Assembly (NCBI RefSeq): GCF_002752355.1
Contig: NZ_MRAV01000011.1
Location: 248,001 to 312,000 of the forward strand
DNA: 64,000 nt
Reading direction: 5' to 3'
Source: Leucobacter sp. OLIS6
GTDB taxonomy: Bacteria; Actinomycetota; Actinomycetes; Actinomycetales; Microbacteriaceae
In this document: positions 1-64,000 of the stretch, in pieces
Numbering within the stretch: position 1 is the first letter of the stretch
Layout of the letters: each line of letters opens with the position of its first letter
Made by a program: the position numbers and the translations under genes
Notes under the pieces: generated by a model
Seen by the model: the letters and a program-made list of their open reading frames with translations, nothing else
What the model was told of the DNA's origin: nothing
Database searches by the model: none

Positions 1-50
1 AACAGAGCAGTCAGCAACCACGATTCGCACCGGAACAGCCTACCCGTCGA

Positions 51-1307
51 TCACCGGTCGGCCGCGCGGGGTTCGCGCGCGGCGGAGGCGACGAGGCCCG
101 AGAGCAGCACGATCGCGGCGAGCGGCCAGAACGCCTGCAGCAGACCGAAGTGCTCGCCGAGGAACCCGATCATCATCGGCCCGAGCAGGAATGCCGTGTA
201 GGCGATCGCCGACACGGTCGCGACGTCCCGCACAGCGGTCGCCGGACGGTCGGCCGCGGCCGACATGCCGACGGGGAAGCCGAGCGCGCAACCGATTCCC
301 CAGAGGGCCGCGCCGATGACGGAGGCCCAGACGGCGGGCGCGAGGATCACGATGATCACGCCGACGGTGCAGAGCAGCGCGCCGCCGCGGAGCACGGGGA
401 CCCGGCCGAAACGGGTGAGGAGCGCCGCGCCGGCGAAGCGGGTCGTGGTCATGCACACGAAGAAGACACCGAGCACCAGGGTGCCCGTCGCGTTGGCGAT
501 GCCGCGGCCGTCGACGAGCCCGAGGGGCATCCAGTCGGCGGCGACGCCCTCGGCGAGGCTCATGCTCAGGGTGATGAGACCGATGAGGAGGATCCTCGGG
601 TCGCGCCACGGGCTGCGGCGCGGCGCGGGCTCGGCGGCGGCGTTCGCGGGGATGACGGGGATGGATCCCGTGACCGCCGATGCCGCGGTCACCGGCTCGG
701 TGGCGCGCAGCGCAGCGTGCTCGTCGTGCGGCACGAACCGCACCGCGACGAGTGCGACGACGAGCACGAGCGCGAAGATGATCGACACGTGCACGGGCAC
801 GGGGATGCCGAGCTTCTCGGCGAGCGCGCCGAGGCCCATGGCGCTGACGCTGCCGAGGCTGAAGCCGGCGTGCAGGGCGGGCATGCGCGGGCGGCCGAGC
901 GCGCGTTCGGCGGCGGCCCCGCTCACGTTCATGGCCACGTCGGAGGTGCTGAACGCGAACCCGTAGATGAAGAGGCAGATGACGCCCGGCACGATCGACT
1001 CGGTCCAGAAGAGCACGGTCGCGAGCGGCATCGCGACGGCCTGCACGACCGCGCCGACGGTCAGCGTGCGGCGCGGTCCGAGCCAGGTGACAGTGCGCCC
1101 CGAGATGAGGAGGCCGATGACGGAGCCCGCGGCGATTCCGAGGCCGATGAGGCTCATCTCGAACGTGCTGGCACCGAGGTGGTCGCGCGTCGCGGGGAGC
1201 CGGCTCAGCCAGGACCCGAAGCCGAGCCCGAACACCGTGAAGATCGCGAGGACGCCGCCGACCCACGCTCGGGGTGAGTGGGCGTAGTGCGGTGCGGTCT
1301 GGGACAC
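51..1307 (-). CDS. MFS transporter (YbjJ-like)
   Basis: This 418-residue protein is predicted to be a 12-helix major facilitator superfamily permease of the inner membrane. Its N-terminal half carries the SRLPATRDHLG stretch typical of the YbjJ/fucose-permease-like branch, followed by a WLGPRR loop equivalent to MFS motif A. A longer polar, Pro/Arg-containing loop near residues 195-235 separates the two six-helix halves. The start is GTG, preceded by CAGGAG at suitable spacing. The substrate cannot be read from the sequence; relatives are annotated as sugar or drug exporters. It is a single gene on the minus strand, convergent with nothing visible before the window edge. Confidence 0.88.
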   Translation of the reverse strand: MSQTAPHYAHSPRAWVGGVLAIFTVFGLGFGSWLSRLPATRDHLGASTFEMSLIGLGIAAGSVIGLLISGRTVTWLGPRRTLTVGAVVQAVAMPLATVLFWTESIVPGVICLFIYGFAFSTSDVAMNVSGAAAERALGRPRMPALHAGFSLGSVSAMGLGALAEKLGIPVPVHVSIIFALVLVVALVAVRFVPHDEHAALRATEPVTAASAVTGSIPVIPANAAAEPAPRRSPWRDPRILLIGLITLSMSLAEGVAADWMPLGLVDGRGIANATGTLVLGVFFVCMTTTRFAGAALLTRFGRVPVLRGGALLCTVGVIIVILAPAVWASVIGAALWGIGCALGFPVGMSAAADRPATAVRDVATVSAIAYTAFLLGPMMIGFLGEHFGLLQAFWPLAAIVLLSGLVASAAREPRAADR

Positions 1308-1396
1308 GGCGGGACTCCTGCGTTCGGGGCCGCCGGTGGCATGGAGGGCCTATGGCGGGCAGTCTTCCGATGCTAGTCGGGTGCGCCCCTGCCGGA

Positions 1397-1792
1397 CTAG
1401 CCCGCGTAGTGCATGAGCTGGATGAGATTGCCGCAGGTGTCGTCGAGCACCGCCGTGGTGACGGGGCCTGCGGCGGCGGGGTCCTGGGTGAACCGCACGC
1501 CGAGGGCGGTGAGGCGCGCGTGCTCGGCCGCCACGTCCTCGACGGCGAACTGCGCTGCGGGGATCCCGTCGGCCAGGAGTGCAGCGGTGTACGCCTGGGC
1601 GGCCGGGTGCTGGTTCGGCTCGAGCAGGAGCTCGGTCCCTTCGGGATCGGCCGCCGAGACGACGGTGATCCATCGGGCGTCGCCCACGGGGATGTCGTGC
1701 TTCGGCAGGAAGCCGAGCTTCTCGGTGTAGAAGGCTTTGGCGCGCTCCTGGTCGGTGACGAAGACCTGGGTGAGGCGGATCTGAAGGGTCAT
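1397..1792 (-). CDS. VOC family (glyoxalase/dioxygenase fold) protein
   Basis: A 131-residue protein with the two beta-alpha-beta-beta-beta modules of the vicinal oxygen chelate fold. The first begins IRLTQVFVTD and contains AKAFYTEKLGF; the metal-ligand strand GTELLLEP follows, and the C-terminal strand reads CGNLIQLMHY. These proteins bind a divalent metal and act on, or sequester, small molecules such as aldehydes or antibiotics; the ligand here is unknown. CAGGAG lies just upstream of the ATG. It lies between two exporters on the same strand, which would fit a detoxification role, but this is only contextual. Confidence 0.87.
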   Translation of the reverse strand: MTLQIRLTQVFVTDQERAKAFYTEKLGFLPKHDIPVGDARWITVVSAADPEGTELLLEPNQHPAAQAYTAALLADGIPAAQFAVEDVAAEHARLTALGVRFTQDPAAAGPVTTAVLDDTCGNLIQLMHYAG

Positions 1793-1865
1793 GAGGGCTC
1801 CTGCCGTTCGGGGTGGGTGCTGCGCAGCGGTGGACGGGGACGTTTCGAGTATGCGCTCCGGTAGC

Positions 1866-3224
1866 TCAGACGCCCAGGACGATCCAGCGGCCGCCGCGGG
1901 CGCGCAGCCACAGCGTGAGCGCTCGTGCCGCCATGAACACGACGGTGAACCCGGCCGTGAGCGCGATGAGCGCCGGAGTGCCGGTGGGCACGGCGACGGT
2001 GAGCAGCCAGAGCACCGGGAGGTAGACGGCCAGGTTCACGAGGCTGGTCCACGCGAGATAGCGGGCGTCACCCGCGCCCATCAGCACGCCGTCGAGTACG
2101 AAGACGAGGCCGCCGAGCGGCAGCGAGAGCCCGAGCACGATGAGGGCGGGCGGCAGGATCTCGAGCACGCGCGGATCGCTGCTGAACACGCGGCCGAGCA
2201 CGGGGCTCGTCGCGATGAGCACGAGGCCGACGATCGCGCCGCAGAGCACGCCCCAGAACAGGGTGCGGCGCACGACCGCGCGCGCAGCGGCCTCGTCCCG
2301 TCGCCCGAGTGCGTCGCCCACGAGCGCCTGGGCGGCGATCGCCAGGGCGTCGAGCGCGAAGGCAGCGGTCGAGAAGACCGTGAAGACGACCTGGTACCCG
2401 GCCGTCGCGATGGTGCCGTGGCTGGTGGCCGCGGCCACGGTGAGCAGCAGGGCGGCGCGGAGGCCGAGCGTGCGTACGAAGAGCCACCCGCCGCTGCGCC
2501 CGGCGTGCCCGAGGCCGTCGCGGTGCGGCAGCAGGCTCGCGCCGTGCGCCCGCGCGTGCCGCGAGACCACCACGACGTAGACGAGGACCATGCCCCACTG
2601 CGCCGCGACGGTGCCCCACGCGCTGCCACCGATGCCCCAGCCGAAGCCGTAGATGAACAGCCAGTTGAGGCCGGCGTTGACGGCGAACCCGATGGTGGCG
2701 ACCGCCAGCGGGGTTTTCGTGTCCTGCATGCCGCGCAGCAGACCCGTTGCGGCGAAGACCACGAGCATGGCGGGGATGCCGAGGCAGGAGATCGCGAGGT
2801 AGGTGCGGGCCTGCGCCGCGGTGTCCGGCGAGGCGCCGAAGGCGTCGACGAGGGGCCCGCCCGCCGCCCAGAGCAGCGCGGCGACGACCGCGCCGATGGC
2901 GAGCGCGAGCCAGAGGCCGTCGACGCCGGCCTGCACCGCGCCCCGCAGGTCGCCGGCGCCCCGTCGCCGCGCGACCAGGGGAGTGGTGGCGTACGCGAGG
3001 AAGATCATGAGGCCGACGGCGGTCTGGAGGATCGCACTCGCCACGGCGAGGCCCGCGAGGGATCCCGCTCCGAGGTGTCCGACCAGCGCGGAGTCGACGA
3101 TGAGGAACAGCGGCTCGGCGATGAGCGCCCCGAGCGCCGGGATCGCGAGCGAGGCGATCCGACGGTCGATCGTGCGGTGCCCTTCGCGGGGCGCGCTGCT
3201 CGGATCGGGTGCCGTGTCTGACAT
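1866..3224 (-). CDS. MATE family efflux transporter (DinF/NorM-like)
   Basis: A 452-residue, roughly 12-helix membrane protein of the multidrug and toxic compound extrusion family. It opens with a short polar N-terminus, then IASLAIPALGALIAEPLF, the conserved first helix, and has the pseudo-twofold repeat expected of MATE proteins, with a second LALDALAIAAQALVGDALGR segment. It is predicted to use a sodium or proton gradient to expel cationic or toxic compounds. The ATG has no Shine-Dalgarno sequence; TAGCGT lies six bases upstream, so the mRNA is probably leaderless. It is divergent from the M13 peptidase gene. Confidence 0.9.
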   Translation of the reverse strand: MSDTAPDPSSAPREGHRTIDRRIASLAIPALGALIAEPLFLIVDSALVGHLGAGSLAGLAVASAILQTAVGLMIFLAYATTPLVARRRGAGDLRGAVQAGVDGLWLALAIGAVVAALLWAAGGPLVDAFGASPDTAAQARTYLAISCLGIPAMLVVFAATGLLRGMQDTKTPLAVATIGFAVNAGLNWLFIYGFGWGIGGSAWGTVAAQWGMVLVYVVVVSRHARAHGASLLPHRDGLGHAGRSGGWLFVRTLGLRAALLLTVAAATSHGTIATAGYQVVFTVFSTAAFALDALAIAAQALVGDALGRRDEAAARAVVRRTLFWGVLCGAIVGLVLIATSPVLGRVFSSDPRVLEILPPALIVLGLSLPLGGLVFVLDGVLMGAGDARYLAWTSLVNLAVYLPVLWLLTVAVPTGTPALIALTAGFTVVFMAARALTLWLRARGGRWIVLGV

Positions 3225-3236
3225 GGGTCCACGCTA
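3225..3236 (-). promoter_or_regulatory. Leaderless promoter (-10) of the MATE gene
   Basis: On the minus strand TAGCGT is followed by six bases (GGACCC) and the ATG. No ribosome binding site fits in this space, so transcription probably starts at the A of the start codon. Confidence 0.55.
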
Positions 3237-3285
3237 GCGCCGGGCACCGACATCCGGATCGGGCCGCTTTGTCGGCGGCTGTGGC

Positions 3286-3297
3286 TAGGGTGGTCGC
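3286..3297 (+). promoter_or_regulatory. Leaderless promoter (-10) of the M13 peptidase gene
   Basis: TAGGGT is followed by GGTCGC and the ATG at 3298, the same six-base spacing seen at several other genes in the window. There is no Shine-Dalgarno sequence. Confidence 0.5.
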
Positions 3298-5283
3298 ATG
3301 AGCAACGCAGCCCCCATCTCCGGCATCGACCTCACCGAGCTCGATCCTGCGGTCCGTCCGCAGGACGACCTGTTCCGCCATGTCAACGGCAAGTGGATCG
3401 ACCGCACCGAGATCCCGGGCGATAAGGCGCGCTACGGCTCGTTCGCCGTGCTCGCCGAGAACGCCGAGGAGGCGGTGCGCGACATCATCACCGGCACCGA
3501 GGCTCCCGCGCCCGGCCTCATCGAGGGCGGCGCCGACACCGAGGCCGACAAGATCGCGGCGCTCTATGCGAGCTTCATGGACACCAGCCGCGTCGACTTC
3601 CTCGGCGCCGAGCCCATCTGGGACGACCTGGCACGGGTGCTCGCCGTCTCCTCGATCCCCGAGCTGGTGCGGGTCACCGCCGAGCTCGAACGGCAGGGCC
3701 TCGGCGGGTTCTTCGGCATGTACATCGACAACGATCCGGGCGACCCGACGCGCTACATCGCGTTCGTCATGCAGGGCGGCATCGGCCTTCCCGACGAGTC
3801 CTACTACCGCGAGGAGCAGTTCGCCGGGATCCGCGATCAGTACGTCGCCCACATCGAGCGCATGCTCGACCTGGTCGGCGTGAGCGAGGCCGATCGCCTC
3901 GCGGGTCTCGCGTTCGACCTCGAGCGCCGCATCGCCGCCTCGCACTGGGACACGGTCGCGAGCCGCGACATCCAGAAGCTCTACAACCTGCGCACCTTCG
4001 AGGGGCTGCAGCAGATCACGCCGCAGCTCGACTGGTCCGCGTACCTCGCCGCGATGGGGGCGCCCGAGAGCGCGTTCGCCGAGGTGGTCGCCGCTCAGCC
4101 CGAGGCCCTCGCCGGCCTGGCCGCACTGCTCGTCGATGAGGAGCTCCCGGCCTGGCGCGCGTGGCTCGCCTGGGCGCTCGTCCGCGGATCCGCCGCTCTG
4201 CTCTCTCAGGAGATCTCGCGTGCCAACTTCGAGTTCTACGGCACCGCGCTCACCGGTGCGCCCGAGCAGCGCGACCGCTGGCGTCGCGGTGTCTCGTTCG
4301 TCGAAGGCGCGATGGGCGAGGCCGTCGGCCGACTCTACGTCGAGCGTCACTTCGACGAGAACTCGAAGGCGGAGATGGACGTCCTCGTCGGGCACCTCAT
4401 CGAGGCCTACCGCGACTCGATCCAGCAGCTCGCCTGGATGAGCCCCGAGACCCGCGAGCGCGCGCTCGACAAGCTCGAGAAGTTCACGCCCAAGATCGGC
4501 TACCCCGTGAAGTGGCGCGACTACTCGTCGCTCGCGGTCGATTCGGGCGACCTCATCGGCAACTCGCGCCGCGTCTCCGAGTTCGAGTTCGCGCGCGAGA
4601 TCGGCAAGCTCGGCAAGCCGATCGACCGCGACGAGTGGTTCATGACCCCCCAGACGGTCAACGCGTACTACAACCCCGGTTTCAACGAGATCGTGTTCCC
4701 CGCGGCGATCCTGCAGCCGCCGTTCTTCGACGCGACGTGGGACGCGGCCACCAACTTCGGTGCGATCGGCGCCGTGATCGGGCACGAGATCGGCCACGGA
4801 TTCGACGACCAGGGCTCGCGCTACGACGGCGAGGGTCGCCTCACCGACTGGTGGACCGAGCAGGATCGCAGCGCGTTCGAGGAGCGCACGAAGGCGCTCA
4901 TCGGCCAGTACAACGCACTCTCGCCCGAGGGTGCCGAGGGGCAGACGGTCAACGGCGAGCTCACCATCGGCGAGAACATCGGCGACCTCTCGGGCCTCGA
5001 GATCGCGTGGAAGGCGTACCTCCGGGCGCTCGACGGCGCCGAGTCGCCGGTCATCGACGGGCTCACGGGAGCCGAGCGCTTCTTCCTCGCCTGGGCCCAG
5101 GCCTGGCAGCAGAAGTCCCGCCCCGAGGAGGTCGTGCGCCTGCTGACCATCGACCCGCACTCGCCCAACGAGTTCCGCTGCAACCAGATCGTGCGCAACC
5201 TCGCCCCGTTCCACGAGGCCTACGGCACGAAGCCGGGCGACGAGCTCTGGCTCGACGCGGCCGATCGCGTCAGCATCTGGTGA
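3298..5283 (+). CDS. M13 family zinc metallopeptidase (PepO-like)
   Basis: A 661-residue neprilysin-family endopeptidase. The N-terminal M13 domain begins PQDDLFRHVNGKWI, the hallmark of the family. The catalytic domain holds the NAYYNP substrate-binding motif, the zinc helix HEIGH at residues 496-500 and the third zinc ligand in ENIGDLSG (Glu near 559); all key residues are intact and the length is normal. No signal peptide is seen, so it is probably a cytoplasmic oligopeptidase, as usual in actinobacteria. The mRNA is likely leaderless. The CoA-transferase gene starts 17 bases after the stop and is probably co-transcribed. Confidence 0.96.
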   Translation: MSNAAPISGIDLTELDPAVRPQDDLFRHVNGKWIDRTEIPGDKARYGSFAVLAENAEEAVRDIITGTEAPAPGLIEGGADTEADKIAALYASFMDTSRVDFLGAEPIWDDLARVLAVSSIPELVRVTAELERQGLGGFFGMYIDNDPGDPTRYIAFVMQGGIGLPDESYYREEQFAGIRDQYVAHIERMLDLVGVSEADRLAGLAFDLERRIAASHWDTVASRDIQKLYNLRTFEGLQQITPQLDWSAYLAAMGAPESAFAEVVAAQPEALAGLAALLVDEELPAWRAWLAWALVRGSAALLSQEISRANFEFYGTALTGAPEQRDRWRRGVSFVEGAMGEAVGRLYVERHFDENSKAEMDVLVGHLIEAYRDSIQQLAWMSPETRERALDKLEKFTPKIGYPVKWRDYSSLAVDSGDLIGNSRRVSEFEFAREIGKLGKPIDRDEWFMTPQTVNAYYNPGFNEIVFPAAILQPPFFDATWDAATNFGAIGAVIGHEIGHGFDDQGSRYDGEGRLTDWWTEQDRSAFEERTKALIGQYNALSPEGAEGQTVNGELTIGENIGDLSGLEIAWKAYLRALDGAESPVIDGLTGAERFFLAWAQAWQQKSRPEEVVRLLTIDPHSPNEFRCNQIVRNLAPFHEAYGTKPGDELWLDAADRVSIW

Positions 5284-5300
5284 ACTGAGGCGCGGCGGTA

Positions 5301-6689
5301 GTGAACAGCTTCGTCGGCGGCTTCCTCCGGGGGATCGGACTCCCGGAGGACGCCGCGGCGCGGCTGTCCGGCCCGCGGCCGCCTCTGCCGGCCCGGCTCC
5401 CCGTGGGCGATCTGGCGTGGGGCGCCGTCGGCGCGTTCGCGCTCGCTGCGGAGACCGCGCGCGACGCCGTGCGCGGAGCTGCGACGGGCGGGCCTCCGGT
5501 GCGCGCGCCGGACCGCGCGGAGCCGGTGCGGCTCGACCCGATCCGCATCGCCGCATCGTTCCGCAGCGACCAGCTCGGCCGGCTCGACGGTCAGCCCCCT
5601 GCGGTCTGGGCGCCGCTCTCCGGGTTTTTCCGAGCGGCCGACGGGTGGGTGCGCACCCACGCCAACTATCCGTGGCACGCCGCCGCGCTGCGCGCCGTGC
5701 TCGGCCTCGGACAGAACGCCGACGATGACGCCGCAGCCGCGGCGATCGCCGAGCGCGACGCGCGCGAGCTCGAAGCCGCGGCGTTCCGGGCGGGCGGCCT
5801 CGCGGTCGCCGTGCGCGACCCCGCGACCTGGGCGGCGGAGCGCGGGGCGCCGCAGGCACCGATCCGCGTGCGCCGAGGCGGGAACGGCCGGGCGGCACCC
5901 ACTGGGGATCCGCTGCGCCCCCTCGCCGGGATCCGCGTGCTCGACCTCACCAGGGTCATCGCCGGTCCCGTCGCGACGCGCGCGCTCGCGGGCCTCGGCG
6001 CCGATGTGCTGCGCATCGATTCGCCGGTGCGAGCCGAGCCGCTCTGGCAGTGGCTCGACACGGGGCGCGGCAAGCGCTCGAGTCTGCTCGACCTCGAGGA
6101 TCGCGCCGGCCGATCCCGGTTCGCCGAACTCCTGGCGGAGGCGGACGTCGTGGTCACGGGGGCACGCCCAGGCGCGCTCGCGCGCTTCGGACTCGAACCC
6201 GAGCAGATCGCCGAATCCCACCCGGACATCGTCACCGCGCGGGTGCGTGCGTGGGCGCCCGGCGGCGACTGGGGCGAGCGGCGGGGGTTCGACAGCCTCG
6301 TCCAGGCGGCCTGCGGCATCGCCGCCGTCGAATCCGCCGACCGCGAGGCTCCGGGGAAGCTGCCGGCGCAGGCGCTCGACCACTCCGGCGGTGCGCTGCT
6401 CGCGGCCGGGGTCACCGCGCTCCTCGCCGAGCGGAGCGCGGGTGCCGTCGAGGTGACGCTGGAGGGCATCGGGCGGACGCTGCTCGCAGCCGAACCGGCC
6501 GCGAGCAGCAGCGCGGGTTCGATCGATCCCGACCTGCTCGCCGCGGTCGGCGGCTTCGTGCCTGAGGCCGCGCCGAGCTGCTGGGGCGCTCTGGGAATCG
6601 TCGGCGAGGCGTATTTGCCGAGCTGGCAATCGGATCCGGGACCGTGGGCCGGGCATGCGTTCGGTGAGGATCCACCGCGGTGGCGCTGA
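5301..6689 (+). CDS. CoA-transferase family III (CaiB/BaiF-like)
   Basis: A 462-residue protein whose second half (about residues 200-400) is a family III CoA-transferase domain: LAGIRVLDLTRVIAGPVATR, GADVLRIDSP, then DLEDRAGRSRFAELLAEADVVV and GFDSLVQAACGIA. These enzymes move CoA between acids without a covalent enzyme intermediate other than an Asp thioester. The first half also resembles a partial CoA-transferase half-domain, so this may be a two-domain paralogue with only one active half. Start is GTG directly after the M13 stop. Substrate unknown; members of this group in actinobacteria are usually annotated only as CoA transferase. Confidence 0.82.
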   Translation: MNSFVGGFLRGIGLPEDAAARLSGPRPPLPARLPVGDLAWGAVGAFALAAETARDAVRGAATGGPPVRAPDRAEPVRLDPIRIAASFRSDQLGRLDGQPPAVWAPLSGFFRAADGWVRTHANYPWHAAALRAVLGLGQNADDDAAAAAIAERDARELEAAAFRAGGLAVAVRDPATWAAERGAPQAPIRVRRGGNGRAAPTGDPLRPLAGIRVLDLTRVIAGPVATRALAGLGADVLRIDSPVRAEPLWQWLDTGRGKRSSLLDLEDRAGRSRFAELLAEADVVVTGARPGALARFGLEPEQIAESHPDIVTARVRAWAPGGDWGERRGFDSLVQAACGIAAVESADREAPGKLPAQALDHSGGALLAAGVTALLAERSAGAVEVTLEGIGRTLLAAEPAASSSAGSIDPDLLAAVGGFVPEAAPSCWGALGIVGEAYLPSWQSDPGPWAGHAFGEDPPRWR

Positions 6690-6797
6690 GTGCCGCCGGC
6701 GACGCGCGCGGCCGGGAATGCCGCTCACCCGCCGCCGGTTACGACACGTGTCGCCCGATTCGCGCGGGTGGACCGCCCTGGCACATACTGAAGTGTT

Positions 6798-6816
6798 GCG
6801 AATGCGAGACATTCGC
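6798..6816. promoter_or_regulatory. Inverted repeat, putative operator
   Basis: GCGAATG - CGAGA - CATTCGC is a perfect 7-bp inverted repeat about 70 bases before the DUF1684 gene, in a relatively AT-richer stretch. A further partial copy (CAGACTTCGCATG) follows at once. It looks like a repressor site, but no regulator gene is adjacent. Confidence 0.35.
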
Positions 6817-6885
6817 AGACTTCGCATGTTGCATCGCACCGGGCAGCGCCGGATCACTCCGGCGGACGATCAGATTGGACGGATC

Positions 6886-7668
6886 ATGACCGAGCACCCG
6901 CAGTCCACGCAGAGCACGGCCGCGGCCGCCCACGCCGCCTGGCGCGAGGCGCGCCGCGAGGCCGTCACCTCGGCCACCGGCAACCTCAGCCTGGTCGAGA
7001 CCCGCTGGTTCCCCGCGGGTACGACCGCGCAGGAAGCGGGTATCACCGCCGAGGCCGAGCGCTCCGCGGCTCGCGCCGAGGGGCGCGGCGATCGCGTCAC
7101 CGTGACCGAGCTGCAGCGCCGCGACCTCGCCACCGGCGAGCCCGAGTACGGCATCCGCGTGTGGGACGCCGATTCGGCGGCGATCCGCGCCTTCGACGGC
7201 ACCGCGACCTTCGACTACGACCCCTCGTGGGTGATCGAGGCGGAGTTCACGCCCGTCGCCTCGGACCGTACGATCCCGTTCGAGCACATCCGCGACGCCG
7301 GTCTCACCCGCGACCTCGTCGTGCCGGGCGATATCTCCTTCGAGCGCGACGGCGAACGCTTCACCCTCTCGGCGTTCGACGACGACGGCCAGCTGCTGCT
7401 CGTGTTCGGCGATCCGACGAATCGCGCGACCGACGGCACGCAGAGCTACGGCGCGGGCCGCTTCCTCTTCGTGCCGCGCGACGCGGGCGCCTTCGGCGAG
7501 CCGGGCCGGGTGACGCTCGACTTCAACCGCGCCTTCGTGCCGCCGTGCGGCTTCTCGGCGCAGTACAACTGCCCGATGCCGCCGGCGCAGAACCGCCTGC
7601 CCTGGCCGATCCTCGCGGGCGAGCGCCTGCCCGAGTTCCGCGACGGCTTCGACATCTACACCGTCTGA
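6886..7668 (+). CDS. DUF1684 domain-containing protein
   Basis: A 260-residue protein of the DUF1684 family. The diagnostic C-terminal block is present: FVPPCGFSAQYNCPMPP followed by QNRLPWPILAGE, with two conserved cysteines. The N-terminus (AAHAAWREARREAVTSATGNLSL) matches the usual family start, which is why the ATG at 6886 is preferred over upstream in-frame starts. The function of the family is unknown. The gene lies 67 bases before the peptide-binding lipoprotein gene on the same strand, so co-expression with the importer is possible. Confidence 0.85.
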   Translation: MTEHPQSTQSTAAAAHAAWREARREAVTSATGNLSLVETRWFPAGTTAQEAGITAEAERSAARAEGRGDRVTVTELQRRDLATGEPEYGIRVWDADSAAIRAFDGTATFDYDPSWVIEAEFTPVASDRTIPFEHIRDAGLTRDLVVPGDISFERDGERFTLSAFDDDGQLLLVFGDPTNRATDGTQSYGAGRFLFVPRDAGAFGEPGRVTLDFNRAFVPPCGFSAQYNCPMPPAQNRLPWPILAGERLPEFRDGFDIYTV

Positions 7669-7735
7669 GCCGGCTCTCCGCCAGCCGGCGGGACCCCGTC
7701 CGTTCTTCTCCACAGCCCGACCCGAAGGAATCCCC

Positions 7736-9241
7736 ATGATCTCTCTGAAGCGGAAGGCCCTCGTCGCCGCTGCCGCCCTCACCGTCTCGGCCCTCGCCCT
7801 GACGGGCTGCGCGCAGGGCGGAAGCGCCGGAAAGGGCGGAGCCGACGCGACGATCCGCATCGGATCGCTCTACGAGCCCGTCAACCTGAGCAATGTCGCG
7901 GGCGGCGGACAGGGCGTCACCGAGGCGCTCAGCGGCAACGTCTACGAGAGCCTCTTCAAGCTGAACGACGACGGCACCATCTCGCCGCTGCTCGCCACGA
8001 AGCACGAGATGAGCTCGGACGGTCTCACCTACACCTTCACGCTGCGCGACGGCGTGAAGTTCCACTCGGGCAAGGCGCTGACCTCCGCCGATGTGAAGGC
8101 GAGCATCGAGGCGGTGCTCGCGCCCGACTCGCAGTCGGCTCGGAAGTCGAGCCTCGAGGTCATCAAGAGCATCGAGACTCCCGACGCGCACACCGTGAAG
8201 GTCGACCTCAAGCAGCGCTCGATCTCGTTCCCCTACCTGCTCTCGTACATCTGGGTGGTGAACGCCGACGCCAAGGACCTCGCCAAGAAGGAGGACGGCA
8301 CCGGCCCGTACACCCTCGGCGAATGGAAGCGCGGCAGCACGCTGACGCTGAACCGCTGGGGCGGGTACTGGGGCGAGAAGGCGAAGAACGCCAAGGTCGT
8401 CTTCTCGTACTTCACCGATGCCACGGCCGAGGACACGGCGCTCACGAGCGGCCGCCTCGACCTCATCACGAGCGTGCAGAACCCCGACGCGCTGCCGCAG
8501 CTCGAGAAGAGCGGCAAGTTCACGATCAACGACGGCAAGTCGACCACCAAGGAGCTGCTCGCCTTCAACGACAAGGCGAAGCCGTTCACCGATGCGAAGG
8601 TGCGCCAGGCCATCTACTCGGCCGTCGACCGCAAGAAGCTGCTGAACGCGCTCTGGGGCGACTACGGCACGCTGATCGGTTCGATGGTGCCGCCGAGCGA
8701 CCCCTGGTACGAGGACCTCACGAGCCTGAACCCCTACGATCCCGAGCGCTCCAAGACCCTGCTCAAGGAGGCCGGGCTGGCGAACGGCTTCTCGTTCACG
8801 CTCGATACCCCGAGCTACGATCCGCACCCCGCGGTCGCCGAGTTCCTGCAGTCCGAGCTCAAGAAGGTCGGGATCACCGTCAAGATCAACACGATCAGCG
8901 CGGACGAGTGGTACACGAAGGTGTTCAAGAACCACGACTTCGAGGCGACCCTGCAGGAGCACGTGAACGACCGCGATGTCGTCTGGTACGGCAACCCGGA
9001 GTTCTACTGGGGGTACGACAACCCGCAGGTCACGAAGTGGATCGACGAAGCCGAGCAGGCGTCGAGCGAGGCCGAGCAGGTCAAGCTGCTGAAGCAGGCC
9101 AACCGGCAGATCGCCACCGATGCGGCGAGCGCGTGGCTGTACCTCTACCCGCAGATCGTCGTCGCGTCGAAGGATGTGAGCGGATACCCGGTCAACGGGC
9201 TGAACTCGCAGTTCCCCGCCTATAACATCGTCAAGAAGTAG
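7736..9241 (+). CDS. ABC transporter peptide/nickel-type substrate-binding lipoprotein
   Basis: A 501-residue family 5 extracellular solute-binding protein. It has a lipoprotein signal peptide with LTGC around residue 25, then the family signature region YTFTLRDGVKFHSGKALTSADVKASIEAVL and the later RQAIYSAVDRKKLL. It should be lipid-anchored outside the membrane and deliver oligopeptides, or another ligand of this family, to the permeases encoded directly downstream. It is the first gene of a five-gene importer operon and is followed by a hairpin that probably raises its expression relative to the membrane components. Confidence 0.95.
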   Translation: MISLKRKALVAAAALTVSALALTGCAQGGSAGKGGADATIRIGSLYEPVNLSNVAGGGQGVTEALSGNVYESLFKLNDDGTISPLLATKHEMSSDGLTYTFTLRDGVKFHSGKALTSADVKASIEAVLAPDSQSARKSSLEVIKSIETPDAHTVKVDLKQRSISFPYLLSYIWVVNADAKDLAKKEDGTGPYTLGEWKRGSTLTLNRWGGYWGEKAKNAKVVFSYFTDATAEDTALTSGRLDLITSVQNPDALPQLEKSGKFTINDGKSTTKELLAFNDKAKPFTDAKVRQAIYSAVDRKKLLNALWGDYGTLIGSMVPPSDPWYEDLTSLNPYDPERSKTLLKEAGLANGFSFTLDTPSYDPHPAVAEFLQSELKKVGITVKINTISADEWYTKVFKNHDFEATLQEHVNDRDVVWYGNPEFYWGYDNPQVTKWIDEAEQASSEAEQVKLLKQANRQIATDAASAWLYLYPQIVVASKDVSGYPVNGLNSQFPAYNIVKK

Positions 9242-9249
9242 CTCGATCG

Positions 9250-9296
9250 CGCGAGGGTGCCGGGGGCCGCGGGTTCCCGGCACTCTCGCGTTCTTC
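9250..9296 (+). terminator. Partial terminator inside the importer operon
   Basis: CGCGAGGGTGCCGGG at 9250-9264 pairs, with one mismatch, with CCCGGCACTCTCGCG at 9276-9290 and is followed by TTCTT. It lies between the binding-protein gene and the permeases, the usual place for a read-through terminator that stabilises the upstream message. Confidence 0.7.
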
Positions 9297-9334
9297 GGGC
9301 CGTGAGCCCGATCCCCGTGAAAGGAGTCCGCTCG

Positions 9335-10297
9335 ATGCTCGGCTACGTGCTGCGCCGCGGCGCGCTCCTGATCGGGTCGCTGGTCGTGGCGATGATCGTC
9401 ATCTTCATTCTGCTGCGGCTGCTGCCGGGCGATCCGGCGAATGCGCTGCTCTCGGTGAACGCGACGCCCGAGCAGATCGCGGCGGCGCGCAGGCAGGTGG
9501 GATCGGATCAGCCGCTGCTCGCGCAGTTCGGCACGTGGGCGGCTCAGATGCTGCGCTTCGATCTGGGCGAGTCCCTCATCACCGGCGCTCCCGTCGGACC
9601 CGAGATCTCGTCGCGGCTGCGGGTGACGCTGCCGCTCACGCTCCTCGCCTTCGGCATCGCGCTCGTGCTGTCGGTCGCGGCGGGGGTGACCGCGGCGGTG
9701 CAGTCGGACCGCTGGTACGGGACGCTGCTGTCGGGCGTCGCGCAGTTCGGGATCGCGGTGCCGGTGTTCTGGATCGGGATCATCCTCGTGTGGGTGTTCG
9801 GGCTCGGGCTCGGCTGGTTCCCGACGGGCGGCTTCCCGCCGGACGATTGGAGCGATCCCGCCGGGGCGTTCTCCTCGCTCGTGCTGCCCGCGCTCGCGAT
9901 CGGACTCGTCATGGGAGCGTCGCTGACGCGGTACATCAGGTCGGCGACCCTCGACGTGCTCGGCAGCGACTACCTGCGCACCGCCCGCGCGCACGGCTCG
10001 GGCTTCGGCGAGGCGCTGTGGCGGCACGGCCTGCGCAACGGCGCGGTGCCGGTCGTCTCGGTGCTCGGCATCGAGCTCGCGACGACCCTGCTCGGGGCGG
10101 TCGTCGTCGAGAGCGTCTACGCGCTGCCGGGGCTCGGCAGCTACCTCGTCGACGGCATCGCGAAGCACGACTTCGCGGCGATCCAGGGAGTGCTCGTGGT
10201 GACCACGCTGCTGGTGCTGCTCGTCGGTTTCGCGGCCGATGTCGTGCAGCGGATCGTCGATCCGCGTCTGCGTTCGAGCGTGGGGGTCGCCGGATGA
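9335..10297 (+). CDS. ABC transporter permease (DppB/OppB type)
   Basis: A 320-residue inner-membrane permease of the binding-protein-dependent family. It begins with the typical MLGYVLRRGALLIGSLVVAM helix and RLLPGDPANALL, and its cytoplasmic EAA loop reads LRTARAHGSGFGEALWRHG. It would form a heterodimeric channel with the next gene product. The ATG at 9335 is chosen because AAGGAG sits at 9321-9326 and the N-terminus matches the family; the open frame extends further upstream without support. The stop overlaps the next start (ATGA). Confidence 0.93.
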   Translation: MLGYVLRRGALLIGSLVVAMIVIFILLRLLPGDPANALLSVNATPEQIAAARRQVGSDQPLLAQFGTWAAQMLRFDLGESLITGAPVGPEISSRLRVTLPLTLLAFGIALVLSVAAGVTAAVQSDRWYGTLLSGVAQFGIAVPVFWIGIILVWVFGLGLGWFPTGGFPPDDWSDPAGAFSSLVLPALAIGLVMGASLTRYIRSATLDVLGSDYLRTARAHGSGFGEALWRHGLRNGAVPVVSVLGIELATTLLGAVVVESVYALPGLGSYLVDGIAKHDFAAIQGVLVVTTLLVLLVGFAADVVQRIVDPRLRSSVGVAG

Positions 10298-11130
10298 GCC
10301 GCCGGCGGTCGTCGTCGCGGCGCGCGACCCTGTGGCTCGGCCTCGCGCTCGTCGGCATCGTGGTGCTCGTCGCCCTCGTCTCGCTCGTCTGGTTGCCCTA
10401 CGCGCTCGACGACACGTCGGGCGGCCGGCTCTCGGCGCCGTCGGCGGAGCACCTGCTCGGCACCGACAAGCTCGGGCGCGACCTGCTCAGCCAGCTCATG
10501 GTGGGCGCCCGGATCGCCCTGCTGGTCGGTATCGGCTCGGTCGTGATCGCGACGATCATCGGGGTGACCATCGGCCTCATCGCCGCGTTCGCGGCCCCGT
10601 GGCTCGACGACTCGATCTCGGCGCTGCTCGACGTGGCCATCGCGTTCCCCGTGCTGCTGACCGCCATGCTCATCGTCGCATTGCAGCCGCCGTCGCTGGG
10701 CTCGGCGATCCTGGCGATCGGGCTCGGCATGTCGGCGGTCATCGCGCGCATCGCGCGGATCCTCGCGAAGCGGGTCGTCGGGTCGCAGTACGTCACCGCG
10801 GCGCGTACGAGCGGTACGCGCACACTCGGGATCGTGCGGCGTCACGTGCTGCCGAACATCGCCCCGACGCTCGCGGTCACCCTCGCGCTGCAGTTCGGTG
10901 CGGCCGTGCTCGCCGAGGCGAGCCTCTCGTATCTGGGTCTCGGCGCTCCGCCGCCCAACGCGTCGTGGGGCCGCCTGCTGCAGGAGGCGCAGGGCACCGT
11001 GCTCGAAGCGCCGGTCGGGGCGATCGCACCGGGCATCGCGCTCGTGGTGCTCGTGCTCGGCGTGAACTTCGTGGCGGACGGTCTGCGCGATGCGACCGAC
11101 CCCACCCGGCGCAGGAGGCGATCCGCATGA
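10294..11130 (+). CDS. ABC transporter permease (DppC/OppC type)
   Basis: A 278-residue permease, partner of the preceding gene product. The sequence contains HLLGTDKLGRDLLSQLMVGAR, the signature of DppC-type proteins, and the EAA loop TAARTSGTRTLGIVRRHVLP. It starts at the ATGA overlap with the upstream stop, indicating translational coupling, and its own stop overlaps the following ATPase start. Five or six membrane helices are apparent. It is part of the peptide/nickel importer; the substrate is not predictable from the permease. Confidence 0.93.
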   Translation: MSRRRSSSRRATLWLGLALVGIVVLVALVSLVWLPYALDDTSGGRLSAPSAEHLLGTDKLGRDLLSQLMVGARIALLVGIGSVVIATIIGVTIGLIAAFAAPWLDDSISALLDVAIAFPVLLTAMLIVALQPPSLGSAILAIGLGMSAVIARIARILAKRVVGSQYVTAARTSGTRTLGIVRRHVLPNIAPTLAVTLALQFGAAVLAEASLSYLGLGAPPPNASWGRLLQEAQGTVLEAPVGAIAPGIALVVLVLGVNFVADGLRDATDPTRRRRRSA

Positions 11131-12017
11131 GCGTTCAGGTCGGCGATCGGGCGAGCACGGGTGCGCCGCTGCTCAGCGTCGACGGGCTCACCATCTCGGC
11201 GGGCGACGGCGCGGAGGCGACCGGGCTCGTGCGCGGCATCTCGTTCGAGATCGCCGCGGGCGAGCGGGTCGGTCTGATCGGCGAGTCCGGTTCGGGCAAG
11301 TCCCTCACCGCGCTCGCGATCGCGGGCCTGCTGCCCGCCGGGCTCACCGCGGGCGGATCCGCACTGCTCGGCGGCGTCGAGACCATCGGGGCGAGCGAGG
11401 CGGAACTGCGGCCGCTGCGCGGACCCGCTATCGGCTTCGTATTCCAGGAGCCGCTCACCGCGCTCGATCCGCTGATGCGGGTCGGCAAGCAGATCGCCGA
11501 GCCGCTGCGGCGGCACCGCGGGCTGCGCGGCGCCGAACTCGACCGTGCGGTCGCCGAGTCCCTCGCCGAGGTGCGGCTCGAGGATCCGCGCCTCGCGCGC
11601 GCCTACCCGCACGAGCTGTCGGGCGGTCAGCGCCAGCGCATCGCCATCGCGATCGCCCTCGCGGCCCGGCCGAAGCTGCTCGTCGCCGACGAGCCGACGA
11701 CGGCGCTCGACGTGACCGTGCAGGCCGAGGTGCTCGGACTGCTCGACCGGCTCGTCGCCGAGCGCGGCATGGGCCTGCTCTTCATCAGTCACGACCTGGC
11801 GGTGGTCGCGCAGCAGACCTCGCGCGTGCTCGTGCTGCGCGGCGGTGAAGCCGTCGAACGGGGGGCGGTCGCGGACCTGGTGCGCGCCCCGCAGCACCCG
11901 TATACGGCGCAGCTCGTCGCGCACGCGCGAGCGCTCGACGCCGCGCTCGACGGGGCTGCGGGCGGCGGGAGCGCCGCGGAGGACGAACGCGGCCGGGACG
12001 CAGGAGGCGACGCATGA
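11127..12017 (+). CDS. ABC transporter ATP-binding protein (DppD type)
   Basis: A 296-residue ATPase of the peptide importer. Walker A is GESGSGKS, the signature is LSGGQRQR and Walker B is LLVADEPTTALD, followed by the SHDLAVVAQQ switch region. The N-terminal 12 residues are an extension before the usual LLSVDGLTI strand. It overlaps both neighbours by four bases. The C-terminal Cys-rich oligopeptide-transporter extension common in DppD proteins is shortened and Gly/Ala-rich here. It should pair with the next ATPase to power import. Confidence 0.94.
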   Translation: MSVQVGDRASTGAPLLSVDGLTISAGDGAEATGLVRGISFEIAAGERVGLIGESGSGKSLTALAIAGLLPAGLTAGGSALLGGVETIGASEAELRPLRGPAIGFVFQEPLTALDPLMRVGKQIAEPLRRHRGLRGAELDRAVAESLAEVRLEDPRLARAYPHELSGGQRQRIAIAIALAARPKLLVADEPTTALDVTVQAEVLGLLDRLVAERGMGLLFISHDLAVVAQQTSRVLVLRGGEAVERGAVADLVRAPQHPYTAQLVAHARALDAALDGAAGGGSAAEDERGRDAGGDA

Positions 12018-12769
12018 CCGTGCTCGAGGCCGCGAACGTCGATTTCGCCTACGGCCGCCGCCCGATCCTGCACGGTGTCTCGCTGCGGCTCGGCGCGGGG
12101 CAGTCGGTCGGCGTCGTCGGCGAGTCCGGTGCCGGCAAGTCGACGCTGCTCTCGCTGCTGCTCGGCCTCGCCGCGCCCTCGGCGGGCGAGGTGCGGTTCG
12201 ACGACGCACCGCTGCGGCTGCGCGATCGCGCGGCCATGCGCCGCTTCCGCTCGAGCGTGCAGGCGGTGTTCCAGGATCCGTACTCGTCGCTCGATCCCCG
12301 GCAGCGCATCGACCGGATCGTGGCGGAGCCCCTCGAATCGCTCGGGATCGCGCGCGGCGCCGACGCGTCGGCGCGGGTGCGCGCCGCGCTGACCTCGGTC
12401 GGGCTGCCCGAGGACGCCGCGCTGCGGTATCCGCACGAGTTCTCGGGCGGGCAGCGGCAGCGGATCGCGATCGCCCGGGCCACGGTGGTGCGCCCGCGCG
12501 TGCTCATCGCCGACGAACCGGTGAGCGCCCTCGACGTGAGCACGCGCACCCAGGTGATCGACCTGGTCAACGAGCTGCGCGCGACGACGGGCCTCGCCCT
12601 CGTCATGGTGTCGCACGACCTCGGGGCCGTCGCCGCGACCTGCGAGCGAACGATCGTGCTCGAGGGAGGACGCGTGGTCGAGGAGGGCCCGACCGCGGGG
12701 ATCCTCACCGCGCCGCGCGAGGGCTACACGCGCCGCCTCATCTCGGCGATCCCGCGCCTGCCGGTGTAG
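12014..12769 (+). CDS. ABC transporter ATP-binding protein (DppF type)
   Basis: A 251-residue ATPase, last gene of the importer operon. Walker A is GESGAGKS, the signature FSGGQRQR and Walker B VLIADEPVSALD. VFQDPYSSLDPRQRI is the characteristic Q-loop region of DppF/OppF proteins. It starts at an ATGA overlap with the preceding gene. It is shorter than most DppF proteins because the C-terminal oligopeptide extension is nearly absent. The following 78 bases separate it from the convergent hipA gene and contain no strong terminator. Confidence 0.94.
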   Translation: MTVLEAANVDFAYGRRPILHGVSLRLGAGQSVGVVGESGAGKSTLLSLLLGLAAPSAGEVRFDDAPLRLRDRAAMRRFRSSVQAVFQDPYSSLDPRQRIDRIVAEPLESLGIARGADASARVRAALTSVGLPEDAALRYPHEFSGGQRQRIAIARATVVRPRVLIADEPVSALDVSTRTQVIDLVNELRATTGLALVMVSHDLGAVAATCERTIVLEGGRVVEEGPTAGILTAPREGYTRRLISAIPRLPV

Positions 12770-12847
12770 GTGCTGCCCTCGTCAGTGAATACGTCACGCC
12801 TGCATTACATATCTGCGATGTTACGTCAATGACGCTTTGTATGTAGG

Positions 12848-14143
12848 TCAAGCCGAAAGCGCCTCGAGGGCGCTGCTTCGGCGCAAGAACGCGGCCTGCC
12901 GGAACTGGTCCACGACTTCTGTCTGAAACTCCGGTTCGAGCGAATCGATCGCGGCGTTTACGGCGGGCATCAGGCTTTCAGCGGCGGCCGTTCCGTACTC
13001 GACGAGAGTCCCGCGGGGAAGGCTGAGGATCTCCTCCAGCGCGTTCCAGTGCGCGCCAGTGAGGTCACCGATGCGTGACGCTCCCCTGATCGAAAAGGAG
13101 AGTTCGACCTCGTGCGCGTAGCTGAGGTCTCGGCCGCGGATACGGCCGCCGGCATCCGCGTATGGGAGGTATGAGTTGAGATCGTACAGGGGGGTGAGTT
13201 CGATCTGTCGGGGGTAGAGGCGGAGCGAGTAATTCTTCGAATGGCCATCATTGTGGGCGAGCAGCCAGGAGAATACGAGACTGGCGCCATAGGTTGCGAG
13301 CGAGTTCCCTACGAGGGCGGGTTCGGCTTCCCGTCGCAGGACCCGGGCGATGTCGGCCGGGCTCGGCCCACCATCTTCCTCGTACTTCCGAGCTGGGGGA
13401 GTCCCTGTCGCCTGCGCGAAGTCCTCCTGGTGGATTCGGAATACGGTGCCGTCAACTTCGGTTCGGTCGAATCTCTCAACGCACAGTATCCTCTGGTCCT
13501 CAAATCGGAGAATGGAAGTTTGTGCGACAGGGAGGCCCAGCCCGGCAGCCGTTCGCATGACCACGTGCTCCAGGATTTCGGAGTCCGGGTACTGTTCGAT
13601 CCCGGGTTTCAGGATATGAGTCGAGGGCTCGGCTCCGCTTGGCTCGAGCCACTGGCCGTTTCGCAAGGCGAGGGCGAACTTCCCCTGCATCCCTGCAAGT
13701 GAGAAGCGGTGTTCCCGGTGTTTCTCGATCCATGCGCGCGGGTCTTCCCGGATTCCGCGAATCCGGTTGGCGACGGTCGAGTCGTCGATGGTGGTCGCCT
13801 CTCGCTCGGCCAGAGGGTCCTTATCCTCTGGCACGAATACTGCTGCCCCGGCGACATCCTCCCCGTAGTGTTCGAGCAGGCCGAATGGTTCCGTGTCCGC
13901 GAGTCTGGCCTCGCCGGCCCATCGAGCAAGGACTTCTTCGCGATCGGGCAGGAAGCCCGAGAGGACTCGGAGGAGCGGATCTCCGGTGTAAGGCTGTGGA
14001 CGGAGCGGGAGCTGAGTTGAGAGCGGCACGGCCTGAGAATGGCTGAGCCAGTCGGGCGTGTACTTCAGGCGATAGGAGGAGTGCCCGAGACGCTCTAGTT
14101 TCGCCGCAAGTTGCCCGTAGAGATAGACGTCAATCGTTGGCAT
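12848..14143 (-). CDS. hipA: HipA-type serine/threonine kinase toxin
   Basis: A 431-residue HipA-family protein. The ATP-binding part has FSLAGMQGKFALAL and HILKP; the catalytic loop is HNDGHSKNYSL, with the Asp and Asn of the kinase centre, followed by LYDLNSYL with the metal-binding Asp. In the family the kinase phosphorylates a translation factor such as glutamyl-tRNA synthetase and is neutralised by HipB. The start at 14143 is preferred to longer frames because GGAGGGG lies seven bases before it and the protein then begins with the family's DVYLYGQLAAKL segment. It overlaps hipB by 14 bases, so the two are co-translated. Confidence 0.92.
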   Translation of the reverse strand: MPTIDVYLYGQLAAKLERLGHSSYRLKYTPDWLSHSQAVPLSTQLPLRPQPYTGDPLLRVLSGFLPDREEVLARWAGEARLADTEPFGLLEHYGEDVAGAAVFVPEDKDPLAEREATTIDDSTVANRIRGIREDPRAWIEKHREHRFSLAGMQGKFALALRNGQWLEPSGAEPSTHILKPGIEQYPDSEILEHVVMRTAAGLGLPVAQTSILRFEDQRILCVERFDRTEVDGTVFRIHQEDFAQATGTPPARKYEEDGGPSPADIARVLRREAEPALVGNSLATYGASLVFSWLLAHNDGHSKNYSLRLYPRQIELTPLYDLNSYLPYADAGGRIRGRDLSYAHEVELSFSIRGASRIGDLTGAHWNALEEILSLPRGTLVEYGTAAAESLMPAVNAAIDSLEPEFQTEVVDQFRQAAFLRRSSALEALSA

Positions 14144-14627
14144 CTTCGGGCCCCTCCGGGGAACGGTCAATAGCCTGATTCCCGGCTTCGGGGCGAGGTT
14201 CTTCGTCAACGTGGTCATGACGGGCATCGAGCGGTGGGCGCGGGGTGACCGCCGTGGGGAGGTTTGGGATAAGACCTGCTGGTAGGAAGTTTCTGGGATC
14301 GATCGTCGGCAAAGCGATGCGTTTTGCTACATCGGGAAGGAGGGGGTTCCCGATGAGAGAGAGGTACTTCCCGAGTAGATCAGGGGCTGGCGGAAGAAGC
14401 GGCAGACGATAATGCTCGCTTGCTGGGGCCGTTGTGAGCGACACACCGAGAGCTGCGAGGACTTTCAGTGTGTTTGAGAGAGAGGGGTCCCCGGTGCCGT
14501 TCTCGAGACGTGCGACGAGCTGACGGGTTACCCCCGCGCGATCGGCAAGGTTCTGCTGCGTGAGGTGGAGTTCGTGGCGCTTCGTCTTGACGATGCGGGA
14601 GAAATCTCCGGGGCGGTCCGCGCGCAT
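14130..14627 (-). CDS. hipB: HipB-type XRE antitoxin/repressor
   Basis: A 165-residue protein with an XRE helix-turn-helix at about residues 8-65 (HLTQQNLADRAGVTRQL then ENGTGDPSLSNTLKVLAALG). It should bind HipA and repress the operon through the palindrome upstream. The ATG at 14627 is preferred to a GTG two codons earlier because GGAGGAGG is better spaced from it. The protein is about twice as long as E. coli HipB: a C-terminal, Pro-rich extension of roughly 90 residues ends in an acidic EEPRPEAGNQ...EGPEDAND tail. The extension may contact the kinase; its role is unknown. Confidence 0.88.
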   Translation of the reverse strand: MRADRPGDFSRIVKTKRHELHLTQQNLADRAGVTRQLVARLENGTGDPSLSNTLKVLAALGVSLTTAPASEHYRLPLLPPAPDLLGKYLSLIGNPLLPDVAKRIALPTIDPRNFLPAGLIPNLPTAVTPRPPLDARHDHVDEEPRPEAGNQAIDRSPEGPEDAND

Positions 14628-14654
14628 GTGCACCTCCTCCTGGGTGTCATCTCA

Positions 14655-14679
14655 ACATAACATCTTGCGGATGTTATGT
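14655..14679. promoter_or_regulatory. hipBA operator over the promoter
   Basis: ACATAACATC - TTGCG - GATGTTATGT is a perfect 10-bp inverted repeat 28 bases before hipB. On the minus strand it overlaps a TATACA -10 candidate, so a bound repressor would block transcription. This is the arrangement expected of an autoregulated hipBA pair. Confidence 0.75.
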
Positions 14680-14726
14680 ATAGCGAACTTCTGAGTGGGA
14701 GCGTTCGCGGAGTCATCGCGTCGCGC

Positions 14727-15662
14727 TCAGGTCGCGACGTGCTCCTCGCAGGAGGCGCCCGCGTGCGATGCGCAGAGCACGAGGCGCTTGCGGCAGGCCG
14801 GATCGGCGCAGTTCGCGAGCTGCTTCGACGCCTCGCCGCAGACGGCGCAGCGCCCGAGCACCGCGGCCCCCGGAGCGAAGTCCATCGACTCGCGGCCGTC
14901 GAACACCGCGAGGGATCCCTCCCAGAGCCCGTCGTTGCCGAAGGCCTCGCCGTACTTCACGATGCCGCCGTCGATCTGGTAGACCTCGCCGAAGCCCCGC
15001 TCGACCATCGCGGCCGACAGGATCTCGCAGCGGATCCCGCCCGTGCAGTACGTCACGACCGGGCGGCCCTTCAGCTCGTCGAACGCGCCGCTCTCGATCT
15101 GCTCGATGAACCCGTGCGTGGTGCGCACGTCGGGCACCACCGCATCCTTGAACCGGCCGATCTCGGCCTCCCAGGCGTTGCGTCCGTCGAAGAACACGAC
15201 GTCCTCGCCGCGCTCCGCGACCAGCTCGTTGACCTGCTGCGGCGACAGGTGCGTGCCGCCGCCGACCACGCCGTTCTCGTCGACGACGGTCTCGTCGGGG
15301 ATCCCGAACGCGACCAGCTCGTCGCGCGCCTTCACGCTGAGCTTCGGGAAGTCGGCGATGCGTCGCCAGGGCGCGCGCCGATCGACGCCGTGCAGCGGTT
15401 CGGCGGCGTCGGGCTCGAACGCGGTGCCCTCGCTCCACTTCGGCACGAGCGAAGCGAACGGTGCGTACTCCCTGGTACGGCGCAGGTACTGCTTGCAGGC
15501 GTCGAGCTCACCCCCGACCGTCAGATTGATGCCGTGCTTCGAGACGATGATGCGGCCGCGGAGGCCGAGGGACTCGCACAGCTCGCGCTGCCAGAGGCGC
15601 ACGGCCTCGGGGTCGGCGACGGGGGCGAAGGCGTAGGCGAGCAGGATCTTGGGCACGGGCAC
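14727..15662 (-). CDS. trhO: tRNA uridine hydroxylase / rhodanese-related protein
   Basis: A 311-residue member of the TrhO (YceA) family, which makes 5-hydroxyuridine at position 34 of certain tRNAs. The N-terminal acylphosphatase-like domain contains [16 protein letters not shown]; the central rhodanese domain has [15 protein letters not shown] and the active-site loop CTGGIRCE with the catalytic Cys. A C-terminal Cys-rich segment ([21 protein letters not shown]) could bind zinc, as in related proteins. The start is GTG, and a second in-frame GTG two codons later is possible. It is a single gene. Confidence 0.93.
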
Positions 15663-15790
15663 CCGTCAATGGTAGGCGACGTGCCCGGAACAGGCTGGAC
15701 CGGTCCAGAGTGAAGCGGGCTTGTGCGATTCCCGCCGCAGGATCGAGACTTGCGATGCACACCCGTCTGCGCACGACCCGGGAGACCGTC

Positions 15791-17191
15791 ATGACCGCCG
15801 AAGCCGACCCGAACGCCCACACCCGCATGCACTCGGTCTCGGAGGAGACCCGGAGCATCGTCGACCTGGTGCTCGACTACTCCCGGCGCCGCCTGCTGGC
15901 CACCGACACCCCGCTCGACCACGCCTCCTCACCGAGCGAGCTGACCCGCCTCGCGGGTCGCACCATCAGCGAGGAGGGCATCGGCGCGAGCCGAGCGCTC
16001 GCCGCCTTCGAGATGGTGCTGGCGCCCGCCTGCATCACGACCGATCATCCGCAATACCTCTCGTTCATCCCGAGCGCCCCGTCGAAGGCCGCGATGGCGT
16101 TCGACCTCGTCGTCTCGGCGAGCGCGCTGTACGGCGGGTCCTGGCTCGAGGGTTCGGGCGCCGTGCACGCGGAGAACGAGGTGCTGACGTGGCTCGCCGG
16201 TGAGTTCGGCCTGCCCGCCGGAGCCGGTGGCGTGTTCGTGCAGGGCGGCACCATCGGCAATCTCTCCGCGCTCGTCGCGGCGCGGGACACCGCGCGCCGC
16301 GCCCGCACCGCGGCGGGCCTCCCCGCGCGCCCCGAGGGCGGCTGGGCGGTCGTGTGCAGCGCCGAAGCGCACTCGTCGGTGAAGTCGGCTGCGGAGATCA
16401 TGGACGTCGACGTGATCGCGGTGCCCGGCGGCGACACCGGATCCCTCTCGGCCGCGGCCGTGCGCGAGGCCCTCGAGTCCGACGGCGAGCGCGTGTTCGC
16501 CGTCGTCGCGACGGGTGGTTCGACCAACTTCGGCATCGTCGACGACATCGCGGGCGTCGCCGCGCTCAAGGACGACTTCGACTTCTGGCTGCACGTCGAC
16601 GGCGCCTACGGTCTCACCGCCATGCTGTCGCCGCTCGCCCGGCACCACTTCGCGGGCGTCGAGCGCGCAGACTCGGTGATCGTCGACCCGCACAAGTGGC
16701 TGTTCGCGCCCTACGACGTCTGCGCGCTGATCTACCGCGATCCCGAGAACGGCCGGCTCGCGCACACCCAGCACGCCGAGTACCTCGACGTGCTGACCGA
16801 GCAGGCGGCGTACGATCCCTCCGACTACTCGATCCAGCTGACGCGCCGGCCGCGCGGCCTGCCGCTCTGGTTCTCGCTCGCGACCTACGGCGCGGCCACC
16901 TACCGGGACGCGGTGACGCACTCGATCGCGCTCGCCCGGCGCATCGCCGACGAGATCGAGCGGCGCCCCGGCTTCTCGCTCGTGCGCGACCCGCAGCTCT
17001 CGGTCGTCGTGTTCGAGCGCGACGGCTGGTCGAAGGCCGACTACGAGCGGTGGTCGGATCAGCTGCTCGAGGACCAGCAGGCGTTCGTGGTGCCGAGCTC
17101 GCACGCGGGGCGCACCAACGCCCGCTTCGCGATCGTGAACCCGCTCACCACCTTCGAACAGCTCACCGCGATCCTCGACTCCATGGAGTAG
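15791..17191 (+). CDS. PLP-dependent group II decarboxylase
   Basis: A 466-residue enzyme of the pyridoxal-phosphate decarboxylase family that includes aromatic-amino-acid, glutamate and diaminobutyrate decarboxylases. The cofactor lysine lies in VDPHKWLFAPYD; HVDGAYG supplies the Asp that contacts the pyridine nitrogen. ASPSELTRLAG and the GSGAVHAENEVLTWL segment match the family N-terminal half. The ATG at 15791 is chosen because GGGAG precedes it and the upstream extension looks random. The substrate cannot be assigned from sequence. No amine transporter or pathway gene is adjacent. Confidence 0.9.
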   Translation: MTAEADPNAHTRMHSVSEETRSIVDLVLDYSRRRLLATDTPLDHASSPSELTRLAGRTISEEGIGASRALAAFEMVLAPACITTDHPQYLSFIPSAPSKAAMAFDLVVSASALYGGSWLEGSGAVHAENEVLTWLAGEFGLPAGAGGVFVQGGTIGNLSALVAARDTARRARTAAGLPARPEGGWAVVCSAEAHSSVKSAAEIMDVDVIAVPGGDTGSLSAAAVREALESDGERVFAVVATGGSTNFGIVDDIAGVAALKDDFDFWLHVDGAYGLTAMLSPLARHHFAGVERADSVIVDPHKWLFAPYDVCALIYRDPENGRLAHTQHAEYLDVLTEQAAYDPSDYSIQLTRRPRGLPLWFSLATYGAATYRDAVTHSIALARRIADEIERRPGFSLVRDPQLSVVVFERDGWSKADYERWSDQLLEDQQAFVVPSSHAGRTNARFAIVNPLTTFEQLTAILDSME

Positions 17192-17249
17192 CCGCCCAGG
17201 CGCTCTGCGGCGTCATCCTGCGCGAGGAACGAGTCGCAGGATCCCACTC

Positions 17250-17280
17250 TTGACCTTGACGCTACGTCAAGTTCTAGCGT
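17250..17280 (+). promoter_or_regulatory. MerR-type promoter with 19-bp spacer
   Basis: TTGACC at 17250-17255 and TAGCGT at 17275-17280 are separated by 19 bases. Inside the spacer lies a perfect palindrome, CTTGACG - CTA - CGTCAAG (17255-17271). Overlong spacers with a central dyad are the hallmark of promoters untwisted by MerR-family activators, so the gene downstream is probably autoactivated. Confidence 0.85.
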
Positions 17281-17338
17281 TGAATCGTCGGGATCGGAGG
17301 GGCCACGAACGGCCCCGTCCCGACGACCGGGAGGAACC

Positions 17339-18205
17339 GTGGAGTACTCGATCCAGGAGGTGGCGAAGGCCGCGGGCACGACCTCGCGCACCCTGCGCCA
17401 CTACGGCGAGCTCGGCCTCGTGCCGCCCAGCCGGGTCGGTGCGAACGGCTACCGCTTCTACGACGACCGCGCGCTCGTCCGGCTGCAGCGGGTGCTGCTG
17501 CTGCGCGATCTCGGCCTCGGGCTGCCGCGCATCGGCGAGGTGCTCGCGGCCCAGGACGCGGTGGCTTTGGATCCGGGCCGCGCGGCCGTGTCGGATCCCG
17601 TGGCGAGCGCCGCGGACGCTTCGCGAGCCGAGGCCGGGATCCTGCGCGGGCACCTCGAGCTGCTGCGCCAGGAGCAGCGGCAGCTCGACGCGCGCATCGG
17701 CGCGGTCGAACGCACGATCGCCGAGCTGGATCGTCGCGGGAGCGGCGACGCGGACCCCCCGGGAACGGAAGGGAACGGAGGAGACCTCATGTCTCGGAAC
17801 ATCTTCGACGGATTCGATCACACGCAGTACCGCGAGGAGGTCGAGGAACGCTGGGGCGCCGACGCGTACGCGAAGTCGGACGCCTGGTGGAACGGCCTCG
17901 GCGCCGATGGGCAGCAGGCGTGGAAGGATCGCGTCGCCGCGTTGAACGCCGACTGGGTCGCGGCCGCCGAGCGCGGCGAGGATCCAGCCGGGGAGGCGGC
18001 GCAGGCGCTCGCCGAGCGGCACGTCGCCTGGCTGACCGGCATCGCGGGAACGCCCGCGGCGGCCCCGGGCGGCGACGTCGTCGGGTACGTGCTCGGCCTC
18101 GGCGAGATGTACGTCGCCGACGAGCGGTTCGCCGCGAACTACGGCGGTGCCGAGGGTGCCGCGTTCGTGCGCGACAGCCTGCGCGCGTGGGCGGAGCGCC
18201 GGTAG
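17339..18205 (+). CDS. MerR family regulator with TipAS domain
   Basis: A 288-residue transcription regulator. Residues 1-70 are a MerR winged helix (YSIQEVAKAAGTTSRTLRHY, GYRFYDDRALVRLQRV); a coiled-coil dimerisation helix follows around 105-130; the C-terminal half from about 155 is a TipAS antibiotic-recognition domain (FDGFDHTQYREEVEERWG, SDAWWNGL). TipA proteins activate transcription after binding thiopeptide-like drugs. The domain begins near an internal ATG with a GGAGG at 17777-17781, so a free TipAS fragment may also be made, as known for tipA of Streptomyces. The main start is GTG with GAGGA before it. Confidence 0.92.
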   Translation: MEYSIQEVAKAAGTTSRTLRHYGELGLVPPSRVGANGYRFYDDRALVRLQRVLLLRDLGLGLPRIGEVLAAQDAVALDPGRAAVSDPVASAADASRAEAGILRGHLELLRQEQRQLDARIGAVERTIAELDRRGSGDADPPGTEGNGGDLMSRNIFDGFDHTQYREEVEERWGADAYAKSDAWWNGLGADGQQAWKDRVAALNADWVAAAERGEDPAGEAAQALAERHVAWLTGIAGTPAAAPGGDVVGYVLGLGEMYVADERFAANYGGAEGAAFVRDSLRAWAERR

Positions 18206-18235
18206 GAGGCTCGAGACGCGGGTGGGCCCGGCGGA

Positions 18236-19006
18236 CTAGGCCCGGCTCGCCTCGCCTGCGCGTACCTGCGCGATGCGCTCCTCCTGCTCGGGGGTGCGCG
18301 GCAGCGGCTGCTTGACCTGGTTCTCGCTCACGATCACCACGTCGTGGTCGACGTGGTCGGCCATGGAGTGCACGGCGTCGATGAAATCGCGGCGGCGGAT
18401 CGCGTCGAGCACGCGGGCGTGATCGCGTTCCATCTCGGTCGCGGTCGCAACGTTGGCGAGGCGGCCGCGGTGCTCGGGGCTGCGGAGCTGTTCGTTGATG
18501 CCAGCGTAGAGGGCGGCGAGCAGTCGGTTCTTGGCGGCGTCGAAGAGCAGCTGGTGGAACCGGCTGTCGAAGGCACTGGACTCCGCACCGCGGGTGAACA
18601 CGGGGCAGCGGTTGCAGCCGAGCTCGTCGGCCGCGGCCTGTTCGAGCGCCTCGAGGTCGTCGTCGCTGCGATGCAGCGCGGCCTGCTGCGCGGCCTCGAT
18701 CTCGAGAGCTCGGCGGTAGCTGAGGATCTCCTCGAGCGTGAAGTCGACGAGGAACTCGTTGAGGAGCGTGCTCGTGGGGGTCGAGGAGCGGACGAAGGTG
18801 CCGCGCCCCGGCAGAGTCTCGAGCATGCCGATGCTGGCGAGCGAGCGCACGGCCTCGCGCACGGTCGAGCGGCCGACGCCGATCTGCTCGGCGAGTTCGG
18901 GCTCGATCGGGATCCGTTCGCCGACGGGCCAGTCGCCCGTGGTTATCTTGCGACGCAGGTAGGCGAGCGTCGCGCGGGCCCGTTCGGATCCGGTCGTCAC
19001 TGCCAT
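18236..19006 (-). CDS. GntR/FadR family transcriptional regulator
   Basis: A 256-residue repressor. The N-terminal winged helix has EPELAEQIGVGRSTVREAVRSL and GRGTFVRSS, both diagnostic of GntR proteins. The C-terminal FCD domain is all-helical and includes the metal-ligand pattern FDSRFHQLLF and HADH-like histidines near DHVDHDV. Family members sense organic acids, sugars or amino acids; the effector is unknown. GGAGA precedes the ATG. It is a single minus-strand gene convergent with the TipA-like regulator, and no obvious target operon is adjacent. Confidence 0.9.
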   Translation of the reverse strand: MAVTTGSERARATLAYLRRKITTGDWPVGERIPIEPELAEQIGVGRSTVREAVRSLASIGMLETLPGRGTFVRSSTPTSTLLNEFLVDFTLEEILSYRRALEIEAAQQAALHRSDDDLEALEQAAADELGCNRCPVFTRGAESSAFDSRFHQLLFDAAKNRLLAALYAGINEQLRSPEHRGRLANVATATEMERDHARVLDAIRRRDFIDAVHSMADHVDHDVVIVSENQVKQPLPRTPEQEERIAQVRAGEASRA

Positions 19007-19177
19007 GTCTGTTTCTCCGCCTCAAGCACGGCCCGAGTACTCGTTGGCGCACTCGCGCCGAGCCGTGCACCGAGTATATCGACTGCGCGGCTGACGGTAG
19101 CCCTCGCGGTCACCTGCTCCTAGGCTGGGAACCGCAGACAGGATCCCGGCCGCCCGGCCCGGACGAGGAGGTCCCCG

Positions 19178-19735
19178 ATGACGCAGCCGACGCAGGGGCG
19201 AGGCCCCATCAATCCCTACGCCGCCGTACGGGAGGTGCCCGAGTTCGCGCTCGCGAGCACCGAGATCGAGGCGGGGGAGCCCCTGCCTGCCGAGGTCTAC
19301 GACGGGGAGTCGGGCGGCAGCAACCGTTCACCGCAGCTCAGCTGGTCCGGTTTCCCCGCCGAGACGCGGAGCTTCGTCGTCACCTGCTTCGATCCCGACG
19401 CCCCGACCGGTTCGGGCTTCTGGCACTGGGCGGTCGCGAACATCCCGGCGACGGTGACGGACCTTCCTGCGGGCGCCGGTGCAAGCGGCTCCCCGCTGCT
19501 GCCCGCGGGCGCGATCACGATGCCGAACGAGCTGCGCGAACCGGCGTTCGTGGGGGCGGGACCGCCCGAGGGCACCGGCGTGCACCACTACTGGTTCGTC
19601 GTGCACGCGCTGAGCGTCGAGCGCATCGATATCGATCCGCAGGCCACGCCCGCGGTGCTCGGCTTCCTCATGCGCGACGCGGTGCTGGCGCGCGGCGTGC
19701 TCGTCGCGACGGGCGAGTACGGCCAGGCCGACTGA
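19178..19735 (+). CDS. YbhB/YbcL family PEBP-like protein
   Basis: A 185-residue member of the bacterial phosphatidylethanolamine-binding-protein fold family. The ligand-pocket motifs are present: NRSPQLSWSGFP, CFDPDAPTGSGFWHWAVANIP and GVHHYWFVVHAL. No signal peptide is visible, so it is likely cytoplasmic. The family is widespread, and its bacterial function is poorly defined. A GAGGAGG precedes the ATG, and a TAGGCT -10 candidate lies about 60 bases upstream. The next gene on the strand begins 166 bases later and is probably separate. Confidence 0.92.
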   Translation: MTQPTQGRGPINPYAAVREVPEFALASTEIEAGEPLPAEVYDGESGGSNRSPQLSWSGFPAETRSFVVTCFDPDAPTGSGFWHWAVANIPATVTDLPAGAGASGSPLLPAGAITMPNELREPAFVGAGPPEGTGVHHYWFVVHALSVERIDIDPQATPAVLGFLMRDAVLARGVLVATGEYGQAD

Positions 19736-19901
19736 CCCGCTGCGCACGCCCCGTTTCGCGGCTCGCCGTGCGGCGGATACCATGCTGAGCAAGTTGTGCG
19801 ATCTCGTGCGGCTTCCCCTGCTCGAAGGCATCCGGGTCCCGTGCACACCGCGCAGCGGACCCGACCGGCGTCTCCGGGCCCTATTGAAGGACTCAACACC
19901 C

Positions 19902-20903
19902 ATGCGACAGACTTCGCTCCGCCGTCGCGCGCTCGCCCTGGTCGGCATCGCCGCCGCCTCGGCCCTCGCGCTCTCCGGCTGCTCCAGCTCGGCTTCGAAG
20001 GACTCCGACTCCGATTCGGGCGCCAAGAGCGTCAAGATCGGCATCAGCCAGCTCGTGCAGCACCCCGCGCTCGACGCCGCGACCAAGGGCTTCAAGCAGG
20101 CCCTCGAGGATTCGGGCATGAAGGTCGCCTTCGACGAGCAGAACGCGCAGGGCGAGCAGGCGAACGCCGTCACCATCGCGCAGAAGTTCGCGTCGAGCGA
20201 CGTCGACCTCGTGCTCGCGGTCGCGACCCCCGCGGCGCAGGCCGCCGCGCAGGCGGTCACGACGAAGCCCGTGCTCTTCACCGCGGTGACCGACGCGGTC
20301 TCGGCACAGCTCGTGAAGTCGAACGAGAAGCCCGGCGGCAACGTCACCGGAACGAGCGACGCGGCCCCGATCGACAAGCAGCTCGAGATGCTGAAGCAGA
20401 TCGTGCCGGACGCCAAGACCGTCGGCATCGTCTACAGCTCGGGCGAGGTCAACTCCGAGGTGCAGGTCAAGGCCGCCGAGGAGGCCGGCAAGAAGCAGGG
20501 CCTCGCGTTCAAGACCCAGACCGTGACCACGGCGAACGACATCGCGCAGGCCGCCGAGGCGCTCGGCGACGTCGACGCGATCTACGTGCCGACCGACAAC
20601 ATGGTCGTCGCGGGCATCGCCTCGCTCGTGCAGGTCGCCGAGAAGAAGCAGATCCCGGTGATCGGCGCCGAAGCCGGCACCGTCGAAGGCGGCGCGGTCG
20701 CGACCCTCGGCATCGACTACGAGAAGCTCGGGTACCAGACCGGCGAGCTCGCCGTGCAGATCCTCAAGGACGGCAAGAAGCCGGCCGACCTGCCGGTCGA
20801 GACCGCCAAGGAGTTCAGCTACGTGGTGAACGAGGGCGCGGCGAAGCGCATGGGCGCCACGATCCCCGCCGACATCCTCGACAAGGCCGAGAAGGTCAAG
20901 TAG
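19902..20903 (+). CDS. ABC transporter substrate-binding lipoprotein (TrpX-like)
   Basis: A 333-residue lipoprotein of the COG2984 binding-protein group. The signal peptide ends at LSGC (Cys near residue 24), followed by a Ser/Asp linker and the two-lobed periplasmic-binding fold, starting KIGISQLVQHPALDAATKGFKQAL and including GIVYSSGEVNSEVQVKAAEE. Characterised relatives (TrpX of streptococci) bind aromatic amino acids; others bind different ligands, so the substrate remains uncertain. The ATG at 19902 fits the lipoprotein signal and has GAAGGA before it. An imperfect hairpin (CGGGTCC...GGACCCG) lies in the 110-base leader. Confidence 0.92.
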   Translation: MRQTSLRRRALALVGIAAASALALSGCSSSASKDSDSDSGAKSVKIGISQLVQHPALDAATKGFKQALEDSGMKVAFDEQNAQGEQANAVTIAQKFASSDVDLVLAVATPAAQAAAQAVTTKPVLFTAVTDAVSAQLVKSNEKPGGNVTGTSDAAPIDKQLEMLKQIVPDAKTVGIVYSSGEVNSEVQVKAAEEAGKKQGLAFKTQTVTTANDIAQAAEALGDVDAIYVPTDNMVVAGIASLVQVAEKKQIPVIGAEAGTVEGGAVATLGIDYEKLGYQTGELAVQILKDGKKPADLPVETAKEFSYVVNEGAAKRMGATIPADILDKAEKVK

Positions 20904-20965
20904 TCGATCTCCGGTGCGCCGGGGCGCCTGCCCCGGCTCACCGGACCGAAGAACAGGAAAACTCC

Positions 20966-21964
20966 ATGATCGGCGCGATCGAACTGGGCCTCATCTACGG
21001 TGTGATGGCCCTCGGCGTGTACCTCACCTTCCGCGTGCTGAACTTCCCGGACCTCACGGTCGACGGCAGCTTCACCACGGGCGCTGCGACCGCCGCCGCG
21101 CTGATCACGCTCGGCCAGAGCCCCATCGTCGCCACGCTCGCCGCGGTGGCGGCGGGGCTCGCGGCCGGAGCGGTCACCGGCCTCCTGCACACCAAGGGTC
21201 GCATCGACGGCCTGCTCGCGGGCATCCTCACCATGATCGCCCTCTGGTCGATCAACCTCAGGATCATGGGCACGACGAAACCCGACAGCGCGGTCGCGGC
21301 GAACCTGCCGCTGCTGCGCGCCTCGACGGTGTTCGATCCGCTGCGCGAGAACATGCTGCTCGGCACCTGGGGGTCGGTCGCGATCCTCGCCGTCGGCGTC
21401 ATCCTCGTGAAGCTCCTCGTCGACTGGTTCCTCTCGACCAACCTCGGGCTCGCGATCCGCGCGACCGGCGACAACGGCCCCATGATCCGCAGCTTCGGCG
21501 TCAGCACCGACCGCACCACGATCCTCACCCTCGCCCTGTCGAACGGCCTCGTCGCGCTCTGCGGCGCGCTCGTCGCGCAGTTCCAGGGCTTCGCCGACAT
21601 CAGCATGGGCATCGGCCTGATCCTCGTCGGCCTCGCCTCGGTGATCGTCGGCCAGGCGATCCTCGGCCAGCGCTGGATCTGGCTCGCGAGCCTCGCCGTC
21701 GTGATCGGCGCGGTGCTCTACCGCCTCATCATCTTCTTCGCCATGCAGGTCGGCCTCGACCCCAACGACATGAAGCTCGTCACCGCCGTGCTCGTCGTGC
21801 TCGCGCTGCTGCTGCCGCGCTGGGGCTTCCTCAAGCGGGTGCCCTCGCTGCGGGGTCGCGGCGGCCGCGTCCCGCCGCGCGATCCGGCACCGGATCCCGC
21901 GCCCGTCGCAGCCGAGGCGGCCCCGGTGGCCGCCGCGACCCCGACCGCTCCGAAGGAGGCCTGA
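20966..21964 (+). CDS. ABC transporter permease (TrpY-like)
   Basis: A 332-residue integral membrane protein of the COG4120 permease group, related to branched-chain amino acid permeases. It begins MIGAIELGLIYGVMALGVYL and contains the signature NFPDLTVDGSFTTGAA and the loop AIRATGDNGPMIRSFGVSTD. Around eight helices are predicted. A cytoplasmic C-terminal tail from about residue 300 is Pro/Ala-rich and unusual. The gene lies 62 bases after the binding-protein gene and three bases before the ATPase gene. Confidence 0.92.
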   Translation: MIGAIELGLIYGVMALGVYLTFRVLNFPDLTVDGSFTTGAATAAALITLGQSPIVATLAAVAAGLAAGAVTGLLHTKGRIDGLLAGILTMIALWSINLRIMGTTKPDSAVAANLPLLRASTVFDPLRENMLLGTWGSVAILAVGVILVKLLVDWFLSTNLGLAIRATGDNGPMIRSFGVSTDRTTILTLALSNGLVALCGALVAQFQGFADISMGIGLILVGLASVIVGQAILGQRWIWLASLAVVIGAVLYRLIIFFAMQVGLDPNDMKLVTAVLVVLALLLPRWGFLKRVPSLRGRGGRVPPRDPAPDPAPVAAEAAPVAAATPTAPKEA

Positions 21965-21967
21965 GCC

Positions 21968-22759
21968 GTGCTCGCCATCACCGACATCGAGAAGACCTTC
22001 TTCGCCGGGACCGTCAACGAGCGCCGGGCGCTCGCCGGCCTCAGCCTGCGGCTGGAGGAGGGCGACTTCGTCACCATCATCGGCTCCAACGGCGCCGGCA
22101 AGTCCACGCTGCTCAACGCGATCTCGGGCCGTTACACGGTCGACTCCGGCAGCATCGAGATCGACGGGCGCCGGGTCAACCGCCTCAAGGAGTTCCAGCG
22201 CGCGAAATACATCGGTCGCGTGTTCCAGGATCCGATGGCCGGCACCGCGCCGACCCTGACGATCGAGGAGAACCTGGCCCTCGCGCTGCGTCGCGGCAGG
22301 GCGCGCGGCCTCGGCCCGAGCCGCAGCCGCGCCCAGCGGGAGCGGTTCCGTGAAGAGCTGCGCACCCTCGAGCTCGGCCTCGAGGATCGCCTCAGCGCCA
22401 AGGTCGGCCTGCTCTCGGGCGGCCAGCGCCAGGCGCTGTCGCTGCTCATGTCGGGCTTCACCCATCCCAGCATCCTGCTGCTCGACGAGCACACGGCGGC
22501 GCTCGATCCGCAGCGCGCCGCGCTCGTGACCGATCTCACCGAGCGGATCGTCGCGCAGGGCGGCCTCACCACGCTCATGGTCACGCACAACATGGAGCAG
22601 GCGCTGCGCCTCGGCAACCGGCTCGTCATGATGCACGAGGGCCGGATCGTGTTCGAGGCCGGCGAGGAGCAGAAGAAGGGCCTGACCGTGCCGGCGCTGC
22701 TCGCCGAGTTCGCGAAGATCAAGGGCGCCCAGCTCGACGATCGCGCGCTGCTCGCCTAG
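21968..22759 (+). CDS. ABC transporter ATP-binding protein (TrpZ-like)
   Basis: A 263-residue ATPase of the COG1101 group that completes the TrpXYZ-like importer. Walker A is GSNGAGKS, the signature LSGGQRQALS, and Walker B ILLLDEHTAALDP, with His in place of the usual Pro after the catalytic Glu, a change typical of this subgroup. FQDPMAGTAPTLTIEENLALA is also a subgroup feature. It starts with GTG three bases after the permease stop. Confidence 0.93.
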   Translation: MLAITDIEKTFFAGTVNERRALAGLSLRLEEGDFVTIIGSNGAGKSTLLNAISGRYTVDSGSIEIDGRRVNRLKEFQRAKYIGRVFQDPMAGTAPTLTIEENLALALRRGRARGLGPSRSRAQRERFREELRTLELGLEDRLSAKVGLLSGGQRQALSLLMSGFTHPSILLLDEHTAALDPQRAALVTDLTERIVAQGGLTTLMVTHNMEQALRLGNRLVMMHEGRIVFEAGEEQKKGLTVPALLAEFAKIKGAQLDDRALLA

Positions 22760-22805
22760 CGTCCCGACCCAGCGCGCCTCCCGGGGCGCGCATAGGGGCC
22801 AGCCC

Positions 22806-22817
22806 TACAGTGGGCGT
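22806..22817 (+). promoter_or_regulatory. Leaderless promoter (-10) of the PutA-like gene
   Basis: TACAGT is followed by GGGCGT and the ATG at 22818. No ribosome binding site is present, so the transcript is likely leaderless. Confidence 0.55.
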
Positions 22818-25800
22818 ATGGCAGAGGAACGCGGCGGCGTCGGCGGGTCGGAGAGCATCGCTCGGGCGGCTGAGGCCCGCGCGGCCGACTGGGCGCGCGC
22901 CCTGCAGCCGCACGCGGATCCCGAACACGGCGAACGCGCCCCCGAACTGCTCGCCGGCGTGCGCGCCGACGCCGGCGGACTCGACTTCACGCGCCGCCTG
23001 CTCGAGCATCTGCTCGGGTCCGCGGATCCGTTCGCGGCCGCGCTCGGCCTGCGCGAGGTCGCCCACGAGATCCCCGACTCGATGCCGGTGCGCGACCGGC
23101 TGGCGGTCCGGGCCGGCGGCATCGCCGCCCTCGGTCTGCCGTGGGCGGTGCTGCCGCTCGCGCGGCGCTGGTTCCGGGATCGCGTCTCGTCGATCGCGTT
23201 CACCGCGAAGTTCCCCCAGGAGCCCGCGCGGCCGATCGATGCGTCCGGGATCGCGGATCGTCTGCTCGCGAAGACCGAACCGGGGACCTCGACCCTCATC
23301 GCGCTCGGCGGCGAGCCCGTGCTCGGAGCCGACCGGGTCGAGCTCGAGGTCGCGCGCCTCGTGGCCCTCGCCGAGCAGGCCGGGATCGATCAGCTGCTGG
23401 TCGATCCGCTGCGACTGCTGCCGGGCGGCACCGACTGGACCTTCGACGCCGACGTCACCCGTGCGGTGGACGCTCTACGGCCGGTGCTCGAGGCCGCGCG
23501 CCAGGGCGGCACCGCGATCCTGCTCGACGCCGTCGGCTTCCGAGGGGCCAGGCTCGCACCCGAGGTGCTGCTGCGCGCCGCCGGAGACGCCCGTCTCGAC
23601 GGCGTGCGCATCGGCCTGGTCGTGCCGGCGGAACTGCCCGAGTCCCGCCGCGTCGTCGAGCGGATCGGCCGGTGGGCGGTCCAGCGGGCGAGCGACGGCG
23701 GAACGCCGACCGAGATCGTGCTCGCCGACACGGGCATGGCCGGCGCCGAGCGCATCGCGTCGATCCGCAGCGGCCTCCCGGTGCCGACGCTCGACGGGCG
23801 CACGGCGGTCGCCGCGCAGCTGCTGCGCCTCGCGCACCTCGCACTCGGCTACGGGCCGTCCGTGCGCCTCGTCGTGCAGAGCGAGGAGCCCCGGCTCCTC
23901 GCCGCCGCGACCGTGCTCGCCGAACGGCACGGCACCGGCGAACTGCTGGGCCTGCAGTTGCGCGCCGGAGCGGACCCGGCACTCGGGCGAGTGCTCGCCA
24001 CGGGCGCGCACGAGGTCCGGATCCGCCTCCCGCTCATCCCCTCGGGAGAACCGTCGGGTCTCGCCGAGCCGCTGCTCGCGCTCGCCGCCCACGCGGCGGA
24101 CCCCGACCGCATCGACTTCGCGGGGGCCATCACCGAGGCCGCCGAACCGTTCCCGGACTCGCACCGCACCCAGTTGCGCGCCCGCGAGTGGGATCCGAGC
24201 GAGCGCGACAGCGCCCTGTTCTACCGACCACCGGCCGATCCCGGACGATTCGATACCGGGGGCCTCACCGCCGCCGTCCTCGGCCTCACCCGCGGATCCA
24301 CCGGCGAGATCACCCTCGAAGCCGCGGGTCCCGCGCTGCGCATCCCCGTGATCTCGGAGTCCGGCCTCGCCGCCGAACCCGCGACCGATGCGTCGCGCAC
24401 CGACAACCGGGAATGGGTCCGCTCGCTCGTCTCGCTCGTCGCCGAACCCGGTTCGGAAGCCGCGTCGGCGGCGCCGTCCGGCGCCTCGGACGCTCCGAGC
24501 GGATCGGGCGGATTCGATGCCGATTCCGTGGTCTCGGCGGCATCCACCGCCGCGGGGATCTGGCAGGCGCCGCGCCACGGCGACCGCGCGACACGGGTGC
24601 GCAGGCTCGCCCTGGGCACCGTCGCGGCCCGCGACCGGCTCATCGCCGCGCTCGCCGCCGAGAGCGGCGACCCCGTGGGGCTGCTGGACGTCGCCGTCGG
24701 CGATGCGGTCGATGCGGCGCGCTGGCTCGGACGCCTCACGGAAGACCTGGGGTCCGTGCGCGGCGCCGAGTTCCATCCCGACCGCGTCGCGGTCGTGGTC
24801 TGCGATGCGGGCGCGCCGTTCGCCGAACGCGCCGAAGCGATCCTCTCGGTGATCGCGGCGGGCAGTGCGGCGATCGTGGCCGCCCACCCCTCGGTGGTCC
24901 GTTCCACGCGGGTACTGCTCGAGGAATGGCAGGCGGCGGGCCTTCCCGCCGAGGTCGTGACACTGATCGAGCCCGGACCCGAAAGCGACGGTGCCGGCGA
25001 AGCCGCCGTACCGGAGCACCTGGCTCTGGCCACCGAGCTCGTCGCCGATCCGCGCGTCGACCGGGCTCTGGTGCTCGGGCGTCGGGAGACCGCCGCGGCG
25101 CTGCTGCGCCGGCGTCCCGACCTGCGGATCGAGGGACGATTCGAAGCCCGCGCCTCCGTCCTCGTCACGGGCGGCGCCGACGTCGACACCGCGATCCCCG
25201 ACGTGCTCGCCTCGGCGTTCGGTGCTCCCGCTGCGGATCCGCTCCGCGCCCGTCAGCTCGTGCTGCTCGGCGGTATCGCGCGCTCTCGTCGGTTCCGCGC
25301 CCGCCTGGCGGACGCCGTCCGTTCGCTCCGCGCCGGTCACACCGGGCGGGCGGGATCGAGCGACCCGCTCGACCTGCAGCTCGGCCCGCTGCCGGAGCCG
25401 CCCGGGGCGGCCGGCCTGCGGGCGCTCACCGAGCTCGACCCGGGCGAGGAGTGGCTCGTCGAGCCCGAGCGCCTCGACGACGGGGGGCTCCTCTGGCGGC
25501 CCGGCGTGCGCTGGGGCGTCAAACGCTCGGCGCGATTCTGGCGCGACTCCATCGGCATGCCCGTGCTCGGCGTGACGCACGCGCGCAGCCTCGACGAAGC
25601 GATCGCGATCCAGAACGACGCGGGCAGCGGGGCCGTCGCCGCGATCCACTCCCTCGACGCCGACGAGATCCTGCCCTGGCTCGAACGGGTCGAGGCGGCG
25701 TCGCTGGCGGTCTGCCGCCCGACCACGGGCGCGCGCATCGAGCAGCGGCCCGTCGGCGGCTGGAACGACGCCGGGCTCGGCATCGGATCCCTTGCGGGCG

Positions 25801-26570
25801 GCCCGAACCGACTGCTGGCACTCGGATCGTGGAGCGTGCGCGAGGGGACGCAGAGCTCGACCCTGCATCTGCGCGGTCTCGATCCCGAGGTGCAGCTGCT
25901 CATCGAGGCGGCCCAGGAGGCGCTCGACTACGTCGCGTTCGACCGGGTGCGGCGGGCCGCGCTGAGCGACGCGCTGACCTGGCGCACCTCGCTCGGCATC
26001 GCGCGCGACACGGTCGGCCTCGGTATCGAGCGCAACCTCGTGCGGCACTGGCCCGTGGCCACGCAGATCCGGCTCGCCGAGGCGGGGGAGCTCGCCGAAC
26101 TCATCCGGGTACTCGCCGCGGCGCTCATCGTGCGGGCGCCGATCACCGTCTCGACCGGGGTGGTGCTGCCGGCTCCGGTGGTGTCGCTGCTCGAACGGCA
26201 GGGCATCGAGGTCTCGCTCGAGCGCGACGACGACTGGCTCGAGCGCATGTCGGTGCTCGCCGCGGTGGCCGACGCATCGAACACTGCGGATGCCGGTTCG
26301 CGGGGGAGCGATGGCGGTACCGCGCTCATCGGCGTGGATCCGAGCGCGGCGCGACGGATCCGGCTCATCGGCGGCGACCGGGTGCGCGCCGCGGAGTGGC
26401 TCGGCCACGGCGGACGCGTGGCGCTCTGGGCGGAGCCCGTCACCATGGCGGGGCCGGTCGAGCTGCTCACGCTGCTGCGCGAGCAGTCCATCTCGATCGC
26501 GACCCACCGGCACGGGCTCGCAGCTCCCATCCCCGCGGTCGAGGACCGGGTGATCGAGCTCGGTCGATAG
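22818..26570 (+). CDS. PutA-like protein, predicted catalytically inactive
   Basis: A 1250-residue protein that follows, along its whole length, the layout of bifunctional proline dehydrogenase / glutamate-semialdehyde dehydrogenase, for example LDFTRRLLEHLLGSADPFAAA at the start and RPVGGWNDAGLGIGSLAGGPNRLLALGSW late. The active-site motifs are nevertheless lost. Where active proteins have the flavin-domain RVVKGAN, it has IVLADTGMA near residue 300. Where the aldehyde dehydrogenase domain should have GQKCS, it has ASAFGAPAADPLRARQ near 800, with no cysteine. The SPWNFP and KPA nucleotide-binding motifs are also replaced. The frame is intact, so it is probably a maintained pseudoenzyme. Its role is unknown. 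Identification rests on family knowledge; inactivity is inferred. Confidence 0.82.
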   Translation: MAEERGGVGGSESIARAAEARAADWARALQPHADPEHGERAPELLAGVRADAGGLDFTRRLLEHLLGSADPFAAALGLREVAHEIPDSMPVRDRLAVRAGGIAALGLPWAVLPLARRWFRDRVSSIAFTAKFPQEPARPIDASGIADRLLAKTEPGTSTLIALGGEPVLGADRVELEVARLVALAEQAGIDQLLVDPLRLLPGGTDWTFDADVTRAVDALRPVLEAARQGGTAILLDAVGFRGARLAPEVLLRAAGDARLDGVRIGLVVPAELPESRRVVERIGRWAVQRASDGGTPTEIVLADTGMAGAERIASIRSGLPVPTLDGRTAVAAQLLRLAHLALGYGPSVRLVVQSEEPRLLAAATVLAERHGTGELLGLQLRAGADPALGRVLATGAHEVRIRLPLIPSGEPSGLAEPLLALAAHAADPDRIDFAGAITEAAEPFPDSHRTQLRAREWDPSERDSALFYRPPADPGRFDTGGLTAAVLGLTRGSTGEITLEAAGPALRIPVISESGLAAEPATDASRTDNREWVRSLVSLVAEPGSEAASAAPSGASDAPSGSGGFDADSVVSAASTAAGIWQAPRHGDRATRVRRLALGTVAARDRLIAALAAESGDPVGLLDVAVGDAVDAARWLGRLTEDLGSVRGAEFHPDRVAVVVCDAGAPFAERAEAILSVIAAGSAAIVAAHPSVVRSTRVLLEEWQAAGLPAEVVTLIEPGPESDGAGEAAVPEHLALATELVADPRVDRALVLGRRETAAALLRRRPDLRIEGRFEARASVLVTGGADVDTAIPDVLASAFGAPAADPLRARQLVLLGGIARSRRFRARLADAVRSLRAGHTGRAGSSDPLDLQLGPLPEPPGAAGLRALTELDPGEEWLVEPERLDDGGLLWRPGVRWGVKRSARFWRDSIGMPVLGVTHARSLDEAIAIQNDAGSGAVAAIHSLDADEILPWLERVEAASLAVCRPTTGARIEQRPVGGWNDAGLGIGSLAGGPNRLLALGSWSVREGTQSSTLHLRGLDPEVQLLIEAAQEALDYVAFDRVRRAALSDALTWRTSLGIARDTVGLGIERNLVRHWPVATQIRLAEAGELAELIRVLAAALIVRAPITVSTGVVLPAPVVSLLERQGIEVSLERDDDWLERMSVLAAVADASNTADAGSRGSDGGTALIGVDPSAARRIRLIGGDRVRAAEWLGHGGRVALWAEPVTMAGPVELLTLLREQSISIATHRHGLAAPIPAVEDRVIELGR

Positions 26571-26588
26571 GCGCGACCCGCTCGGATA

Positions 26589-27107
26589 CTAGGCCGCGGC
26601 TCGCGGCTCCCGCCGCATCGGCGTGTGGGGGATCCCGTCCTCGACGAACTCCTCGCCGTGCTGCACGAATCCGAAGCGGGCGTACCAGCCGGTCAGGTAC
26701 GACTGCGCATCGAGCACCATCGGGCGCTCGGGCGACGCGACGTCGTGCGCGTCGATGGCGGCGCGCATCAGCGCCGCGGCGAGGCTGCGCCCCCGCCAAG
26801 CGGGCGCTGTCGCGACCCGGCCGATGCGGGCGGCATCGGAGTCCTGCAGCACGCGCAGGGTCGCCGCGACTCGCGCCTCGGGCGCCGCGTCCGCGGCCTC
26901 GACCCAGAACTGCTCGGCGCCCGGTTCGAGGTCGCGCCCGTCGAGGTCGAGGTAGGGGCAGTCCTGCTCGACGACGAACACCTCCGAGCGGAGTCTTGCG
27001 ATCGCGTAGAGCGCGGAGGCATCCAGCTCCGCGAAACGGGCGCTGCGCAGCGCGAGGCCCTGCGGGAGCGCGATGGCGGGGCTGCGGGGGTCGTGGAGCT
27101 CGCTCAT
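26589..27107 (-). CDS. GNAT family N-acetyltransferase (ElaA-like)
   Basis: A 172-residue acetyltransferase of the ElaA subgroup. The substrate end has LYAIARLRSEVFVVEQDCPY and LDGRDLEPGAEQFWV; the acetyl-CoA loop is RVATAPAWRGRSLAAALM and the C-terminus has YLTGWYARFGF. ElaA-type enzymes are poorly characterised, and the acceptor is unknown. The ATG at 27107 is chosen because the protein then starts at the family N-terminus; the upstream frame runs through the tRNA gene. It is convergent with the PutA-like gene. Confidence 0.9.
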   Translation of the reverse strand: MSELHDPRSPAIALPQGLALRSARFAELDASALYAIARLRSEVFVVEQDCPYLDLDGRDLEPGAEQFWVEAADAAPEARVAATLRVLQDSDAARIGRVATAPAWRGRSLAAALMRAAIDAHDVASPERPMVLDAQSYLTGWYARFGFVQHGEEFVEDGIPHTPMRREPRAAA

Positions 27108-27238
27108 GCTCCGATCCTGCCACCGGATGCCGCCGCGGCATGCTGGGCGACGCGCCGCGCGGGCCGAATCCCGGCCCGATTTCGGATCCGTGACGAATCC
27201 GGGTAGAGTGGTCTCTCGGTCGTGTTCGCGCGACCAAC

Positions 27239-27323
27239 GGCGGGTTACCCGAGCGGCCAAAGGGGGCTGACTGTAAATCAGCTGGCACTGCCTACGGGGG
27301 TTCGAATCCCTCACCCGCCACCA
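27239..27323 (+). tRNA. tRNA-Tyr (GTA)
   Basis: The acceptor stem GGCGGGT pairs with ACCCGCC, followed by A and an encoded CCA. The anticodon arm GCTGA - CTGTAAA - TCAGC carries anticodon GTA. A long variable arm (class II), as in all bacterial tRNA-Tyr, and the T-loop TTCGAATC are present. Confidence 0.97.
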
Positions 27324-27327
27324 CCAG

Positions 27328-27366
27328 AAAAGCCCGGTCAGGATGAAAATCCTGACCGGGCTTTTT
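27328..27366 (+). terminator. Intrinsic terminator of tRNA-Tyr
   Basis: AGCCCGGTCAGGAT at 27331-27344 and ATCCTGACCGGGCT at 27349-27362 form a perfect 14-bp stem with a GAAA tetraloop, followed by five T residues. Confidence 0.93.
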
Positions 27367-27507
27367 GCGTTTCCGGGGTCGGTCGGTCGGCGGGTCCGGC
27401 TGTCCGCTGATCGCTCTGCGGAGATCCGCACGATTCCGGATCCGGGCGGTCCCATGCGTCCGCGATCCTGAGGATCTCCGCGAGGCGCGCCGAGGCCCTC
27501 GCGCATT

Positions 27508-27529
27508 CGAATTACAGAACTGTAGTTCG
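27508..27529. promoter_or_regulatory. Inverted repeat with CAGTTCTG core
   Basis: CGAATTACAG - AA - CTGTAGTTCG matches in 9 of 10 positions. Its core on the reverse strand, CAGTTCTG, is identical to the core of the operator in front of the XRE repressor gene at 28708, so both may be sites for the same repressor. Confidence 0.45.
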
Positions 27530-27544
27530 CCGGTCATCAACAGT

Positions 27545-27618
27545 TTGTCCACACCCTGGGGGAAGTATGCACGCGTTTTCCCCCGGTTCCCCACAGGGTT
27601 ATCCACAGCTGTGGATCG
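27545..27618. promoter_or_regulatory. Cluster of DnaA-box-like sequences
   Basis: TTGTCCACA (27545-27553) is the actinobacterial consensus DnaA box; TTCCCCACA (27587-27595) differs at two positions from TTATCCACA; a perfect TTATCCACA follows (27599-27607), and an inverted 7-of-9 copy (27610-27618) makes a back-to-back pair. The segment lies in a 359-base gene-free stretch (27367-27725) that otherwise holds only the inverted repeat at 27508. No dnaA or dnaN gene is near. Confidence 0.6.
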
Positions 27619-27725
27619 TTCGTGCGGGCAATCCGGTGGCGAAATAGCGCGGATCGAGCGCGCGGATCGAACTCGTGTTCGACGCGACACGCCGCTCATC
27701 ACCGCGCGATTCGAACATCCGCGGT

Positions 27726-28184
27726 TCAGCCGCGCGAATCGGCGAACTTGCGCGACCACTGGCCGACGCCCATGCGCGGGTGCAGGTAGACGGCGTCCCC
27801 GATGCGGGCGAGCATCTGCTGGTAGACCTCGACGGCCTCCGAGACGACCCCCAGGTCGTGCGCCATGGACGCGACGTGGCCGTCGCGGAGGGTCTCGACC
27901 TCGCGGTAGCGCTCGGGGTCGATGAGTCGCATCGCGGCCCACTCGTCGGCGCGGCGCTCCATCTTCGCGTCGAAGTGGGGGAAGAGCGACGGGACATCGC
28001 CGTTGAGGGCGTGGCAGGTCTCGTGCCCGAGTTTGAAGGTGTGCAGGCGCGGCGCCATGCCGTGCTGGAGCCGGACGAGCTTCAGGTCGTGGTCGTACTC
28101 GCCATCCCGGTCGAGGTGCTCGAGATTGACGTACTCGACGGTCACGCCGAGCGAGTCGAGGATGTCGAAGAAGACCAGGTCCAT
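27726..28184 (-). CDS. ImmA/IrrE family metalloprotease-like protein
   Basis: A 152-residue protein with the zinc motif HETCH in LGHETCHALNGD, preceded by KLVRLQHGMAPRLHTFKLGH. ImmA of Bacillus mobile elements cleaves the partner XRE repressor after a stress or signalling cue. Here the XRE gene is directly upstream and the two overlap by four bases (ATGA), the classic arrangement. The HETCH histidines and Glu are intact, and Glu/Asp residues downstream (MERRADEWAAMRL) provide the third metal ligand. It probably relieves repression by the upstream regulator. Confidence 0.85.
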   Translation of the reverse strand: MDLVFFDILDSLGVTVEYVNLEHLDRDGEYDHDLKLVRLQHGMAPRLHTFKLGHETCHALNGDVPSLFPHFDAKMERRADEWAAMRLIDPERYREVETLRDGHVASMAHDLGVVSEAVEVYQQMLARIGDAVYLHPRMGVGQWSRKFADSRG

Positions 28185-28708
28185 CAGTCGTACTCGCCGT
28201 CCTCTCCTCGGTCGCGCGACCGCTTGCTCGCGGCCCGGCGCTGGGATGCGGCGAGCTCGTCGGCGATCGACTGATCCTCATCCTGACCGAAGCGTCCGAC
28301 AATGAGGTTCGACTCTACGGTTTCGGCGGCGTTTCGGCGGCGTCCGCCGAGCGCCTGCACGATCGCGGGCTTCGGGGTGTCGTCGGTGGCGCGGGGCGAG
28401 CGGAGCGCGACGCCGTGCTCGGCGAAGATCAGGCGCGCGGGTGGCCGGCGATCGTGCGCGGCGAGGAACTCCTCGGCCTCGCGCACAAGCACCCAGGACT
28501 CGACTCCCAGGGAGGCGCACATGGCGTCCAGCTGGTCGATGGAGATCGGGCGGGTGCCACGAACCATCTTCGACAGCTGCGACTGCGAGGTGCCGACGGA
28601 CTCGGCCATCTGGCTCTGGCTGACGCCGTATTTGGCCATGAGGGCCCGCACCTGGCCGGCGATGTGCCGGGTCAGATCGAGCGTGTCGTAGTCGTTCATG
28701 GGATCCAT
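28184..28708 (-). CDS. XRE family repressor, partner of ImmA
   Basis: A 174-residue regulator with an XRE helix-turn-helix at about residues 20-75 (KYGVSQSQMAESVGTSQSQL, then MVRGTRPISIDQLDAMCASLG) and a basic, disordered C-terminus. The ATG at 28708 sits on the edge of a perfect palindrome that leaves no space for a Shine-Dalgarno sequence; a second in-frame ATG at 28699 is possible. It is coupled to the ImmA gene by an ATGA overlap. By analogy with ImmR/ImmA it should repress its own promoter and the divergent small HTH gene. Confidence 0.83.
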   Translation of the reverse strand: MDPMNDYDTLDLTRHIAGQVRALMAKYGVSQSQMAESVGTSQSQLSKMVRGTRPISIDQLDAMCASLGVESWVLVREAEEFLAAHDRRPPARLIFAEHGVALRSPRATDDTPKPAIVQALGGRRRNAAETVESNLIVGRFGQDEDQSIADELAASQRRAASKRSRDRGEDGEYD

Positions 28709-28727
28709 CGTGCCAGTTCTGGCACGA
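28708..28727. promoter_or_regulatory. Operator of the XRE-ImmA pair
   Basis: TCGTGCCAG - TT - CTGGCACGA is a perfect 9-bp inverted repeat ending at the XRE start codon. It shares the CAGTTCTG core with the repeat at 27508-27529. Confidence 0.7.
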
Positions 28728-28762
28728 GTAGTCCATAGAGCTTGATTCATAGTTGTGAGAGC

Positions 28763-28777
28763 GTGAATATAGTTCAC
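28763..28777. promoter_or_regulatory. Inverted repeat at the start of the divergent HTH gene
   Basis: GTGAA - TATAG - TTCAC abuts the ATG at 28778. It has a different sequence from the XRE operator, so the small HTH protein or another factor may bind it. Confidence 0.45.
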
Positions 28778-29107
28778 ATGAACTACGCAACACCCAGTGC
28801 CCAAGCCGCTCTGGCCGTGCGAGCTCTCCTCGTCGATCGCACCGAGACGCAGGAGCGACTCGCGGACTCGATCGGCATCTCCCTCTCCACCCTCAAGCGA
28901 CGAATGCTGTGCGCCAGCCCCTTCACCATCGACGAGCTCTTCGCGATCGCCCGGCACTTCGACGTCCCGCTCCCGCACGTCCTCTTCCCTCAGGCCGCAC
29001 GATCCCGAACGGAATCGACCGCGAGGGACCGGATCCCAGACTTCTCGAGGCCCGCCTCCCGCACTGCGGTGCGGCGCGCTTCGGGCGCATCGAGGTCGCC
29101 GCGGTAG
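28778..29107 (+). CDS. Small HTH protein, phage Cro/excise-like
   Basis: A 109-residue basic protein with an XRE-like helix-turn-helix at about residues 12-68 (TETQERLADSIGISLSTLKRRM, FTIDELFAIARHFDVPLPHV) and a disordered Arg/Ser-rich tail. It is divergent from the XRE repressor across about 70 bases with two palindromes, the usual layout of a phage immunity switch (repressor against Cro). No close functional match is recognised. The ATG at 28778 follows an inverted repeat rather than a ribosome binding site. The 232 bases after it hold no gene, only a GC-rich hairpin. Confidence 0.65.
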   Translation: MNYATPSAQAALAVRALLVDRTETQERLADSIGISLSTLKRRMLCASPFTIDELFAIARHFDVPLPHVLFPQAARSRTESTARDRIPDFSRPASRTAVRRASGASRSPR

Positions 29108-29339
29108 GGGTGCCGCAGCGATCCACCAGTTGGCCCTGCTCAGGCGGGGAACCGAAGGCGTCGGGGTGATGACGCGTGGCCGCCCGTGGTGGGGCGGAAC
29201 CGGCACCGGGTCACGTGCGGCCCGTGCGTGCGCTCGCAGATCGGCGCACGGGCACGGTCGCCACTCCGGCGATCCCCGGGACTCCGGCCGCGAACCGGCC
29301 GAAGCCCCGGGACCGAAACCGAAACAACGAAGGAGAAAC

Positions 29340-29996
29340 ATGGCGCTACTGACAGTGGACCAGTGGGCGAACTCCGTGAACGGGAAGTACATCGACCACG
29401 ATGGCTTCCCCGCGGGGAACATCTACCAGTGCCACGACCTGTGGATCGACTACCTCATGCGGGTCGCCGGCGGCACGCAGGCGATGGGATACGCACCGTC
29501 GGGCCTCACCGACAGCGTGTTCACGAACTTTCCCGTGAACGGGCTCGACGCGAAGGTCACCCGGACCTCGGGGACTGCGGGCATCCGCAAGGGCGACGTC
29601 GTCTTCTGGGCGAACGGATCCGCGAACTACCCCTACTCGCACGTCGCCGTCGCACTCGCATCGCCGTCCGGCGGAAACGTGCTCTGCATGAGCCAGAACC
29701 CGGGTCCGGCTCAGCAGCTCAACCTCACCCTGGCAGGTGCTCTCGGCTACCTGCGCCCGAAGAACATCACTGCACCCATTACCCCTACTCCCCGAAAGAA
29801 GAACAACGAAATGCTCATGATCCACAAGCCTGCCACCTCCACCACTGCGACCCAGTACGCCGTGTTCGGTCCGAACTTCTGGCTCGAATTCGCCGGGCAG
29901 ACCGCCGCGAACGGTTTTGCCGCCCAGGTCGGTGCCAACTCCGTTGAGGCGTCCACCCACTTCTGGGATCACTGCAAGGCTGCTGCGGGGAAGTAG
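29340..29996 (+). CDS. Phage-type endolysin with CHAP domain
   Basis: A 218-residue peptidoglycan hydrolase. The CHAP catalytic Cys is in NIYQCHDLWIDYL and the His in YSHVAVALAS; GIRKGDVVFWANGS is the conserved strand between them. There is no signal peptide, as expected of an endolysin released by a holin. A TPTPRKKNNE linker joins a C-terminal module of about 60 residues (MLMIHKPATSTTATQYAVFG onwards), probably cell-wall binding. AAGGAG lies six bases before the ATG. It is the first gene of a four-gene lysis cassette. Confidence 0.85.
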   Translation: MALLTVDQWANSVNGKYIDHDGFPAGNIYQCHDLWIDYLMRVAGGTQAMGYAPSGLTDSVFTNFPVNGLDAKVTRTSGTAGIRKGDVVFWANGSANYPYSHVAVALASPSGGNVLCMSQNPGPAQQLNLTLAGALGYLRPKNITAPITPTPRKKNNEMLMIHKPATSTTATQYAVFGPNFWLEFAGQTAANGFAAQVGANSVEASTHFWDHCKAAAGK

Positions 29997-30047
29997 CGGC
30001 TCCGCGGAGTGCAGTTCCTGTTGGTTGCGCTCCGGGTGAAGCGTCCC

Positions 30048-30764
30048 ATGAACGCAATCCGCGCACAGCTCAATTATCCGCTCCCGCCGGAGCGCGTCAT
30101 CGAGTGGCCCGGGACCCGACCGGCCGGATGGGCACCGCACTGGGGGACCGACTGGCCGACGCCGGTCGGGACCCCGGTGGCCGCCACGAGCGACGGCACG
30201 ATCGTGTACGTCGGTGACGACGGCCTCGGCGGCATGACCGTCGACCTGCTGCGCGACGACGGCCTGCTGCAGCGCTTCGGCCATCTCTCGGAGTACCGGG
30301 TCGGAGTCGGGCAGCGCGTCGCCGCCGGGCGGACCATCGCGCTCTCGGGCAACACCGGCGCCTCGACCGGCCCGCACCTGCACTGGGAGCTCCGCTGGGA
30401 CCTGCTCTGGTCGGCCGGCGCCTGGATCGATCCCCGTTCGCTCCGACCCTCGACATTCGGCCGTGCGGCCCGTGCGGTTTTCCCCGCCCGCTCGGCTCGA
30501 CCGGCCGCCACCGCACTCAAGGAGGTGCTCCCCATGGCCAACCCCATCGGCATGTACATCGGCACGACCCGCCCCAGGACCGCGGCGGAGGAGCGGTGCG
30601 TCATCTACGACCTCGACTCGGGGTTCTACACGACGTTCTCCGGTGTCTCCCAGTCCTACATCAACGACATGGCCCGAGCGCACGGAACGCGATCGTTCGG
30701 GCGGATGACGGTCAACCACTGGAACCAGATCAAGGCTCGGCTGGACGAGGTGAGGCGCTCGTGA
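30048..30764 (+). CDS. M23 peptidase, phage lysis type, with internal start
   Basis: A 238-residue protein. Residues 1-145 are a LytM/M23 zinc endopeptidase: HWGTDWPTPVGTPVAA gives the first His and Asp ligands, GHLSEYRVGVGQRVAAG follows, and TGPHLHWELR carries the catalytic HLH. All are intact. An Ala/Arg-rich linker leads to a C-terminal domain of 76 residues starting MANPIGMYIG. That domain has its own ATG (30534), in frame and preceded by an excellent AAGGAGGTG seven bases upstream, so a separate short product is likely. There is no signal peptide. It follows the CHAP endolysin and overlaps the next gene (GTGA). Confidence 0.82.
   Translation: MNAIRAQLNYPLPPERVIEWPGTRPAGWAPHWGTDWPTPVGTPVAATSDGTIVYVGDDGLGGMTVDLLRDDGLLQRFGHLSEYRVGVGQRVAAGRTIALSGNTGASTGPHLHWELRWDLLWSAGAWIDPRSLRPSTFGRAARAVFPARSARPAATALKEVLPMANPIGMYIGTTRPRTAAEERCVIYDLDSGFYTTFSGVSQSYINDMARAHGTRSFGRMTVNHWNQIKARLDEVRRS
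30534..30764 (+). other. In-frame internal translation start giving a 76-residue C-terminal product
   Basis: AAGGAGGTG at 30519-30527 and ATG at 30534 are a far better initiation signal than that of the full-length gene. The product would be the presumed cell-wall-binding domain alone (MANPIGMYIGTTRP onwards). Some phage endolysins are known to make such a domain from an internal start and assemble it with the full-length enzyme. Confidence 0.6.
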
Positions 30765-31102
30765 GCTCACCGGAATCCCTGATCGCCGAGGGCCTGGCGA
30801 GGGTGAACTGGGGCACCGTGCTGACCGCGCTGCTCGGCGCCTCCGGCGGTGCCTTCGCGGCCCTGAACCGGGCCCGTGGCCGGCGGCGGACCGATATGCA
30901 GGCGTTCATCGATCAGCTCCAGGAGGAGCGCAACCAGTACGCCGAGCTCCTGCGCGAGGAGCGGATGGCCGACCAGGCCCGCATGGAGCGGATGTGGGCC
31001 GACAAGGCGGCATCCCGCGAGTACGTCGCGCGGCTCCGCGCCCATATCCATCGGGGCGACCCGCCCCCGCCGCCGAACGCCCCCGATGGCTACATCGAAT
31101 GA
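30761..31102 (+). CDS. Phage-like membrane protein with coiled coil
   Basis: A 113-residue protein: one short hydrophobic segment at about residues 18-36 (GTVLTALLGASGGAFAAL), then an Arg cluster, a charged helix likely to form a coiled coil (MQAFIDQLQEERNQYAELLR, MADQARMERMWADKAA), and a Pro-rich end. Similar small proteins sit between endolysin and holin genes of actinobacterial phages. It could act in lysis control, but no domain is recognised. GTG start overlaps the preceding stop. Confidence 0.65.
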   Translation: MSSPESLIAEGLARVNWGTVLTALLGASGGAFAALNRARGRRRTDMQAFIDQLQEERNQYAELLREERMADQARMERMWADKAASREYVARLRAHIHRGDPPPPPNAPDGYIE

Positions 31103-31130
31103 CCCGACTCCGCTCGCGAAAGGAGCGCAC

Positions 31131-31493
31131 GTGTTCAGATCCACTCCGGTCCTCCGCCTGGTCGTCTACGGCCTGGCCCTGCTCGCCATGGCGACGAGCT
31201 TCTTCATGACCGCCGCCGAGTCCCCGCTCGCACCCGCGTTCGTGCAGACCGCGAATCTGCTCGGCGCGGTCGCCGGGGTCGGCGCGATCTCCAATCTCGG
31301 CACGCTCTCGCGCCGACCCGGTGATGTCGGGATCGTCCTCGACGAACCCGCCGCGGAGGGCTTCGGGACCGCGGACGGATCCGGTCCGATCCTCGAAGCA
31401 CCGCTCGGGCGGTTCGCCGAGCGCGAGGCATCTGAAGGGGCGGGCGGTACCGCTGCCGCGGCAGAGGCGCCGAGGCACGCTCGGCGTACCTGA
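31131..31493 (+). CDS. Putative holin
   Basis: A 120-residue protein with two predicted membrane helices near residues 8-28 (LRLVVYGLALLAMATSFFMT) and 38-58 (VQTANLLGAVAGVGAISNL), followed by an acidic, Gly/Ala-rich cytoplasmic tail ending in basic residues. Size, two-helix layout and position directly after endolysin genes match actinophage holins. AAGGAG precedes the GTG start. It is the last gene of the lysis cassette, and a leaderless core gene follows at once. Confidence 0.62.
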   Translation: MFRSTPVLRLVVYGLALLAMATSFFMTAAESPLAPAFVQTANLLGAVAGVGAISNLGTLSRRPGDVGIVLDEPAAEGFGTADGSGPILEAPLGRFAEREASEGAGGTAAAAEAPRHARRT

Positions 31494-31502
31494 TCCCCGG
31501 AG

Positions 31503-31514
31503 TAGGCTCCAGGC
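31503..31514 (+). promoter_or_regulatory. Leaderless promoter (-10) of the CoA ester lyase gene
   Basis: TAGGCT is followed by CCAGGC and the ATG at 31515. Confidence 0.5.
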
Positions 31515-32375
31515 ATGACGGCCGCCGCGCTCTCCTACCTGTTCGTGCCCGCTTCTCGGCCCGATCGCTACGCCAAGGCGATCGCCTCGGATGCGCATCG
31601 GGTGGTGATCGACCTCGAGGACGGCGTCGCTGTCGCCGATAAGGCGGCCGCGCTGGGGCACGTGATCGCGGCCCTCGAGGCTGAGCCCGGATCCGACCGC
31701 GCGCTCGCGGCACCGGTGATCGTGCGCGTCGAAGGCCCGGGGACCGAACGGTTCGAGCCGCAGCTCGCGGCGCTCGCCGGGCTCTCCGCTGGCGCTCGCG
31801 GCCGCCTCGCCGGCATCGCGGTGCCGAAGGTGGACGATCCCGCGGCGCTCGCGCACGCGATCGCCGTCATGCGATCGAGTGCGGGATCGGGGCCGGACGC
31901 CGCGCCGCGCGAGGTGCTCGCGCAGATCGAGAGCGCGGCCGGCCTGGCCCGGGTGCGCGAGATCGCCGCGGTCCCGGGTCTGACCCGGCTCGCCATCGGA
32001 GCGGCCGACCTGTCGTTCGACCTCGACGCCGAACTCGACTCGGTCATGATGGACTTCGCCTACGCCCGGCTCGTGCTGGAGTCGCGCGTCGCGGGTCTCC
32101 TCGGCCCGATCGCGTCCCCGTCGTTCGAACTGGCCGATCTCGACCGGGTCGAGGCGGGCGCGCGCCGCCTCCGCGCACTCGGCATCACCGGGCAGTTCGC
32201 CGTCCACCCGGCGCAGCTGTCCGCGATCCACGCGGGCTTCGGCCCGACCGCCGAACAGGTGGCGTGGGCGCGGACCATCGTGGACACGGGCGACGGCGCC
32301 GTGCGCGTGGGGGAGCAGATGGTGGATGCGCCGATCCGTGACCGCGCGGAGCGGATCCTCGCGCAGGCCGGCTGA
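31515..32375 (+). CDS. HpcH/HpaI aldolase / CitE-like CoA ester lyase
   Basis: A 286-residue TIM-barrel enzyme of the citrate lyase beta subunit-like family. LFVPASRPDRYAKAIASDAHRVVIDLEDGV is the family opening, with the metal-binding Asp-Glu nearby; VIVRVEGPGTERF, VLAQIESAAGLARV with the second metal ligand Glu, and GAADLSFDLD with the third acidic residue are all present. Family members cleave malyl-CoA, citramalyl-CoA or similar esters. Substrate unknown. The gene is probably leaderless and is followed by yajQ in the same direction. Confidence 0.9.
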   Translation: MTAAALSYLFVPASRPDRYAKAIASDAHRVVIDLEDGVAVADKAAALGHVIAALEAEPGSDRALAAPVIVRVEGPGTERFEPQLAALAGLSAGARGRLAGIAVPKVDDPAALAHAIAVMRSSAGSGPDAAPREVLAQIESAAGLARVREIAAVPGLTRLAIGAADLSFDLDAELDSVMMDFAYARLVLESRVAGLLGPIASPSFELADLDRVEAGARRLRALGITGQFAVHPAQLSAIHAGFGPTAEQVAWARTIVDTGDGAVRVGEQMVDAPIRDRAERILAQAG

Positions 32376-32408
32376 TCCCGCCGCAGCGACACCCCGCGCG
32401 GTTTCGCG

Positions 32409-32420
32409 TACGCTGGGGGC
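32409..32420 (+). promoter_or_regulatory. Leaderless promoter (-10) of yajQ
   Basis: TACGCT is followed by GGGGGC and the ATG at 32421. Confidence 0.5.
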
Positions 32421-32909
32421 ATGGCAGATTCTTCGTTTGACGTGGTGAGCAAGATCGACTCGATGGAGGTCGACAACGCGGTCAACCAGGCCCGCAAGGA
32501 GGTCGAGCAGCGCTACGACTTCAAGGGCGTCGGCGCCGACATCTCGATGAGCGGCGAGACGATCCTCATCAAGGCGAACACCGAGGAGCGCGCGAACGCC
32601 GTGCTCGACGTGCTGCAGTCCAAGTTCATCAAGCGCGGGCTCTCGCTCAAGGCGCTCGACTCGGGCGAGCCCTTCGCCAGCGGCAAGGAGTACCGCATCG
32701 AGTCGAAACTCAAGGAGGGCATCGACCAGGCTGCCGCGAAGAAGCTGAACAAGCTGATCCGCGACGAGGGTCCGAAGAGCGTCAAGTCGCAGATCCAGGG
32801 CGACGAGTTGCGCGTCTCCTCGAAGAGCCGCGACGACCTGCAGGCGACCATGGCGCTCCTCAAGGGCGCCGACGTCGACGTCGCGCTGCAGTTCGTCAAC
32901 TTCCGCTGA
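32421..32909 (+). CDS. yajQ: YajQ family nucleotide-binding protein
   Basis: A 162-residue protein of the YajQ family (two RNP-like folds). The start [23 protein letters not shown], the RYDFKG motif and the end [17 protein letters not shown] are all diagnostic. Family members bind nucleotides, and one from Xanthomonas senses cyclic di-GMP and partners with a transcription factor; what it does in actinobacteria is not known. It is a single leaderless gene followed by a strong terminator. Confidence 0.97.
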
Positions 32910-32920
32910 GACCTCCGAAA

Positions 32921-32966
32921 CGGCCCGGTGCCGCGGGCCACTGCTCCGCGGCACCGGGCCGTTCTT
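32921..32966 (+). terminator. Terminator after yajQ
   Basis: CGGCCCGGTGCCGCGG (32921-32936) and CCGCGGCACCGGGCCG (32946-32961) form a perfect 16-bp stem, followed by TTCTT. Confidence 0.9.
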
Positions 32967-33030
32967 CGTTCCCGATTCCGGCTGTTCGGCGCTGCTCGAT
33001 CACGGTGTCGAAATCGTTATTACGGAGATA

Positions 33031-33076
33031 CGAATTGTGATAATTCGGAGACCTCGGGATCACTAATCTTCAGGCT
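33031..33076 (+). promoter_or_regulatory. Promoter and inverted repeat before a lipoprotein gene
   Basis: CGAATT - GTGAT - AATTCG (33031-33047) is an inverted repeat in a markedly AT-rich patch. TAATCT (33064-33069) ends seven bases before the ATG at 33077 and suits a -10 element of a leaderless transcript; the repeat lies where the -35 region would be. Confidence 0.45.
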
Positions 33077-33808
33077 ATGAGCCTCTTCTCCTCCGCCCGC
33101 CGATCCGGTGGGATCCTCCTGATCACCGCAACGATTCTCGCGTCGGCCCTGGCCGGTTGCGCTGCTGAGCCGGCGCCGGAGCCCTCTCCGAGTCCGAGCT
33201 CCTCGCCGAGCAGCACCCCGAAGCCGAGCGCCACGCCCACCGAGACCCCGGCAGCCTGGACGCGATTCTCGGATCAGCGATTCACTGCGTCGTTCGAGCT
33301 GCCCCCGGGCTGGAAGCTCGAGGAGCAGGAGACACCGTATGCGGACCAGGGGATCTTCCAGCTCAACGTGCTCGACGCGGCGGGGAAGCGGCAGCTCATC
33401 TTCCTGAACGGCGTCACCGGGCTCGGCGGAGCCTGTTCCGCCGACAGCGTCCCCATGCAGGTGGAGGAGCTCGATCGCCAGGACGTGTCCCTCACCGGGT
33501 ACGCTCCCGCCACCGAGCCCGCGGTCGCATTGACCGTGCCGCAGTTCGTCTACCGGGCCTGGAGCACCGGGGACGGTGCCGTCGCCGCGACCGTCGCGCT
33601 GGTCAACACTCCGCCGGCGAAGACCTGCTTCGACGTCAATCTGCTGCGAACCGCGGAGCGCTTGTACGTGCTCTCCGACGGGATGCAGGTCGGCACGCAC
33701 GAGGATCTCCGTCCGCGGACCTTCGCGACCATGGACGAGGCGAAGGCGTTCATGCAGACCCCCGAGTACGCCGCGCTGAAGCGGATCATCACCTCGTTCC
33801 AGCTCTGA
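33077..33808 (+). CDS. Lipoprotein of unknown function
   Basis: A 243-residue predicted lipoprotein: positively charged start, hydrophobic core and LAGC with the modified Cys at residue 28. A Pro/Ser/Thr linker (residues 31-60) reaches out from the membrane to a globular domain beginning WTRFSDQRFTASFELPPGW, which recalls PsbP/Mog1-like folds found in actinobacterial lipoproteins. Two cysteines (GLGGACSADS and PPAKTCFDV) could form a disulfide. No enzymatic motif is seen. It is transcribed alone. Confidence 0.82.
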   Translation: MSLFSSARRSGGILLITATILASALAGCAAEPAPEPSPSPSSSPSSTPKPSATPTETPAAWTRFSDQRFTASFELPPGWKLEEQETPYADQGIFQLNVLDAAGKRQLIFLNGVTGLGGACSADSVPMQVEELDRQDVSLTGYAPATEPAVALTVPQFVYRAWSTGDGAVAATVALVNTPPAKTCFDVNLLRTAERLYVLSDGMQVGTHEDLRPRTFATMDEAKAFMQTPEYAALKRIITSFQL

Positions 33809-33846
33809 GACGGGCCCGGTTCCACGAATCGCGGTCACCCGCCCGG

Positions 33847-33858
33847 TACACTGGGCGG
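33847..33858 (+). promoter_or_regulatory. Leaderless promoter (-10) of the DUF3151-purA operon
   Basis: TACACT is followed by GGGCGG and the GTG at 33859. Confidence 0.55.
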
Positions 33859-34293
33859 GTGATCGGCGAGAACCTTCTCGGTCCCGAGCCCACGCGGCTC
33901 CCGGCCGAACCGCATGTCTCTGACGCTCTCGACCGCGGCGAACCGATCGAGAGCGTGGTTCGCGCGAACCCGGATTCGCCGCTCGCCTGGGCGCTGCTCG
34001 CCGACGGCGCGTACGCCGACGGCCGCGAGATCGAGTCCTACGCGTTCGCCCGCGTCGGCTACCACCGGGGGCTCGATGCGCTGCGCCGGGCCGGGTGGCG
34101 CGGCGCTGGTCCGGTGCCGTGGACGCACGAGCCGAACCGCGGCGTGCTGCGCGCGCTCTTCGCGCTGCGCCGCGCGGCCGGCGCGATCGGCGAGACGGGC
34201 GAGGTCGAGCGCCTCACCGAATTTCTGAACGGGGCCGACGCGACCGCGATCGCCCAGATCGAAGCGAGCGGAACGCTCGAGGGAAGGGGCTGA
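33859..34293 (+). CDS. DUF3151 domain-containing protein
   Basis: A 144-residue actinobacterial protein of the DUF3151 family. LGPEPTRLP near the start, [36 protein letters not shown] and [22 protein letters not shown] are the conserved blocks. The family has a tetratricopeptide-like helical appearance and no known function. It is regularly found beside purA, as here, where its TGA is followed directly by the purA ATG; a link to purine synthesis is only contextual. Confidence 0.92.
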
Positions 34294-34294
34294 G

Positions 34295-35581
34295 ATGCCC
34301 GCTGTACTCATCACCGGCGCCCAGTGGGGCGACGAGGGCAAGGGTCGCGCGACCGACCTGCTCGGCAGCCGGGTCGACTACGTCGTCAAGTTCAACGGCG
34401 GCAACAACGCGGGGCACACCGTGGTCGTCGGCGACGAGAAGTACGCGCTGCACCTGCTCCCCTCGGGCATCCTCACCCCCGGCGTCACCCCGGTGATCTC
34501 GAACGGCGTCGTCGTCGACCTCGAGGTGCTGCAGGGCGAGCTCGAGGCGCTGGGCGGCCGCGGGGTCGACGTGTCGCGGCTCAAGCTCAGCGCGAACGCG
34601 CACGTCATCACGGCCTACCACCGCACGCTCGACAAAGTCACCGAGCGGTTCCTCGGCAAGCGCCAGATCGGCACCACCGGCCGCGGCATCGGGCCGGCGT
34701 ACGCCGACAAGATCAACCGCGTCGGGATCCGGATTCAGGACCTCTTCGACGAGGGGATCCTGCGCCAGAAGGTGGAGGCGGCGCTCGAGTTCAAGAACCA
34801 GGTGCTCGTGAAGATCTACAACCGCCGCGCGATCGGCGTCGACGAGGTCGTCGACGACCTGCTGAGCTACCGCGAGATGATCGCGCCGATGGTGTGCGAC
34901 ACCGGTCTGCTGCTGCACGAGGCGATGCAGGCGGGCAAGACCGTGCTGTTCGAAGCCGGCCAGGCGACCATGCTCGACATCGACCACGGCACCTACCCGT
35001 TCGTCACCTCGTCGAACGCGACCGCGGGCGGCGCGAGCACCGGATCGGGCCTGCCCCCGCACCAGATCGACCGCGTCATCTCGGTGGTCAAGGCCTACAC
35101 GACCCGCGTCGGCGCCGGCCCGTTCCCGACCGAGCTGTTCGACGAATCGGGCGACTACCTGCGCAAGCAGGGCTTCGAGTTCGGCACCACCACGGGGCGT
35201 CCGCGCCGCTGCGGCTGGTACGACGCGCCGATCGCCCGCTACGCGGCGCGCATCAACGGCGTCACCGACTTCGTGCTCACCAAGCTCGACGTGCTCTCGG
35301 GGCTCGACACGATCCCCGTCTGCGTCGCGTACGACGTGAACGGCGTGCGCCACGACGAGATGCCGGTCAACCAGAGCGACTTCCACCACGCGAAGCCGAT
35401 CTACGAGGAGTTCCCCGGCTGGAACGAGGACATCTCGGGCGCCCGCCGCTTCGAGGACCTGCCGAAGAACGCGCAGGATTACATCCGTGCGCTCGAGGCG
35501 ATGAGCGGTTCACGCATCTCGGCGGTCGGCGTCGGCCCCGAGCGCGAGCAGGTCGTCGTGCTGCACGACCTGGTGGGGTGA
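34295..35581 (+). CDS. purA: Adenylosuccinate synthetase
   Basis: A 428-residue enzyme that joins IMP and aspartate using GTP, the first committed step to AMP. The GTP loop [17 protein letters not shown], the IMP-contacting [21 protein letters not shown] and the aspartate loop [13 protein letters not shown] are all intact. Length is normal. Many members have KGK in the phosphate loop, while this one has KGR, a common actinobacterial variant. It follows DUF3151 without a gap and overlaps the chorismate mutase gene. Confidence 0.99.
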
Positions 35582-35892
35582 AGGCCGTCGTGTCCGAGCC
35601 GTCCGCCCAGGAGCAGCTCGACCGGCTGCGGTCGAGCATCGACAACATCGACGCCGCGCTGATCCACATGCTCGCGGAGCGCTTCAAATGCACCCAGGCG
35701 GTCGGGCAGCTGAAGGCCGAGCACGAGATGCCCGCCTCCGACCCCGGTCGTGAGGCGCGGCAGATCGCCCGCCTGCGCGAGCTGGCCGAGGGCGCGAACC
35801 TCGACCCGGAGTTCGCCGAGAAGTGGTTCAACTTCGTCGTCGCAGAGGTGATCCACCACCACGTGCGCATTGCCGAGCAGCGGGACGCGTAG
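35578..35892 (+). CDS. Chorismate mutase (AroQ class)
   Basis: A 104-residue all-helical chorismate mutase domain protein. It contains [23 protein letters not shown] and [21 protein letters not shown], including the Arg, Lys and Glu/Gln positions that bind the transition state. It converts chorismate to prephenate for Phe and Tyr synthesis, cytoplasmic. GTG at 35578 overlaps the purA stop (GTGA); a second GTG at 35590 is an alternative start. Translational coupling to purA is likely. Confidence 0.92.
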
Positions 35893-35937
35893 CCGCTGGT
35901 CGAGCCGCGAGGACCGCGGCTCGACCGCGCTGCTCCG

Positions 35938-36177
35938 CTAGTCGTCGAGCAGTTCCTCTTCGAGGTTCCAGACCGGATCGCCGCTGTCGCTCTCGGCGAG
36001 GGCCACGATGAGATCGTGCTGTTCGGGGTCGTCGTCGCGGAGCATGCCGCGGGCGGCCGCGATGATCTCGTCGCGTTCGGCGTCGTCCCCGGCCTCGCGC
36101 TGGGCGTCGCCGAGCGCCCAGCGGTAGTTCTCGAGCGCGGTGCGCAGCTCGTCGTCGGTGATGTGCGTCTGGTCCAC
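35938..36177 (-). CDS. Small acidic protein of unknown function
   Basis: A 79-residue, highly acidic protein (HITDDELRTALENYRWALGD, then AERDEIIAAARGML and NLEEELLDD) predicted to be mostly helical. No domain is recognised. Its reality is supported by GGAGGTG six bases before the GTG start and by consistent third-position GC. It is convergent with the chorismate mutase gene. Confidence 0.68.
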   Translation of the reverse strand: MDQTHITDDELRTALENYRWALGDAQREAGDDAERDEIIAAARGMLRDDDPEQHDLIVALAESDSGDPVWNLEEELLDD

Positions 36178-36280
36178 GGGCCACCTCCTGCGCCGGGCGC
36201 GAACCCCTGTGGGCCCGCTTTCTGCCTCTGCGCACAGCCTAACCCGCGCATGCCCCGACTGTCTCGGGGCGGGGCGTCGA

Positions 36281-36646
36281 TCAGGCGGCGCTCCGCACCG
36301 CCACTTTCCAGGCCAGGATCCCGGCGGTCGCGGCCAGCGCGACGCAACCGACGGCGACGAACCAGAGCCACGGCGTGGCGAGGGCGAACATGCCGGAGAT
36401 CACGCCGCCGCCGAGCAGCAGCACGGCCATGACCCAGAGGCCCATGTGCGGCTCGATAACGGTCGGGCCCGCGGCCGTCGAGGCCTCCGGCTTCGCGGTC
36501 ATCACGATGTAGGCGGTCGCGAACGGCCCGAGGAGCAGCGAGAGCAGGAACCAGTTCAGGCGCGATCGGTTCTTCTGCTCGGCCAGGCCGGCGTTGACGA
36601 GCGCCAGGGCGAACCAGCCCCAGCCGCCCTGCTGCCATCCGTCCAC
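36281..36646 (-). CDS. Small integral membrane protein
   Basis: A 121-residue protein with an N-terminal helix (WFALALVNAGLAEQKNRSRL, a typical start of small antitermination NusG/phospholipase-D-nuclease-like membrane proteins), a second helix NWFLLSLLLGPFATAYIVMT and two more C-terminal helices. GGGAG precedes the GTG start. Function unknown. It is divergent from the SOS-controlled radical SAM gene, so the LexA box between them might also affect it, although its start is 64 bases away. Confidence 0.72.
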   Translation of the reverse strand: MDGWQQGGWGWFALALVNAGLAEQKNRSRLNWFLLSLLLGPFATAYIVMTAKPEASTAAGPTVIEPHMGLWVMAVLLLGGGVISGMFALATPWLWFVAVGCVALAATAGILAWKVAVRSAA

Positions 36647-36710
36647 GGGTCTCCCATCGTCGCGTTCCAAGTACCGAGTCAGGATACTGCTTTCCGGCCG
36701 GCGAGTGGGT

Positions 36711-36746
36711 TGCAAATCATTCGAACGTATGTTCGAATGATTTGCA
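36711..36746. promoter_or_regulatory. SOS (LexA) box within a 36-bp perfect palindrome
   Basis: TCGAAC - GTAT - GTTCGA (36721-36736) is a perfect actinobacterial LexA box. Ten further bases on each side also pair perfectly (TGCAAATCAT and ATGATTTGCA), giving 16-bp arms. The last base is the A of the downstream ATG, and a TATGTT -10 candidate overlaps the box. Confidence 0.9.
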
Positions 36747-37855
36747 TGCGATGGGACGGTCAACTGCGGGATCGCGGCGCCGCTGAGGCGGTCGACGACG
36801 CGGGATCGCCCGTGCCCGAGGCCGGCGGGGCTCCGGCGAGGGCGATGGATCCGGCCCTGCCGGGCCTCGAACGGTCGACGCTGGCGGCGCTGCCGGGGTA
36901 CCTGCGCACGGTGCGGGCACCGGAGTTCCAGGGCGCAGTGTTCCACGAGGTGCTGGCGAAGAGCGCCCTCAACCGGGTGCCGGGGCAGTCCTCGATGCCG
37001 TTCGCGTGGACCATCAATCCCTACCGCGGCTGCAGCCATGCGTGCGTGTATTGCTTCGCCCGCGGCACGCACCGCTACCTCGACTTCGACGCTGGGGCCG
37101 ACTTCGACCAGCAGATCGTGGTGAAGGTCAACGTCGCCGAGGTGCTGGCGCGCGAGCTCGCGCGGCCGAAGTGGGCGCGCGAGACCGTCGCGCTCGGCAC
37201 CAACACCGATCCCTACCAGCGGGCCGAGGGACGGTACCGGCTCATGCCGGGCATCATCGAGGCGCTCTCGCGCAGCCGCACCCCGATCTCGATCCTCACC
37301 AAGGGCACCCTGCTGCGTCGTGACCTGCCGCAACTGGCTGATGCCGCCGAGCGCGCCCCGGTCGACCTCGCCATGTCGATCGCGATCGGCGACCACGACC
37401 TGCAGCAGTCGGTCGAGCCGGGCACCCCGAGCACCCGGGCGCGGCTCGAAACCGTCGCGCGGGCGCGTGAGGCGGGCCTGCCCATCGACGTCTTCGTCAT
37501 GCCGGTGCTGCCGCACCTCAGCGACAGCCCGCAGCAGCTCGATGCGCTGCTGCGCGAGATCCGCGAAGCCGGAGCGCGGTCGGTCATGTACGGGCCCCTG
37601 CACCTGCGCGCCGGAGTGAAGCCCTGGTTCTTCGCCTGGCTGCGGCGCGAGCACCCCGACCTGGTCGCGCGGTACCGCGGCCTGTACCCCGAGGGCGCGA
37701 GCCGCGCGCCCCAGGAGTACCGCCGCGCGCTGGCCGCCAGGGTCCGCCCGCTGATCCGCAGGCACGGCCTCGAGCGGGCGCCCGGTCGGCCGGCGATCCG
37801 CGAGACTCCGGAGCCCGCGATCCCGCAGCTGCAGCCGCAGCCGACGCTGTTCTGA
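36746..37855 (+). CDS. Rv2578c family radical SAM protein
   Basis: A 369-residue radical SAM enzyme of the Rv2578c group, related to spore photoproduct lyase. The 4Fe-4S cluster motif is in NPYRGCSHACVYCFAR (CxxxCxxC). The family start MRWDGQ and the blocks LGTNTDPYQRAEGRYRL and PISILTKGTLLRRD are present. The substrate is unknown; the mycobacterial homologue belongs to the LexA regulon, and here too a LexA box covers the promoter, pointing to DNA repair or damage response. ATG at 36746 has no ribosome binding site; an in-frame ATG at 36737 is an alternative. Confidence 0.92.
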   Translation: MRWDGQLRDRGAAEAVDDAGSPVPEAGGAPARAMDPALPGLERSTLAALPGYLRTVRAPEFQGAVFHEVLAKSALNRVPGQSSMPFAWTINPYRGCSHACVYCFARGTHRYLDFDAGADFDQQIVVKVNVAEVLARELARPKWARETVALGTNTDPYQRAEGRYRLMPGIIEALSRSRTPISILTKGTLLRRDLPQLADAAERAPVDLAMSIAIGDHDLQQSVEPGTPSTRARLETVARAREAGLPIDVFVMPVLPHLSDSPQQLDALLREIREAGARSVMYGPLHLRAGVKPWFFAWLRREHPDLVARYRGLYPEGASRAPQEYRRALAARVRPLIRRHGLERAPGRPAIRETPEPAIPQLQPQPTLF

Positions 37856-37883
37856 CGACGCCCCTCCTCCGAGCGGACGATCT

Positions 37884-37910
37884 CCTCCCGGGGTCGGAGC
37901 CTCCGGGAGG
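37884..37910 (+). terminator. Weak hairpin after the radical SAM gene
   Basis: CCTCCCGG and CCGGGAGG pair across an 11-base loop. There is no T tract, so termination is uncertain. Confidence 0.35.
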
Positions 37911-38034
37911 GAAGTGGTACCTCAGGGGGACGTGCTCGATGGGGTGCCGCGCCTACCGTGGAATCATCCCGGAGCGGACCCACCGCTCGGAACCGACCCC
38001 TCGCCTTCGCGCGGGACCACGAGAAGGAGCCCCC

Positions 38035-38967
38035 ATGATCGAGGCCACCGGACTCACGAAACGCTACGGAGCCAAGACCGCCGTCGACGGCATCAGCTTC
38101 AGCATCCAGCCGGGGCAGGTCACCGGCTTCCTCGGGCCGAACGGTGCGGGCAAGTCGACCTCGATGCGCATGATGGTCGGACTCGACCGGCCCACCAGCG
38201 GCACCGTCACCATCATGGGCAAGCCCTACGCCGAGCACGATGCCCCGCTCGCGGTCGCCGGTGCGCTGCTCGACGCCAAGGGCGTGCACCCGGGCCGCTC
38301 CGCCCGCAGCCACCTGCGGGCGCTCGCCGCGACGCACGGGATCCCTGAGCACCGCGTCGACGAGGTGCTCGAGATGACCGGTCTCTCCGCGGTCGGAGCG
38401 AAGCGCGTCGGCGGCTTCTCGCTCGGCATGGGTCAGCGGCTCGGGATCGCCGCGGCGCTGCTCGGCGATCCGAAGGTGCTGATCCTCGACGAACCCGTCA
38501 ACGGTCTCGATCCCGACGGCGTGCTCTGGGTGCGCCAGCTGGTGCGCTACCTGGCCTCCGAGGGGCGCACCGTCCTGCTGTCGAGCCACCTGATGGGTGA
38601 GATGGCGCAGACCGCCGACCACGTGATCGTGCTGGGGCGCGGCCGCATCGTCGCCGACGCGCCGATCGATCGGCTCATCGCGAGTGCCCAGACCGACCGG
38701 GTCTCGGTGCGCGCCCCCGAGGCTGCCCGCCTGGCCGAGCTGCTGCTGCGAGTCCCCGAGGTCCGGGTCGAGCACGGTGCCGACGGCTCGTTGACCGTCG
38801 AGGGCGTGCCCGCGGCCGTGGTCGGTCGTGCGGCCTTCGAATCGGGGGTCGAGCTGCACGAGCTCACGCCGGTGCGGTCCAGCCTGGAGGACGCCTACCT
38901 GGCGCTCACCCGCGACGACGTCGAGTACCGCACCGACGCCGCGCACGCGTTCCCGCCGGCCGCCTGA
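38035..38967 (+). CDS. ABC-2 exporter ATP-binding protein (DrrA-like)
   Basis: A 310-residue ATPase of the daunorubicin/bacitracin-type exporter group. Walker A is GPNGAGKS, the signature region FSLGMGQRLG and Walker B VLILDEPVNGLDPDG. A C-terminal domain from about residue 220 (DRVSVRAPEAARLAELLLR) is typical of DrrA proteins. With the next gene it forms an ABC-2 exporter or bacteriocin/antibiotic resistance pump; the substrate is unknown. GAAGGAG precedes the ATG at 38035. Confidence 0.93.
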   Translation: MIEATGLTKRYGAKTAVDGISFSIQPGQVTGFLGPNGAGKSTSMRMMVGLDRPTSGTVTIMGKPYAEHDAPLAVAGALLDAKGVHPGRSARSHLRALAATHGIPEHRVDEVLEMTGLSAVGAKRVGGFSLGMGQRLGIAAALLGDPKVLILDEPVNGLDPDGVLWVRQLVRYLASEGRTVLLSSHLMGEMAQTADHVIVLGRGRIVADAPIDRLIASAQTDRVSVRAPEAARLAELLLRVPEVRVEHGADGSLTVEGVPAAVVGRAAFESGVELHELTPVRSSLEDAYLALTRDDVEYRTDAAHAFPPAA

Positions 38968-39038
38968 GCCGAGCCGTCAGACACCGACTTTTCGCCTCGC
39001 GCTCACCCGCGACGCACCAGACGAACAGGATTCACACC

Positions 39039-39920
39039 ATGACCACCACCGCTCCCGCCGGAAGCGCCCCGCAGGCGCCCGCCCGTCGATCCGACGCGCA
39101 ACGGAACGCCGTGCGCCCCCGTCTCCGCTTCGGCGGCGTGCTGCGCTCGGAGGGCATCAAGCTCTCCTCGCTGCGCAGCATCCGCTGGACCCTCATCGCC
39201 ACCGTCGTCGCCGGTCTCGGACTCAGCTTCCTCATCTCCTGGGGCCTCACGTCCACGGCCGGCATGGAGGGCGCCCCCACGATCCCGACCGAGACCTACG
39301 CGCTCTCCTCGGCCACCATCGCGGCACCGTTCATCGCGCTGGTGTTCGGCGTGCTGGGCGTCTTCGCGATCTCGAGCGAGTACTCGAGCGGCATGATCCT
39401 CTCGACGCTCACCGCGGTGCCGAAGCGCACCCCGGTGTTCCTGGCGAAGGCGATCGTGCTCGCCGTCGTCGCCGTCTTCACCGCGGCGATCCTGGTGATC
39501 GGCGGCCTGCTCATCGCGCTGCTGTTCAACTCCGAGGTCGGCTCGGTGATCTTCTCGAAGGTGGTCGTCTCGGGCGGTATCGGCGCGATCGTGTATCTGA
39601 CGCTCATCGCGCTGCTCGCCTTCGGCGTCGCGACCCTGTTCCGCAGCACCGCCGGTGGCATCGCGGTGATCGCGGGAGTCACCTTCGTGCTGCCCCTCGG
39701 CCTCCAGATCGCCACGATGACCGGCTGGGAGTGGGTCAGCACCGTCTCGCACTACATCCCGGCCGCGCTGGGCAACACCATGTCGGCCGGCATCGCCGAG
39801 GCGGCCGTGCCTGGCGCGACGGGGCCCGACTACTGGGGCGCGATGCTCATCATGCTCGCCTGGGCGCTCGTCGCGGTGATCCCCGCCGGGATCCTGTTCC
39901 GCACCCGCGACGCGAAGTAG
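39039..39920 (+). CDS. ABC-2 type exporter permease
   Basis: A 293-residue membrane protein with about six helices. A polar N-terminus of 40 residues leads into GGVLRSEGIKLSSLRSIRWTLIAT, the typical ABC-2 start; EYSSGMILSTLTAVPKRTPVFLAKA is the conserved cytoplasmic helix preceding the core. It is the partner of the ATPase encoded 71 bases upstream. Followed by a bidirectional terminator shared with the CHAP gene. Confidence 0.9.
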   Translation: MTTTAPAGSAPQAPARRSDAQRNAVRPRLRFGGVLRSEGIKLSSLRSIRWTLIATVVAGLGLSFLISWGLTSTAGMEGAPTIPTETYALSSATIAAPFIALVFGVLGVFAISSEYSSGMILSTLTAVPKRTPVFLAKAIVLAVVAVFTAAILVIGGLLIALLFNSEVGSVIFSKVVVSGGIGAIVYLTLIALLAFGVATLFRSTAGGIAVIAGVTFVLPLGLQIATMTGWEWVSTVSHYIPAALGNTMSAGIAEAAVPGATGPDYWGAMLIMLAWALVAVIPAGILFRTRDAK

Positions 39921-39954
39921 TCGCAGCCGGCGCCCGGTGGGGCGCCGGAACGGA

Positions 39955-39990
39955 CGAAGGCCCGTGATGCGTGAGCATCACGGGCCTTCG
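39955..39990. terminator. Bidirectional terminator
   Basis: CGAAGGCCCGTGATGC (39955-39970) and GCATCACGGGCCTTCG (39975-39990) form a perfect 16-bp stem with a GTGA loop between two convergent genes. Confidence 0.88.
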
Positions 39991-40011
39991 TCGTCCGCGG
40001 AACGGGAAGTC

Positions 40012-40644
40012 TTAGAAGCGCCAGACGACGGCCTGGAAGCCGGCGGGGGGCTCGGGAGTCCAGTTCTCCTTCTTGGTCACGAGACCCGAACCGCCGGGGC
40101 TGTTCGACTGGATGATGGTGAGGGTGCCGTCCTTGTCGACGCCGGTGACGAGCACGGTGTGGACGCCGGTGACCCAGGAGGTGGGGGAGGCGATGTTCTC
40201 GTACTGGATGATGTCGCCGGGCTGGGCCTCGGACAGCGCGAGGCGGGTCGCGCCGGCGTAGTTCGCGACGGGATCGCCGCTGCCGACCCACTTGCCGCCG
40301 CCCGCGAGGATCCAACGCTGGGCCGACATGATGCACTCGCCGGGGGCGCTCCACCCGGTGGGGCGGCTGGTGCCGACCTCGCTCTCGGCGGCCGCGATCG
40401 TCTTCTCGACATCGAAGCCGTGCGGGGCGTTGGCGACATCGCTCATCTTCAGCATGGAATCGAGCGTGTTCGCGCTGACGTCCTCCTGCTGCGTGCGGAG
40501 CGTCTGCGCGGGCGGCTGGACCACTTCTGCCGCAGCTGCGGCGAAGTCGACCGGTGCGGGGGCTGCGCTTGCGGGCGCTGCGCCGAGGGCGAACGTCACG
40601 GACGCGACGAGCGTCACGATGAACGCCTTGGCGGGAGTCTGCAC
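40012..40644 (-). CDS. Secreted CHAP-domain peptidoglycan hydrolase
   Basis: A 210-residue secreted protein. The signal peptide (FIVTLVASVTFALGAAPASA) ends near residue 27. A helical segment follows, then a CHAP-like domain: Cys in PGECIMSAQRWIL, QPGDIIQYEN, His in VTGVHTVLVTGVD and the final QAVVWRF strand. It probably cleaves peptide cross-links or amide bonds during cell growth or separation. Two GTAAC repeats spaced 11 bases apart lie about 70 bases upstream, suggesting control by MtrA, the regulator of such hydrolases. Confidence 0.82.
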   Translation of the reverse strand: MQTPAKAFIVTLVASVTFALGAAPASAAPAPVDFAAAAAEVVQPPAQTLRTQQEDVSANTLDSMLKMSDVANAPHGFDVEKTIAAAESEVGTSRPTGWSAPGECIMSAQRWILAGGGKWVGSGDPVANYAGATRLALSEAQPGDIIQYENIASPTSWVTGVHTVLVTGVDKDGTLTIIQSNSPGGSGLVTKKENWTPEPPAGFQAVVWRF

Positions 40645-40713
40645 GCTGCGTTTCTCCTTGGATCCTCGGTTGAAGTTTCACGCTCTGATCGAGCGGCACA
40701 AGTTCCAGTATGC

Positions 40714-40729
40714 GTTACCGTACCGTTAC
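40714..40729 (-). promoter_or_regulatory. MtrA-like direct repeat
   Basis: On the minus strand two GTAAC(G) units start 11 bases apart (one helical turn), at 40725-40729 and 40714-40718. Tandem GTAAC repeats of this spacing are the known binding pattern of MtrA, which controls cell-wall hydrolase genes in actinobacteria. The remainder of the 355-base gap 40645-40999 holds only the symporter promoter. Confidence 0.6.
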
Positions 40730-40886
40730 AAAGCAAGTCTTGCCGCAAAATCGGCGGATTCATGCGGGTGAATCGGGTGCGGTGGGTCGCCTCGCGAGCG
40801 CTTCGCGGCCCACTGGGGAGCGGTTTGGTCACGGCCCGTTATGAAACATTGCGACATGGGTGGCATAAGCGGACGTGATGTGAGGC

Positions 40887-40892
40887 TATGCT
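40887..40892 (+). promoter_or_regulatory. Candidate -10 of the symporter gene
   Basis: TATGCT lies about 108 bases before the ATG at 41000, in the only AT-rich part of the intergenic region. No clear -35 element is visible. Confidence 0.35.
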
Positions 40893-40999
40893 GGACCGCT
40901 GTGGGTCCGCACGGACCCCTCCTCCGGATCCGGGTCCGGCCGAGCGCCGTCGATCCGCCACGACCTCGAACCCCGCGCACCGCGCAGGAAGGACGACCC

Positions 41000-42412
41000 A
41001 TGTCGACCACCGCTCAGGCTCCGACCGCGAAGCGGAGGCTGCCCCGCTGGGCGACCTCCTTCGGCTGGCAGATCCTCGCCGCGCTCGTGCTCGGCGTCGT
41101 GCTCGGCGCGATCGCCCTATCGCTCGGTAAGGACGGGGCCGGCAACCCCAACGGCCTGCAGGTCACGCTCGACACCATCGGGTCGAAGTACGTCTCGCTG
41201 CTGAAGGCCGCGGTCGTGCCGCTCATCTTCACGGCGATCGTGTCGAGCATCGTCGGTCTGCGCCGGGTCACCAACGCGGCGCGCCTCGCGGGACAGACCC
41301 TGCTGTGGTTCGCGATCACGGCGCTCATCGCAGTGACCATCGGCATCGTCCTCGGCATCGTCATCCAGCCCGGATCCGCGGCCGCGCACGGCGAGCTGAA
41401 GACCGGTGATCCTTACACGGTCGGCACCTGGTGGAACTTCCTCGCGGGGCTCGTCCCGGGCAACTTCCTCGGCCTCGAGGTCCGCGGCGCCATCGCCGAC
41501 CCGGCGACCGGCGCGCTCGACCTCGCCCCCAATTTCAACGTGCTGCAGGTCATCATCGTCTCGGCCGCGATCGGCATCGCCGCGCTCAAGATCGGCGAGA
41601 AGGCGGAGCCGTTCATCCGCGTCGTCGAGTCGGCGCTCGCGATCATCCAGAAGGTGCTGTGGTGGATCATCCGCCTCGCTCCGATCGGCACGCTCGGCCT
41701 CATCGGCAACGCGGTCGCCGAGTACGGCTGGAGCACCATGGGGTCGCTCACCTGGTTCGTCGTGACCATCTACATCGGTCTCGCGCTCGTGCTGTTCGTC
41801 GTCTACCCGATCCTCGTGAAGACCCACGGCCTCTCGATCAAGCAGTACTACTCGGGCGTCTGGCCCGCGGTGCAGCTCGCGTTCGTGAGCCGCTCCTCGA
41901 TCGGCACCCTGCCGCTGACCGAGCGCGTGACCGAGCGCAACCTGGGCGTGCCCCGCGGCTACGCCTCGTTCGCGGTGCCGCTCGGCGCGACCACCAAGAT
42001 GGACGGCTGCGCCGCGATCTACCCGGCCGTCGCCTCGATCTTCATCGCGCAGTTCTTCGGCCTCGAGCTCTCGTTCACGCAGTACCTGCTGATCGTGCTC
42101 GTCTCGGTGGTCGGCTCGGCGGCGACCGCGGGCACCACCGGCGCCACGGTCATGCTGACGCTCACCCTCTCGACGCTCGGCCTGCCGCTCGAGGGCGTCG
42201 GCCTGCTGCTCGCGGTCGACCCGATCCTCGACATGGGCCGCACCGCGGTGAACGTCGCCGGCCAGGCGCTCGTGCCCGCGATCGTGGCGAAGCGCGAGGG
42301 GATCCTCGACCTCGACCTTTACAACGCGCCGCGGAACGGCCGCGCGTTCGACAACGACGATGCGGACGCGGATCGCGGCGCGGAACTGGATGCGGAGCCC
42401 GCGAAGGCCTGA
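41000..42412 (+). CDS. Dicarboxylate/amino acid:cation symporter
   Basis: A 470-residue membrane protein of the DAACS (GltP/DctA) family. SRSSIGTLPLTERVTE corresponds to the serine-rich hairpin HP1, PLGATTKMDGCAAIYP to the conserved helix 7 segment with the cation-binding residues (Lys-Met-Asp replaces the usual NMDG Asn-Met), and TAGTTGATVMLTLTLSTLGLP to HP2. It imports glutamate, aspartate or C4-dicarboxylates with Na+ or H+. AAGGA precedes the ATG at 41000. The transcript ends at a strong hairpin. Confidence 0.92.
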   Translation: MSTTAQAPTAKRRLPRWATSFGWQILAALVLGVVLGAIALSLGKDGAGNPNGLQVTLDTIGSKYVSLLKAAVVPLIFTAIVSSIVGLRRVTNAARLAGQTLLWFAITALIAVTIGIVLGIVIQPGSAAAHGELKTGDPYTVGTWWNFLAGLVPGNFLGLEVRGAIADPATGALDLAPNFNVLQVIIVSAAIGIAALKIGEKAEPFIRVVESALAIIQKVLWWIIRLAPIGTLGLIGNAVAEYGWSTMGSLTWFVVTIYIGLALVLFVVYPILVKTHGLSIKQYYSGVWPAVQLAFVSRSSIGTLPLTERVTERNLGVPRGYASFAVPLGATTKMDGCAAIYPAVASIFIAQFFGLELSFTQYLLIVLVSVVGSAATAGTTGATVMLTLTLSTLGLPLEGVGLLLAVDPILDMGRTAVNVAGQALVPAIVAKREGILDLDLYNAPRNGRAFDNDDADADRGAELDAEPAKA

Positions 42413-42430
42413 TCGAGGGCCGCAGGATGA

Positions 42431-42474
42431 CGAAGGGCCGGTGCCGGGATTCGATTCCCGGCACCGGCCCTTCG
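42431..42474. terminator. Bidirectional terminator
   Basis: CGAAGGGCCGGTGCCGGGA (42431-42449) and TCCCGGCACCGGCCCTTCG (42456-42474) form a perfect 19-bp stem with a TTCGAT loop between convergent genes. Confidence 0.9.
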
Positions 42475-42484
42475 GCGTTCGGGG

Positions 42485-43900
42485 CTACGCCCGCGCGCCG
42501 AGCCGCTGCAGGAACAGCGCCTCGCCGAGCGCGATGCGTCGGATCTCGTTCGGGTCGACGCTCTCGTTGGTGGAGTGGATCCGGCTCTCCGGATCCGGAA
42601 CGCCGAGGAGCACGATCTCGGCCTCGGGGTTGATGCCTGCGAGCACGTTCGTGAGGGGGATCGATCCGCCGCCGCCGCTCGTGACGGTCGCGACGCCGTC
42701 GTAGGCGTCGGTGAGCGCATCGCTGAGCAGGGTGAAGCTCTCGCCCGTCGTGTCGGCGCTGAACGGGTGGCCGAGCTCGCCCGCGCTCGTCTCGACGTGC
42801 ACGCCCCACGGCGCGATCGCGTGCAGGTGCGCGATGAGCGCGTCGCGCAGCGCGGCGGGGTCGGCGCCCGGCGGCACGCGCAGGTTCAGCTTCGCGGCGG
42901 CGCGGGGCTGGATCGCGGCGACCGCGCCCACCACGGGAGGCGCGTCGATCCCGAGCACCGTCAGCGTCGGTCGCGCCCAGAGCTGGTCCGCGACCGCGCC
43001 CGATCCGATCCGCTCGGTGCCCTCGAGCATGCCCGCGTCGCCGCGGAACGCGTCCTCGCCGTACTCGACGCCGGGCCAGACCTGGTCGGTCGGGATCCCG
43101 GGCACGCTGAGGTCGCCCCGCTCGTCGCGCAGGGTCGCGAGCATGCGGATGAGTGCGGCGAGGGCGTCGGGTGCCGCGCCGCCGAACTCGCCGGAGTGCA
43201 GCGAGGCCTCGAGCGCGGAGACCTCGACGACGACGTCGACGGCGCCGCGCAGGCTCGTGGTCAGGGTCGGCACGCCGTTCGCGAAGTTGCCCGCGTCCTG
43301 GATCAGGATGACGTCCGCCTTGCGGAACAGCTCGGGGTTCGCCTCGGCGTAGCGGTCGAGGCTCGCGCGGCCCTGCTCCTCGGAACCCTCGGCGACGAGC
43401 ACGAAGCCGACGGGGTAGGCGGCCGGGTCCGTCGCGGCGGTATCGGCGCGCAGGGCGCGCAGGGCCGCGAGGTGCGCGATGAGGTTGCCCTTGCAGTCGG
43501 CGGAACCGCGACCGTAGAGACGGCCGTCGCGCTCGGTGAGCTCGAAGGGCGGGCTCAGCCACTCGTGCTCGTCGAGGATCGGCTGCACGTCGTAGTGGCA
43601 GTAGAGCAGCACGGTCGGCGCCCCGGCGGGCGCGGGGCGGTGGCCGATCACGGCGTAGGTGCCGTCGGGGGTCTCCGTCAGCTCGGCCGGGATCCCCTCG
43701 GCGAGGAACGCCTCGCGCACCCACTCGGCTGCCCGAACGCACTCGGCCGGATCGACGACGCGCTCGTCGGCGATCGACGGGATCGCCACGAGCTCGGTGA
43801 GGTCGGTGAGCGCCTGCGGCATGAGCGCGTCGATGCGCGCGCCGATCTCGACGCGATCGGCGGGCGGGGTGAACGGGGTCTGGACTGCTTCGTCGGTCAT
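42485..43900 (-). CDS. M20 family dipeptidase
   Basis: A 471-residue zinc peptidase of the M20 family (carnosinase/dipeptidase branch). Metal ligands and catalytic residues appear in LLYCHYDVQP, GRGSADCKGNLIAHLAA (bridging Asp) and LVAEGSEEQG (catalytic Glu-Glu). The lid domain lies at about residues 215-370. It is cytoplasmic and should cleave dipeptides. It is a single gene; the next minus-strand gene upstream is the HNH nuclease, and no shared promoter is evident. Confidence 0.95.
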   Translation of the reverse strand: MTDEAVQTPFTPPADRVEIGARIDALMPQALTDLTELVAIPSIADERVVDPAECVRAAEWVREAFLAEGIPAELTETPDGTYAVIGHRPAPAGAPTVLLYCHYDVQPILDEHEWLSPPFELTERDGRLYGRGSADCKGNLIAHLAALRALRADTAATDPAAYPVGFVLVAEGSEEQGRASLDRYAEANPELFRKADVILIQDAGNFANGVPTLTTSLRGAVDVVVEVSALEASLHSGEFGGAAPDALAALIRMLATLRDERGDLSVPGIPTDQVWPGVEYGEDAFRGDAGMLEGTERIGSGAVADQLWARPTLTVLGIDAPPVVGAVAAIQPRAAAKLNLRVPPGADPAALRDALIAHLHAIAPWGVHVETSAGELGHPFSADTTGESFTLLSDALTDAYDGVATVTSGGGGSIPLTNVLAGINPEAEIVLLGVPDPESRIHSTNESVDPNEIRRIALGEALFLQRLGARA

Positions 43901-43952
43901 GCCTCTATTCTGTCGCGCCCGGGCCCGCTCGGGCGAGCGCCCGGCTGCGCAG

Positions 43953-44789
43953 TCAGCCGGCCGGCAGCGGTTCCGCGGGGCACCGGTCGAGCACGACGCG
44001 CATCGCGTTCCGCTCGGCGTCCGTCACCCAGAGCGCGTACTTCGCCTTCACCGCGATCTGCCGCGCCACGTAGGCGCAGCGCGCCTCCGACCGCGGCGGG
44101 AGCCAGCTCGCGGCATCGGAGGCCTCCTTGCTGGAGTTCTGCGCACCCGAGACGGCGAGCAGGTTGAGGGGATCGTTCGCGAGGGCCTCGCGCTGCGCCT
44201 GCGTCAGCTGCTGCGCGCCCTTCTGCCAGGCGTCCGACAGCGCGACGACGTGGTCGATCTGCACGAGCGGCGAGGTCTGCGGGCCGCGCTCGAAGGCGAT
44301 CGTGTCGCCCGAGTAGGGATCCCGCAGGACGCCCGAGGCGACCTTGCAGTTCTTCAGGCGTGCGGTGTCCGTCAGGTCGCGGGCGAGGATGTCGTTGCGG
44401 GTGTCGCAGCCGTTGCGGTCGACGTCGAGCCACGCCTTGCCGAACACGACGGTGCGCTCGTAGCCGGTCTTCGGGGCGCGGCCCTTGACCTCGAGCGTTT
44501 CGAGCGCGGCCGAGGCGGGGCCGGTGGCCGGTGCGGGACCCCCGGACGGCACGGGCGTCGGGAACGAGCCCTGATCGGGGGTGCGGCTCGGATCCGCGCT
44601 CGGCGACGCGGACACCTCCGGCGACGGAGATGCGGTCGGTGCGGCGGTCGGTACGGGATCGAACGCCTCGGGCAGCAGCTTCGCCCCGACGGCGATGGCG
44701 GCGACGAGGATCGCACCCAGCAGCCACGCGGCGGACTTCAGCCGGCGTCGGGCTCGGGCCAGGTCGTTCTTCGCGCTCACCGGCTCCAT
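43953..44789 (-). CDS. Membrane-anchored/secreted HNH nuclease (DUF1524)
   Basis: A 278-residue protein. A short cytoplasmic Arg/Lys-rich start is followed by one membrane helix (AAWLLGAILVAAIAVGAKLL) and a Pro/Ser linker to residue 95. The extracellular domain belongs to the DUF1524 HNH group: CDTRNDILARDL, VQIDHVVALSDAW with the catalytic His, and DPLNLLAVSGAQNSSKEASD with the second and third HNH residues. Such nucleases degrade extracellular DNA. The ATG at 44789 has GGAAGA before it. Confidence 0.9.
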   Translation of the reverse strand: MEPVSAKNDLARARRRLKSAAWLLGAILVAAIAVGAKLLPEAFDPVPTAAPTASPSPEVSASPSADPSRTPDQGSFPTPVPSGGPAPATGPASAALETLEVKGRAPKTGYERTVVFGKAWLDVDRNGCDTRNDILARDLTDTARLKNCKVASGVLRDPYSGDTIAFERGPQTSPLVQIDHVVALSDAWQKGAQQLTQAQREALANDPLNLLAVSGAQNSSKEASDAASWLPPRSEARCAYVARQIAVKAKYALWVTDAERNAMRVVLDRCPAEPLPAG

Positions 44790-44820
44790 TCTTCCAAGGA
44801 TCGGTGCGGGGGACTCCTCG

Positions 44821-44877
44821 CTGCGGCTCCGGGCGCGCCGAACCCGTCCCTCGGGTCCGGCACGCCCGGAGCCGCAG
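44821..44877 (-). terminator. Terminator after the stalk-protein gene
   Basis: CTGCGGCTCCGGGCG and CGCCCGGAGCCGCAG pair at the ends of a 57-base segment whose inner part also pairs (GAACCCG with CGGGTCC, one mismatch). It lies between the stalk-protein stop and the nuclease start. Confidence 0.7.
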
Positions 44878-44881
44878 CGGA

Positions 44882-47800
44882 TCAGCGCTCCGACACTGCG
44901 TGTCGCTGTTGCGCTCGAAGACGAGCACCCCACACGGTGAGTCCCGTGCCGAGCAGGATCATGACCGCGGCGAGCCATCCGATCTGCGGGGCGGAGGAGA
45001 CCCCGGTGACCGAGAGGTCGCTGGTGGCGCCGCGAGTCGAGGCGCCTCCCTCGTGCGGATCCGCGCCGGTACCGCCGCTCGCCGCGCCGGCTTGCGGATC
45101 GTGATCTCCCTCGGCCCCCGTCGTGGCCGTGGTGTTCGCCGTCGCGGACGCGGCTGACTTCGCCTTCGCTTCCGCCGTTCCGGCAGTGCCGGCCTTCGCC
45201 GCGGCACCCGCTCCGGCCGCCGAGTTCGCGGAGGCTCCGGCCTTCGTTCCGGCATCCGCACTCGCGCCGGCTCCGGCACCCGCACCCGCTCCGGGCCCGG
45301 AGGTCGGATCCGCCGCGGCGCTCGCCGCCGCCTGAGTGCCGCCCACCGATGCGGATCCCTGCTGGTCGCCGGTCCCCGCGGCGGCCGCGGAGGCGTCGGT
45401 CGAGGCGTTCGCGATGGCGGCCGCGCGGGCGGCGCTCGACGAGTCGCCGTTCGCGGTCGCCGTGCCCGCGGAGTTCGCGCCCGCCCCGACATCGGCGGAC
45501 GCCTGGGCGGCGGCCTGCGCGGAGGCGTTCGCGTGCGTCGACGCGTCGGCGGAGGCGGTGACCGCCCCGAGCGCCTGCGACGAGGCGTTCGCCTGCGACG
45601 CGAGGTCGGCGGCCCCGCGCGCTGCCGCTCGGGCGTCGGCGCTCGCCGCAGCGTCCGCGGAGGTGCTCTGATCCGCGTAGGCGGCGGCGCGCGCGGCGGC
45701 CTGCGCGCCCGCCCGGTTCGACCCGTCGGCGCTCGCGGACGCGGCGGCGGAGGCCGAGGCGTTCGCCAGGGCGCCCGCGTAGCCCGAGGCGGTGCTGGAG
45801 GCATCGCTCCGGGCCGCGGCCTGCGCGGACATGGATGCCTTGGCGAAGCCCTCGGCCGAAGCGGCGGCGTTCGCCGTGTCTCCGGCGTCCGCATCCGCCG
45901 CCGCGGTCGCGGCGGCCTGCGCGGCGGCTCCCGACCGGGCGGCCGCCGAGGCAGAGGCATCGACCGAGGCCCGCGCGAGCGCGGATCCCTGCGCTGCGGC
46001 CTTGGCCGAGGAGTCCGAGGCGGCGGAGGCCACCGAGGTCGCATCTCCGTACGCCGCCGACACTGCCGAGGCCTGGGCGGCGATCCGATGGTCGCCGTCC
46101 GCCTGTGCGGCGGCGGCGGCCGATGCCGAGGCGTTGGCGTTCGTATCGGAGTTCGCCCGGCTGAGCGCTTCCGACGAGGCGTCCGCTGCCGCGGTCGCCG
46201 TGGCATCGGTCGCGGCGGTGGCGGATGCCGTCGAGGACGCCGAGGCGATCGCCGCGGCTTCCGCCGACGTGTTCCCGCGGGCGTTCACCGCGATCGAAGC
46301 CGAGGCGTTCGCGGCGGCGGAGGCCTGGGAGTTCGCCGAGGCGATCGCCGCGGCGCGCGCCTGCGCGCTGGGTCCGGAGTCCGCGTTCGCCGAAGCCGTG
46401 GTCGATGCGTTCGCCCGTGCCGCGTTCCGTGCGGCGGCAGTCGCGTCGCCGTTCGCCGCCGCCGAGGCGGTGCTCTGCGCATTGGCGTACGCCGAGGCGA
46501 CGGCCGCGGCGACGGCGTCGGCCGTGCCGTTCCCGTCCGCGCGTGCCGAGGCCGCGGCCGATGCGGATGCGTTCGCGTTCGTGTCGGCGGAGGCGACCGA
46601 TGACGCCTGCGACGAAGCCATGTCCGTCGCCGAAGCCTGCGCAGCCGCGTTCTGCGCGGTCGTCGCCGTGGTCGAGGCGTTCTGCGAGGCGTCCGCCTGC
46701 ACCGAACCGGCCACCCGGGCCGCTGCCGAAGCGGTGGCGTCCGCGGCGGCCGAGCTGATGCTCGTCGCGTCCGCGAAGGCCGCGGCTTGCGCGGCGGCCC
46801 GAGCCCGGGCCTCGGCGGAGAGGTCGCCCTGCGCCGAAGCTGCGGCCGATGCCGCGGCGTTCGCGTCCGCGCGGGCGGCGGATCCTGCGGATGCGGAGGC
46901 ATCCGGGTCCGCGCTCGCGTCGGCCGTCGCGTCGGCGTCCGCTGCGGCCGATACCGAGGCCTCGCTCGATCCGTTGCTACTCGCAGCAGCGCGGGCCGCG
47001 GCCGCGGAGTTGCCTTCGCCGGCCACCGAGGCCGAGGCGCGGGAATCGCTCTTGGCGTCGCTCGTGCCTGCGGCGGTCGCGGCCGCCCGAGCGCTCGCGT
47101 TCGCCGTGCTCGTCGCGTCGGCGGACGCGTCGCTCGACGCGTCCGTGCTCGCCGCGGCCTGCGCCGCCGCTTCGGCGTCCGCTCGGGCGGCGGCCGAAGC
47201 GGACGCGTTGCTGTCCGCCCAGGCGGCGGACTGCGCCGCGGCCTGGGCGCCCGCCCGGTTGTCGCCGTCGGCTCGGGCCGAAGCCGCGGCGGATGCGGAG
47301 GCGTTGGAGTCCGCGGACGCGCGCGACGACGCCTGCGCGCTGGCATCCGCATCCGCCGCGGCGGACGCGGCGGATGCGGCATTGCCGTTGGCGTCGGCGG
47401 AGGATCCGGCTCGGGTCGCTGCGGTGCTGTCGGCGGATGCGCGCGCCGCGGCGAGGCCCGACGACCAGCCGGTGGCCGAAGCGTTGGCTGCTGCCTCGGC
47501 GGTCGCGGATCCGGCGGCGCGTGCGGCGGCCGACGCATCGACGGTCGCGGCGGCGTCGGCCGAGGTCGAGTTGTCGGCCATCGCAGCGGCCACGGCCGCG
47601 GCCTGGGCGGCCGCGTTGTTGTTGCCGTCGGCCATCGCCGATGCGGAGGCGGACGCGGCGGCGTTCCCGTTGTTCGGGCGGCACGCCTGCTGCGCGGTCA
47701 GCGAAGCGGCGTTGGTGGTGACGGTGCCCGAGCTGTTCGTGGCGCTGAGCCGGTACCGGGTGCCGGTCATACGGTTTTCGAAGTTCGCGGTGAAGGCGAG

Positions 47801-49564
47801 CCCGTCGCCCGACACCGTGCCCGTGGCGGGGACCCACTGGTCGCTGCCGGGCGCCTGCTGCTCCCAGCGGTACGCGGGCGCGGGGTACCCGTCGTAGTCG
47901 AGCTCGGCCCGGATCGTGAAGTCGGTCAGGCAGATGCCCTCGACGGTGTATGGGAGCTCGCGGAGGCCCGGCACGCCGAACACCTCGAACCCGCCGGGCA
48001 CCCGGTAGCTGTACTCCGCGAGCGCGGGAGGGGTCGGACTCACGCATCCGCCGTAGCCGTTCCCGTAGCAGTAGGTGCCGGCCTCGCGCCAGGTGATGGT
48101 GAGGTCCTTGCGGCCCGGCTTGCCGAGGTTCATCCCGTTCCAGCTGACCGATTGCGGTTCGACGCCGGAGATGTTCCACGCGGTGTCGCGGATCGGCAGC
48201 TCCTGCCCGTCGAAGAACATCTTGGCCGAGCGCAGGGGCTGCAGGAGCCGGGACGGATCCGGTGCGCCGGTGCTCCGGTCGCGCGCGAACACGTCGCCGT
48301 CCTCGGTGACCCAGAGCGCGCCGGCGGTTCCGCCGTTCCCTGTGGGGACGCTGTTCACGACGCTCGCGATCTTCACCGAGTCGGGGACGGCGAGCGGCTG
48401 CGGCGCGGCGACGCAGGTCCCGTCGGCCGAACGGCCCCAGGTCCACAGCTTGCCGGTGCTGTCGAGAGCCGCGGGGGTGTTGGCTCCTCCGAAGATCCGG
48501 GTGATGGTGACGCCGCTCAGCCCCGCGATGGGCGCTGCGCCGGCGGTGCCCGACGCCGATCCGTTGCCGAGCTCGCCGCAGTTCTGCGTGCCCCAGGAGT
48601 AGACCCGGCCGTCGTCGGTGAGCGCGAGCCGGTACTGGGAGTCGCCGGTGACGTCCGTGAACCGGACCCCGCTCGGTGCGGTGCGGGTCCAGGGGGCGGT
48701 GTCGGTCTGCTGCCAGACCGCGCCGTTCGCATCGATGAGGGAGCGGGCCGAGCCGAAGAGGGAGAGGCTGGAGCCGAGGCTTCGGACGGTCGCGCCGGCC
48801 GGGGCCGCGAGCGGAACGAGCGCCGGCTGGGTCGGCGGGGCGTCGTACGAGAGTCGTCCGCCGGGGTCGACGCCCGCGAGCGAGCCGTCCGAGAGCAGCA
48901 CCGTGCCCGGGGCGATGTCGCGCACCGAGACTCCGGATGGGAGCGGGACGGGACGGAACGTCATCGACCACCACGTGTTGCCGAGACTGTTCGCCCAGTA
49001 CCGATCCCGAGCCGAGTACCAGAGGCTGCCGTCGGATCCGAGCGCGAGGATCAGCTCCTCACTCCAGCGGGCGCTGACGCCGTACTCGACCCGTGCGCTC
49101 ATGCGCACCTTCGTGAAGCGCATGGCCGGGTCCGAGACCTCGGCGATGCGGTTGCTCTCGTACAGCCGGCCGTCGGCGCCCAGCAGCACGACGCGGCCCG
49201 AGGTGCCGCTGATCCCGGCCCAGATGTCGTCGACCTTGCTCGCGACGCCGTCCCGCATGGGGATCCGGAGGTCGGGGAGCCCGACGGTGAGATTCTGCCA
49301 GGTGAAGGCCTGCCCCTGCCGGGTGCTGAGCGTCGGCTCGTGCCCGGCGGGGGGTTGCGGCGGCGGCACGGGACCGGGCGCCGCCTGCGCCGGATCGGCC
49401 GCTCCCGCGAGCGATGCGAAGGCCAGCAGCCCGCCCGTGACGAGCACCGCGATCCCGTCCCGAAACGCCCGCCCGACGGACCGCCCGACGGGCCGTCGGG
49501 CCTCCGTCGGCCCGGTGCGCCGGATCCTTCTGTGCCTCGCGGCACCGAAGCTGCTCGCCCCCAT
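44882..49564 (-). CDS. Giant wall-anchored RCC1-like protein with Ala-rich stalk
   Basis: A 1560-residue surface protein. A signal peptide (GIAVLVTGGLLAFASLAGAA) is at about 37-60. Residues 80-460 look like an RCC1-type beta-propeller (RVYSWGTQNCGELGNGSASG, KLWTWGRSADG). An Ig-like domain at about 540-625 (APAYRWEQQAPGSDQWVPATG) follows. Residues 630-1510 are almost only Ala, Ser, Asp, Thr, Asn, Gly, Arg and Gln, in long imperfect repeats. The end is a sorting signal, LSVTG, with a hydrophobic helix and basic tail. It should be covalently linked to the wall by a sortase and hold the propeller away from the cell. The start at 49564 has AAGGGGGAA upstream. Divergent from a sigma-like fusion gene. 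Confidence 0.85.
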   Translation of the reverse strand: MGASSFGAARHRRIRRTGPTEARRPVGRSVGRAFRDGIAVLVTGGLLAFASLAGAADPAQAAPGPVPPPQPPAGHEPTLSTRQGQAFTWQNLTVGLPDLRIPMRDGVASKVDDIWAGISGTSGRVVLLGADGRLYESNRIAEVSDPAMRFTKVRMSARVEYGVSARWSEELILALGSDGSLWYSARDRYWANSLGNTWWSMTFRPVPLPSGVSVRDIAPGTVLLSDGSLAGVDPGGRLSYDAPPTQPALVPLAAPAGATVRSLGSSLSLFGSARSLIDANGAVWQQTDTAPWTRTAPSGVRFTDVTGDSQYRLALTDDGRVYSWGTQNCGELGNGSASGTAGAAPIAGLSGVTITRIFGGANTPAALDSTGKLWTWGRSADGTCVAAPQPLAVPDSVKIASVVNSVPTGNGGTAGALWVTEDGDVFARDRSTGAPDPSRLLQPLRSAKMFFDGQELPIRDTAWNISGVEPQSVSWNGMNLGKPGRKDLTITWREAGTYCYGNGYGGCVSPTPPALAEYSYRVPGGFEVFGVPGLRELPYTVEGICLTDFTIRAELDYDGYPAPAYRWEQQAPGSDQWVPATGTVSGDGLAFTANFENRMTGTRYRLSATNSSGTVTTNAASLTAQQACRPNNGNAAASASASAMADGNNNAAAQAAAVAAAMADNSTSADAAATVDASAAARAAGSATAEAAANASATGWSSGLAAARASADSTAATRAGSSADANGNAASAASAAADADASAQASSRASADSNASASAAASARADGDNRAGAQAAAQSAAWADSNASASAAARADAEAAAQAAASTDASSDASADATSTANASARAAATAAGTSDAKSDSRASASVAGEGNSAAAARAAASSNGSSEASVSAAADADATADASADPDASASAGSAARADANAAASAAASAQGDLSAEARARAAAQAAAFADATSISSAAADATASAAARVAGSVQADASQNASTTATTAQNAAAQASATDMASSQASSVASADTNANASASAAASARADGNGTADAVAAAVASAYANAQSTASAAANGDATAAARNAARANASTTASANADSGPSAQARAAAIASANSQASAAANASASIAVNARGNTSAEAAAIASASSTASATAATDATATAAADASSEALSRANSDTNANASASAAAAAQADGDHRIAAQASAVSAAYGDATSVASAASDSSAKAAAQGSALARASVDASASAAARSGAAAQAAATAAADADAGDTANAAASAEGFAKASMSAQAAARSDASSTASGYAGALANASASAAASASADGSNRAGAQAAARAAAYADQSTSADAAASADARAAARGAADLASQANASSQALGAVTASADASTHANASAQAAAQASADVGAGANSAGTATANGDSSSAARAAAIANASTDASAAAAGTGDQQGSASVGGTQAAASAAADPTSGPGAGAGAGAGASADAGTKAGASANSAAGAGAAAKAGTAGTAEAKAKSAASATANTTATTGAEGDHDPQAGAASGGTGADPHEGGASTRGATSDLSVTGVSSAPQIGWLAAVMILLGTGLTVWGARLRAQQRHAVSER
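45030..47675 (-). repeat. Ala-rich long-period repeat region of the stalk
   Basis: At least six copies of a pattern like ADGxxRAGAQAAAxAAAYADxSTSADAA recur at about 47600, 47230, 46830, 46510, 46100 and 45710, that is every 100-140 codons. Hydrophobic residues other than Ala are nearly absent. Reverse-strand frames stay open throughout because of the GC-rich Ala codons. Confidence 0.8.
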
Positions 49565-49769
49565 ACGTGTTCCCCCTTGCGATCGAGCACCGCCGGGCGG
49601 TTTCGCCCGATCGGTGTTCGTGGTCGATCCCCGGAAAACACCGGGTTCACCTATGAGAGACACCCAGGCGGCCCCAAAACCGTCGCTGATTGCACATTCC
49701 GGGCGTGTCGCGGCGACGATGCGGCGGTTGAAGCTTCATCAATTACGGTGAACACGTCGAAATCACGGC

Positions 49770-51158
49770 ATGTTGGGGTGGAAGTTGGACGAAGAAGTCT
49801 TGCTCGCACGCGCGTCACGAGGCGACCGTGCCGCCGCCGGCGCGTACCTGGCGCAGCATCTTCCGGCGCTGCACCGATCCGCGCGGCGGATCGCCGGCCG
49901 GCGGATGGATCCGGACGACCTGCTCGCCGACGCCGTCGAGGGGCTGCTCGTCAGGTGGGCGGACGGCGGCGAGGAGATCGCGTCGCCCCGCGGCTACATC
50001 CTGGCGTCGATGCGCAACCGGGTCATCAACGAGGCGCGCTCGCCGCGGTCGCGCAGCACCGGGCTCGGATTCGGGGTCGGGTTCGACCGGGACGACCCGA
50101 GCGCGCTCGGTACCGACGAGGCGATCGAGCTGGAGCGGGAGCTCACCTGGCTGCGCCTGGCGCTCGTTCGGCTCTCGGCGGCGCACCGGAGCGCGCTGCA
50201 GGACGGCGCGGTACCGACCGGCGAGCCGGTTGCCGGGGTTCCGGACGCGCGGGACGGCGACGGTCGGAGCGCCGATGCGCGGCAGTCCCTTCGGGCCCGT
50301 GCGCGTCGCGCGCTGCGTCGCGCGTACCTGCAGGTCGTATTGGAGGAGGGCGCGGCCCCGGACTGCCACGCCGCCATCGCGCGGCTGCCGACACGGGTCG
50401 GGGACGACGCGGACGCCACCGGCGATGCGCCCGAGCACTTCCGATCCTGCGAGCGCTGTCGGAGGCGCTGGCTCGTGTTCGCGAGCCTGGCGGGCGGGCT
50501 CGGCATCGCGGGTGCCATTGCCGTCCCGGCGGGCTCGGCGCCCGCGCAGGCCCACGCCCCCGGCTCCGCCGGAACCTTCGGAACCGTCGGCTCGGGCCGC
50601 GGGGCGGGCGCGGGCTCCGGAGGGATCATCGCCTCGGGCGCCGCGCTGATCGGGATCGGGATCCTCCTCGCGGCCGCGGCGTTCTTCCCGCAAGCGCTCC
50701 GTCCGTGGGCGGCTGAGGGGGAGCCCGCGCAGCTCGGGCACTCGGTGGATGCTGCGGGAAGCGGCGCCGGTGCGGCGGTGACGGCGAGCATGGGTCTGGC
50801 CGTGACGGGCGGGTCGGTCGCGGGGGACGGGGTCCAGGAGGTCACGATCCGGCTGACCTTCGACGTGGCGGGGAGCGACTGGTCGACGCACGAGCTCAGC
50901 TTCGACCTGCCGTCGGCCTTCGACGCCGTCAGCGCGTCGGACGGCTGGAACTGCGCGGGGCGCCGCTGCGCGCCCGCAATCGCCGATGCGCGCGAGGGGG
51001 TGTTCGCGATCCGCGGGCTGCCCGGCGGAGGCGACGAGCGGATCGGGGTGCGCTGGCGGGCGGAGGCTGCGGGCCGCAGCGTGACAGCGGACGCATCCAG
51101 CTCGGTGCCGCTCACGGGCGAGACCTTCACGACCTCGGCGCGCGACCGTGCGCGCTGA
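49770..51158 (+). CDS. Sigma-70 region 2 / zinc-motif / membrane fusion protein
   Basis: A 462-residue protein. Residues 8-92 form an ECF-like sigma region 2 (LLARASRGDRAAAGAYLAQH, DDLLADAVEGLLVRW, SPRGYILASMRNRVINEAR). The region where sigma 4 should lie (115-190) is helical and basic but has no clear helix-turn-helix. HFRSCERC at 223-230 fits the HxxxCxxC zinc motif of anti-sigma factors. Hydrophobic segments lie at 235-253 and 284-306, followed by a secreted-looking beta-rich domain (360-450). It may be a membrane-tethered sigma factor fused to its own anti-sigma domain. It is divergent from the giant stalk protein, its probable target. No good ribosome binding site precedes the ATG. Confidence 0.75.
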   Translation: MLGWKLDEEVLLARASRGDRAAAGAYLAQHLPALHRSARRIAGRRMDPDDLLADAVEGLLVRWADGGEEIASPRGYILASMRNRVINEARSPRSRSTGLGFGVGFDRDDPSALGTDEAIELERELTWLRLALVRLSAAHRSALQDGAVPTGEPVAGVPDARDGDGRSADARQSLRARARRALRRAYLQVVLEEGAAPDCHAAIARLPTRVGDDADATGDAPEHFRSCERCRRRWLVFASLAGGLGIAGAIAVPAGSAPAQAHAPGSAGTFGTVGSGRGAGAGSGGIIASGAALIGIGILLAAAAFFPQALRPWAAEGEPAQLGHSVDAAGSGAGAAVTASMGLAVTGGSVAGDGVQEVTIRLTFDVAGSDWSTHELSFDLPSAFDAVSASDGWNCAGRRCAPAIADAREGVFAIRGLPGGGDERIGVRWRAEAAGRSVTADASSSVPLTGETFTTSARDRAR

Positions 51159-51418
51159 CCATCGCCCGCGCGCTGCTGACGCGATTGCGACAGGAATCCC
51201 AGGACGAGCCAGACGAGCAGCACCAGGAAGACGATGCCGACCAGGAGCACGATCGCCCCCTCGCCGGTGCCGGCCGAACCGGTGGGGTTCGGGCGTCCGC
51301 TCTCGAGCAGGATGAAGATCCCGCCGAAGAGGCCGAGCGTCGCGAGCAGCGCGGAGAATCCGATCTGGACGGCCCAATAGCCGACGCCGGTGTACGTCCG
51401 GCTGGTTCCGGGGCGCAT
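49994..51418 (-). CDS. Small membrane protein whose frame lacks a nearby stop
   Basis: The start at 51418 is convincing: it overlaps the upstream lipoprotein stop (ATGA), and the first 85 residues contain two membrane helices (VQIGFSALLATLGLFGGIFI and GAIVLLVGIVFLVLLVWLVL). After about residue 87 (51158) the frame runs antisense to the sigma-fusion gene with no stop until 49994, and the translation there looks random. Either the true 3' end was lost by a frameshift or stop mutation, or the two genes truly overlap. The functional part is probably only 51159-51418. The function is unknown. Confidence 0.45.
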   Translation of the reverse strand: MRPGTSRTYTGVGYWAVQIGFSALLATLGLFGGIFILLESGRPNPTGSAGTGEGAIVLLVGIVFLVLLVWLVLGFLSQSRQQRAGDGQRARSRAEVVKVSPVSGTELDASAVTLRPAASARQRTPIRSSPPPGSPRIANTPSRASAIAGAQRRPAQFQPSDALTASKADGRSKLSSCVDQSLPATSKVSRIVTSWTPSPATDPPVTARPMLAVTAAPAPLPAASTECPSCAGSPSAAHGRSACGKNAAAARRIPIPISAAPEAMIPPEPAPAPRPEPTVPKVPAEPGAWACAGAEPAGTAMAPAMPSPPARLANTSQRLRQRSQDRKCSGASPVASASSPTRVGSRAMAAWQSGAAPSSNTTCRYARRSARRARARRDCRASALRPSPSRASGTPATGSPVGTAPSCSALRCAAESRTSARRSQVSSRSSSIASSVPSALGSSRSNPTPNPSPVLRDRGERASLMTRLRIDARM

Positions 51419-52080
51419 CAGGGATCCAGCGGCGCGATGTGCACGCTCACGAAGCGGCGGGGCTCGGGATCCCACTTGCACGACATTCCGAGCCAGACCC
51501 GGAGCCCGGTGGCCGTCCCCTCCGGGGTGAAGTAGCCGAGGGTATTGCAGGTCGCCCGGGGATCATCCGCGTACGCCGTGAGCCAGGTATGGAGTCCCTC
51601 GTTCTCGGCGCCCGCGAGCGAGGCGAAGTCCCGCACCAGCGACAGGAACTGCTCGTCGGTCTCTGCGCCGGCGGTCAGCCAGAGTTCGCCGATCTCGTCG
51701 GAGCCTTCGGCGACGTAGGGGAAGATCCGCTCGCTCGACACTCGGATCGTCGTGTTCGGCGTCCGCACGGACACCTGGATCGGGTGCGAACGGTCCCTCG
51801 CGCTGACGGCGTTCGCGAAGTCCCCCGGGCCGGTGAGCCCCACGCTCCGGAGCAGGAGCCTGCCGCTGCTCCAATCGAAGGTCGCGGCGCCGGTGCGTGC
51901 GATCTCCTTCGCGCCGGCATCGCTCAGGGACGCGTTGCCTCGGGCCCCGTCGGTCGGACCGGTCGGCCCGACTTTCGACACGCTCCAGCCGAAGCAGCCC
52001 GCGAGCCCGAGGGTCGCGATCAGCGCGATCGCTGCGGCGGCGGCAGTGAAGCTCGCTCGTGTGCTCGCGCTCGGGCTCAT
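51418..52080 (-). CDS. Lipoprotein of unknown function
   Basis: A 220-residue predicted lipoprotein with the lipobox LAGC (Cys near residue 29). The mature part is rich in beta strands (VSVRTPNTTIRVSSERIFPY, GELWLTAGAETDEQFLSLVR) and has cysteines at RATCNTLGYF and LGMSCKWDPE that could form a disulfide. No domain is recognised. It is co-translated with the downstream small membrane protein by an ATGA overlap; the pair faces the sigma-fusion gene. Confidence 0.75.
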   Translation of the reverse strand: MSPSASTRASFTAAAAAIALIATLGLAGCFGWSVSKVGPTGPTDGARGNASLSDAGAKEIARTGAATFDWSSGRLLLRSVGLTGPGDFANAVSARDRSHPIQVSVRTPNTTIRVSSERIFPYVAEGSDEIGELWLTAGAETDEQFLSLVRDFASLAGAENEGLHTWLTAYADDPRATCNTLGYFTPEGTATGLRVWLGMSCKWDPEPRRFVSVHIAPLDP

Positions 52081-52248
52081 GCCTCAAATCCTATGGACCC
52101 TCGAGTCCATGGGGCCCTCGGGCCAGGCGTTCGTGGCGGGGTATTTGCGATTCTCGAAATCCCCGGTCCCGCTTGGCTGCACTGATCTCACCAGGGCGGT
52201 CTTTCCCGGCTCGGCTCGGGAGCTTTCCCAAGCCGACCTTTCGGGAGA

Positions 52249-52689
52249 TCAGCTTCGTAGGTCGATGGACTCCATGATCCGCCCCAGGAGGCCCTTCAAC
52301 TGCTCGAGCTCGTCCGGCCCGAGGCCGGTCAGGGACGCCAGTTTCTGGGGAACCGGTTTCAGCTCCTCTCGCAGCCGGAGGCCCTCGGGCGTGGCCGATA
52401 CCAGAACCTTCCGCTCGTCCTCGGTCGAACGCCGTCGGGCCACCCGCCCCGAACCCTCCAGCCGCTTCAGCACGGGCGTCAGGGTTCCGCTGTCCGATCG
52501 GAGGCGTTCCCCGAGCTCACCCACCGTGAGCGGCTGCTCCGCCTGCCAGAGCACCAGCATCACCAGGTACTGCGGATAGGTCAGTCCCGACTCCGAGAGG
52601 AGCTCACCGTACGCCTGGGTCACGGCTCGTGAAGCAGCATGCAGCGGGAAGCAGATCTGGGCCTCGAGGTCGAGGGGGTCGATGGACAT
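52249..52689 (-). CDS. ohrR: MarR family organic peroxide sensor
   Basis: A 146-residue MarR-family repressor of the OhrR type. The reactive cysteine is in the N-terminal QICFPLHAASRAV motif, followed by tyrosines (AYGELL, TYPQYLVML) that hydrogen-bond to it. The winged helix contains TVGELGERLRSDSGTLTPVLKRLE and RRRSTEDERKV. Oxidation of the Cys by organic hydroperoxides releases DNA. It is divergent from ohr across 50 bases with a palindromic operator. Confidence 0.95.
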   Translation of the reverse strand: MSIDPLDLEAQICFPLHAASRAVTQAYGELLSESGLTYPQYLVMLVLWQAEQPLTVGELGERLRSDSGTLTPVLKRLEGSGRVARRRSTEDERKVLVSATPEGLRLREELKPVPQKLASLTGLGPDELEQLKGLLGRIMESIDLRS

Positions 52690-52715
52690 GTCTCAAGTCT
52701 AGCTTGCGTCATTCA

Positions 52716-52727
52716 ATTGTGCACAAT
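52716..52727. promoter_or_regulatory. OhrR operator
   Basis: ATTGTGCACAAT is a perfect 12-bp palindrome in the ohrR-ohr intergenic region. It ends at the T of a TAGAGT -10 candidate (52727-52732) that is seven bases before the ohr ATG, so binding would block ohr. Confidence 0.75.
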
Positions 52728-52739
52728 AGAGTCGTGCTC

Positions 52740-53162
52740 ATGACAAATTCTGCTCTCTACACCGCAACCGCTGCCGCCTACGGGGACGGCCGGAACGGCC
52801 AGGTCCAGTCCTCGGACGGCGTGCTCGACGTCCCGGTCCGAATGCCGAAGGAGCTCGGCGGTCCCGGCGGTGCCACCAACCCCGAGCAGCTGTTCGCCGC
52901 GGGATACGCCGCGTGCTTCCACTCCGCGCTCAAGCTCGTCGCGGGCCAGGAGAAGCTCGACGCGGGCGACTCCGAAGTCGTCGCGGATGTCTCCCTGCTG
53001 TCCGCGCCGGATGGCGGATACCGGCTCGCGGTCGGCCTCGAGATCACCGCTCCTGCTCTGTCGAGGGACGTCGCCGAGCGTCTGGTGGCGAAGGCGCACC
53101 AGGTGTGCCCGTATTCCCATGCGACTCGCGGCAACATCGAGGTCGCTCTCACGGTGGCGTGA
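52740..53162 (+). CDS. ohr: Organic hydroperoxide resistance protein (OsmC/Ohr)
   Basis: A 140-residue thiol peroxidase of the Ohr subfamily. The two active-site cysteines are in GYAACFHSALKL and HQVCPYSHATRGN, and the catalytic Arg is in the N-terminal part. It reduces organic hydroperoxides, including lipid peroxides, using lipoyl- or thiol-based donors. The ATG at 52740 is likely leaderless. It is under OhrR control and is followed one base later by the DUF1304 gene. Confidence 0.96.
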   Translation: MTNSALYTATAAAYGDGRNGQVQSSDGVLDVPVRMPKELGGPGGATNPEQLFAAGYAACFHSALKLVAGQEKLDAGDSEVVADVSLLSAPDGGYRLAVGLEITAPALSRDVAERLVAKAHQVCPYSHATRGNIEVALTVA

Positions 53163-53163
53163 C

Positions 53164-53559
53164 ATGGGAATCCTCATGATCATCGGCCTGACCCTTACCG
53201 GCCTGGCCGCACTGCTGCACGTCTTCATCTTCTGGCTGGAGTCCTACGCCTGGACCACGCCCCGCGCTCGCGCCGTGTTCGGCACGACCGAGGCCGAGGC
53301 GGCGGCCACGAAGCAGCTCGCCCTCAACCAGGGGTTCTACAACCTCTTCCTCGCGCTGATGGTCGCGTCCGGAGTGGTGCTCACCCTGTCCGGACAGTCC
53401 GCCGCCGGCATCGCTCTCGTCCTCGCCGGTGCCGGTTCCATGGCCGCGGCGAGTCTGGTCCTGCTCTGCTCCGACCGCAGCAAGACCGCGGCAGCGCTGA
53501 AACAGGGCACGGCGCCCGCCGTGGGCGTGGTCGCCGTACTCCTGAGCCTCTTCATCTGA
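53164..53559 (+). CDS. DUF1304 family membrane protein
   Basis: A 131-residue protein of the DUF1304 family, with four membrane helices. The family start (LTGLAALLHVFIFWLESYAW) and LNQGFYNLFLALMVASG are present. Function unknown; homologues often accompany ohr or oxidoreductase genes, as here. It begins one base after the ohr stop and is followed 17 bases later by the oxidoreductase gene, so the three form an operon. Confidence 0.9.
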   Translation: MGILMIIGLTLTGLAALLHVFIFWLESYAWTTPRARAVFGTTEAEAAATKQLALNQGFYNLFLALMVASGVVLTLSGQSAAGIALVLAGAGSMAAASLVLLCSDRSKTAAALKQGTAPAVGVVAVLLSLFI

Positions 53560-53576
53560 TCCCGAAAGGAACCGTC

Positions 53577-54587
53577 ATGACCGACTTCACCAGCACCGAG
53601 ATCCGGCTGGCGCGGCGCCCGCAGGGCTGGCCCGTCCCCGAAGACTTCCAGACGACCGTGGTCACCCACCCCGCGCTGCGCCCGGGAGAGGTGCGCGTAC
53701 GCAACGAATTCATCTCCGTCGACCCCTATATGCGCGGCCGGATGAACGATACGCGGAGCTACGTCGCCCCCTACGCGATCGGGGCTCCGATCCAGGGCGG
53801 GGCCGTCGGGCGCGTGGTCGAATCCGCGGCCGAGGCGCTCCCCGTCGGTACCGCGGTGCTGCACCAGCACGGCTGGATGGACGCGGTGCAGGCGGACGCC
53901 GAGACCTTCCGCCCCGTACCGGAGATCCCGGGAGCGCCGCTCTCGCTCCGGCTGCACATCCTCGGGATGACGGGCCTGACGGCCTATGTCGGCCTGACCG
54001 CCGTCGCGCACCTGCGGGAAGGGGACACCGTGTTCGTCTCCGGGGCCGCCGGGGCCGTGGGCACCGCTGTCGGGCAGATCGCGAAGCTGTTGGGGGCCAA
54101 GCGCGTCATCGGTTCGGCGGGCTCCGCGGAGAAGGTCGCGCTGCTGACTGAGAAGTACGGCTACGACGCCGCCTTCAACTACAAGGACGGACCCGTGCGG
54201 GAGCAGCTCGCGCGGATCGAGCCGGACGGCATCGACGTCACCTTCGATAACGTCGGAGGCGACCATCTGGAAGCCGCGCTCGACGCGATGAACGACGGCG
54301 GTCGCCTCGCGCTGTGCGGCGCGATCACGAGCTACAACGCGACCGATCGTTCGGTCGGCCCCGACAATATGGCCAACATCATCACCCGAGGGTTGCGCCT
54401 GCAGGGCTTCACCCTCGGTTCATACCTCCACCTGAGCGAGGAGTTCAGCGGACGCATGGCCGAGTGGTTCGCCGCCGGCCAGATCGCCTACGACGAGACC
54501 GTCGTCACCGGCATCGAGCACACGGTCGAGGCCTTCCTCGCAATGATGCGCGGAGCCAACACCGGCAAGATGCTGGTCGCAGTCTGA
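53577..54587 (+). CDS. NADP-dependent oxidoreductase (zinc-free MDR family)
   Basis: A 336-residue member of the leukotriene-B4-dehydrogenase/curcumin-reductase branch of the medium-chain dehydrogenase superfamily. The substrate domain has ISVDPYMRGRMNDTRSYVAP; the NADPH fold begins VFVSGAAGAVGTAVGQIAKL, and NYKDGP and FDNVGGDHLEAAL follow. No structural or catalytic zinc ligands are present. It reduces alpha,beta-unsaturated carbonyls such as lipid-peroxidation aldehydes, which fits its place in the ohr operon. GAAAGGA precedes the ATG. Confidence 0.93.
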   Translation: MTDFTSTEIRLARRPQGWPVPEDFQTTVVTHPALRPGEVRVRNEFISVDPYMRGRMNDTRSYVAPYAIGAPIQGGAVGRVVESAAEALPVGTAVLHQHGWMDAVQADAETFRPVPEIPGAPLSLRLHILGMTGLTAYVGLTAVAHLREGDTVFVSGAAGAVGTAVGQIAKLLGAKRVIGSAGSAEKVALLTEKYGYDAAFNYKDGPVREQLARIEPDGIDVTFDNVGGDHLEAALDAMNDGGRLALCGAITSYNATDRSVGPDNMANIITRGLRLQGFTLGSYLHLSEEFSGRMAEWFAAGQIAYDETVVTGIEHTVEAFLAMMRGANTGKMLVAV

Positions 54588-54623
54588 ATCCGAATCGGCC
54601 GACGCCGGGTCCGCTCGGCCGAG

Positions 54624-54673
54624 TCAACGCCTGAGGCCCCGCTTCCGAGTGGAAGCGGGGCCTCAGGCGTTGA
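54624..54673. terminator. Bidirectional terminator, 23-bp stem
   Basis: A perfect 23-bp stem (54624-54646 with 54651-54673) around GAGT separates convergent genes. Its outer part AACGCCTGAGGCCC is shared with the hairpin at 56169. Confidence 0.88.
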
Positions 54674-54676
54674 CGA

Positions 54677-55168
54677 TCAGGCCTCGGCCGGGATCGTGGC
54701 GGCCGTGCCGGCCACTGACGCCTCAGGAGACGTCGGTCCGGATCCGACCAGTGAGGACGCCGAGCGCCCTCCAGAATTCTCTCCCGGAGATCCGGCCGCA
54801 CCCGAGGAGCGTCCCAGCATCCCGTCCGAGTGGTCGGCGACCCATTCGATCAGCGGCAGCATCCGCTCCATCAGATCGCGTCCGAGCGGTGTGAGGCTGT
54901 ACTCGACGTGAGGAGGCACCGTCGGGAACGACTCGCGATGCACGATCCCGTCGTCTGTCAGGGTGCGCAGCGTCGTCGCGAGCATCTTCTCGCTGATGCC
55001 GACGACCTCTCGGCGCAGCTCGCCCCAGCGCCGCGTCCCGTCGGAGAGCGCGGCGAGCACGAGCACCCCCCATTTGCTCATGATGTGGTCGAGGACGACC
55101 CGGGTCGAGCATCCGGGTTCGAACGCCATCGGCGTCGACGCCTTGATCTCCGCAAAACTCACCGTCAT
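54677..55168 (-). CDS. HxlR family redox-type regulator
   Basis: A 163-residue winged-helix protein. The N-terminal Cys in EPGCSTRVVLDHIMSKWGVLV corresponds to the redox-sensing Cys of the YodB/QorR group; RWGELRREVVGISEKMLATTLRTL is the recognition region and YSLTPLGRDLMERMLPLIEW the family end. A Gly/Ser-rich extension of about 50 residues follows and is unusual. It is divergent from an NmrA-like quinone reductase gene, its probable target. Likely leaderless: TAAGGT lies six bases before the ATG. Confidence 0.88.
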   Translation of the reverse strand: MTVSFAEIKASTPMAFEPGCSTRVVLDHIMSKWGVLVLAALSDGTRRWGELRREVVGISEKMLATTLRTLTDDGIVHRESFPTVPPHVEYSLTPLGRDLMERMLPLIEWVADHSDGMLGRSSGAAGSPGENSGGRSASSLVGSGPTSPEASVAGTAATIPAEA

Positions 55169-55195
55169 GTGCGTACCTTACTTCAAAGTGGGTAC
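55169..55195. promoter_or_regulatory. HxlR-reductase intergenic operator and promoter
   Basis: GTACC and GGTAC flank a central ACTT - CA - AAGT dyad at 55173-55195. The minus-strand -10 TAAGGT (55175-55180) lies inside it, so the regulator can block its own promoter. Confidence 0.55.
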
Positions 55196-55262
55196 CCATA
55201 GACCGGAATGTTATGGACGCATTCGGGGGTTGTTGATCGTGTCACCTACGAAAGGACACCTC

Positions 55263-56108
55263 ATGACCATCCTCGTCACCGGAGCCACCGGCCAGCTCGG
55301 TCGCCTGATCGTCGAGAGCCTGCTCGCGCGCGGCGCATCGGCGGACCAGATCATCGCCGGAGCACGCGACGTCTCGAAGGCCGCCGACCTCGGTGTCCGC
55401 GCCGTGCACCTCGACTACACCGATGCCGCCTCGATCGCCGCTGCGCTCGAGGGCGTCGATACGGTCATGCTCGTGTCGGGGTCGGAGGTGGGCCAGCGTG
55501 TCGCGCAGCACCGCGCCGTGATCGACGCCGCGGCCGCCGCCGGAGTGACGAAGTTCGTGTACACCAGCGCCCCCAAGGCCACCACGAGCGATCTCGTGCT
55601 CGCCCCCGAGCACAAGGCCACCGAGGAGGCCATCGTCGCCTCCGGCCTGCCCGCCGTGATCCTGCGCAACAACTGGTACACCGAGAACTACCTGGGCGAC
55701 CTCGCCACGGCCGCCCAGACCGGAGTCCTGTCGGCCGGTGCCGGGGACGGGCGCGTCGCGTCGGCGAGCCGCAAGGACTTCGCGGATGCTGCCGCCGTTG
55801 TGCTGCTCGAAGACGGCCACATCGGCGAGGTGTATGAGCTGGCCGGCGACGTCGCCTGGAACTACTCCGACCTCGCTGCCGCGTTCGCGGAGGTCCTCGG
55901 CCGCGAAGTGACTTACGCGCCGCTGAGCTTCGACGAGCAGGTCTCCGCCCTGCGCTCCTTCGGCCTCGACGAAGGCACCGCCGGCTTCGTGGCGGCCCTC
56001 GACGCGGGCATCCGCGACGGCGCGCTCGCCGACACCGACGGCACCCTCGCCCGCCTGATCGGTCGCCCCACCACCCCGCTGGTCGAGGGACTCCGCGCGG
56101 GAGCCTGA
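55263..56108 (+). CDS. NmrA/QorB-like NAD(P)H-binding reductase
   Basis: A 281-residue short-chain-dehydrogenase-type protein of the NmrA/quinone reductase 2 (QorB) branch. The dinucleotide loop is TGATGQLGRLIVESLL; LGVRAVHLDYTDAASIAAAL, FVYTSAPKA and LRNNWYTENYL are typical of QorB proteins. It is predicted to reduce quinones with NADPH. It is divergent from the HxlR regulator, as in the qorR-qorA arrangement, and is followed by a strong hairpin. GAAAGGA precedes the ATG. Confidence 0.9.
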   Translation: MTILVTGATGQLGRLIVESLLARGASADQIIAGARDVSKAADLGVRAVHLDYTDAASIAAALEGVDTVMLVSGSEVGQRVAQHRAVIDAAAAAGVTKFVYTSAPKATTSDLVLAPEHKATEEAIVASGLPAVILRNNWYTENYLGDLATAAQTGVLSAGAGDGRVASASRKDFADAAAVVLLEDGHIGEVYELAGDVAWNYSDLAAAFAEVLGREVTYAPLSFDEQVSALRSFGLDEGTAGFVAALDAGIRDGALADTDGTLARLIGRPTTPLVEGLRAGA

Positions 56109-56168
56109 CACCTCGGCCCCTGAAAACGGCCGCACTGAGGCTCGAAGAAGACGTGATCATGCCAGGAA

Positions 56169-56216
56169 AACGCCTGAGGCCCTCGACTCCGAACGGAATC
56201 GAGGGCCTCAGGCGTT
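56169..56216. terminator. Terminator hairpin, near copy of the one at 54624
   Basis: AACGCCTGAGGCCCTCGA (56169-56186) pairs with TCGAGGGCCTCAGGCGTT (56199-56216), and four inner pairs extend the stem after one mismatch. The outer 14 bases of each arm equal those of the hairpin at 54624-54673. Confidence 0.85.
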
Positions 56217-56691
56217 GGTGGTGGAGTGCTTGCAAGATTTCCGGAAGCCTTGTCTCGCAAGGGGGAGGGCGCTGTGGAACGAAACCTGCGTTTCCCGGCT
56301 AAAGCCATGAGCTCTCCCGGGCCTCTGCCCGGAGTGATGCGCGGTGCCAGGACGCCGCGTCCACGTCGGGCGTGCGTGCGGTCAGCATTCGTGCAAGAGA
56401 GATCCAGGGTTTTGAGGGACCCGCAGGAGCGAGCAGTCGGGGACGGCGGGTCTGCCCTGAGCGTGATCGATATCTGATCTGTGAGCATTCATCCTCGCTG
56501 GAGGGATATCACTTAGGCATGTAACCAGCCTTTGGCTTTCATCATGTCGAGACAGCGTTGCCCACCTGCCTGAGGGCGTGTCAATGCAAGGTGTGGAGAG
56601 CGGTGACCAGCAGAGGCGAGTGTGGCACCCCAAATCTGTCGAAGGGCGTGATCCTTATCCCATGTGCTCGCAACACCCCAGAGAAGAGTAA
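56217..56691. other. Gene-free stretch
   Basis: No convincing gene is seen here. Short frames exist on both strands, but they lack ribosome binding sites and recognisable motifs. Base composition becomes more AT-rich toward 56500, which marks the change to the pilus-associated region. Confidence 0.5.
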
Positions 56692-58461
56692 CTATGGGGT
56701 TGGAGCGAGCCTCCAAACACGATACGGGCCTGTTGAAGTGTCGCCTTGCCAGAAACGGACATTGCCTAAGGATGTCCTCGAGTAGGGGACAACCGCGATT
56801 ACTTCGTTAGAAGCGTCGGGCGTTCGCTTGGTGACCAGCGGACCAAGTATCGAGGACCGGGCGTTTCCTCTCTGATTCTTCGAAAGAGGGCCGAAACCGG
56901 TGATCTTGATCGTTGACTCATTTGGTGCGGTCGCGGTAATGGTCATCCGGAGGCCATCTCCGACCTGAAACGTGCCGAGTGTGGTGGACCCCTCAACATA
57001 TTGGGCTCCATCCCTTTGGTACGTTTGTGAGGCGGTCACCGTAAGAGTGCCGCGCAGGGCGCTTGGCGTGTACTGCCAGGTGCCGTCGGATGCGACCGGG
57101 ATTTGAGCGGTGGCTTGTTCGCCGAGGTCGTTTGCCACGGTCAGTGCGACTGTGCCTCCTGCGACGCCGGTCCCGACGAGACGGGGATAGACCCCAACTT
57201 CGACACCGTCTGCCGGGGCTGCGGTCAACGTGGACGGAACACGGATCGGGGACGCTGGTGCGGGTGACGGCCTTGGGTGCGGGGTAGAGGGCGACGTCGG
57301 CGTTGGAAGGGGTACCTGCTCCTCGGGGGTTTTGGGGGTCGGAGGAAGGGCTCCATAGCCGGCGGATGATGTCGAAGTCGGTGGTGTGACCTTTGATGCG
57401 ACCTGAGGTTTCCTGGCTAAGCCTGATCCATCGCTTTCGGTGGCGGAAGTGGCTGTAGACGTTTCTGACTCTGAACCCAGTAATGTGGTTGGGGGCGCCT
57501 GCTGAGTATCGGGGACATCGGCCAGCGTCATGAAGGCGTACGCCCCACCTATCGATCCTGCGAGCACTGCCGCGGTAGGGATTAACCCGAGCTTCACGAC
57601 CCTTGCTGCTCTTCCTGGTGGTCCAGATATGCGCGGCTGGCCGATCCCCTCATTCGCCTTATCTGACCGTATCCACTCCAGATATGCTGCGCCGGAGGTG
57701 CTTCCTAAGAAGGCGGGGAGTAGGACGAGTGCCAGTCTGGACTGCAGTACTTCGGATTCTTCTACGACTATTGCGCAGCGTGGGCAGGCTCCTAAATGGA
57801 ATTCGAGCTTCTTGCGAATCGAAGCGGTGGACTTTCCTCGAATGTAACGCGGGAGGCGTTCGATTACCCATCGGCAGTCCGGATCGAGTCCGCCAGTTGG
57901 TGAGAGGTTCGCTGCGATCCACGCCTGTTTGAATCCTTCACGAGCGCGCTTGAGGAGCGCGCTCGTGCCGTTCTCACTCATCCCCAAGTAGGCGCAGAAC
58001 ACCTGGACGGGAAGGTCTTCGACCTCTCGGTACCAGAGCGCCTCCTGCCAGCGGATTGGGAGAGAGCGAAACACTGAGAGTGTGAAGCTGCTCTCAAGGA
58101 ACCGCGGAGCAAAATCATCTTGCGGTTGGCTGAACGCCTCGAGCATCTCGTCGGACGCTCCGGTGATGTCGTCGCTCCCCCGTTGCCGCGCCATATTGGC
58201 AGCGACGTTCCTGGCGGTCATGATCGCGTATGCCCTGAACGCGGTGGCGGGCCCCTGCCCCGCCTGGAGCCTGCGCAAGATGCGATAGAAGGTCTCTTGT
58301 GTCACGTCATCTGGGTCGAAGCCGGTGAAGGAGCGCGCGGCGGCGGAAACTGCACCAGCGTGGCGCTTCCAGAGCTCTCCGAACGCATCTTGGTCACCCC
58401 CTCTGACCATGTTCACTAGCGCCATGTCCGCCTCATCTGCGAAACGCGAACTGTTTTTCAT
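56692..58461 (-). CDS. Sigma-70 / anti-sigma zinc motif / membrane / ectodomain fusion
   Basis: A 589-residue protein. Sigma region 2 spans about 15-95 (GGDQDAFGELWKRHAGAVSA, DVTQETFYRILRRL, YAIMTARNVAANMARQRG); sigma region 4 spans 128-182 with an intact helix-turn-helix (SLPIRWQEALWYREVEDLPV, MSENGTSALLKRAREGFKQAW). C196 and HLGACPRC at 222-229 give the zinc motif of anti-sigma factors. A hydrophobic helix at 289-312 is followed by a Ser/Thr/Pro linker and Ig-like domains (about 425-589). It appears to be a membrane-held sigma factor joined to its own anti-sigma and sensor domains. It lies next to the pilus genes, divergently. GGAGATGG precedes the ATG. Confidence 0.83.
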   Translation of the reverse strand: MKNSSRFADEADMALVNMVRGGDQDAFGELWKRHAGAVSAAARSFTGFDPDDVTQETFYRILRRLQAGQGPATAFRAYAIMTARNVAANMARQRGSDDITGASDEMLEAFSQPQDDFAPRFLESSFTLSVFRSLPIRWQEALWYREVEDLPVQVFCAYLGMSENGTSALLKRAREGFKQAWIAANLSPTGGLDPDCRWVIERLPRYIRGKSTASIRKKLEFHLGACPRCAIVVEESEVLQSRLALVLLPAFLGSTSGAAYLEWIRSDKANEGIGQPRISGPPGRAARVVKLGLIPTAAVLAGSIGGAYAFMTLADVPDTQQAPPTTLLGSESETSTATSATESDGSGLARKPQVASKVTPPTSTSSAGYGALPPTPKTPEEQVPLPTPTSPSTPHPRPSPAPASPIRVPSTLTAAPADGVEVGVYPRLVGTGVAGGTVALTVANDLGEQATAQIPVASDGTWQYTPSALRGTLTVTASQTYQRDGAQYVEGSTTLGTFQVGDGLRMTITATAPNESTIKITGFGPLSKNQRGNARSSILGPLVTKRTPDASNEVIAVVPYSRTSLGNVRFWQGDTSTGPYRVWRLAPTP

Positions 58462-59605
58462 GCGTCCATCTCCCCCTCGTGCCAGGTGACGCCACGGCGT
58501 TGTGACTCCTCCGTAAAATCAACCAAGCGATTGAATCCTCAAGCTTCTAAGACACCGCGGCGGGGTGAAATCTGACGCGGGCGAGAAAGCTCGAAGCTGC
58601 TGGGGCTCGCGTCAGATCATGTGGCCGTAGGGGGTCTTAGTCGGTGCAGATGGTCAGCTTCATCCCCCTAGCGCGGCTGGCCGGTCTGCGAGGGTCGATG
58701 AGGATCTTGAACTGCACACCTCGGAGGCCTCCGCCGGGACACCCGCCCCCTCGGGATGTCCCGGCGGTCCCTCGTTCTTGAAGGTCCCTCTTCGCAGCTC
58801 TGCGCCCGGCGTCGTGTGAAGACGGAGCCCCGTCTTTGGCCGGGTCAGCGGTGCTATTGCACAGGTTGGGTCCGTCCGCCTCCCGACCAAGCGTGACTGC
58901 TTGTAGGGGCAGAAGTATCCCAACGCGTTGTGGAGTCTTTGCTCGGTGGTGGGAGGCGCGCAGAACCAGGCGGCATGTGCAGTCCGCAAGTAAGAAGACG
59001 CCTCAACTGCGTATGTTTCGACCTCAGGTTTGGCGGTCCCGAGCGCTCTGCTGTGATCGGGGCGTATCAGCGCGGCCTTACCCGAGCCTGGGCCCGGGGC
59101 GCTCTGCGCTGGGTGTGTCCTTGCTGCCGCCCCGGAGCGCATTCATGCTCAGTAGCCCAGGAGTCACCGCGGTGTCGGAAGCGCCCACACCCTTGCCTGG
59201 CGGCTGGCGATCGGCGCGGCAGTTCGGGCTCAGGCTGCTCACTGGCCTCGATTCAAGAGCGGGCCACCCTCCAGCGGTGGCAACACAGCAACGGCTCATC
59301 ATCGCGAGCACTGGACCTGTTCGGCGGGTGCAAGGGGTTGAAAGAAACTTCTCGGTGGCGCGTCAGATGCACCCCGGAGGACGTGTCTATACCTTCGACG
59401 CTACTCGTGGGCCGATATCGAAGATGAGTCCAGGGTTGCGAATGCATGGTGCCAGCTGAAGGTGCTTGCTTGCGATATCTGGGCCCGCCCACTGAGCAGA
59501 AATGCGACTGAAGATGATGAAGATTTCACCTAATGCGATGAAAATGCGGCGCGGCGCGTTTTCTGTCGAGTTCAGTTTAGGTCCGCGTGAAGTTGGGGGA
59601 ACGGC
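58462..59605. other. Gene-free stretch between sigma fusion and pilus genes
   Basis: About 1.1 kb without a convincing gene. It holds a hairpin (CCGCCGGGACA 58731-58741 with TGTCCCGGCGG 58757-58767), a possible insertion-sequence remnant at 58897-58950, and an AT-rich segment (59460-59600) where the promoters of the sigma fusion and adhesin genes might lie, although no strong -10/-35 pair stands out. Confidence 0.5.
58897..58950 (-). pseudogene. Possible IS3-type transposase C-terminal remnant
   Basis: The minus-strand reading TTEQRLHNALGYFCPYKQ resembles the RxHSALGYxxP block near the end of IS3-family transposases. No other transposase motif is readable around it, so this would be a decayed fragment. 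A chance match is possible. Confidence 0.25.
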
Positions 59606-62600
59606 ATGAATCGTTGGCTCGCAGGTTTCAGGCAAGGGAGAGCCCGTCGGGCCACTCCTCGAGCGGGCTCGTGTCCCCGCCTGCGGAAGTTGGGACGCGC
59701 GATTCTCGCGTCCGGTCTGTCGCTCGGCGTGGTCCTCACGGGGTTCGTGCTGCCGTCGGCCGCGAACGCAGTGACGACGGTGTACGAGATCGAAGGCAAC
59801 TGGGCGGCGGGGACACCGGATCCGGTCAAATCCGGAACCGGGCTGACCGCGGTCTGGCGATACAACATCAACGATGCGGACCCTGCTCCGCTGAATCCGC
59901 CGCAGGACAACGTGACGATCACGTTCACCGCTCAGCACGCGGTGTTCACCGAGCTGCCCTCCGTGTGCCTCACCTCGGGCGTGACTCCGGCTTCTTCGAT
60001 TCAGGACAATGGTGCGACCCTCGTGTGCAATCTCGGTACTCGAGACCTCGGCACCGCAGAACTGCTGCTCGCGGGTGTTGAGGCGAAGGGCAGCACCGGG
60101 GATAAGGTCTCCGTCTCCGCGTCAATCGGCACGCCCGGTCTCAACCAGGCGACGGCCACTCTTCCCCAGCTGTCCATCACGAACCCGTTCGCGATGGACA
60201 TGAAGTTCGACGGTGGCACGCCGGGGCAGACGCTGGACGGCACGCAGAATGTGCTTACCTTCCCCTGGTCGCTCCGTCATGCTCCGGGCTCCACCGCGGG
60301 GCCGAACTCGGTCAGCTACACTCTGAGTTTTTCTTCGAGTGGTGGCGAGACGGTGGTGCCGTCGGTATCGGGCTGCAGTGCACAGGACGCCAGGAACCCC
60401 GGATACCCCTATTCGGGGAGCGGGTTCGCCGCGAATCAGACCGCGCCGTTCCCGACGACCTGCACGCTCGTGCAGACGGCTCCGAATGTGTTCCGCTTGA
60501 CGTTGACCGGAATTGACTACTCCAAGACCTTGGATCCGACGGTGGACTCGTCGGGCACTGCCCTGCCAACGGATTGGGATGTGGTGGCTGCGGGCAAGAT
60601 CTCCGTGCGCTTCACCTATGTGAATCAGACCACCGTCTCGTTCACCTCGAACGCTCCGACATACACCTCGACCAGCGGTGAGACGAGTGTCGACATCGCC
60701 TCGAACAACAGCAACTCTCGGGCCTCGACGCGCGGCACCTGGACGGGCGGCTGGTCACTCAGTAACCAGGTGCGGCCCGTGGAGGGAACGATCTGGACCG
60801 ATACCTATCGGACGATGGCGGGACAGCCGGCGCTCGCCGTATCGGGCGTTCGACCGCCGCAGGGAGCAGAGGCCAGCACGCAGGTCTGCACGATCCTGGA
60901 CACGAAGTACGTCACGTTCAACTCCTCGAAAGCGGGCACCATCTCCGGGGGCGTGGTCACCCCGTACCCGGGCGTCATCTACGAGTACTTCACGGGCACG
61001 GGCACCAATGGCATCGCCGATCCGAATAGTGCGAACTACAATCCGAACAGCTTCAAGTGCGACGGTTCGACTGGAACCACCTGGTCGTCGACGCTCCCGA
61101 GCGATCTCTCGACGGTGAAGGCGATCCGGGCGACGTTCCCCGCCTCGGCCAACATCCCGGACGCGGTCGCGCGTATGTATACGTCCACGACCATCAAGCC
61201 GAGCACGCCGGTCGGTACGGATGTCTGGACCTGGACGAGTTACAAGATGGGCGCGAATGCCTGGGTTGATCCGCATCGCACGATGAACGCGGGCGACGTG
61301 CCCCTTTCGGGAACGCTCACTCCGAATTCGCGCTACCCCTACACCGGGGGCGGACGTGACGTGCTCCGCATCGTGGCTGGAACGCCGCACGTGACGAAAG
61401 CCGTGGACCAGAAGATCACCATGCCAGGCGCGACCGTGAACTTCACGCTCAGCTACCGGGTCGACGCTCCGGTGAACACGACGGTCAACAACCTGAAACT
61501 CTCGGACCTGCTTCCCGCGGGCCTCACCTACGTCCCGGGCAGCGCGAGTGTCGCCCCGACGAGCGTCAGCGGGCAGACGCTGAACTGGACGATCAACAAC
61601 GTGTCGACCAACACCGACTACACGATCCTGCTCAGCGCGGTGGTCGATTCCTCGGCCGCGCCGGGGACCGTCTTCACGAACACCGTGAACATCGATCTCG
61701 ACGGGTCCAAGGGGTCCGCCACGGCGAGCACCAGCGTGCGCGACGGCGGATACACCTTCATCACGAAGACCGCCGACAACCAGCAGGTGCCGCATGTCAA
61801 CGGGACGGCGCAGGACGGATGGACGGTGCGTCTCACCTCGGCCGACTCCGTCGCGCAGACCTTCACCGACACGGTCGACATCCTGCCCTACAACGGCGAC
61901 GGTCGCGGAACGAGCTTCTCCGGCTCCTACCAGTTGTCCGGACCGGTAACCGCAGTCGCGGGGGCGACGGTCTACTACACGACCGCGAGTCCGGCGACGC
62001 TCAAGGACGACCCGGCGGATCCCTCGAACGGCTCCGCCGGGAGCATCACCGGGAACACCGTCGGGTGGTCGACGACGTTCAACGCCAACGCGACCGCGGT
62101 CCGCGTCATCGGGCCGTCGCTCGCAGCAGGCGCGACCCAGTCCTTCAGGGTCAACGTGAAGACCACCGGGGCGAAGTTCGACGACATCTACGTGAACCGC
62201 GCCGAGGCGCGCGCGTCGCGCACGAAGCTGACGATGCGGACCTCGAGCTGGTTCCAGATCGCCGCGGTCGATTCGCTCACGATCAAGAAGTACGTCCAGG
62301 ATGCTGACGGGAACTGGCACGACGCGCAGAACGTCGACGACTATCCCTCGTTCCACACCGGCGACACGGCGAAGTACCGGCTCGTCGTGACCAACACCGG
62401 CGATCAGACGCTCACGAATGTGAAGGTGACCGACGACAAGGTCGACCTCGCAGCGTTGAATCCGCTGCCCGCGGGTCTCAGCGCGGGGGCCGTGATTCCC
62501 GAGCTGAAGCCGGGCGCGAGCAACGCGGTCACTATCGAATACGATGTGCTGCTCACCGGTCACGCAGCGGGGTCCCACCTCATCAACAATGCATGCGCAA

Positions 62601-63136
62601 CTCCCTCGGACACGAAGGTCGACCCCTCGTGCGATCCGGCCGGACTCATCATCCTTCCGTCTTCGCTCGCCTGGGAGAAGGTGAACTCCGCCACTCCGCA
62701 GAAGCACCTGGCGGGCTCCGAATGGGAGCTCGTGAAAGTCGACAGCAGCCAGAATCCGGCCGGGACGCCGATTCAGGTGATGGACTGCGTCGCGGCGAAC
62801 GCGTCGAGCTGCACTGGTCCGGACAAGGATCCAGCCGCCGGCAAGTTCTTGATCAACAACCTGCCAGATGGCAATTATCGGCTTACTGAGACGAAGGCGC
62901 CGGCCGGTTACGTGCTCGACGTTCAGCCGCACTACATCACCGTGCAGGGGGTGACGGCATTTGCGTCCCCCATCACGAACGAGCAGCACGTCGGTCCTGC
63001 GATGCCGCTTTCGGGTGGTGTGGGCACCTTCGGGATCTTCGTCGGCGCCGGCACCCTTGGCGGGCTCGCGGTGTTGCTGGTCCTGCTGCGTCGGCGCCGC
63101 CTGCGCGACTCCTTCGAAGGAAAGATCCTCGCATGA
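59606..63136 (+). CDS. Large sortase-anchored pilus adhesin (DUF11 and Cna-B domains)
   Basis: A 1176-residue surface protein. An extended signal peptide (ILASGLSLGVVLTGFVLPSA) ends near residue 55. The first 580 residues are beta-rich without a recognised domain. DUF11-type repeats lie at about 594-700 (VTKAVDQKITMPGATVNFTL, LSDLLPAGLTYVPGSA) and 887-1000 (YRLVVTNTGDQTLTNVKVTD). A Cna-B/SpaA domain follows at 1021-1125 (HLAGSEWELVKVD, LPDGNYRLTETKAP with the E-box Glu). It ends with MPLSGG, a hydrophobic helix and RRRRLR. It is probably the tip or minor pilin of a sortase-built pilus whose shaft gene follows. GGGGGA precedes the ATG. Confidence 0.9.
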   Translation: MNRWLAGFRQGRARRATPRAGSCPRLRKLGRAILASGLSLGVVLTGFVLPSAANAVTTVYEIEGNWAAGTPDPVKSGTGLTAVWRYNINDADPAPLNPPQDNVTITFTAQHAVFTELPSVCLTSGVTPASSIQDNGATLVCNLGTRDLGTAELLLAGVEAKGSTGDKVSVSASIGTPGLNQATATLPQLSITNPFAMDMKFDGGTPGQTLDGTQNVLTFPWSLRHAPGSTAGPNSVSYTLSFSSSGGETVVPSVSGCSAQDARNPGYPYSGSGFAANQTAPFPTTCTLVQTAPNVFRLTLTGIDYSKTLDPTVDSSGTALPTDWDVVAAGKISVRFTYVNQTTVSFTSNAPTYTSTSGETSVDIASNNSNSRASTRGTWTGGWSLSNQVRPVEGTIWTDTYRTMAGQPALAVSGVRPPQGAEASTQVCTILDTKYVTFNSSKAGTISGGVVTPYPGVIYEYFTGTGTNGIADPNSANYNPNSFKCDGSTGTTWSSTLPSDLSTVKAIRATFPASANIPDAVARMYTSTTIKPSTPVGTDVWTWTSYKMGANAWVDPHRTMNAGDVPLSGTLTPNSRYPYTGGGRDVLRIVAGTPHVTKAVDQKITMPGATVNFTLSYRVDAPVNTTVNNLKLSDLLPAGLTYVPGSASVAPTSVSGQTLNWTINNVSTNTDYTILLSAVVDSSAAPGTVFTNTVNIDLDGSKGSATASTSVRDGGYTFITKTADNQQVPHVNGTAQDGWTVRLTSADSVAQTFTDTVDILPYNGDGRGTSFSGSYQLSGPVTAVAGATVYYTTASPATLKDDPADPSNGSAGSITGNTVGWSTTFNANATAVRVIGPSLAAGATQSFRVNVKTTGAKFDDIYVNRAEARASRTKLTMRTSSWFQIAAVDSLTIKKYVQDADGNWHDAQNVDDYPSFHTGDTAKYRLVVTNTGDQTLTNVKVTDDKVDLAALNPLPAGLSAGAVIPELKPGASNAVTIEYDVLLTGHAAGSHLINNACATPSDTKVDPSCDPAGLIILPSSLAWEKVNSATPQKHLAGSEWELVKVDSSQNPAGTPIQVMDCVAANASSCTGPDKDPAAGKFLINNLPDGNYRLTETKAPAGYVLDVQPHYITVQGVTAFASPITNEQHVGPAMPLSGGVGTFGIFVGAGTLGGLAVLLVLLRRRRLRDSFEGKILA

Positions 63137-63186
63137 CCCGTCCATCTATCTCTTCTCGATCCATCCAACAGAAAGGTCTTGACCTC

Positions 63187-64000
63187 ATGAAGGCAAGTAC
63201 GGCCAGACGCCGCATCACCACGATGGTGGGTGCTGCTGCTCTTGGCATCACAGCAATCCTCGGAAGCTCTTCGGCCGCACTCGCCGCTCCCCAGGACTAC
63301 GGCAACATCGACCCCAACCGGACCGGTTCTCTGACCGTCCATAAGTTCCTGAACCAGGCCGGAAGCACCACTGGCGACGTGAGTCAGGCCCCGGCCGCAG
63401 GAGACTTCACTGACCCGGTCGCCGGCGTCGAGTTCACCGTCTACCCGCTGCTCAAGTCCGGGAGCGCGGTCGACCTGACGGTTCCCGCCAATTGGAACGG
63501 TCTCGATACGCTCACCCCCGGGGCCGCCTGCACCGCTCCGGCCGGGTACACGCTCGGCACGCCGACGGTGATGCCGCTGACTGCTGCTGATGGATCGGCC
63601 ACGGCATCGCTGCCCGTCGGCCTTTACCAGGTGTGCGAGACGGCGGCACCGGCCAACATCATCGAGAAGTCTCTCCCTTTCATCATCACGATCCCTCTGC
63701 CGTACCAAAAGGGATGGGTGTATGACGCACACGCCTATCCGAAGAACGGCTCGGGGTCGATCGAGAAGACGATCGATCCTCAGCAGGACTACGGCCTCGG
63801 ATCCGTCGTGAAGTTCCCGGTCACCGTTCCCGTGTCGCGCATGGCTCAGGCGTGGACCGGTTTCGCGGTCCGCGACACCCTGGACCCCCGTCTCACCCCG
63901 GTGGCCGCCTCGGCCATCGCGGTGACGGCCGATGGCACCGCCCTCGATCCCTCGTTCTACACGATCGACATCACCGGCCAGCAGATCACGATGAACTTCA
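63187..64000 (+). CDS. Major pilin, SpaA/SpaH family (cut by window end)
   Basis: The first 271 codons of a pilus shaft protein; the 3' end lies beyond the window. The signal peptide (GAAALGITAILGSSSAALAA) is cleaved near residue 34. The N-terminal domain begins RTGSLTVHKFLNQ with an isopeptide-type Lys, then GVEFTVYPL and the E-box LYQVCETAAP. YDAHAYPKNGSGS contains the pilin motif YPKN, whose Lys is the sortase cross-linking point. A second Cna-B-like domain starts at SIEKTIDPQQDYGLGSVVKF. It is 50 bases after the adhesin gene and surely in the same operon; a class C sortase should follow outside the window. Confidence 0.93.
   Translation, partial: MKASTARRRITTMVGAAALGITAILGSSSAALAAPQDYGNIDPNRTGSLTVHKFLNQAGSTTGDVSQAPAAGDFTDPVAGVEFTVYPLLKSGSAVDLTVPANWNGLDTLTPGAACTAPAGYTLGTPTVMPLTAADGSATASLPVGLYQVCETAAPANIIEKSLPFIITIPLPYQKGWVYDAHAYPKNGSGSIEKTIDPQQDYGLGSVVKFPVTVPVSRMAQAWTGFAVRDTLDPRLTPVAASAIAVTADGTALDPSFYTIDITGQQITMNF

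Follow-up and report, generated by a model that had tools for sequence, protein, structure and literature searches.

Most of the fusion proteins of Leucobacter in which an ECF sigma factor, a zinc anti-sigma module, a membrane part and an ectodomain share one chain adjoin a surface-protein or pilus gene, which the fusion probably controls. We read each fusion as a one-protein sensor and activator, usually dedicated to the adjoining surface locus, with a probability of roughly 0.7. The window (the whole stretch of DNA analysed) comprises 64,000 nucleotides of Leucobacter sp. OLIS6, contig NZ_MRAV01000011.1, and contains two such proteins, fusions A and B (Table 1). The architecture itself is already known (ECF48, ECF52 and ECF53); surface-locus coupling and pilin capture, described below, were not found in the literature searched.

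Table 1. Fusions, surface genes and promoter-like sites of the window (window coordinates).
Feature	Position	Strand	Remarks
Surface protein, 1560 aa	44882..49564	minus	RCC1 repeats (Pfam), long Ala/Ser-rich stretch, LSVTG-type sorting signal
Putative clade-A site	49656..49711	minus	GCGACACGCCCGGA-N35-TGTCTCT, towards RCC1 surface gene; conserved
Fusion A, 462 aa	49770..51158	plus	sigma region 2, degenerate region 4, HxxxCxxC, hydrophobic segments, ectodomain
Fusion B, 589 aa	56692..58461	minus	ECF sigma, zf-HC2, hydrophobic segments, Pro/Ser/Thr-rich linker, beta-rich ectodomain
zf-HC2 zinc motif of fusion B	57772..57876	minus	residues 196-230; Pfam PF13490, 27.4 bits, above cut-off
Putative clade-B site 1	58550..58579	minus	towards fusion B, whose start is about 89 bp from the nearest end
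Putative clade-B site 2	58608..58637	plus	towards adhesin; CGCGTCAGAT-N16-GTCT
Putative clade-B site 3	59359..59388	plus	about 218 bp 5' of adhesin start
Pilus adhesin, 1176 aa	59606..63136	plus	SpaA and DUF11-type domains; C-terminus MPLSG, hydrophobic segment and basic tail
Major pilin, SpaH/EbpB family	63187..64000	plus	starts in window, runs beyond window end

A sequence-only reading had described both proteins as sigma/anti-sigma/membrane/ectodomain fusions, and this description stands: Sigma70_r2 scores above the Pfam cut-off in each (33.2 bits in A, 35.2 bits in B), and hydrophobic segments are predicted C-terminal to the zinc site in the fusions by a hydropathy scan. Region 4 is weak in fusion B (Sigma70_r4_2, 16.7 bits, below the Pfam cut-off), which matches the NCBIfam sigma70-ECF model above its cut-off (51.3 bits). 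In fusion A, Pfam did not detect region 4, and alignment with six relatives reveals a degenerate-looking helix-turn-helix with four extra residues, leaving region 2 alone recognised of the two ECF regions. The zinc domain of fusion A is recognised solely by HxxxCxxC, which is invariant in this seven-sequence alignment, as are two Cys residues of the ectodomain. A sigma fold is predicted for fusion A from its sequence; a single-sequence structure model (pLDDT 39) was uninformative. The model of fusion B, built from an 18-sequence alignment (mean pLDDT 62, pTM 0.32), resembles sigmaE/RseA (E 3e-5) and SigW/RsiW (E 9e-4). Beyond a Pro-rich linker visible in the translation, the modelled ectodomain of fusion B has only weak matches, to an adhesin repeat (E 0.002), fibronectin-III-like domains and CBM56 (Foldseek, E no lower than 0.014 for CBM56, with other beta domains also matching). 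Pfam Big_13 reaches 16.9 bits on it, below cut-off, and Pfam identifies no CBM in fusion A or B. The GC content of fusion B is 0.60, compared with 0.70 for the window.

The neighbours reported for the two fusions were confirmed. Fusion A is divergent from the RCC1-repeat surface gene (the stalk gene of the sequence-only reading) and fusion B from the SpaA/DUF11 adhesin gene and the pilin gene beyond it. A class C sortase gene follows the pilin just outside the window, and the genome also has a class E sortase. The fusion B locus resembles SpaA-type pilus clusters, which unite genes for an adhesin, a SpaH/EbpB pilin and a sortase of class C; no sigma-anti-sigma fusion inside or beside such clusters was found in the literature searched.

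Both fusions noted initially are real, but the total is larger: the window's genome carries at least eight, which have 15 invariant columns in common, including the H, C and C of the zinc site. Up to 17 matches occur per genome, with several kinds of ectodomain. Nine of 92 fusion places were not intact, leaving 83 for counting from 24 genus genomes (L007, which duplicates the window locus, was dropped). A predicted sortase substrate lies within three genes of 71/83 intact fusions versus 3/24 non-fusion sigma genes (Fisher p 4.7e-11), under a loose sorting-signal rule that also catches certain sortases (LAAAG, IAAAG) and motifs of questionable standing (APPTG, AAPAG, IVKAG). With a stricter rule (motif with TG at its end and L, I, V, M or F at its start; protein of at least 250 aa) the counts are 68/83 and 2/24 (p 4.6e-11). 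These counts include near-duplicate loci (L055/L057, L063/L084) and tandem fusions with common neighbours. Sorting-signal genes decay with position from the fusion (35/83 at -1, 24/82 at +1, 0/56 at +5), and 12 of the 83 intact fusions, including L011 of the window's genome, have no sorting-signal neighbour within three genes.

The control sigma genes were drawn from seven genus genomes. Of 36 control regions, 27 contain family matches amounting to 28 ORFs, four of them fusions and 24 taken as non-fusion; ORFs L205, L222 and L238 (432-551 aa) were classed as non-fusion on the grounds that the zinc motif was not found. The other nine comprise eight with a callable centre gene, which have no sorting-signal gene within three genes, and one without a callable centre gene. 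The gene caller was simple and missed codon-atypical genes, so the fusions were forced into the gene calls; it gave a score bonus to long sorting-signal genes at every position. The tree was built without L126-L128. Genome contig counts appear rounded, and "at most 10 contigs" is to be taken as listed.

Coupling throughout the wider family was not found in our samples: outside Leucobacter it was seen for 8/75 homologues in a list limited to the best 80, and at 0/12 loci in a class-wide sample, one other genus being the exception to this rarity. The pairing of fusions with sortase-substrate loci, as originally put forward, is strongly supported in Leucobacter and absent from most homologues sampled outside it, an outcome that the sequence-only reading had listed as refuting. 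Coupling therefore seems to be one lineage's particular use of a more widespread architecture.

Each fusion clade appears to have its own ECF-like promoter signature, with promoter-like sites seen for some clades. The putative clade-B site, CGCGTCAGAT-N16-GTCT, occurs in 13 exact copies among 54 whole genomes (in six of them), all at clade-B loci, while the reversed control gave none. Clade-B fusions of genomes G022 and G053 are without the exact site, G053 having a shared variant. At L055, L057 and L061, one clade-B site is directed away from the fusion, into the 3' end of the adhesin gene. A second pilus clade has a candidate site with 11 exact copies, one apiece in 11 genomes (control 0), all of which carry a relative of the second-clade fusion; the exact site was not found in the second-clade carriers G006, G011 and G048. 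The clade-A pattern has three sites among the 54 genomes and, being built from those three, only excludes others. At L008, CGCGTCACTTT-N16-CTCT stands 5' of both the fusion and the surface gene. The site variant shifts with the fusion clade. An unbiased test for motifs shared within a locus gave a weak result (33/88 pairs; shuffles averaged 22.4 and reached 33 at most). A targeted test, whose motif form was picked after the clade-B and second-clade sites were known, found 3/88 pairs (L008, L075, L122; shuffle mean 0.12, reached in 0/300 shuffles), missing the window locus because the gene caller had misplaced the start of fusion B. The clade-specific candidate sites 5' of fusion and surface genes support the suggestion of local control in cis.

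Pilus-linked fusions of a clade other than those of the window extend into a copy of the pilin C-terminal domain in nine genomes from two genera, among them G007, which also carries clade B. Alignment shows that each of the nine closes with an L[ASV]xTG sorting signal of its own (a script flagged 7/9), which reads LAxTG in just four; the hydrophobic segment and basic region that follow are kept. The five ectodomains compared with the pilin of the same cluster are 48-53% identical to it. All nine contain an E-box-like stretch. Pfam SpaA is above cut-off in two and below it in seven, and the fusion of L093 matches the PDB fimbrial subunit 3qdh (E 5e-13). NCBIfam was applied to two of the nine, L060 and L099: the L099 fusion scores above cut-off for both ECF sigma and LPXTG_anchor but, with 84 bits against a cut-off of 95 (E 8.9e-24), below it for the pilin model SpaH/EbpB, and LPXTG_anchor is not among the matches listed for L060 (25 of 33). 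The pilin motif YPK, present in 10/10 pilins, is absent from the aligned part of all nine fusions, which argues that they are not backbone pilins. This sigma factor is thus predicted to be itself a sortase substrate.

A general resemblance between ectodomains and neighbouring surface proteins was rejected: only 5/100 same-locus pairs match (E up to 0.01), all of them at pilin-capture loci; at the remaining loci, comparison of the ectodomain with the sorting-signal proteins there gave no match. Between different loci 60/7340 pairs match, the best of those listed being, with one exception, pilin-capture ectodomains against pilins. The earlier proposal of an ectodomain that reports on the pilus is favoured by sequence in the pilin-capture clade, where the ectodomain copies the pilin C-terminal domain and has its own sorting signal.

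The fusions might instead be general envelope-stress regulators of the ECF52 type with scattered regulons, brought near surface genes by shared variable genomic islands. The uncoupled homologues outside Leucobacter would suit such an origin, as would the GC content of fusion B, since island genes may show a lower value. We consider it unlikely: islands would not account readily for an exact clade-B site confined to clade-B loci, for a second-clade site restricted to genomes with the second-clade fusion, for pilin capture linking one clade to its own gene cluster, or for the scarcity of sorting-signal genes around non-fusion sigma genes. Less probable still is that some other regulator recognises the conserved sites, with no direct part for the fusion. 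The sites are putative for the sigma factor and some point away from the fusion, but their bipartite form, 13-16 bp spacing and GTC/CTC elements resemble ECF promoters such as that described for ECF41 (PMC3426412), and the variant tracks the fusion clade.

Somewhat more open, though still doubtful, is whether the pilin-like fusions are accidental gene fusions, with the sorting signal a second anchor and sortase without a role. All nine have L[ASV] where the pilin signal has LP, a difference that may prevent cleavage by the pilus sortase, and the lack of YPK in their aligned part points the same way. Against an accident, the E-box-like stretch, sorting signal and basic region persist in nine genomes of two genera; LAxTG, where present, would suit a class E sortase (PMC5148588). 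The window's genome has such a sortase yet no pilin-capture fusion.

The dedicated sensor-activator reading has partial precedents. The extension of ECF41 is a SnoaL-type domain with no membrane part; no SnoaL extension is among the Pfam matches of fusions A and B. ECF41 otherwise resembles the fusions in having a local target and a group-specific promoter, TGTCACA-N16-CGTC, 5' of the target and often of the sigma gene too (PMC3426412). ECF52 SCO4117 of Streptomyces coelicolor is described as an ECF sigma with a C-terminal zinc finger (pfam13490), transmembrane part and proline-rich extension, for which proteolytic release has been proposed; truncation that removes the zinc finger, the transmembrane part and the binding module leaves a form that raises expression of its own gene (PMC5826349, PMC8999054). 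By these published descriptions the fusions have the sigma, zinc finger, membrane and Pro-rich layout in common with ECF52, and also with ECF48 and ECF53. SCO4117 is, however, the sole ECF52 member of its genome; it acts pleiotropically, has a carbohydrate-binding module and is associated with the motif CSGYN-17-SRHA (PMC5826349, PMC8999054). The Leucobacter fusions differ in their multiplicity, varied ectodomains and motifs, and in their targets, which are probably local and in cis. In Pseudomonas putida, IutY (ECF243) likewise joins sigma and membrane anti-sigma in one chain, released by Prc and RseP, but serves Gram-negative iron cell-surface signalling, and the passages describing it mention no sortase-substrate neighbour or domain (PMC8999054).

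From the domain order and the work on ECF52, we infer that the zinc module keeps the N-terminal sigma of its own chain inactive on the cytoplasmic side. The ectodomain would sense the state of the wall or surface structure, and a signal would free the sigma factor, most likely via regulated proteolysis. The freed sigma would then contact the promoter-like sites and transcribe its own gene and the adjoining adhesin, pilin or stalk genes from a paralogue-specific promoter type. The pilin-capture sensor would probably compete as, or be processed as, a sortase substrate, whereby pilus or wall assembly would feed back on transcription. Tentatively, at somewhat less than even odds, sortase in this clade joins the pilin-like ectodomain covalently to wall or pilus, and bond tension or assembly state sets the release of the sigma factor transcribing the pilus genes; the other clades, including those of fusions A and B, would be sensors of the same kind with other ectodomains.

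If this is true, one sigma chain spans the distance from cytoplasm to wall. To our knowledge, little is understood of how the supply of pilin is kept in step with sortase-driven assembly in Gram-positive cells. The fusions combine a regulator, a sensor and, for one clade, a predicted sortase substrate in one polypeptide beside pilus genes, and the short promoter-like site found there is almost unique in the genome. Feedback on transcription from covalent assembly at the surface would thereby become open to direct test. The clades would also provide several candidate orthogonal sigma-promoter pairs inside a single genus.

Two ECF sigma factor fusions are found in the window (G000:C15:248001-312000), whose genome is 3.33 Mb in 22 contigs. 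The order of parts that the sequence-only reading gave to both, with sigma region, zinc anti-sigma motif, membrane segments and ectodomain in succession, was borne out: sigma region 2 and zf-HC2 score over the cut-off in fusion B, and region 2 only in fusion A. The predicted model of fusion B resembles sigma-anti-sigma complexes, and its modelled ectodomain gives weak matches to beta-sandwich domains. Searches with B and A place eight fusions in this genome (six places for B and two for A, each including the query itself; one weak 16-bit match to A was left out of the count). All but one (L011) of these fusions lie no more than one gene away from a sorting-signal gene, which encodes a predicted sortase substrate, giving seven of eight. 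By Pfam, the genome has three sortases: two of class C, in its two pilus clusters, and one of class E.

Fusion B (window 56692-58461), with a GC content of 0.60 in a window of GC 0.70, escaped the codon-based gene caller; together these features hint at recent arrival. Region 4 of fusion A (49770-51158) is longer by four residues and its helix-turn-helix is poor; this protein may bind promoters poorly. Elsewhere in the window, a Pfam match of 74 bits identifies a GmrSD C-terminal nuclease-like domain in the product of 43953-44978, and the stretch 52249-53162 holds a MarR-type regulator divergent from a gene whose product we take to resemble an OsmC/Ohr peroxide-resistance protein.

Relatives of B (E up to 1e-10) occur in 46 of the 54 genus genomes, with a maximum of 17 matches in one genome. 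Neighbours were sampled at every match in the 26 further genomes of the genus for which no more than 10 contigs are listed; 23 had matches, giving 75 regions, which with the own-genome loci make 92 fusion places, 83 of them counted as intact from their zinc motif and hydrophobic segment. A sorting-signal gene lies within one gene of 58/83 intact fusions, within two of 68/83 and within three of 71/83; under a strict rule (motif starting L/I/V/M/F and ending TG, protein of at least 250 aa), these values are 55/83, 65/83 and 68/83. The rate by position is 35/83 at -1 and 24/82 at +1, 15/80 and 14/81 at -2 and +2, 6/75 and 6/78 at -3 and +3, 5/63 and 1/68 at -4 and +4, 1/50 and 0/56 at -5 and +5, and 4/37 and 2/47 at -6 and +6. 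Directly adjoining surface genes are downstream co-directional (21), upstream divergent (19), upstream co-directional (16) or downstream convergent (3). By comparison, 3/24 non-fusion sigma genes from seven genus genomes (strict, 2/24) lie no more than three genes from a sorting-signal gene (Fisher p 4.7e-11; strict, 4.6e-11), and one of these positives adjoins a fusion locus. Eight further sigma loci in the control have none within three genes, and all four extra fusions found in control regions have one at that distance. In G051 (L106-L121), which has the 17 matches to B, such a gene lies at this distance for 14 of 17 intact fusions.

For the comparison beyond the genus, named genomes were scanned and the best 80 of 162 relatives kept, ranked by likeness to clade B and covering the clade-B-like copies of genera that include Agromyces, Leifsonia, Microbacterium and Subtercola (78 loci, 79 intact fusions). 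For 12/79 of these fusions, a sorting-signal gene is at most three genes away; as four of the 12 are Leucobacter, the remainder amount to 8/75 outside Leucobacter (strict, 5/75). None of 12 loci fetched from the class-wide sample, nearly the best-scoring of 44 other genomes matched, has surface coupling. A tree of 174 sequences clusters the 75 named ones with L123, a single Leucobacter fusion (support 0.92), and this group adjoins the Leucobacter B clade (joint node support 0.89). Given this rarity in the samples and the tree grouping, the coupling looks like a Leucobacter elaboration, common to another genus (g51) for one clade.

When the upstream regions of clade B are aligned, a bipartite site stands out as conserved. 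In the 1.448 Mb of loci, the pattern CGCGTCAGAT-N16-GTCT has 11 occurrences, every one at a clade-B locus; the 54 whole genomes contain 13 (three in G000, and two each in G003, G004, G007, G015 and G030), where the reversed control occurs 0 times. The three observed in the window compare with a shuffle expectation of 0.07 with one mismatch allowed.

Clade-B promoter-like sites in the window
Feature	Position	Strand	Direction
Clade-B site	58550-58579	minus	towards fusion B
Clade-B site	58608-58637	plus	towards adhesin
Clade-B site	59359-59388	plus	towards adhesin

The exact site is absent at the clade-B fusions of G022 and G053; in the latter, a variant is common to fusion and adhesin. At three clade-B loci (L055 9853-9882, L057 7874-7903, L061 9899-9928), one of the sites next to the fusion is directed away from it, antisense to the adhesin 3' end, and G030, judged by coordinates, also has one site directed away from the fusion.

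Other clades have sites of their own. For the second pilus clade, YGCGTCACAT-N15-CTCT is found at 11 sites in 11 genomes, all carrying that clade's fusion (control, 0), and precedes the adhesin gene at 8/11; the carriers G006, G011 and G048 have no exact copy. G000 and G016 have the exact N15 site at the sortase gene end and an N14 form before the adhesin, and in G027 the site adjoins the fusion, at a locus where no surface gene was called. The exact copy at G000:C1:63501-63529, at the 3' end of the pilus sortase gene, is kept in G016. At the own-genome locus L008, CGCGTCACTTT-N16-CTCT lies approximately 100 bp before the called start of both fusion and surface gene. In clade A, GCGACACGCCCGGA and TGTYTCT are common to the divergent regions of three loci and directed at the RCC1 surface gene. 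Fusion A matches (E up to 1e-8) occur in 10/54 genomes, some to other clades. The RCC1 neighbour scan covered the window, L019/L014, L314, L318 and L319, and RCC1 was identified at each, by eye at L319 and by Pfam at the others.

In one group of pilus-linked fusions, the membrane segment is followed by approximately 200 residues matching the major pilin C-terminal domain. These pilin-capture fusions occur in 7/54 genus genomes and in two g51 genomes from a 299-genome family sample (four candidates scored per genome). Identity between fusion and same-cluster pilin is 48-53% at the five loci compared (E 7e-55 to 6e-67). All nine fusions have an E-box-like stretch, and each terminates with L[ASV]xTG followed by hydrophobic residues and a basic region; the sorting motif of ten aligned pilins is LP[LM]TG. 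LAxTG, a class E sortase signal according to an excerpt of PMC5148588, is present in 4/9, the rest having LSxTG or LVxTG, whose fit to this signal is less clear. As the YPK pilin motif is present in 10/10 pilins and in 0/9 fusions in the aligned part, the fusion could terminate or anchor a chain but could not lengthen it in the manner of a backbone pilin. This assignment agrees with other libraries: NCBIfam ECF sigma and pilin models match L099 and L060, the pilin scores falling below cut-off, and the LPXTG anchor matches L099. The SpaA model passes its cut-off in L342 and L343 but falls short of it in the remaining seven; L093, the sole fusion searched against PDB, matches fimbrial subunits.

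The nine fusions form one clade in the 174-sequence tree (support 0.996), and thus probably derive from one capture event retained in both genera. The gene order in g51 is fusion, pilin (preceded by CGCGTCACAT-N13-CTCT) and a 264-337-aa gene in the sortase position. A 394-genome class sample (45 genomes with a match, three candidates scored per genome) yielded no further pilin capture. Kin without the pilin domain (L012, from the window's own genome, L346, L349, L347, L348, L094 and L104; seven loci) end in a conserved LYFGDW[TS]xW.

Alongside the observed domain order, neighbour association, clade-specific sites, pilin capture and sorting signals, we propose a mechanism in which the zinc module would inhibit sigma, the ectodomain would sense, proteolysis would release sigma, and sigma would bind the clade-specific sites directly. 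This fits the ECF52 proposal, in which, according to excerpts of PMC5826349 and PMC8999054, a surface signal leads to proteolytic release of sigma. Among the top matches listed from a literature set with few subscription papers and no bioRxiv preprints, none describes a sigma fusion that neighbours a sortase locus or bears a pilin domain. Beyond ECF52, the fusions would add local dedicated control, and one clade adds a sensor built from part of the product that this sensor probably controls.
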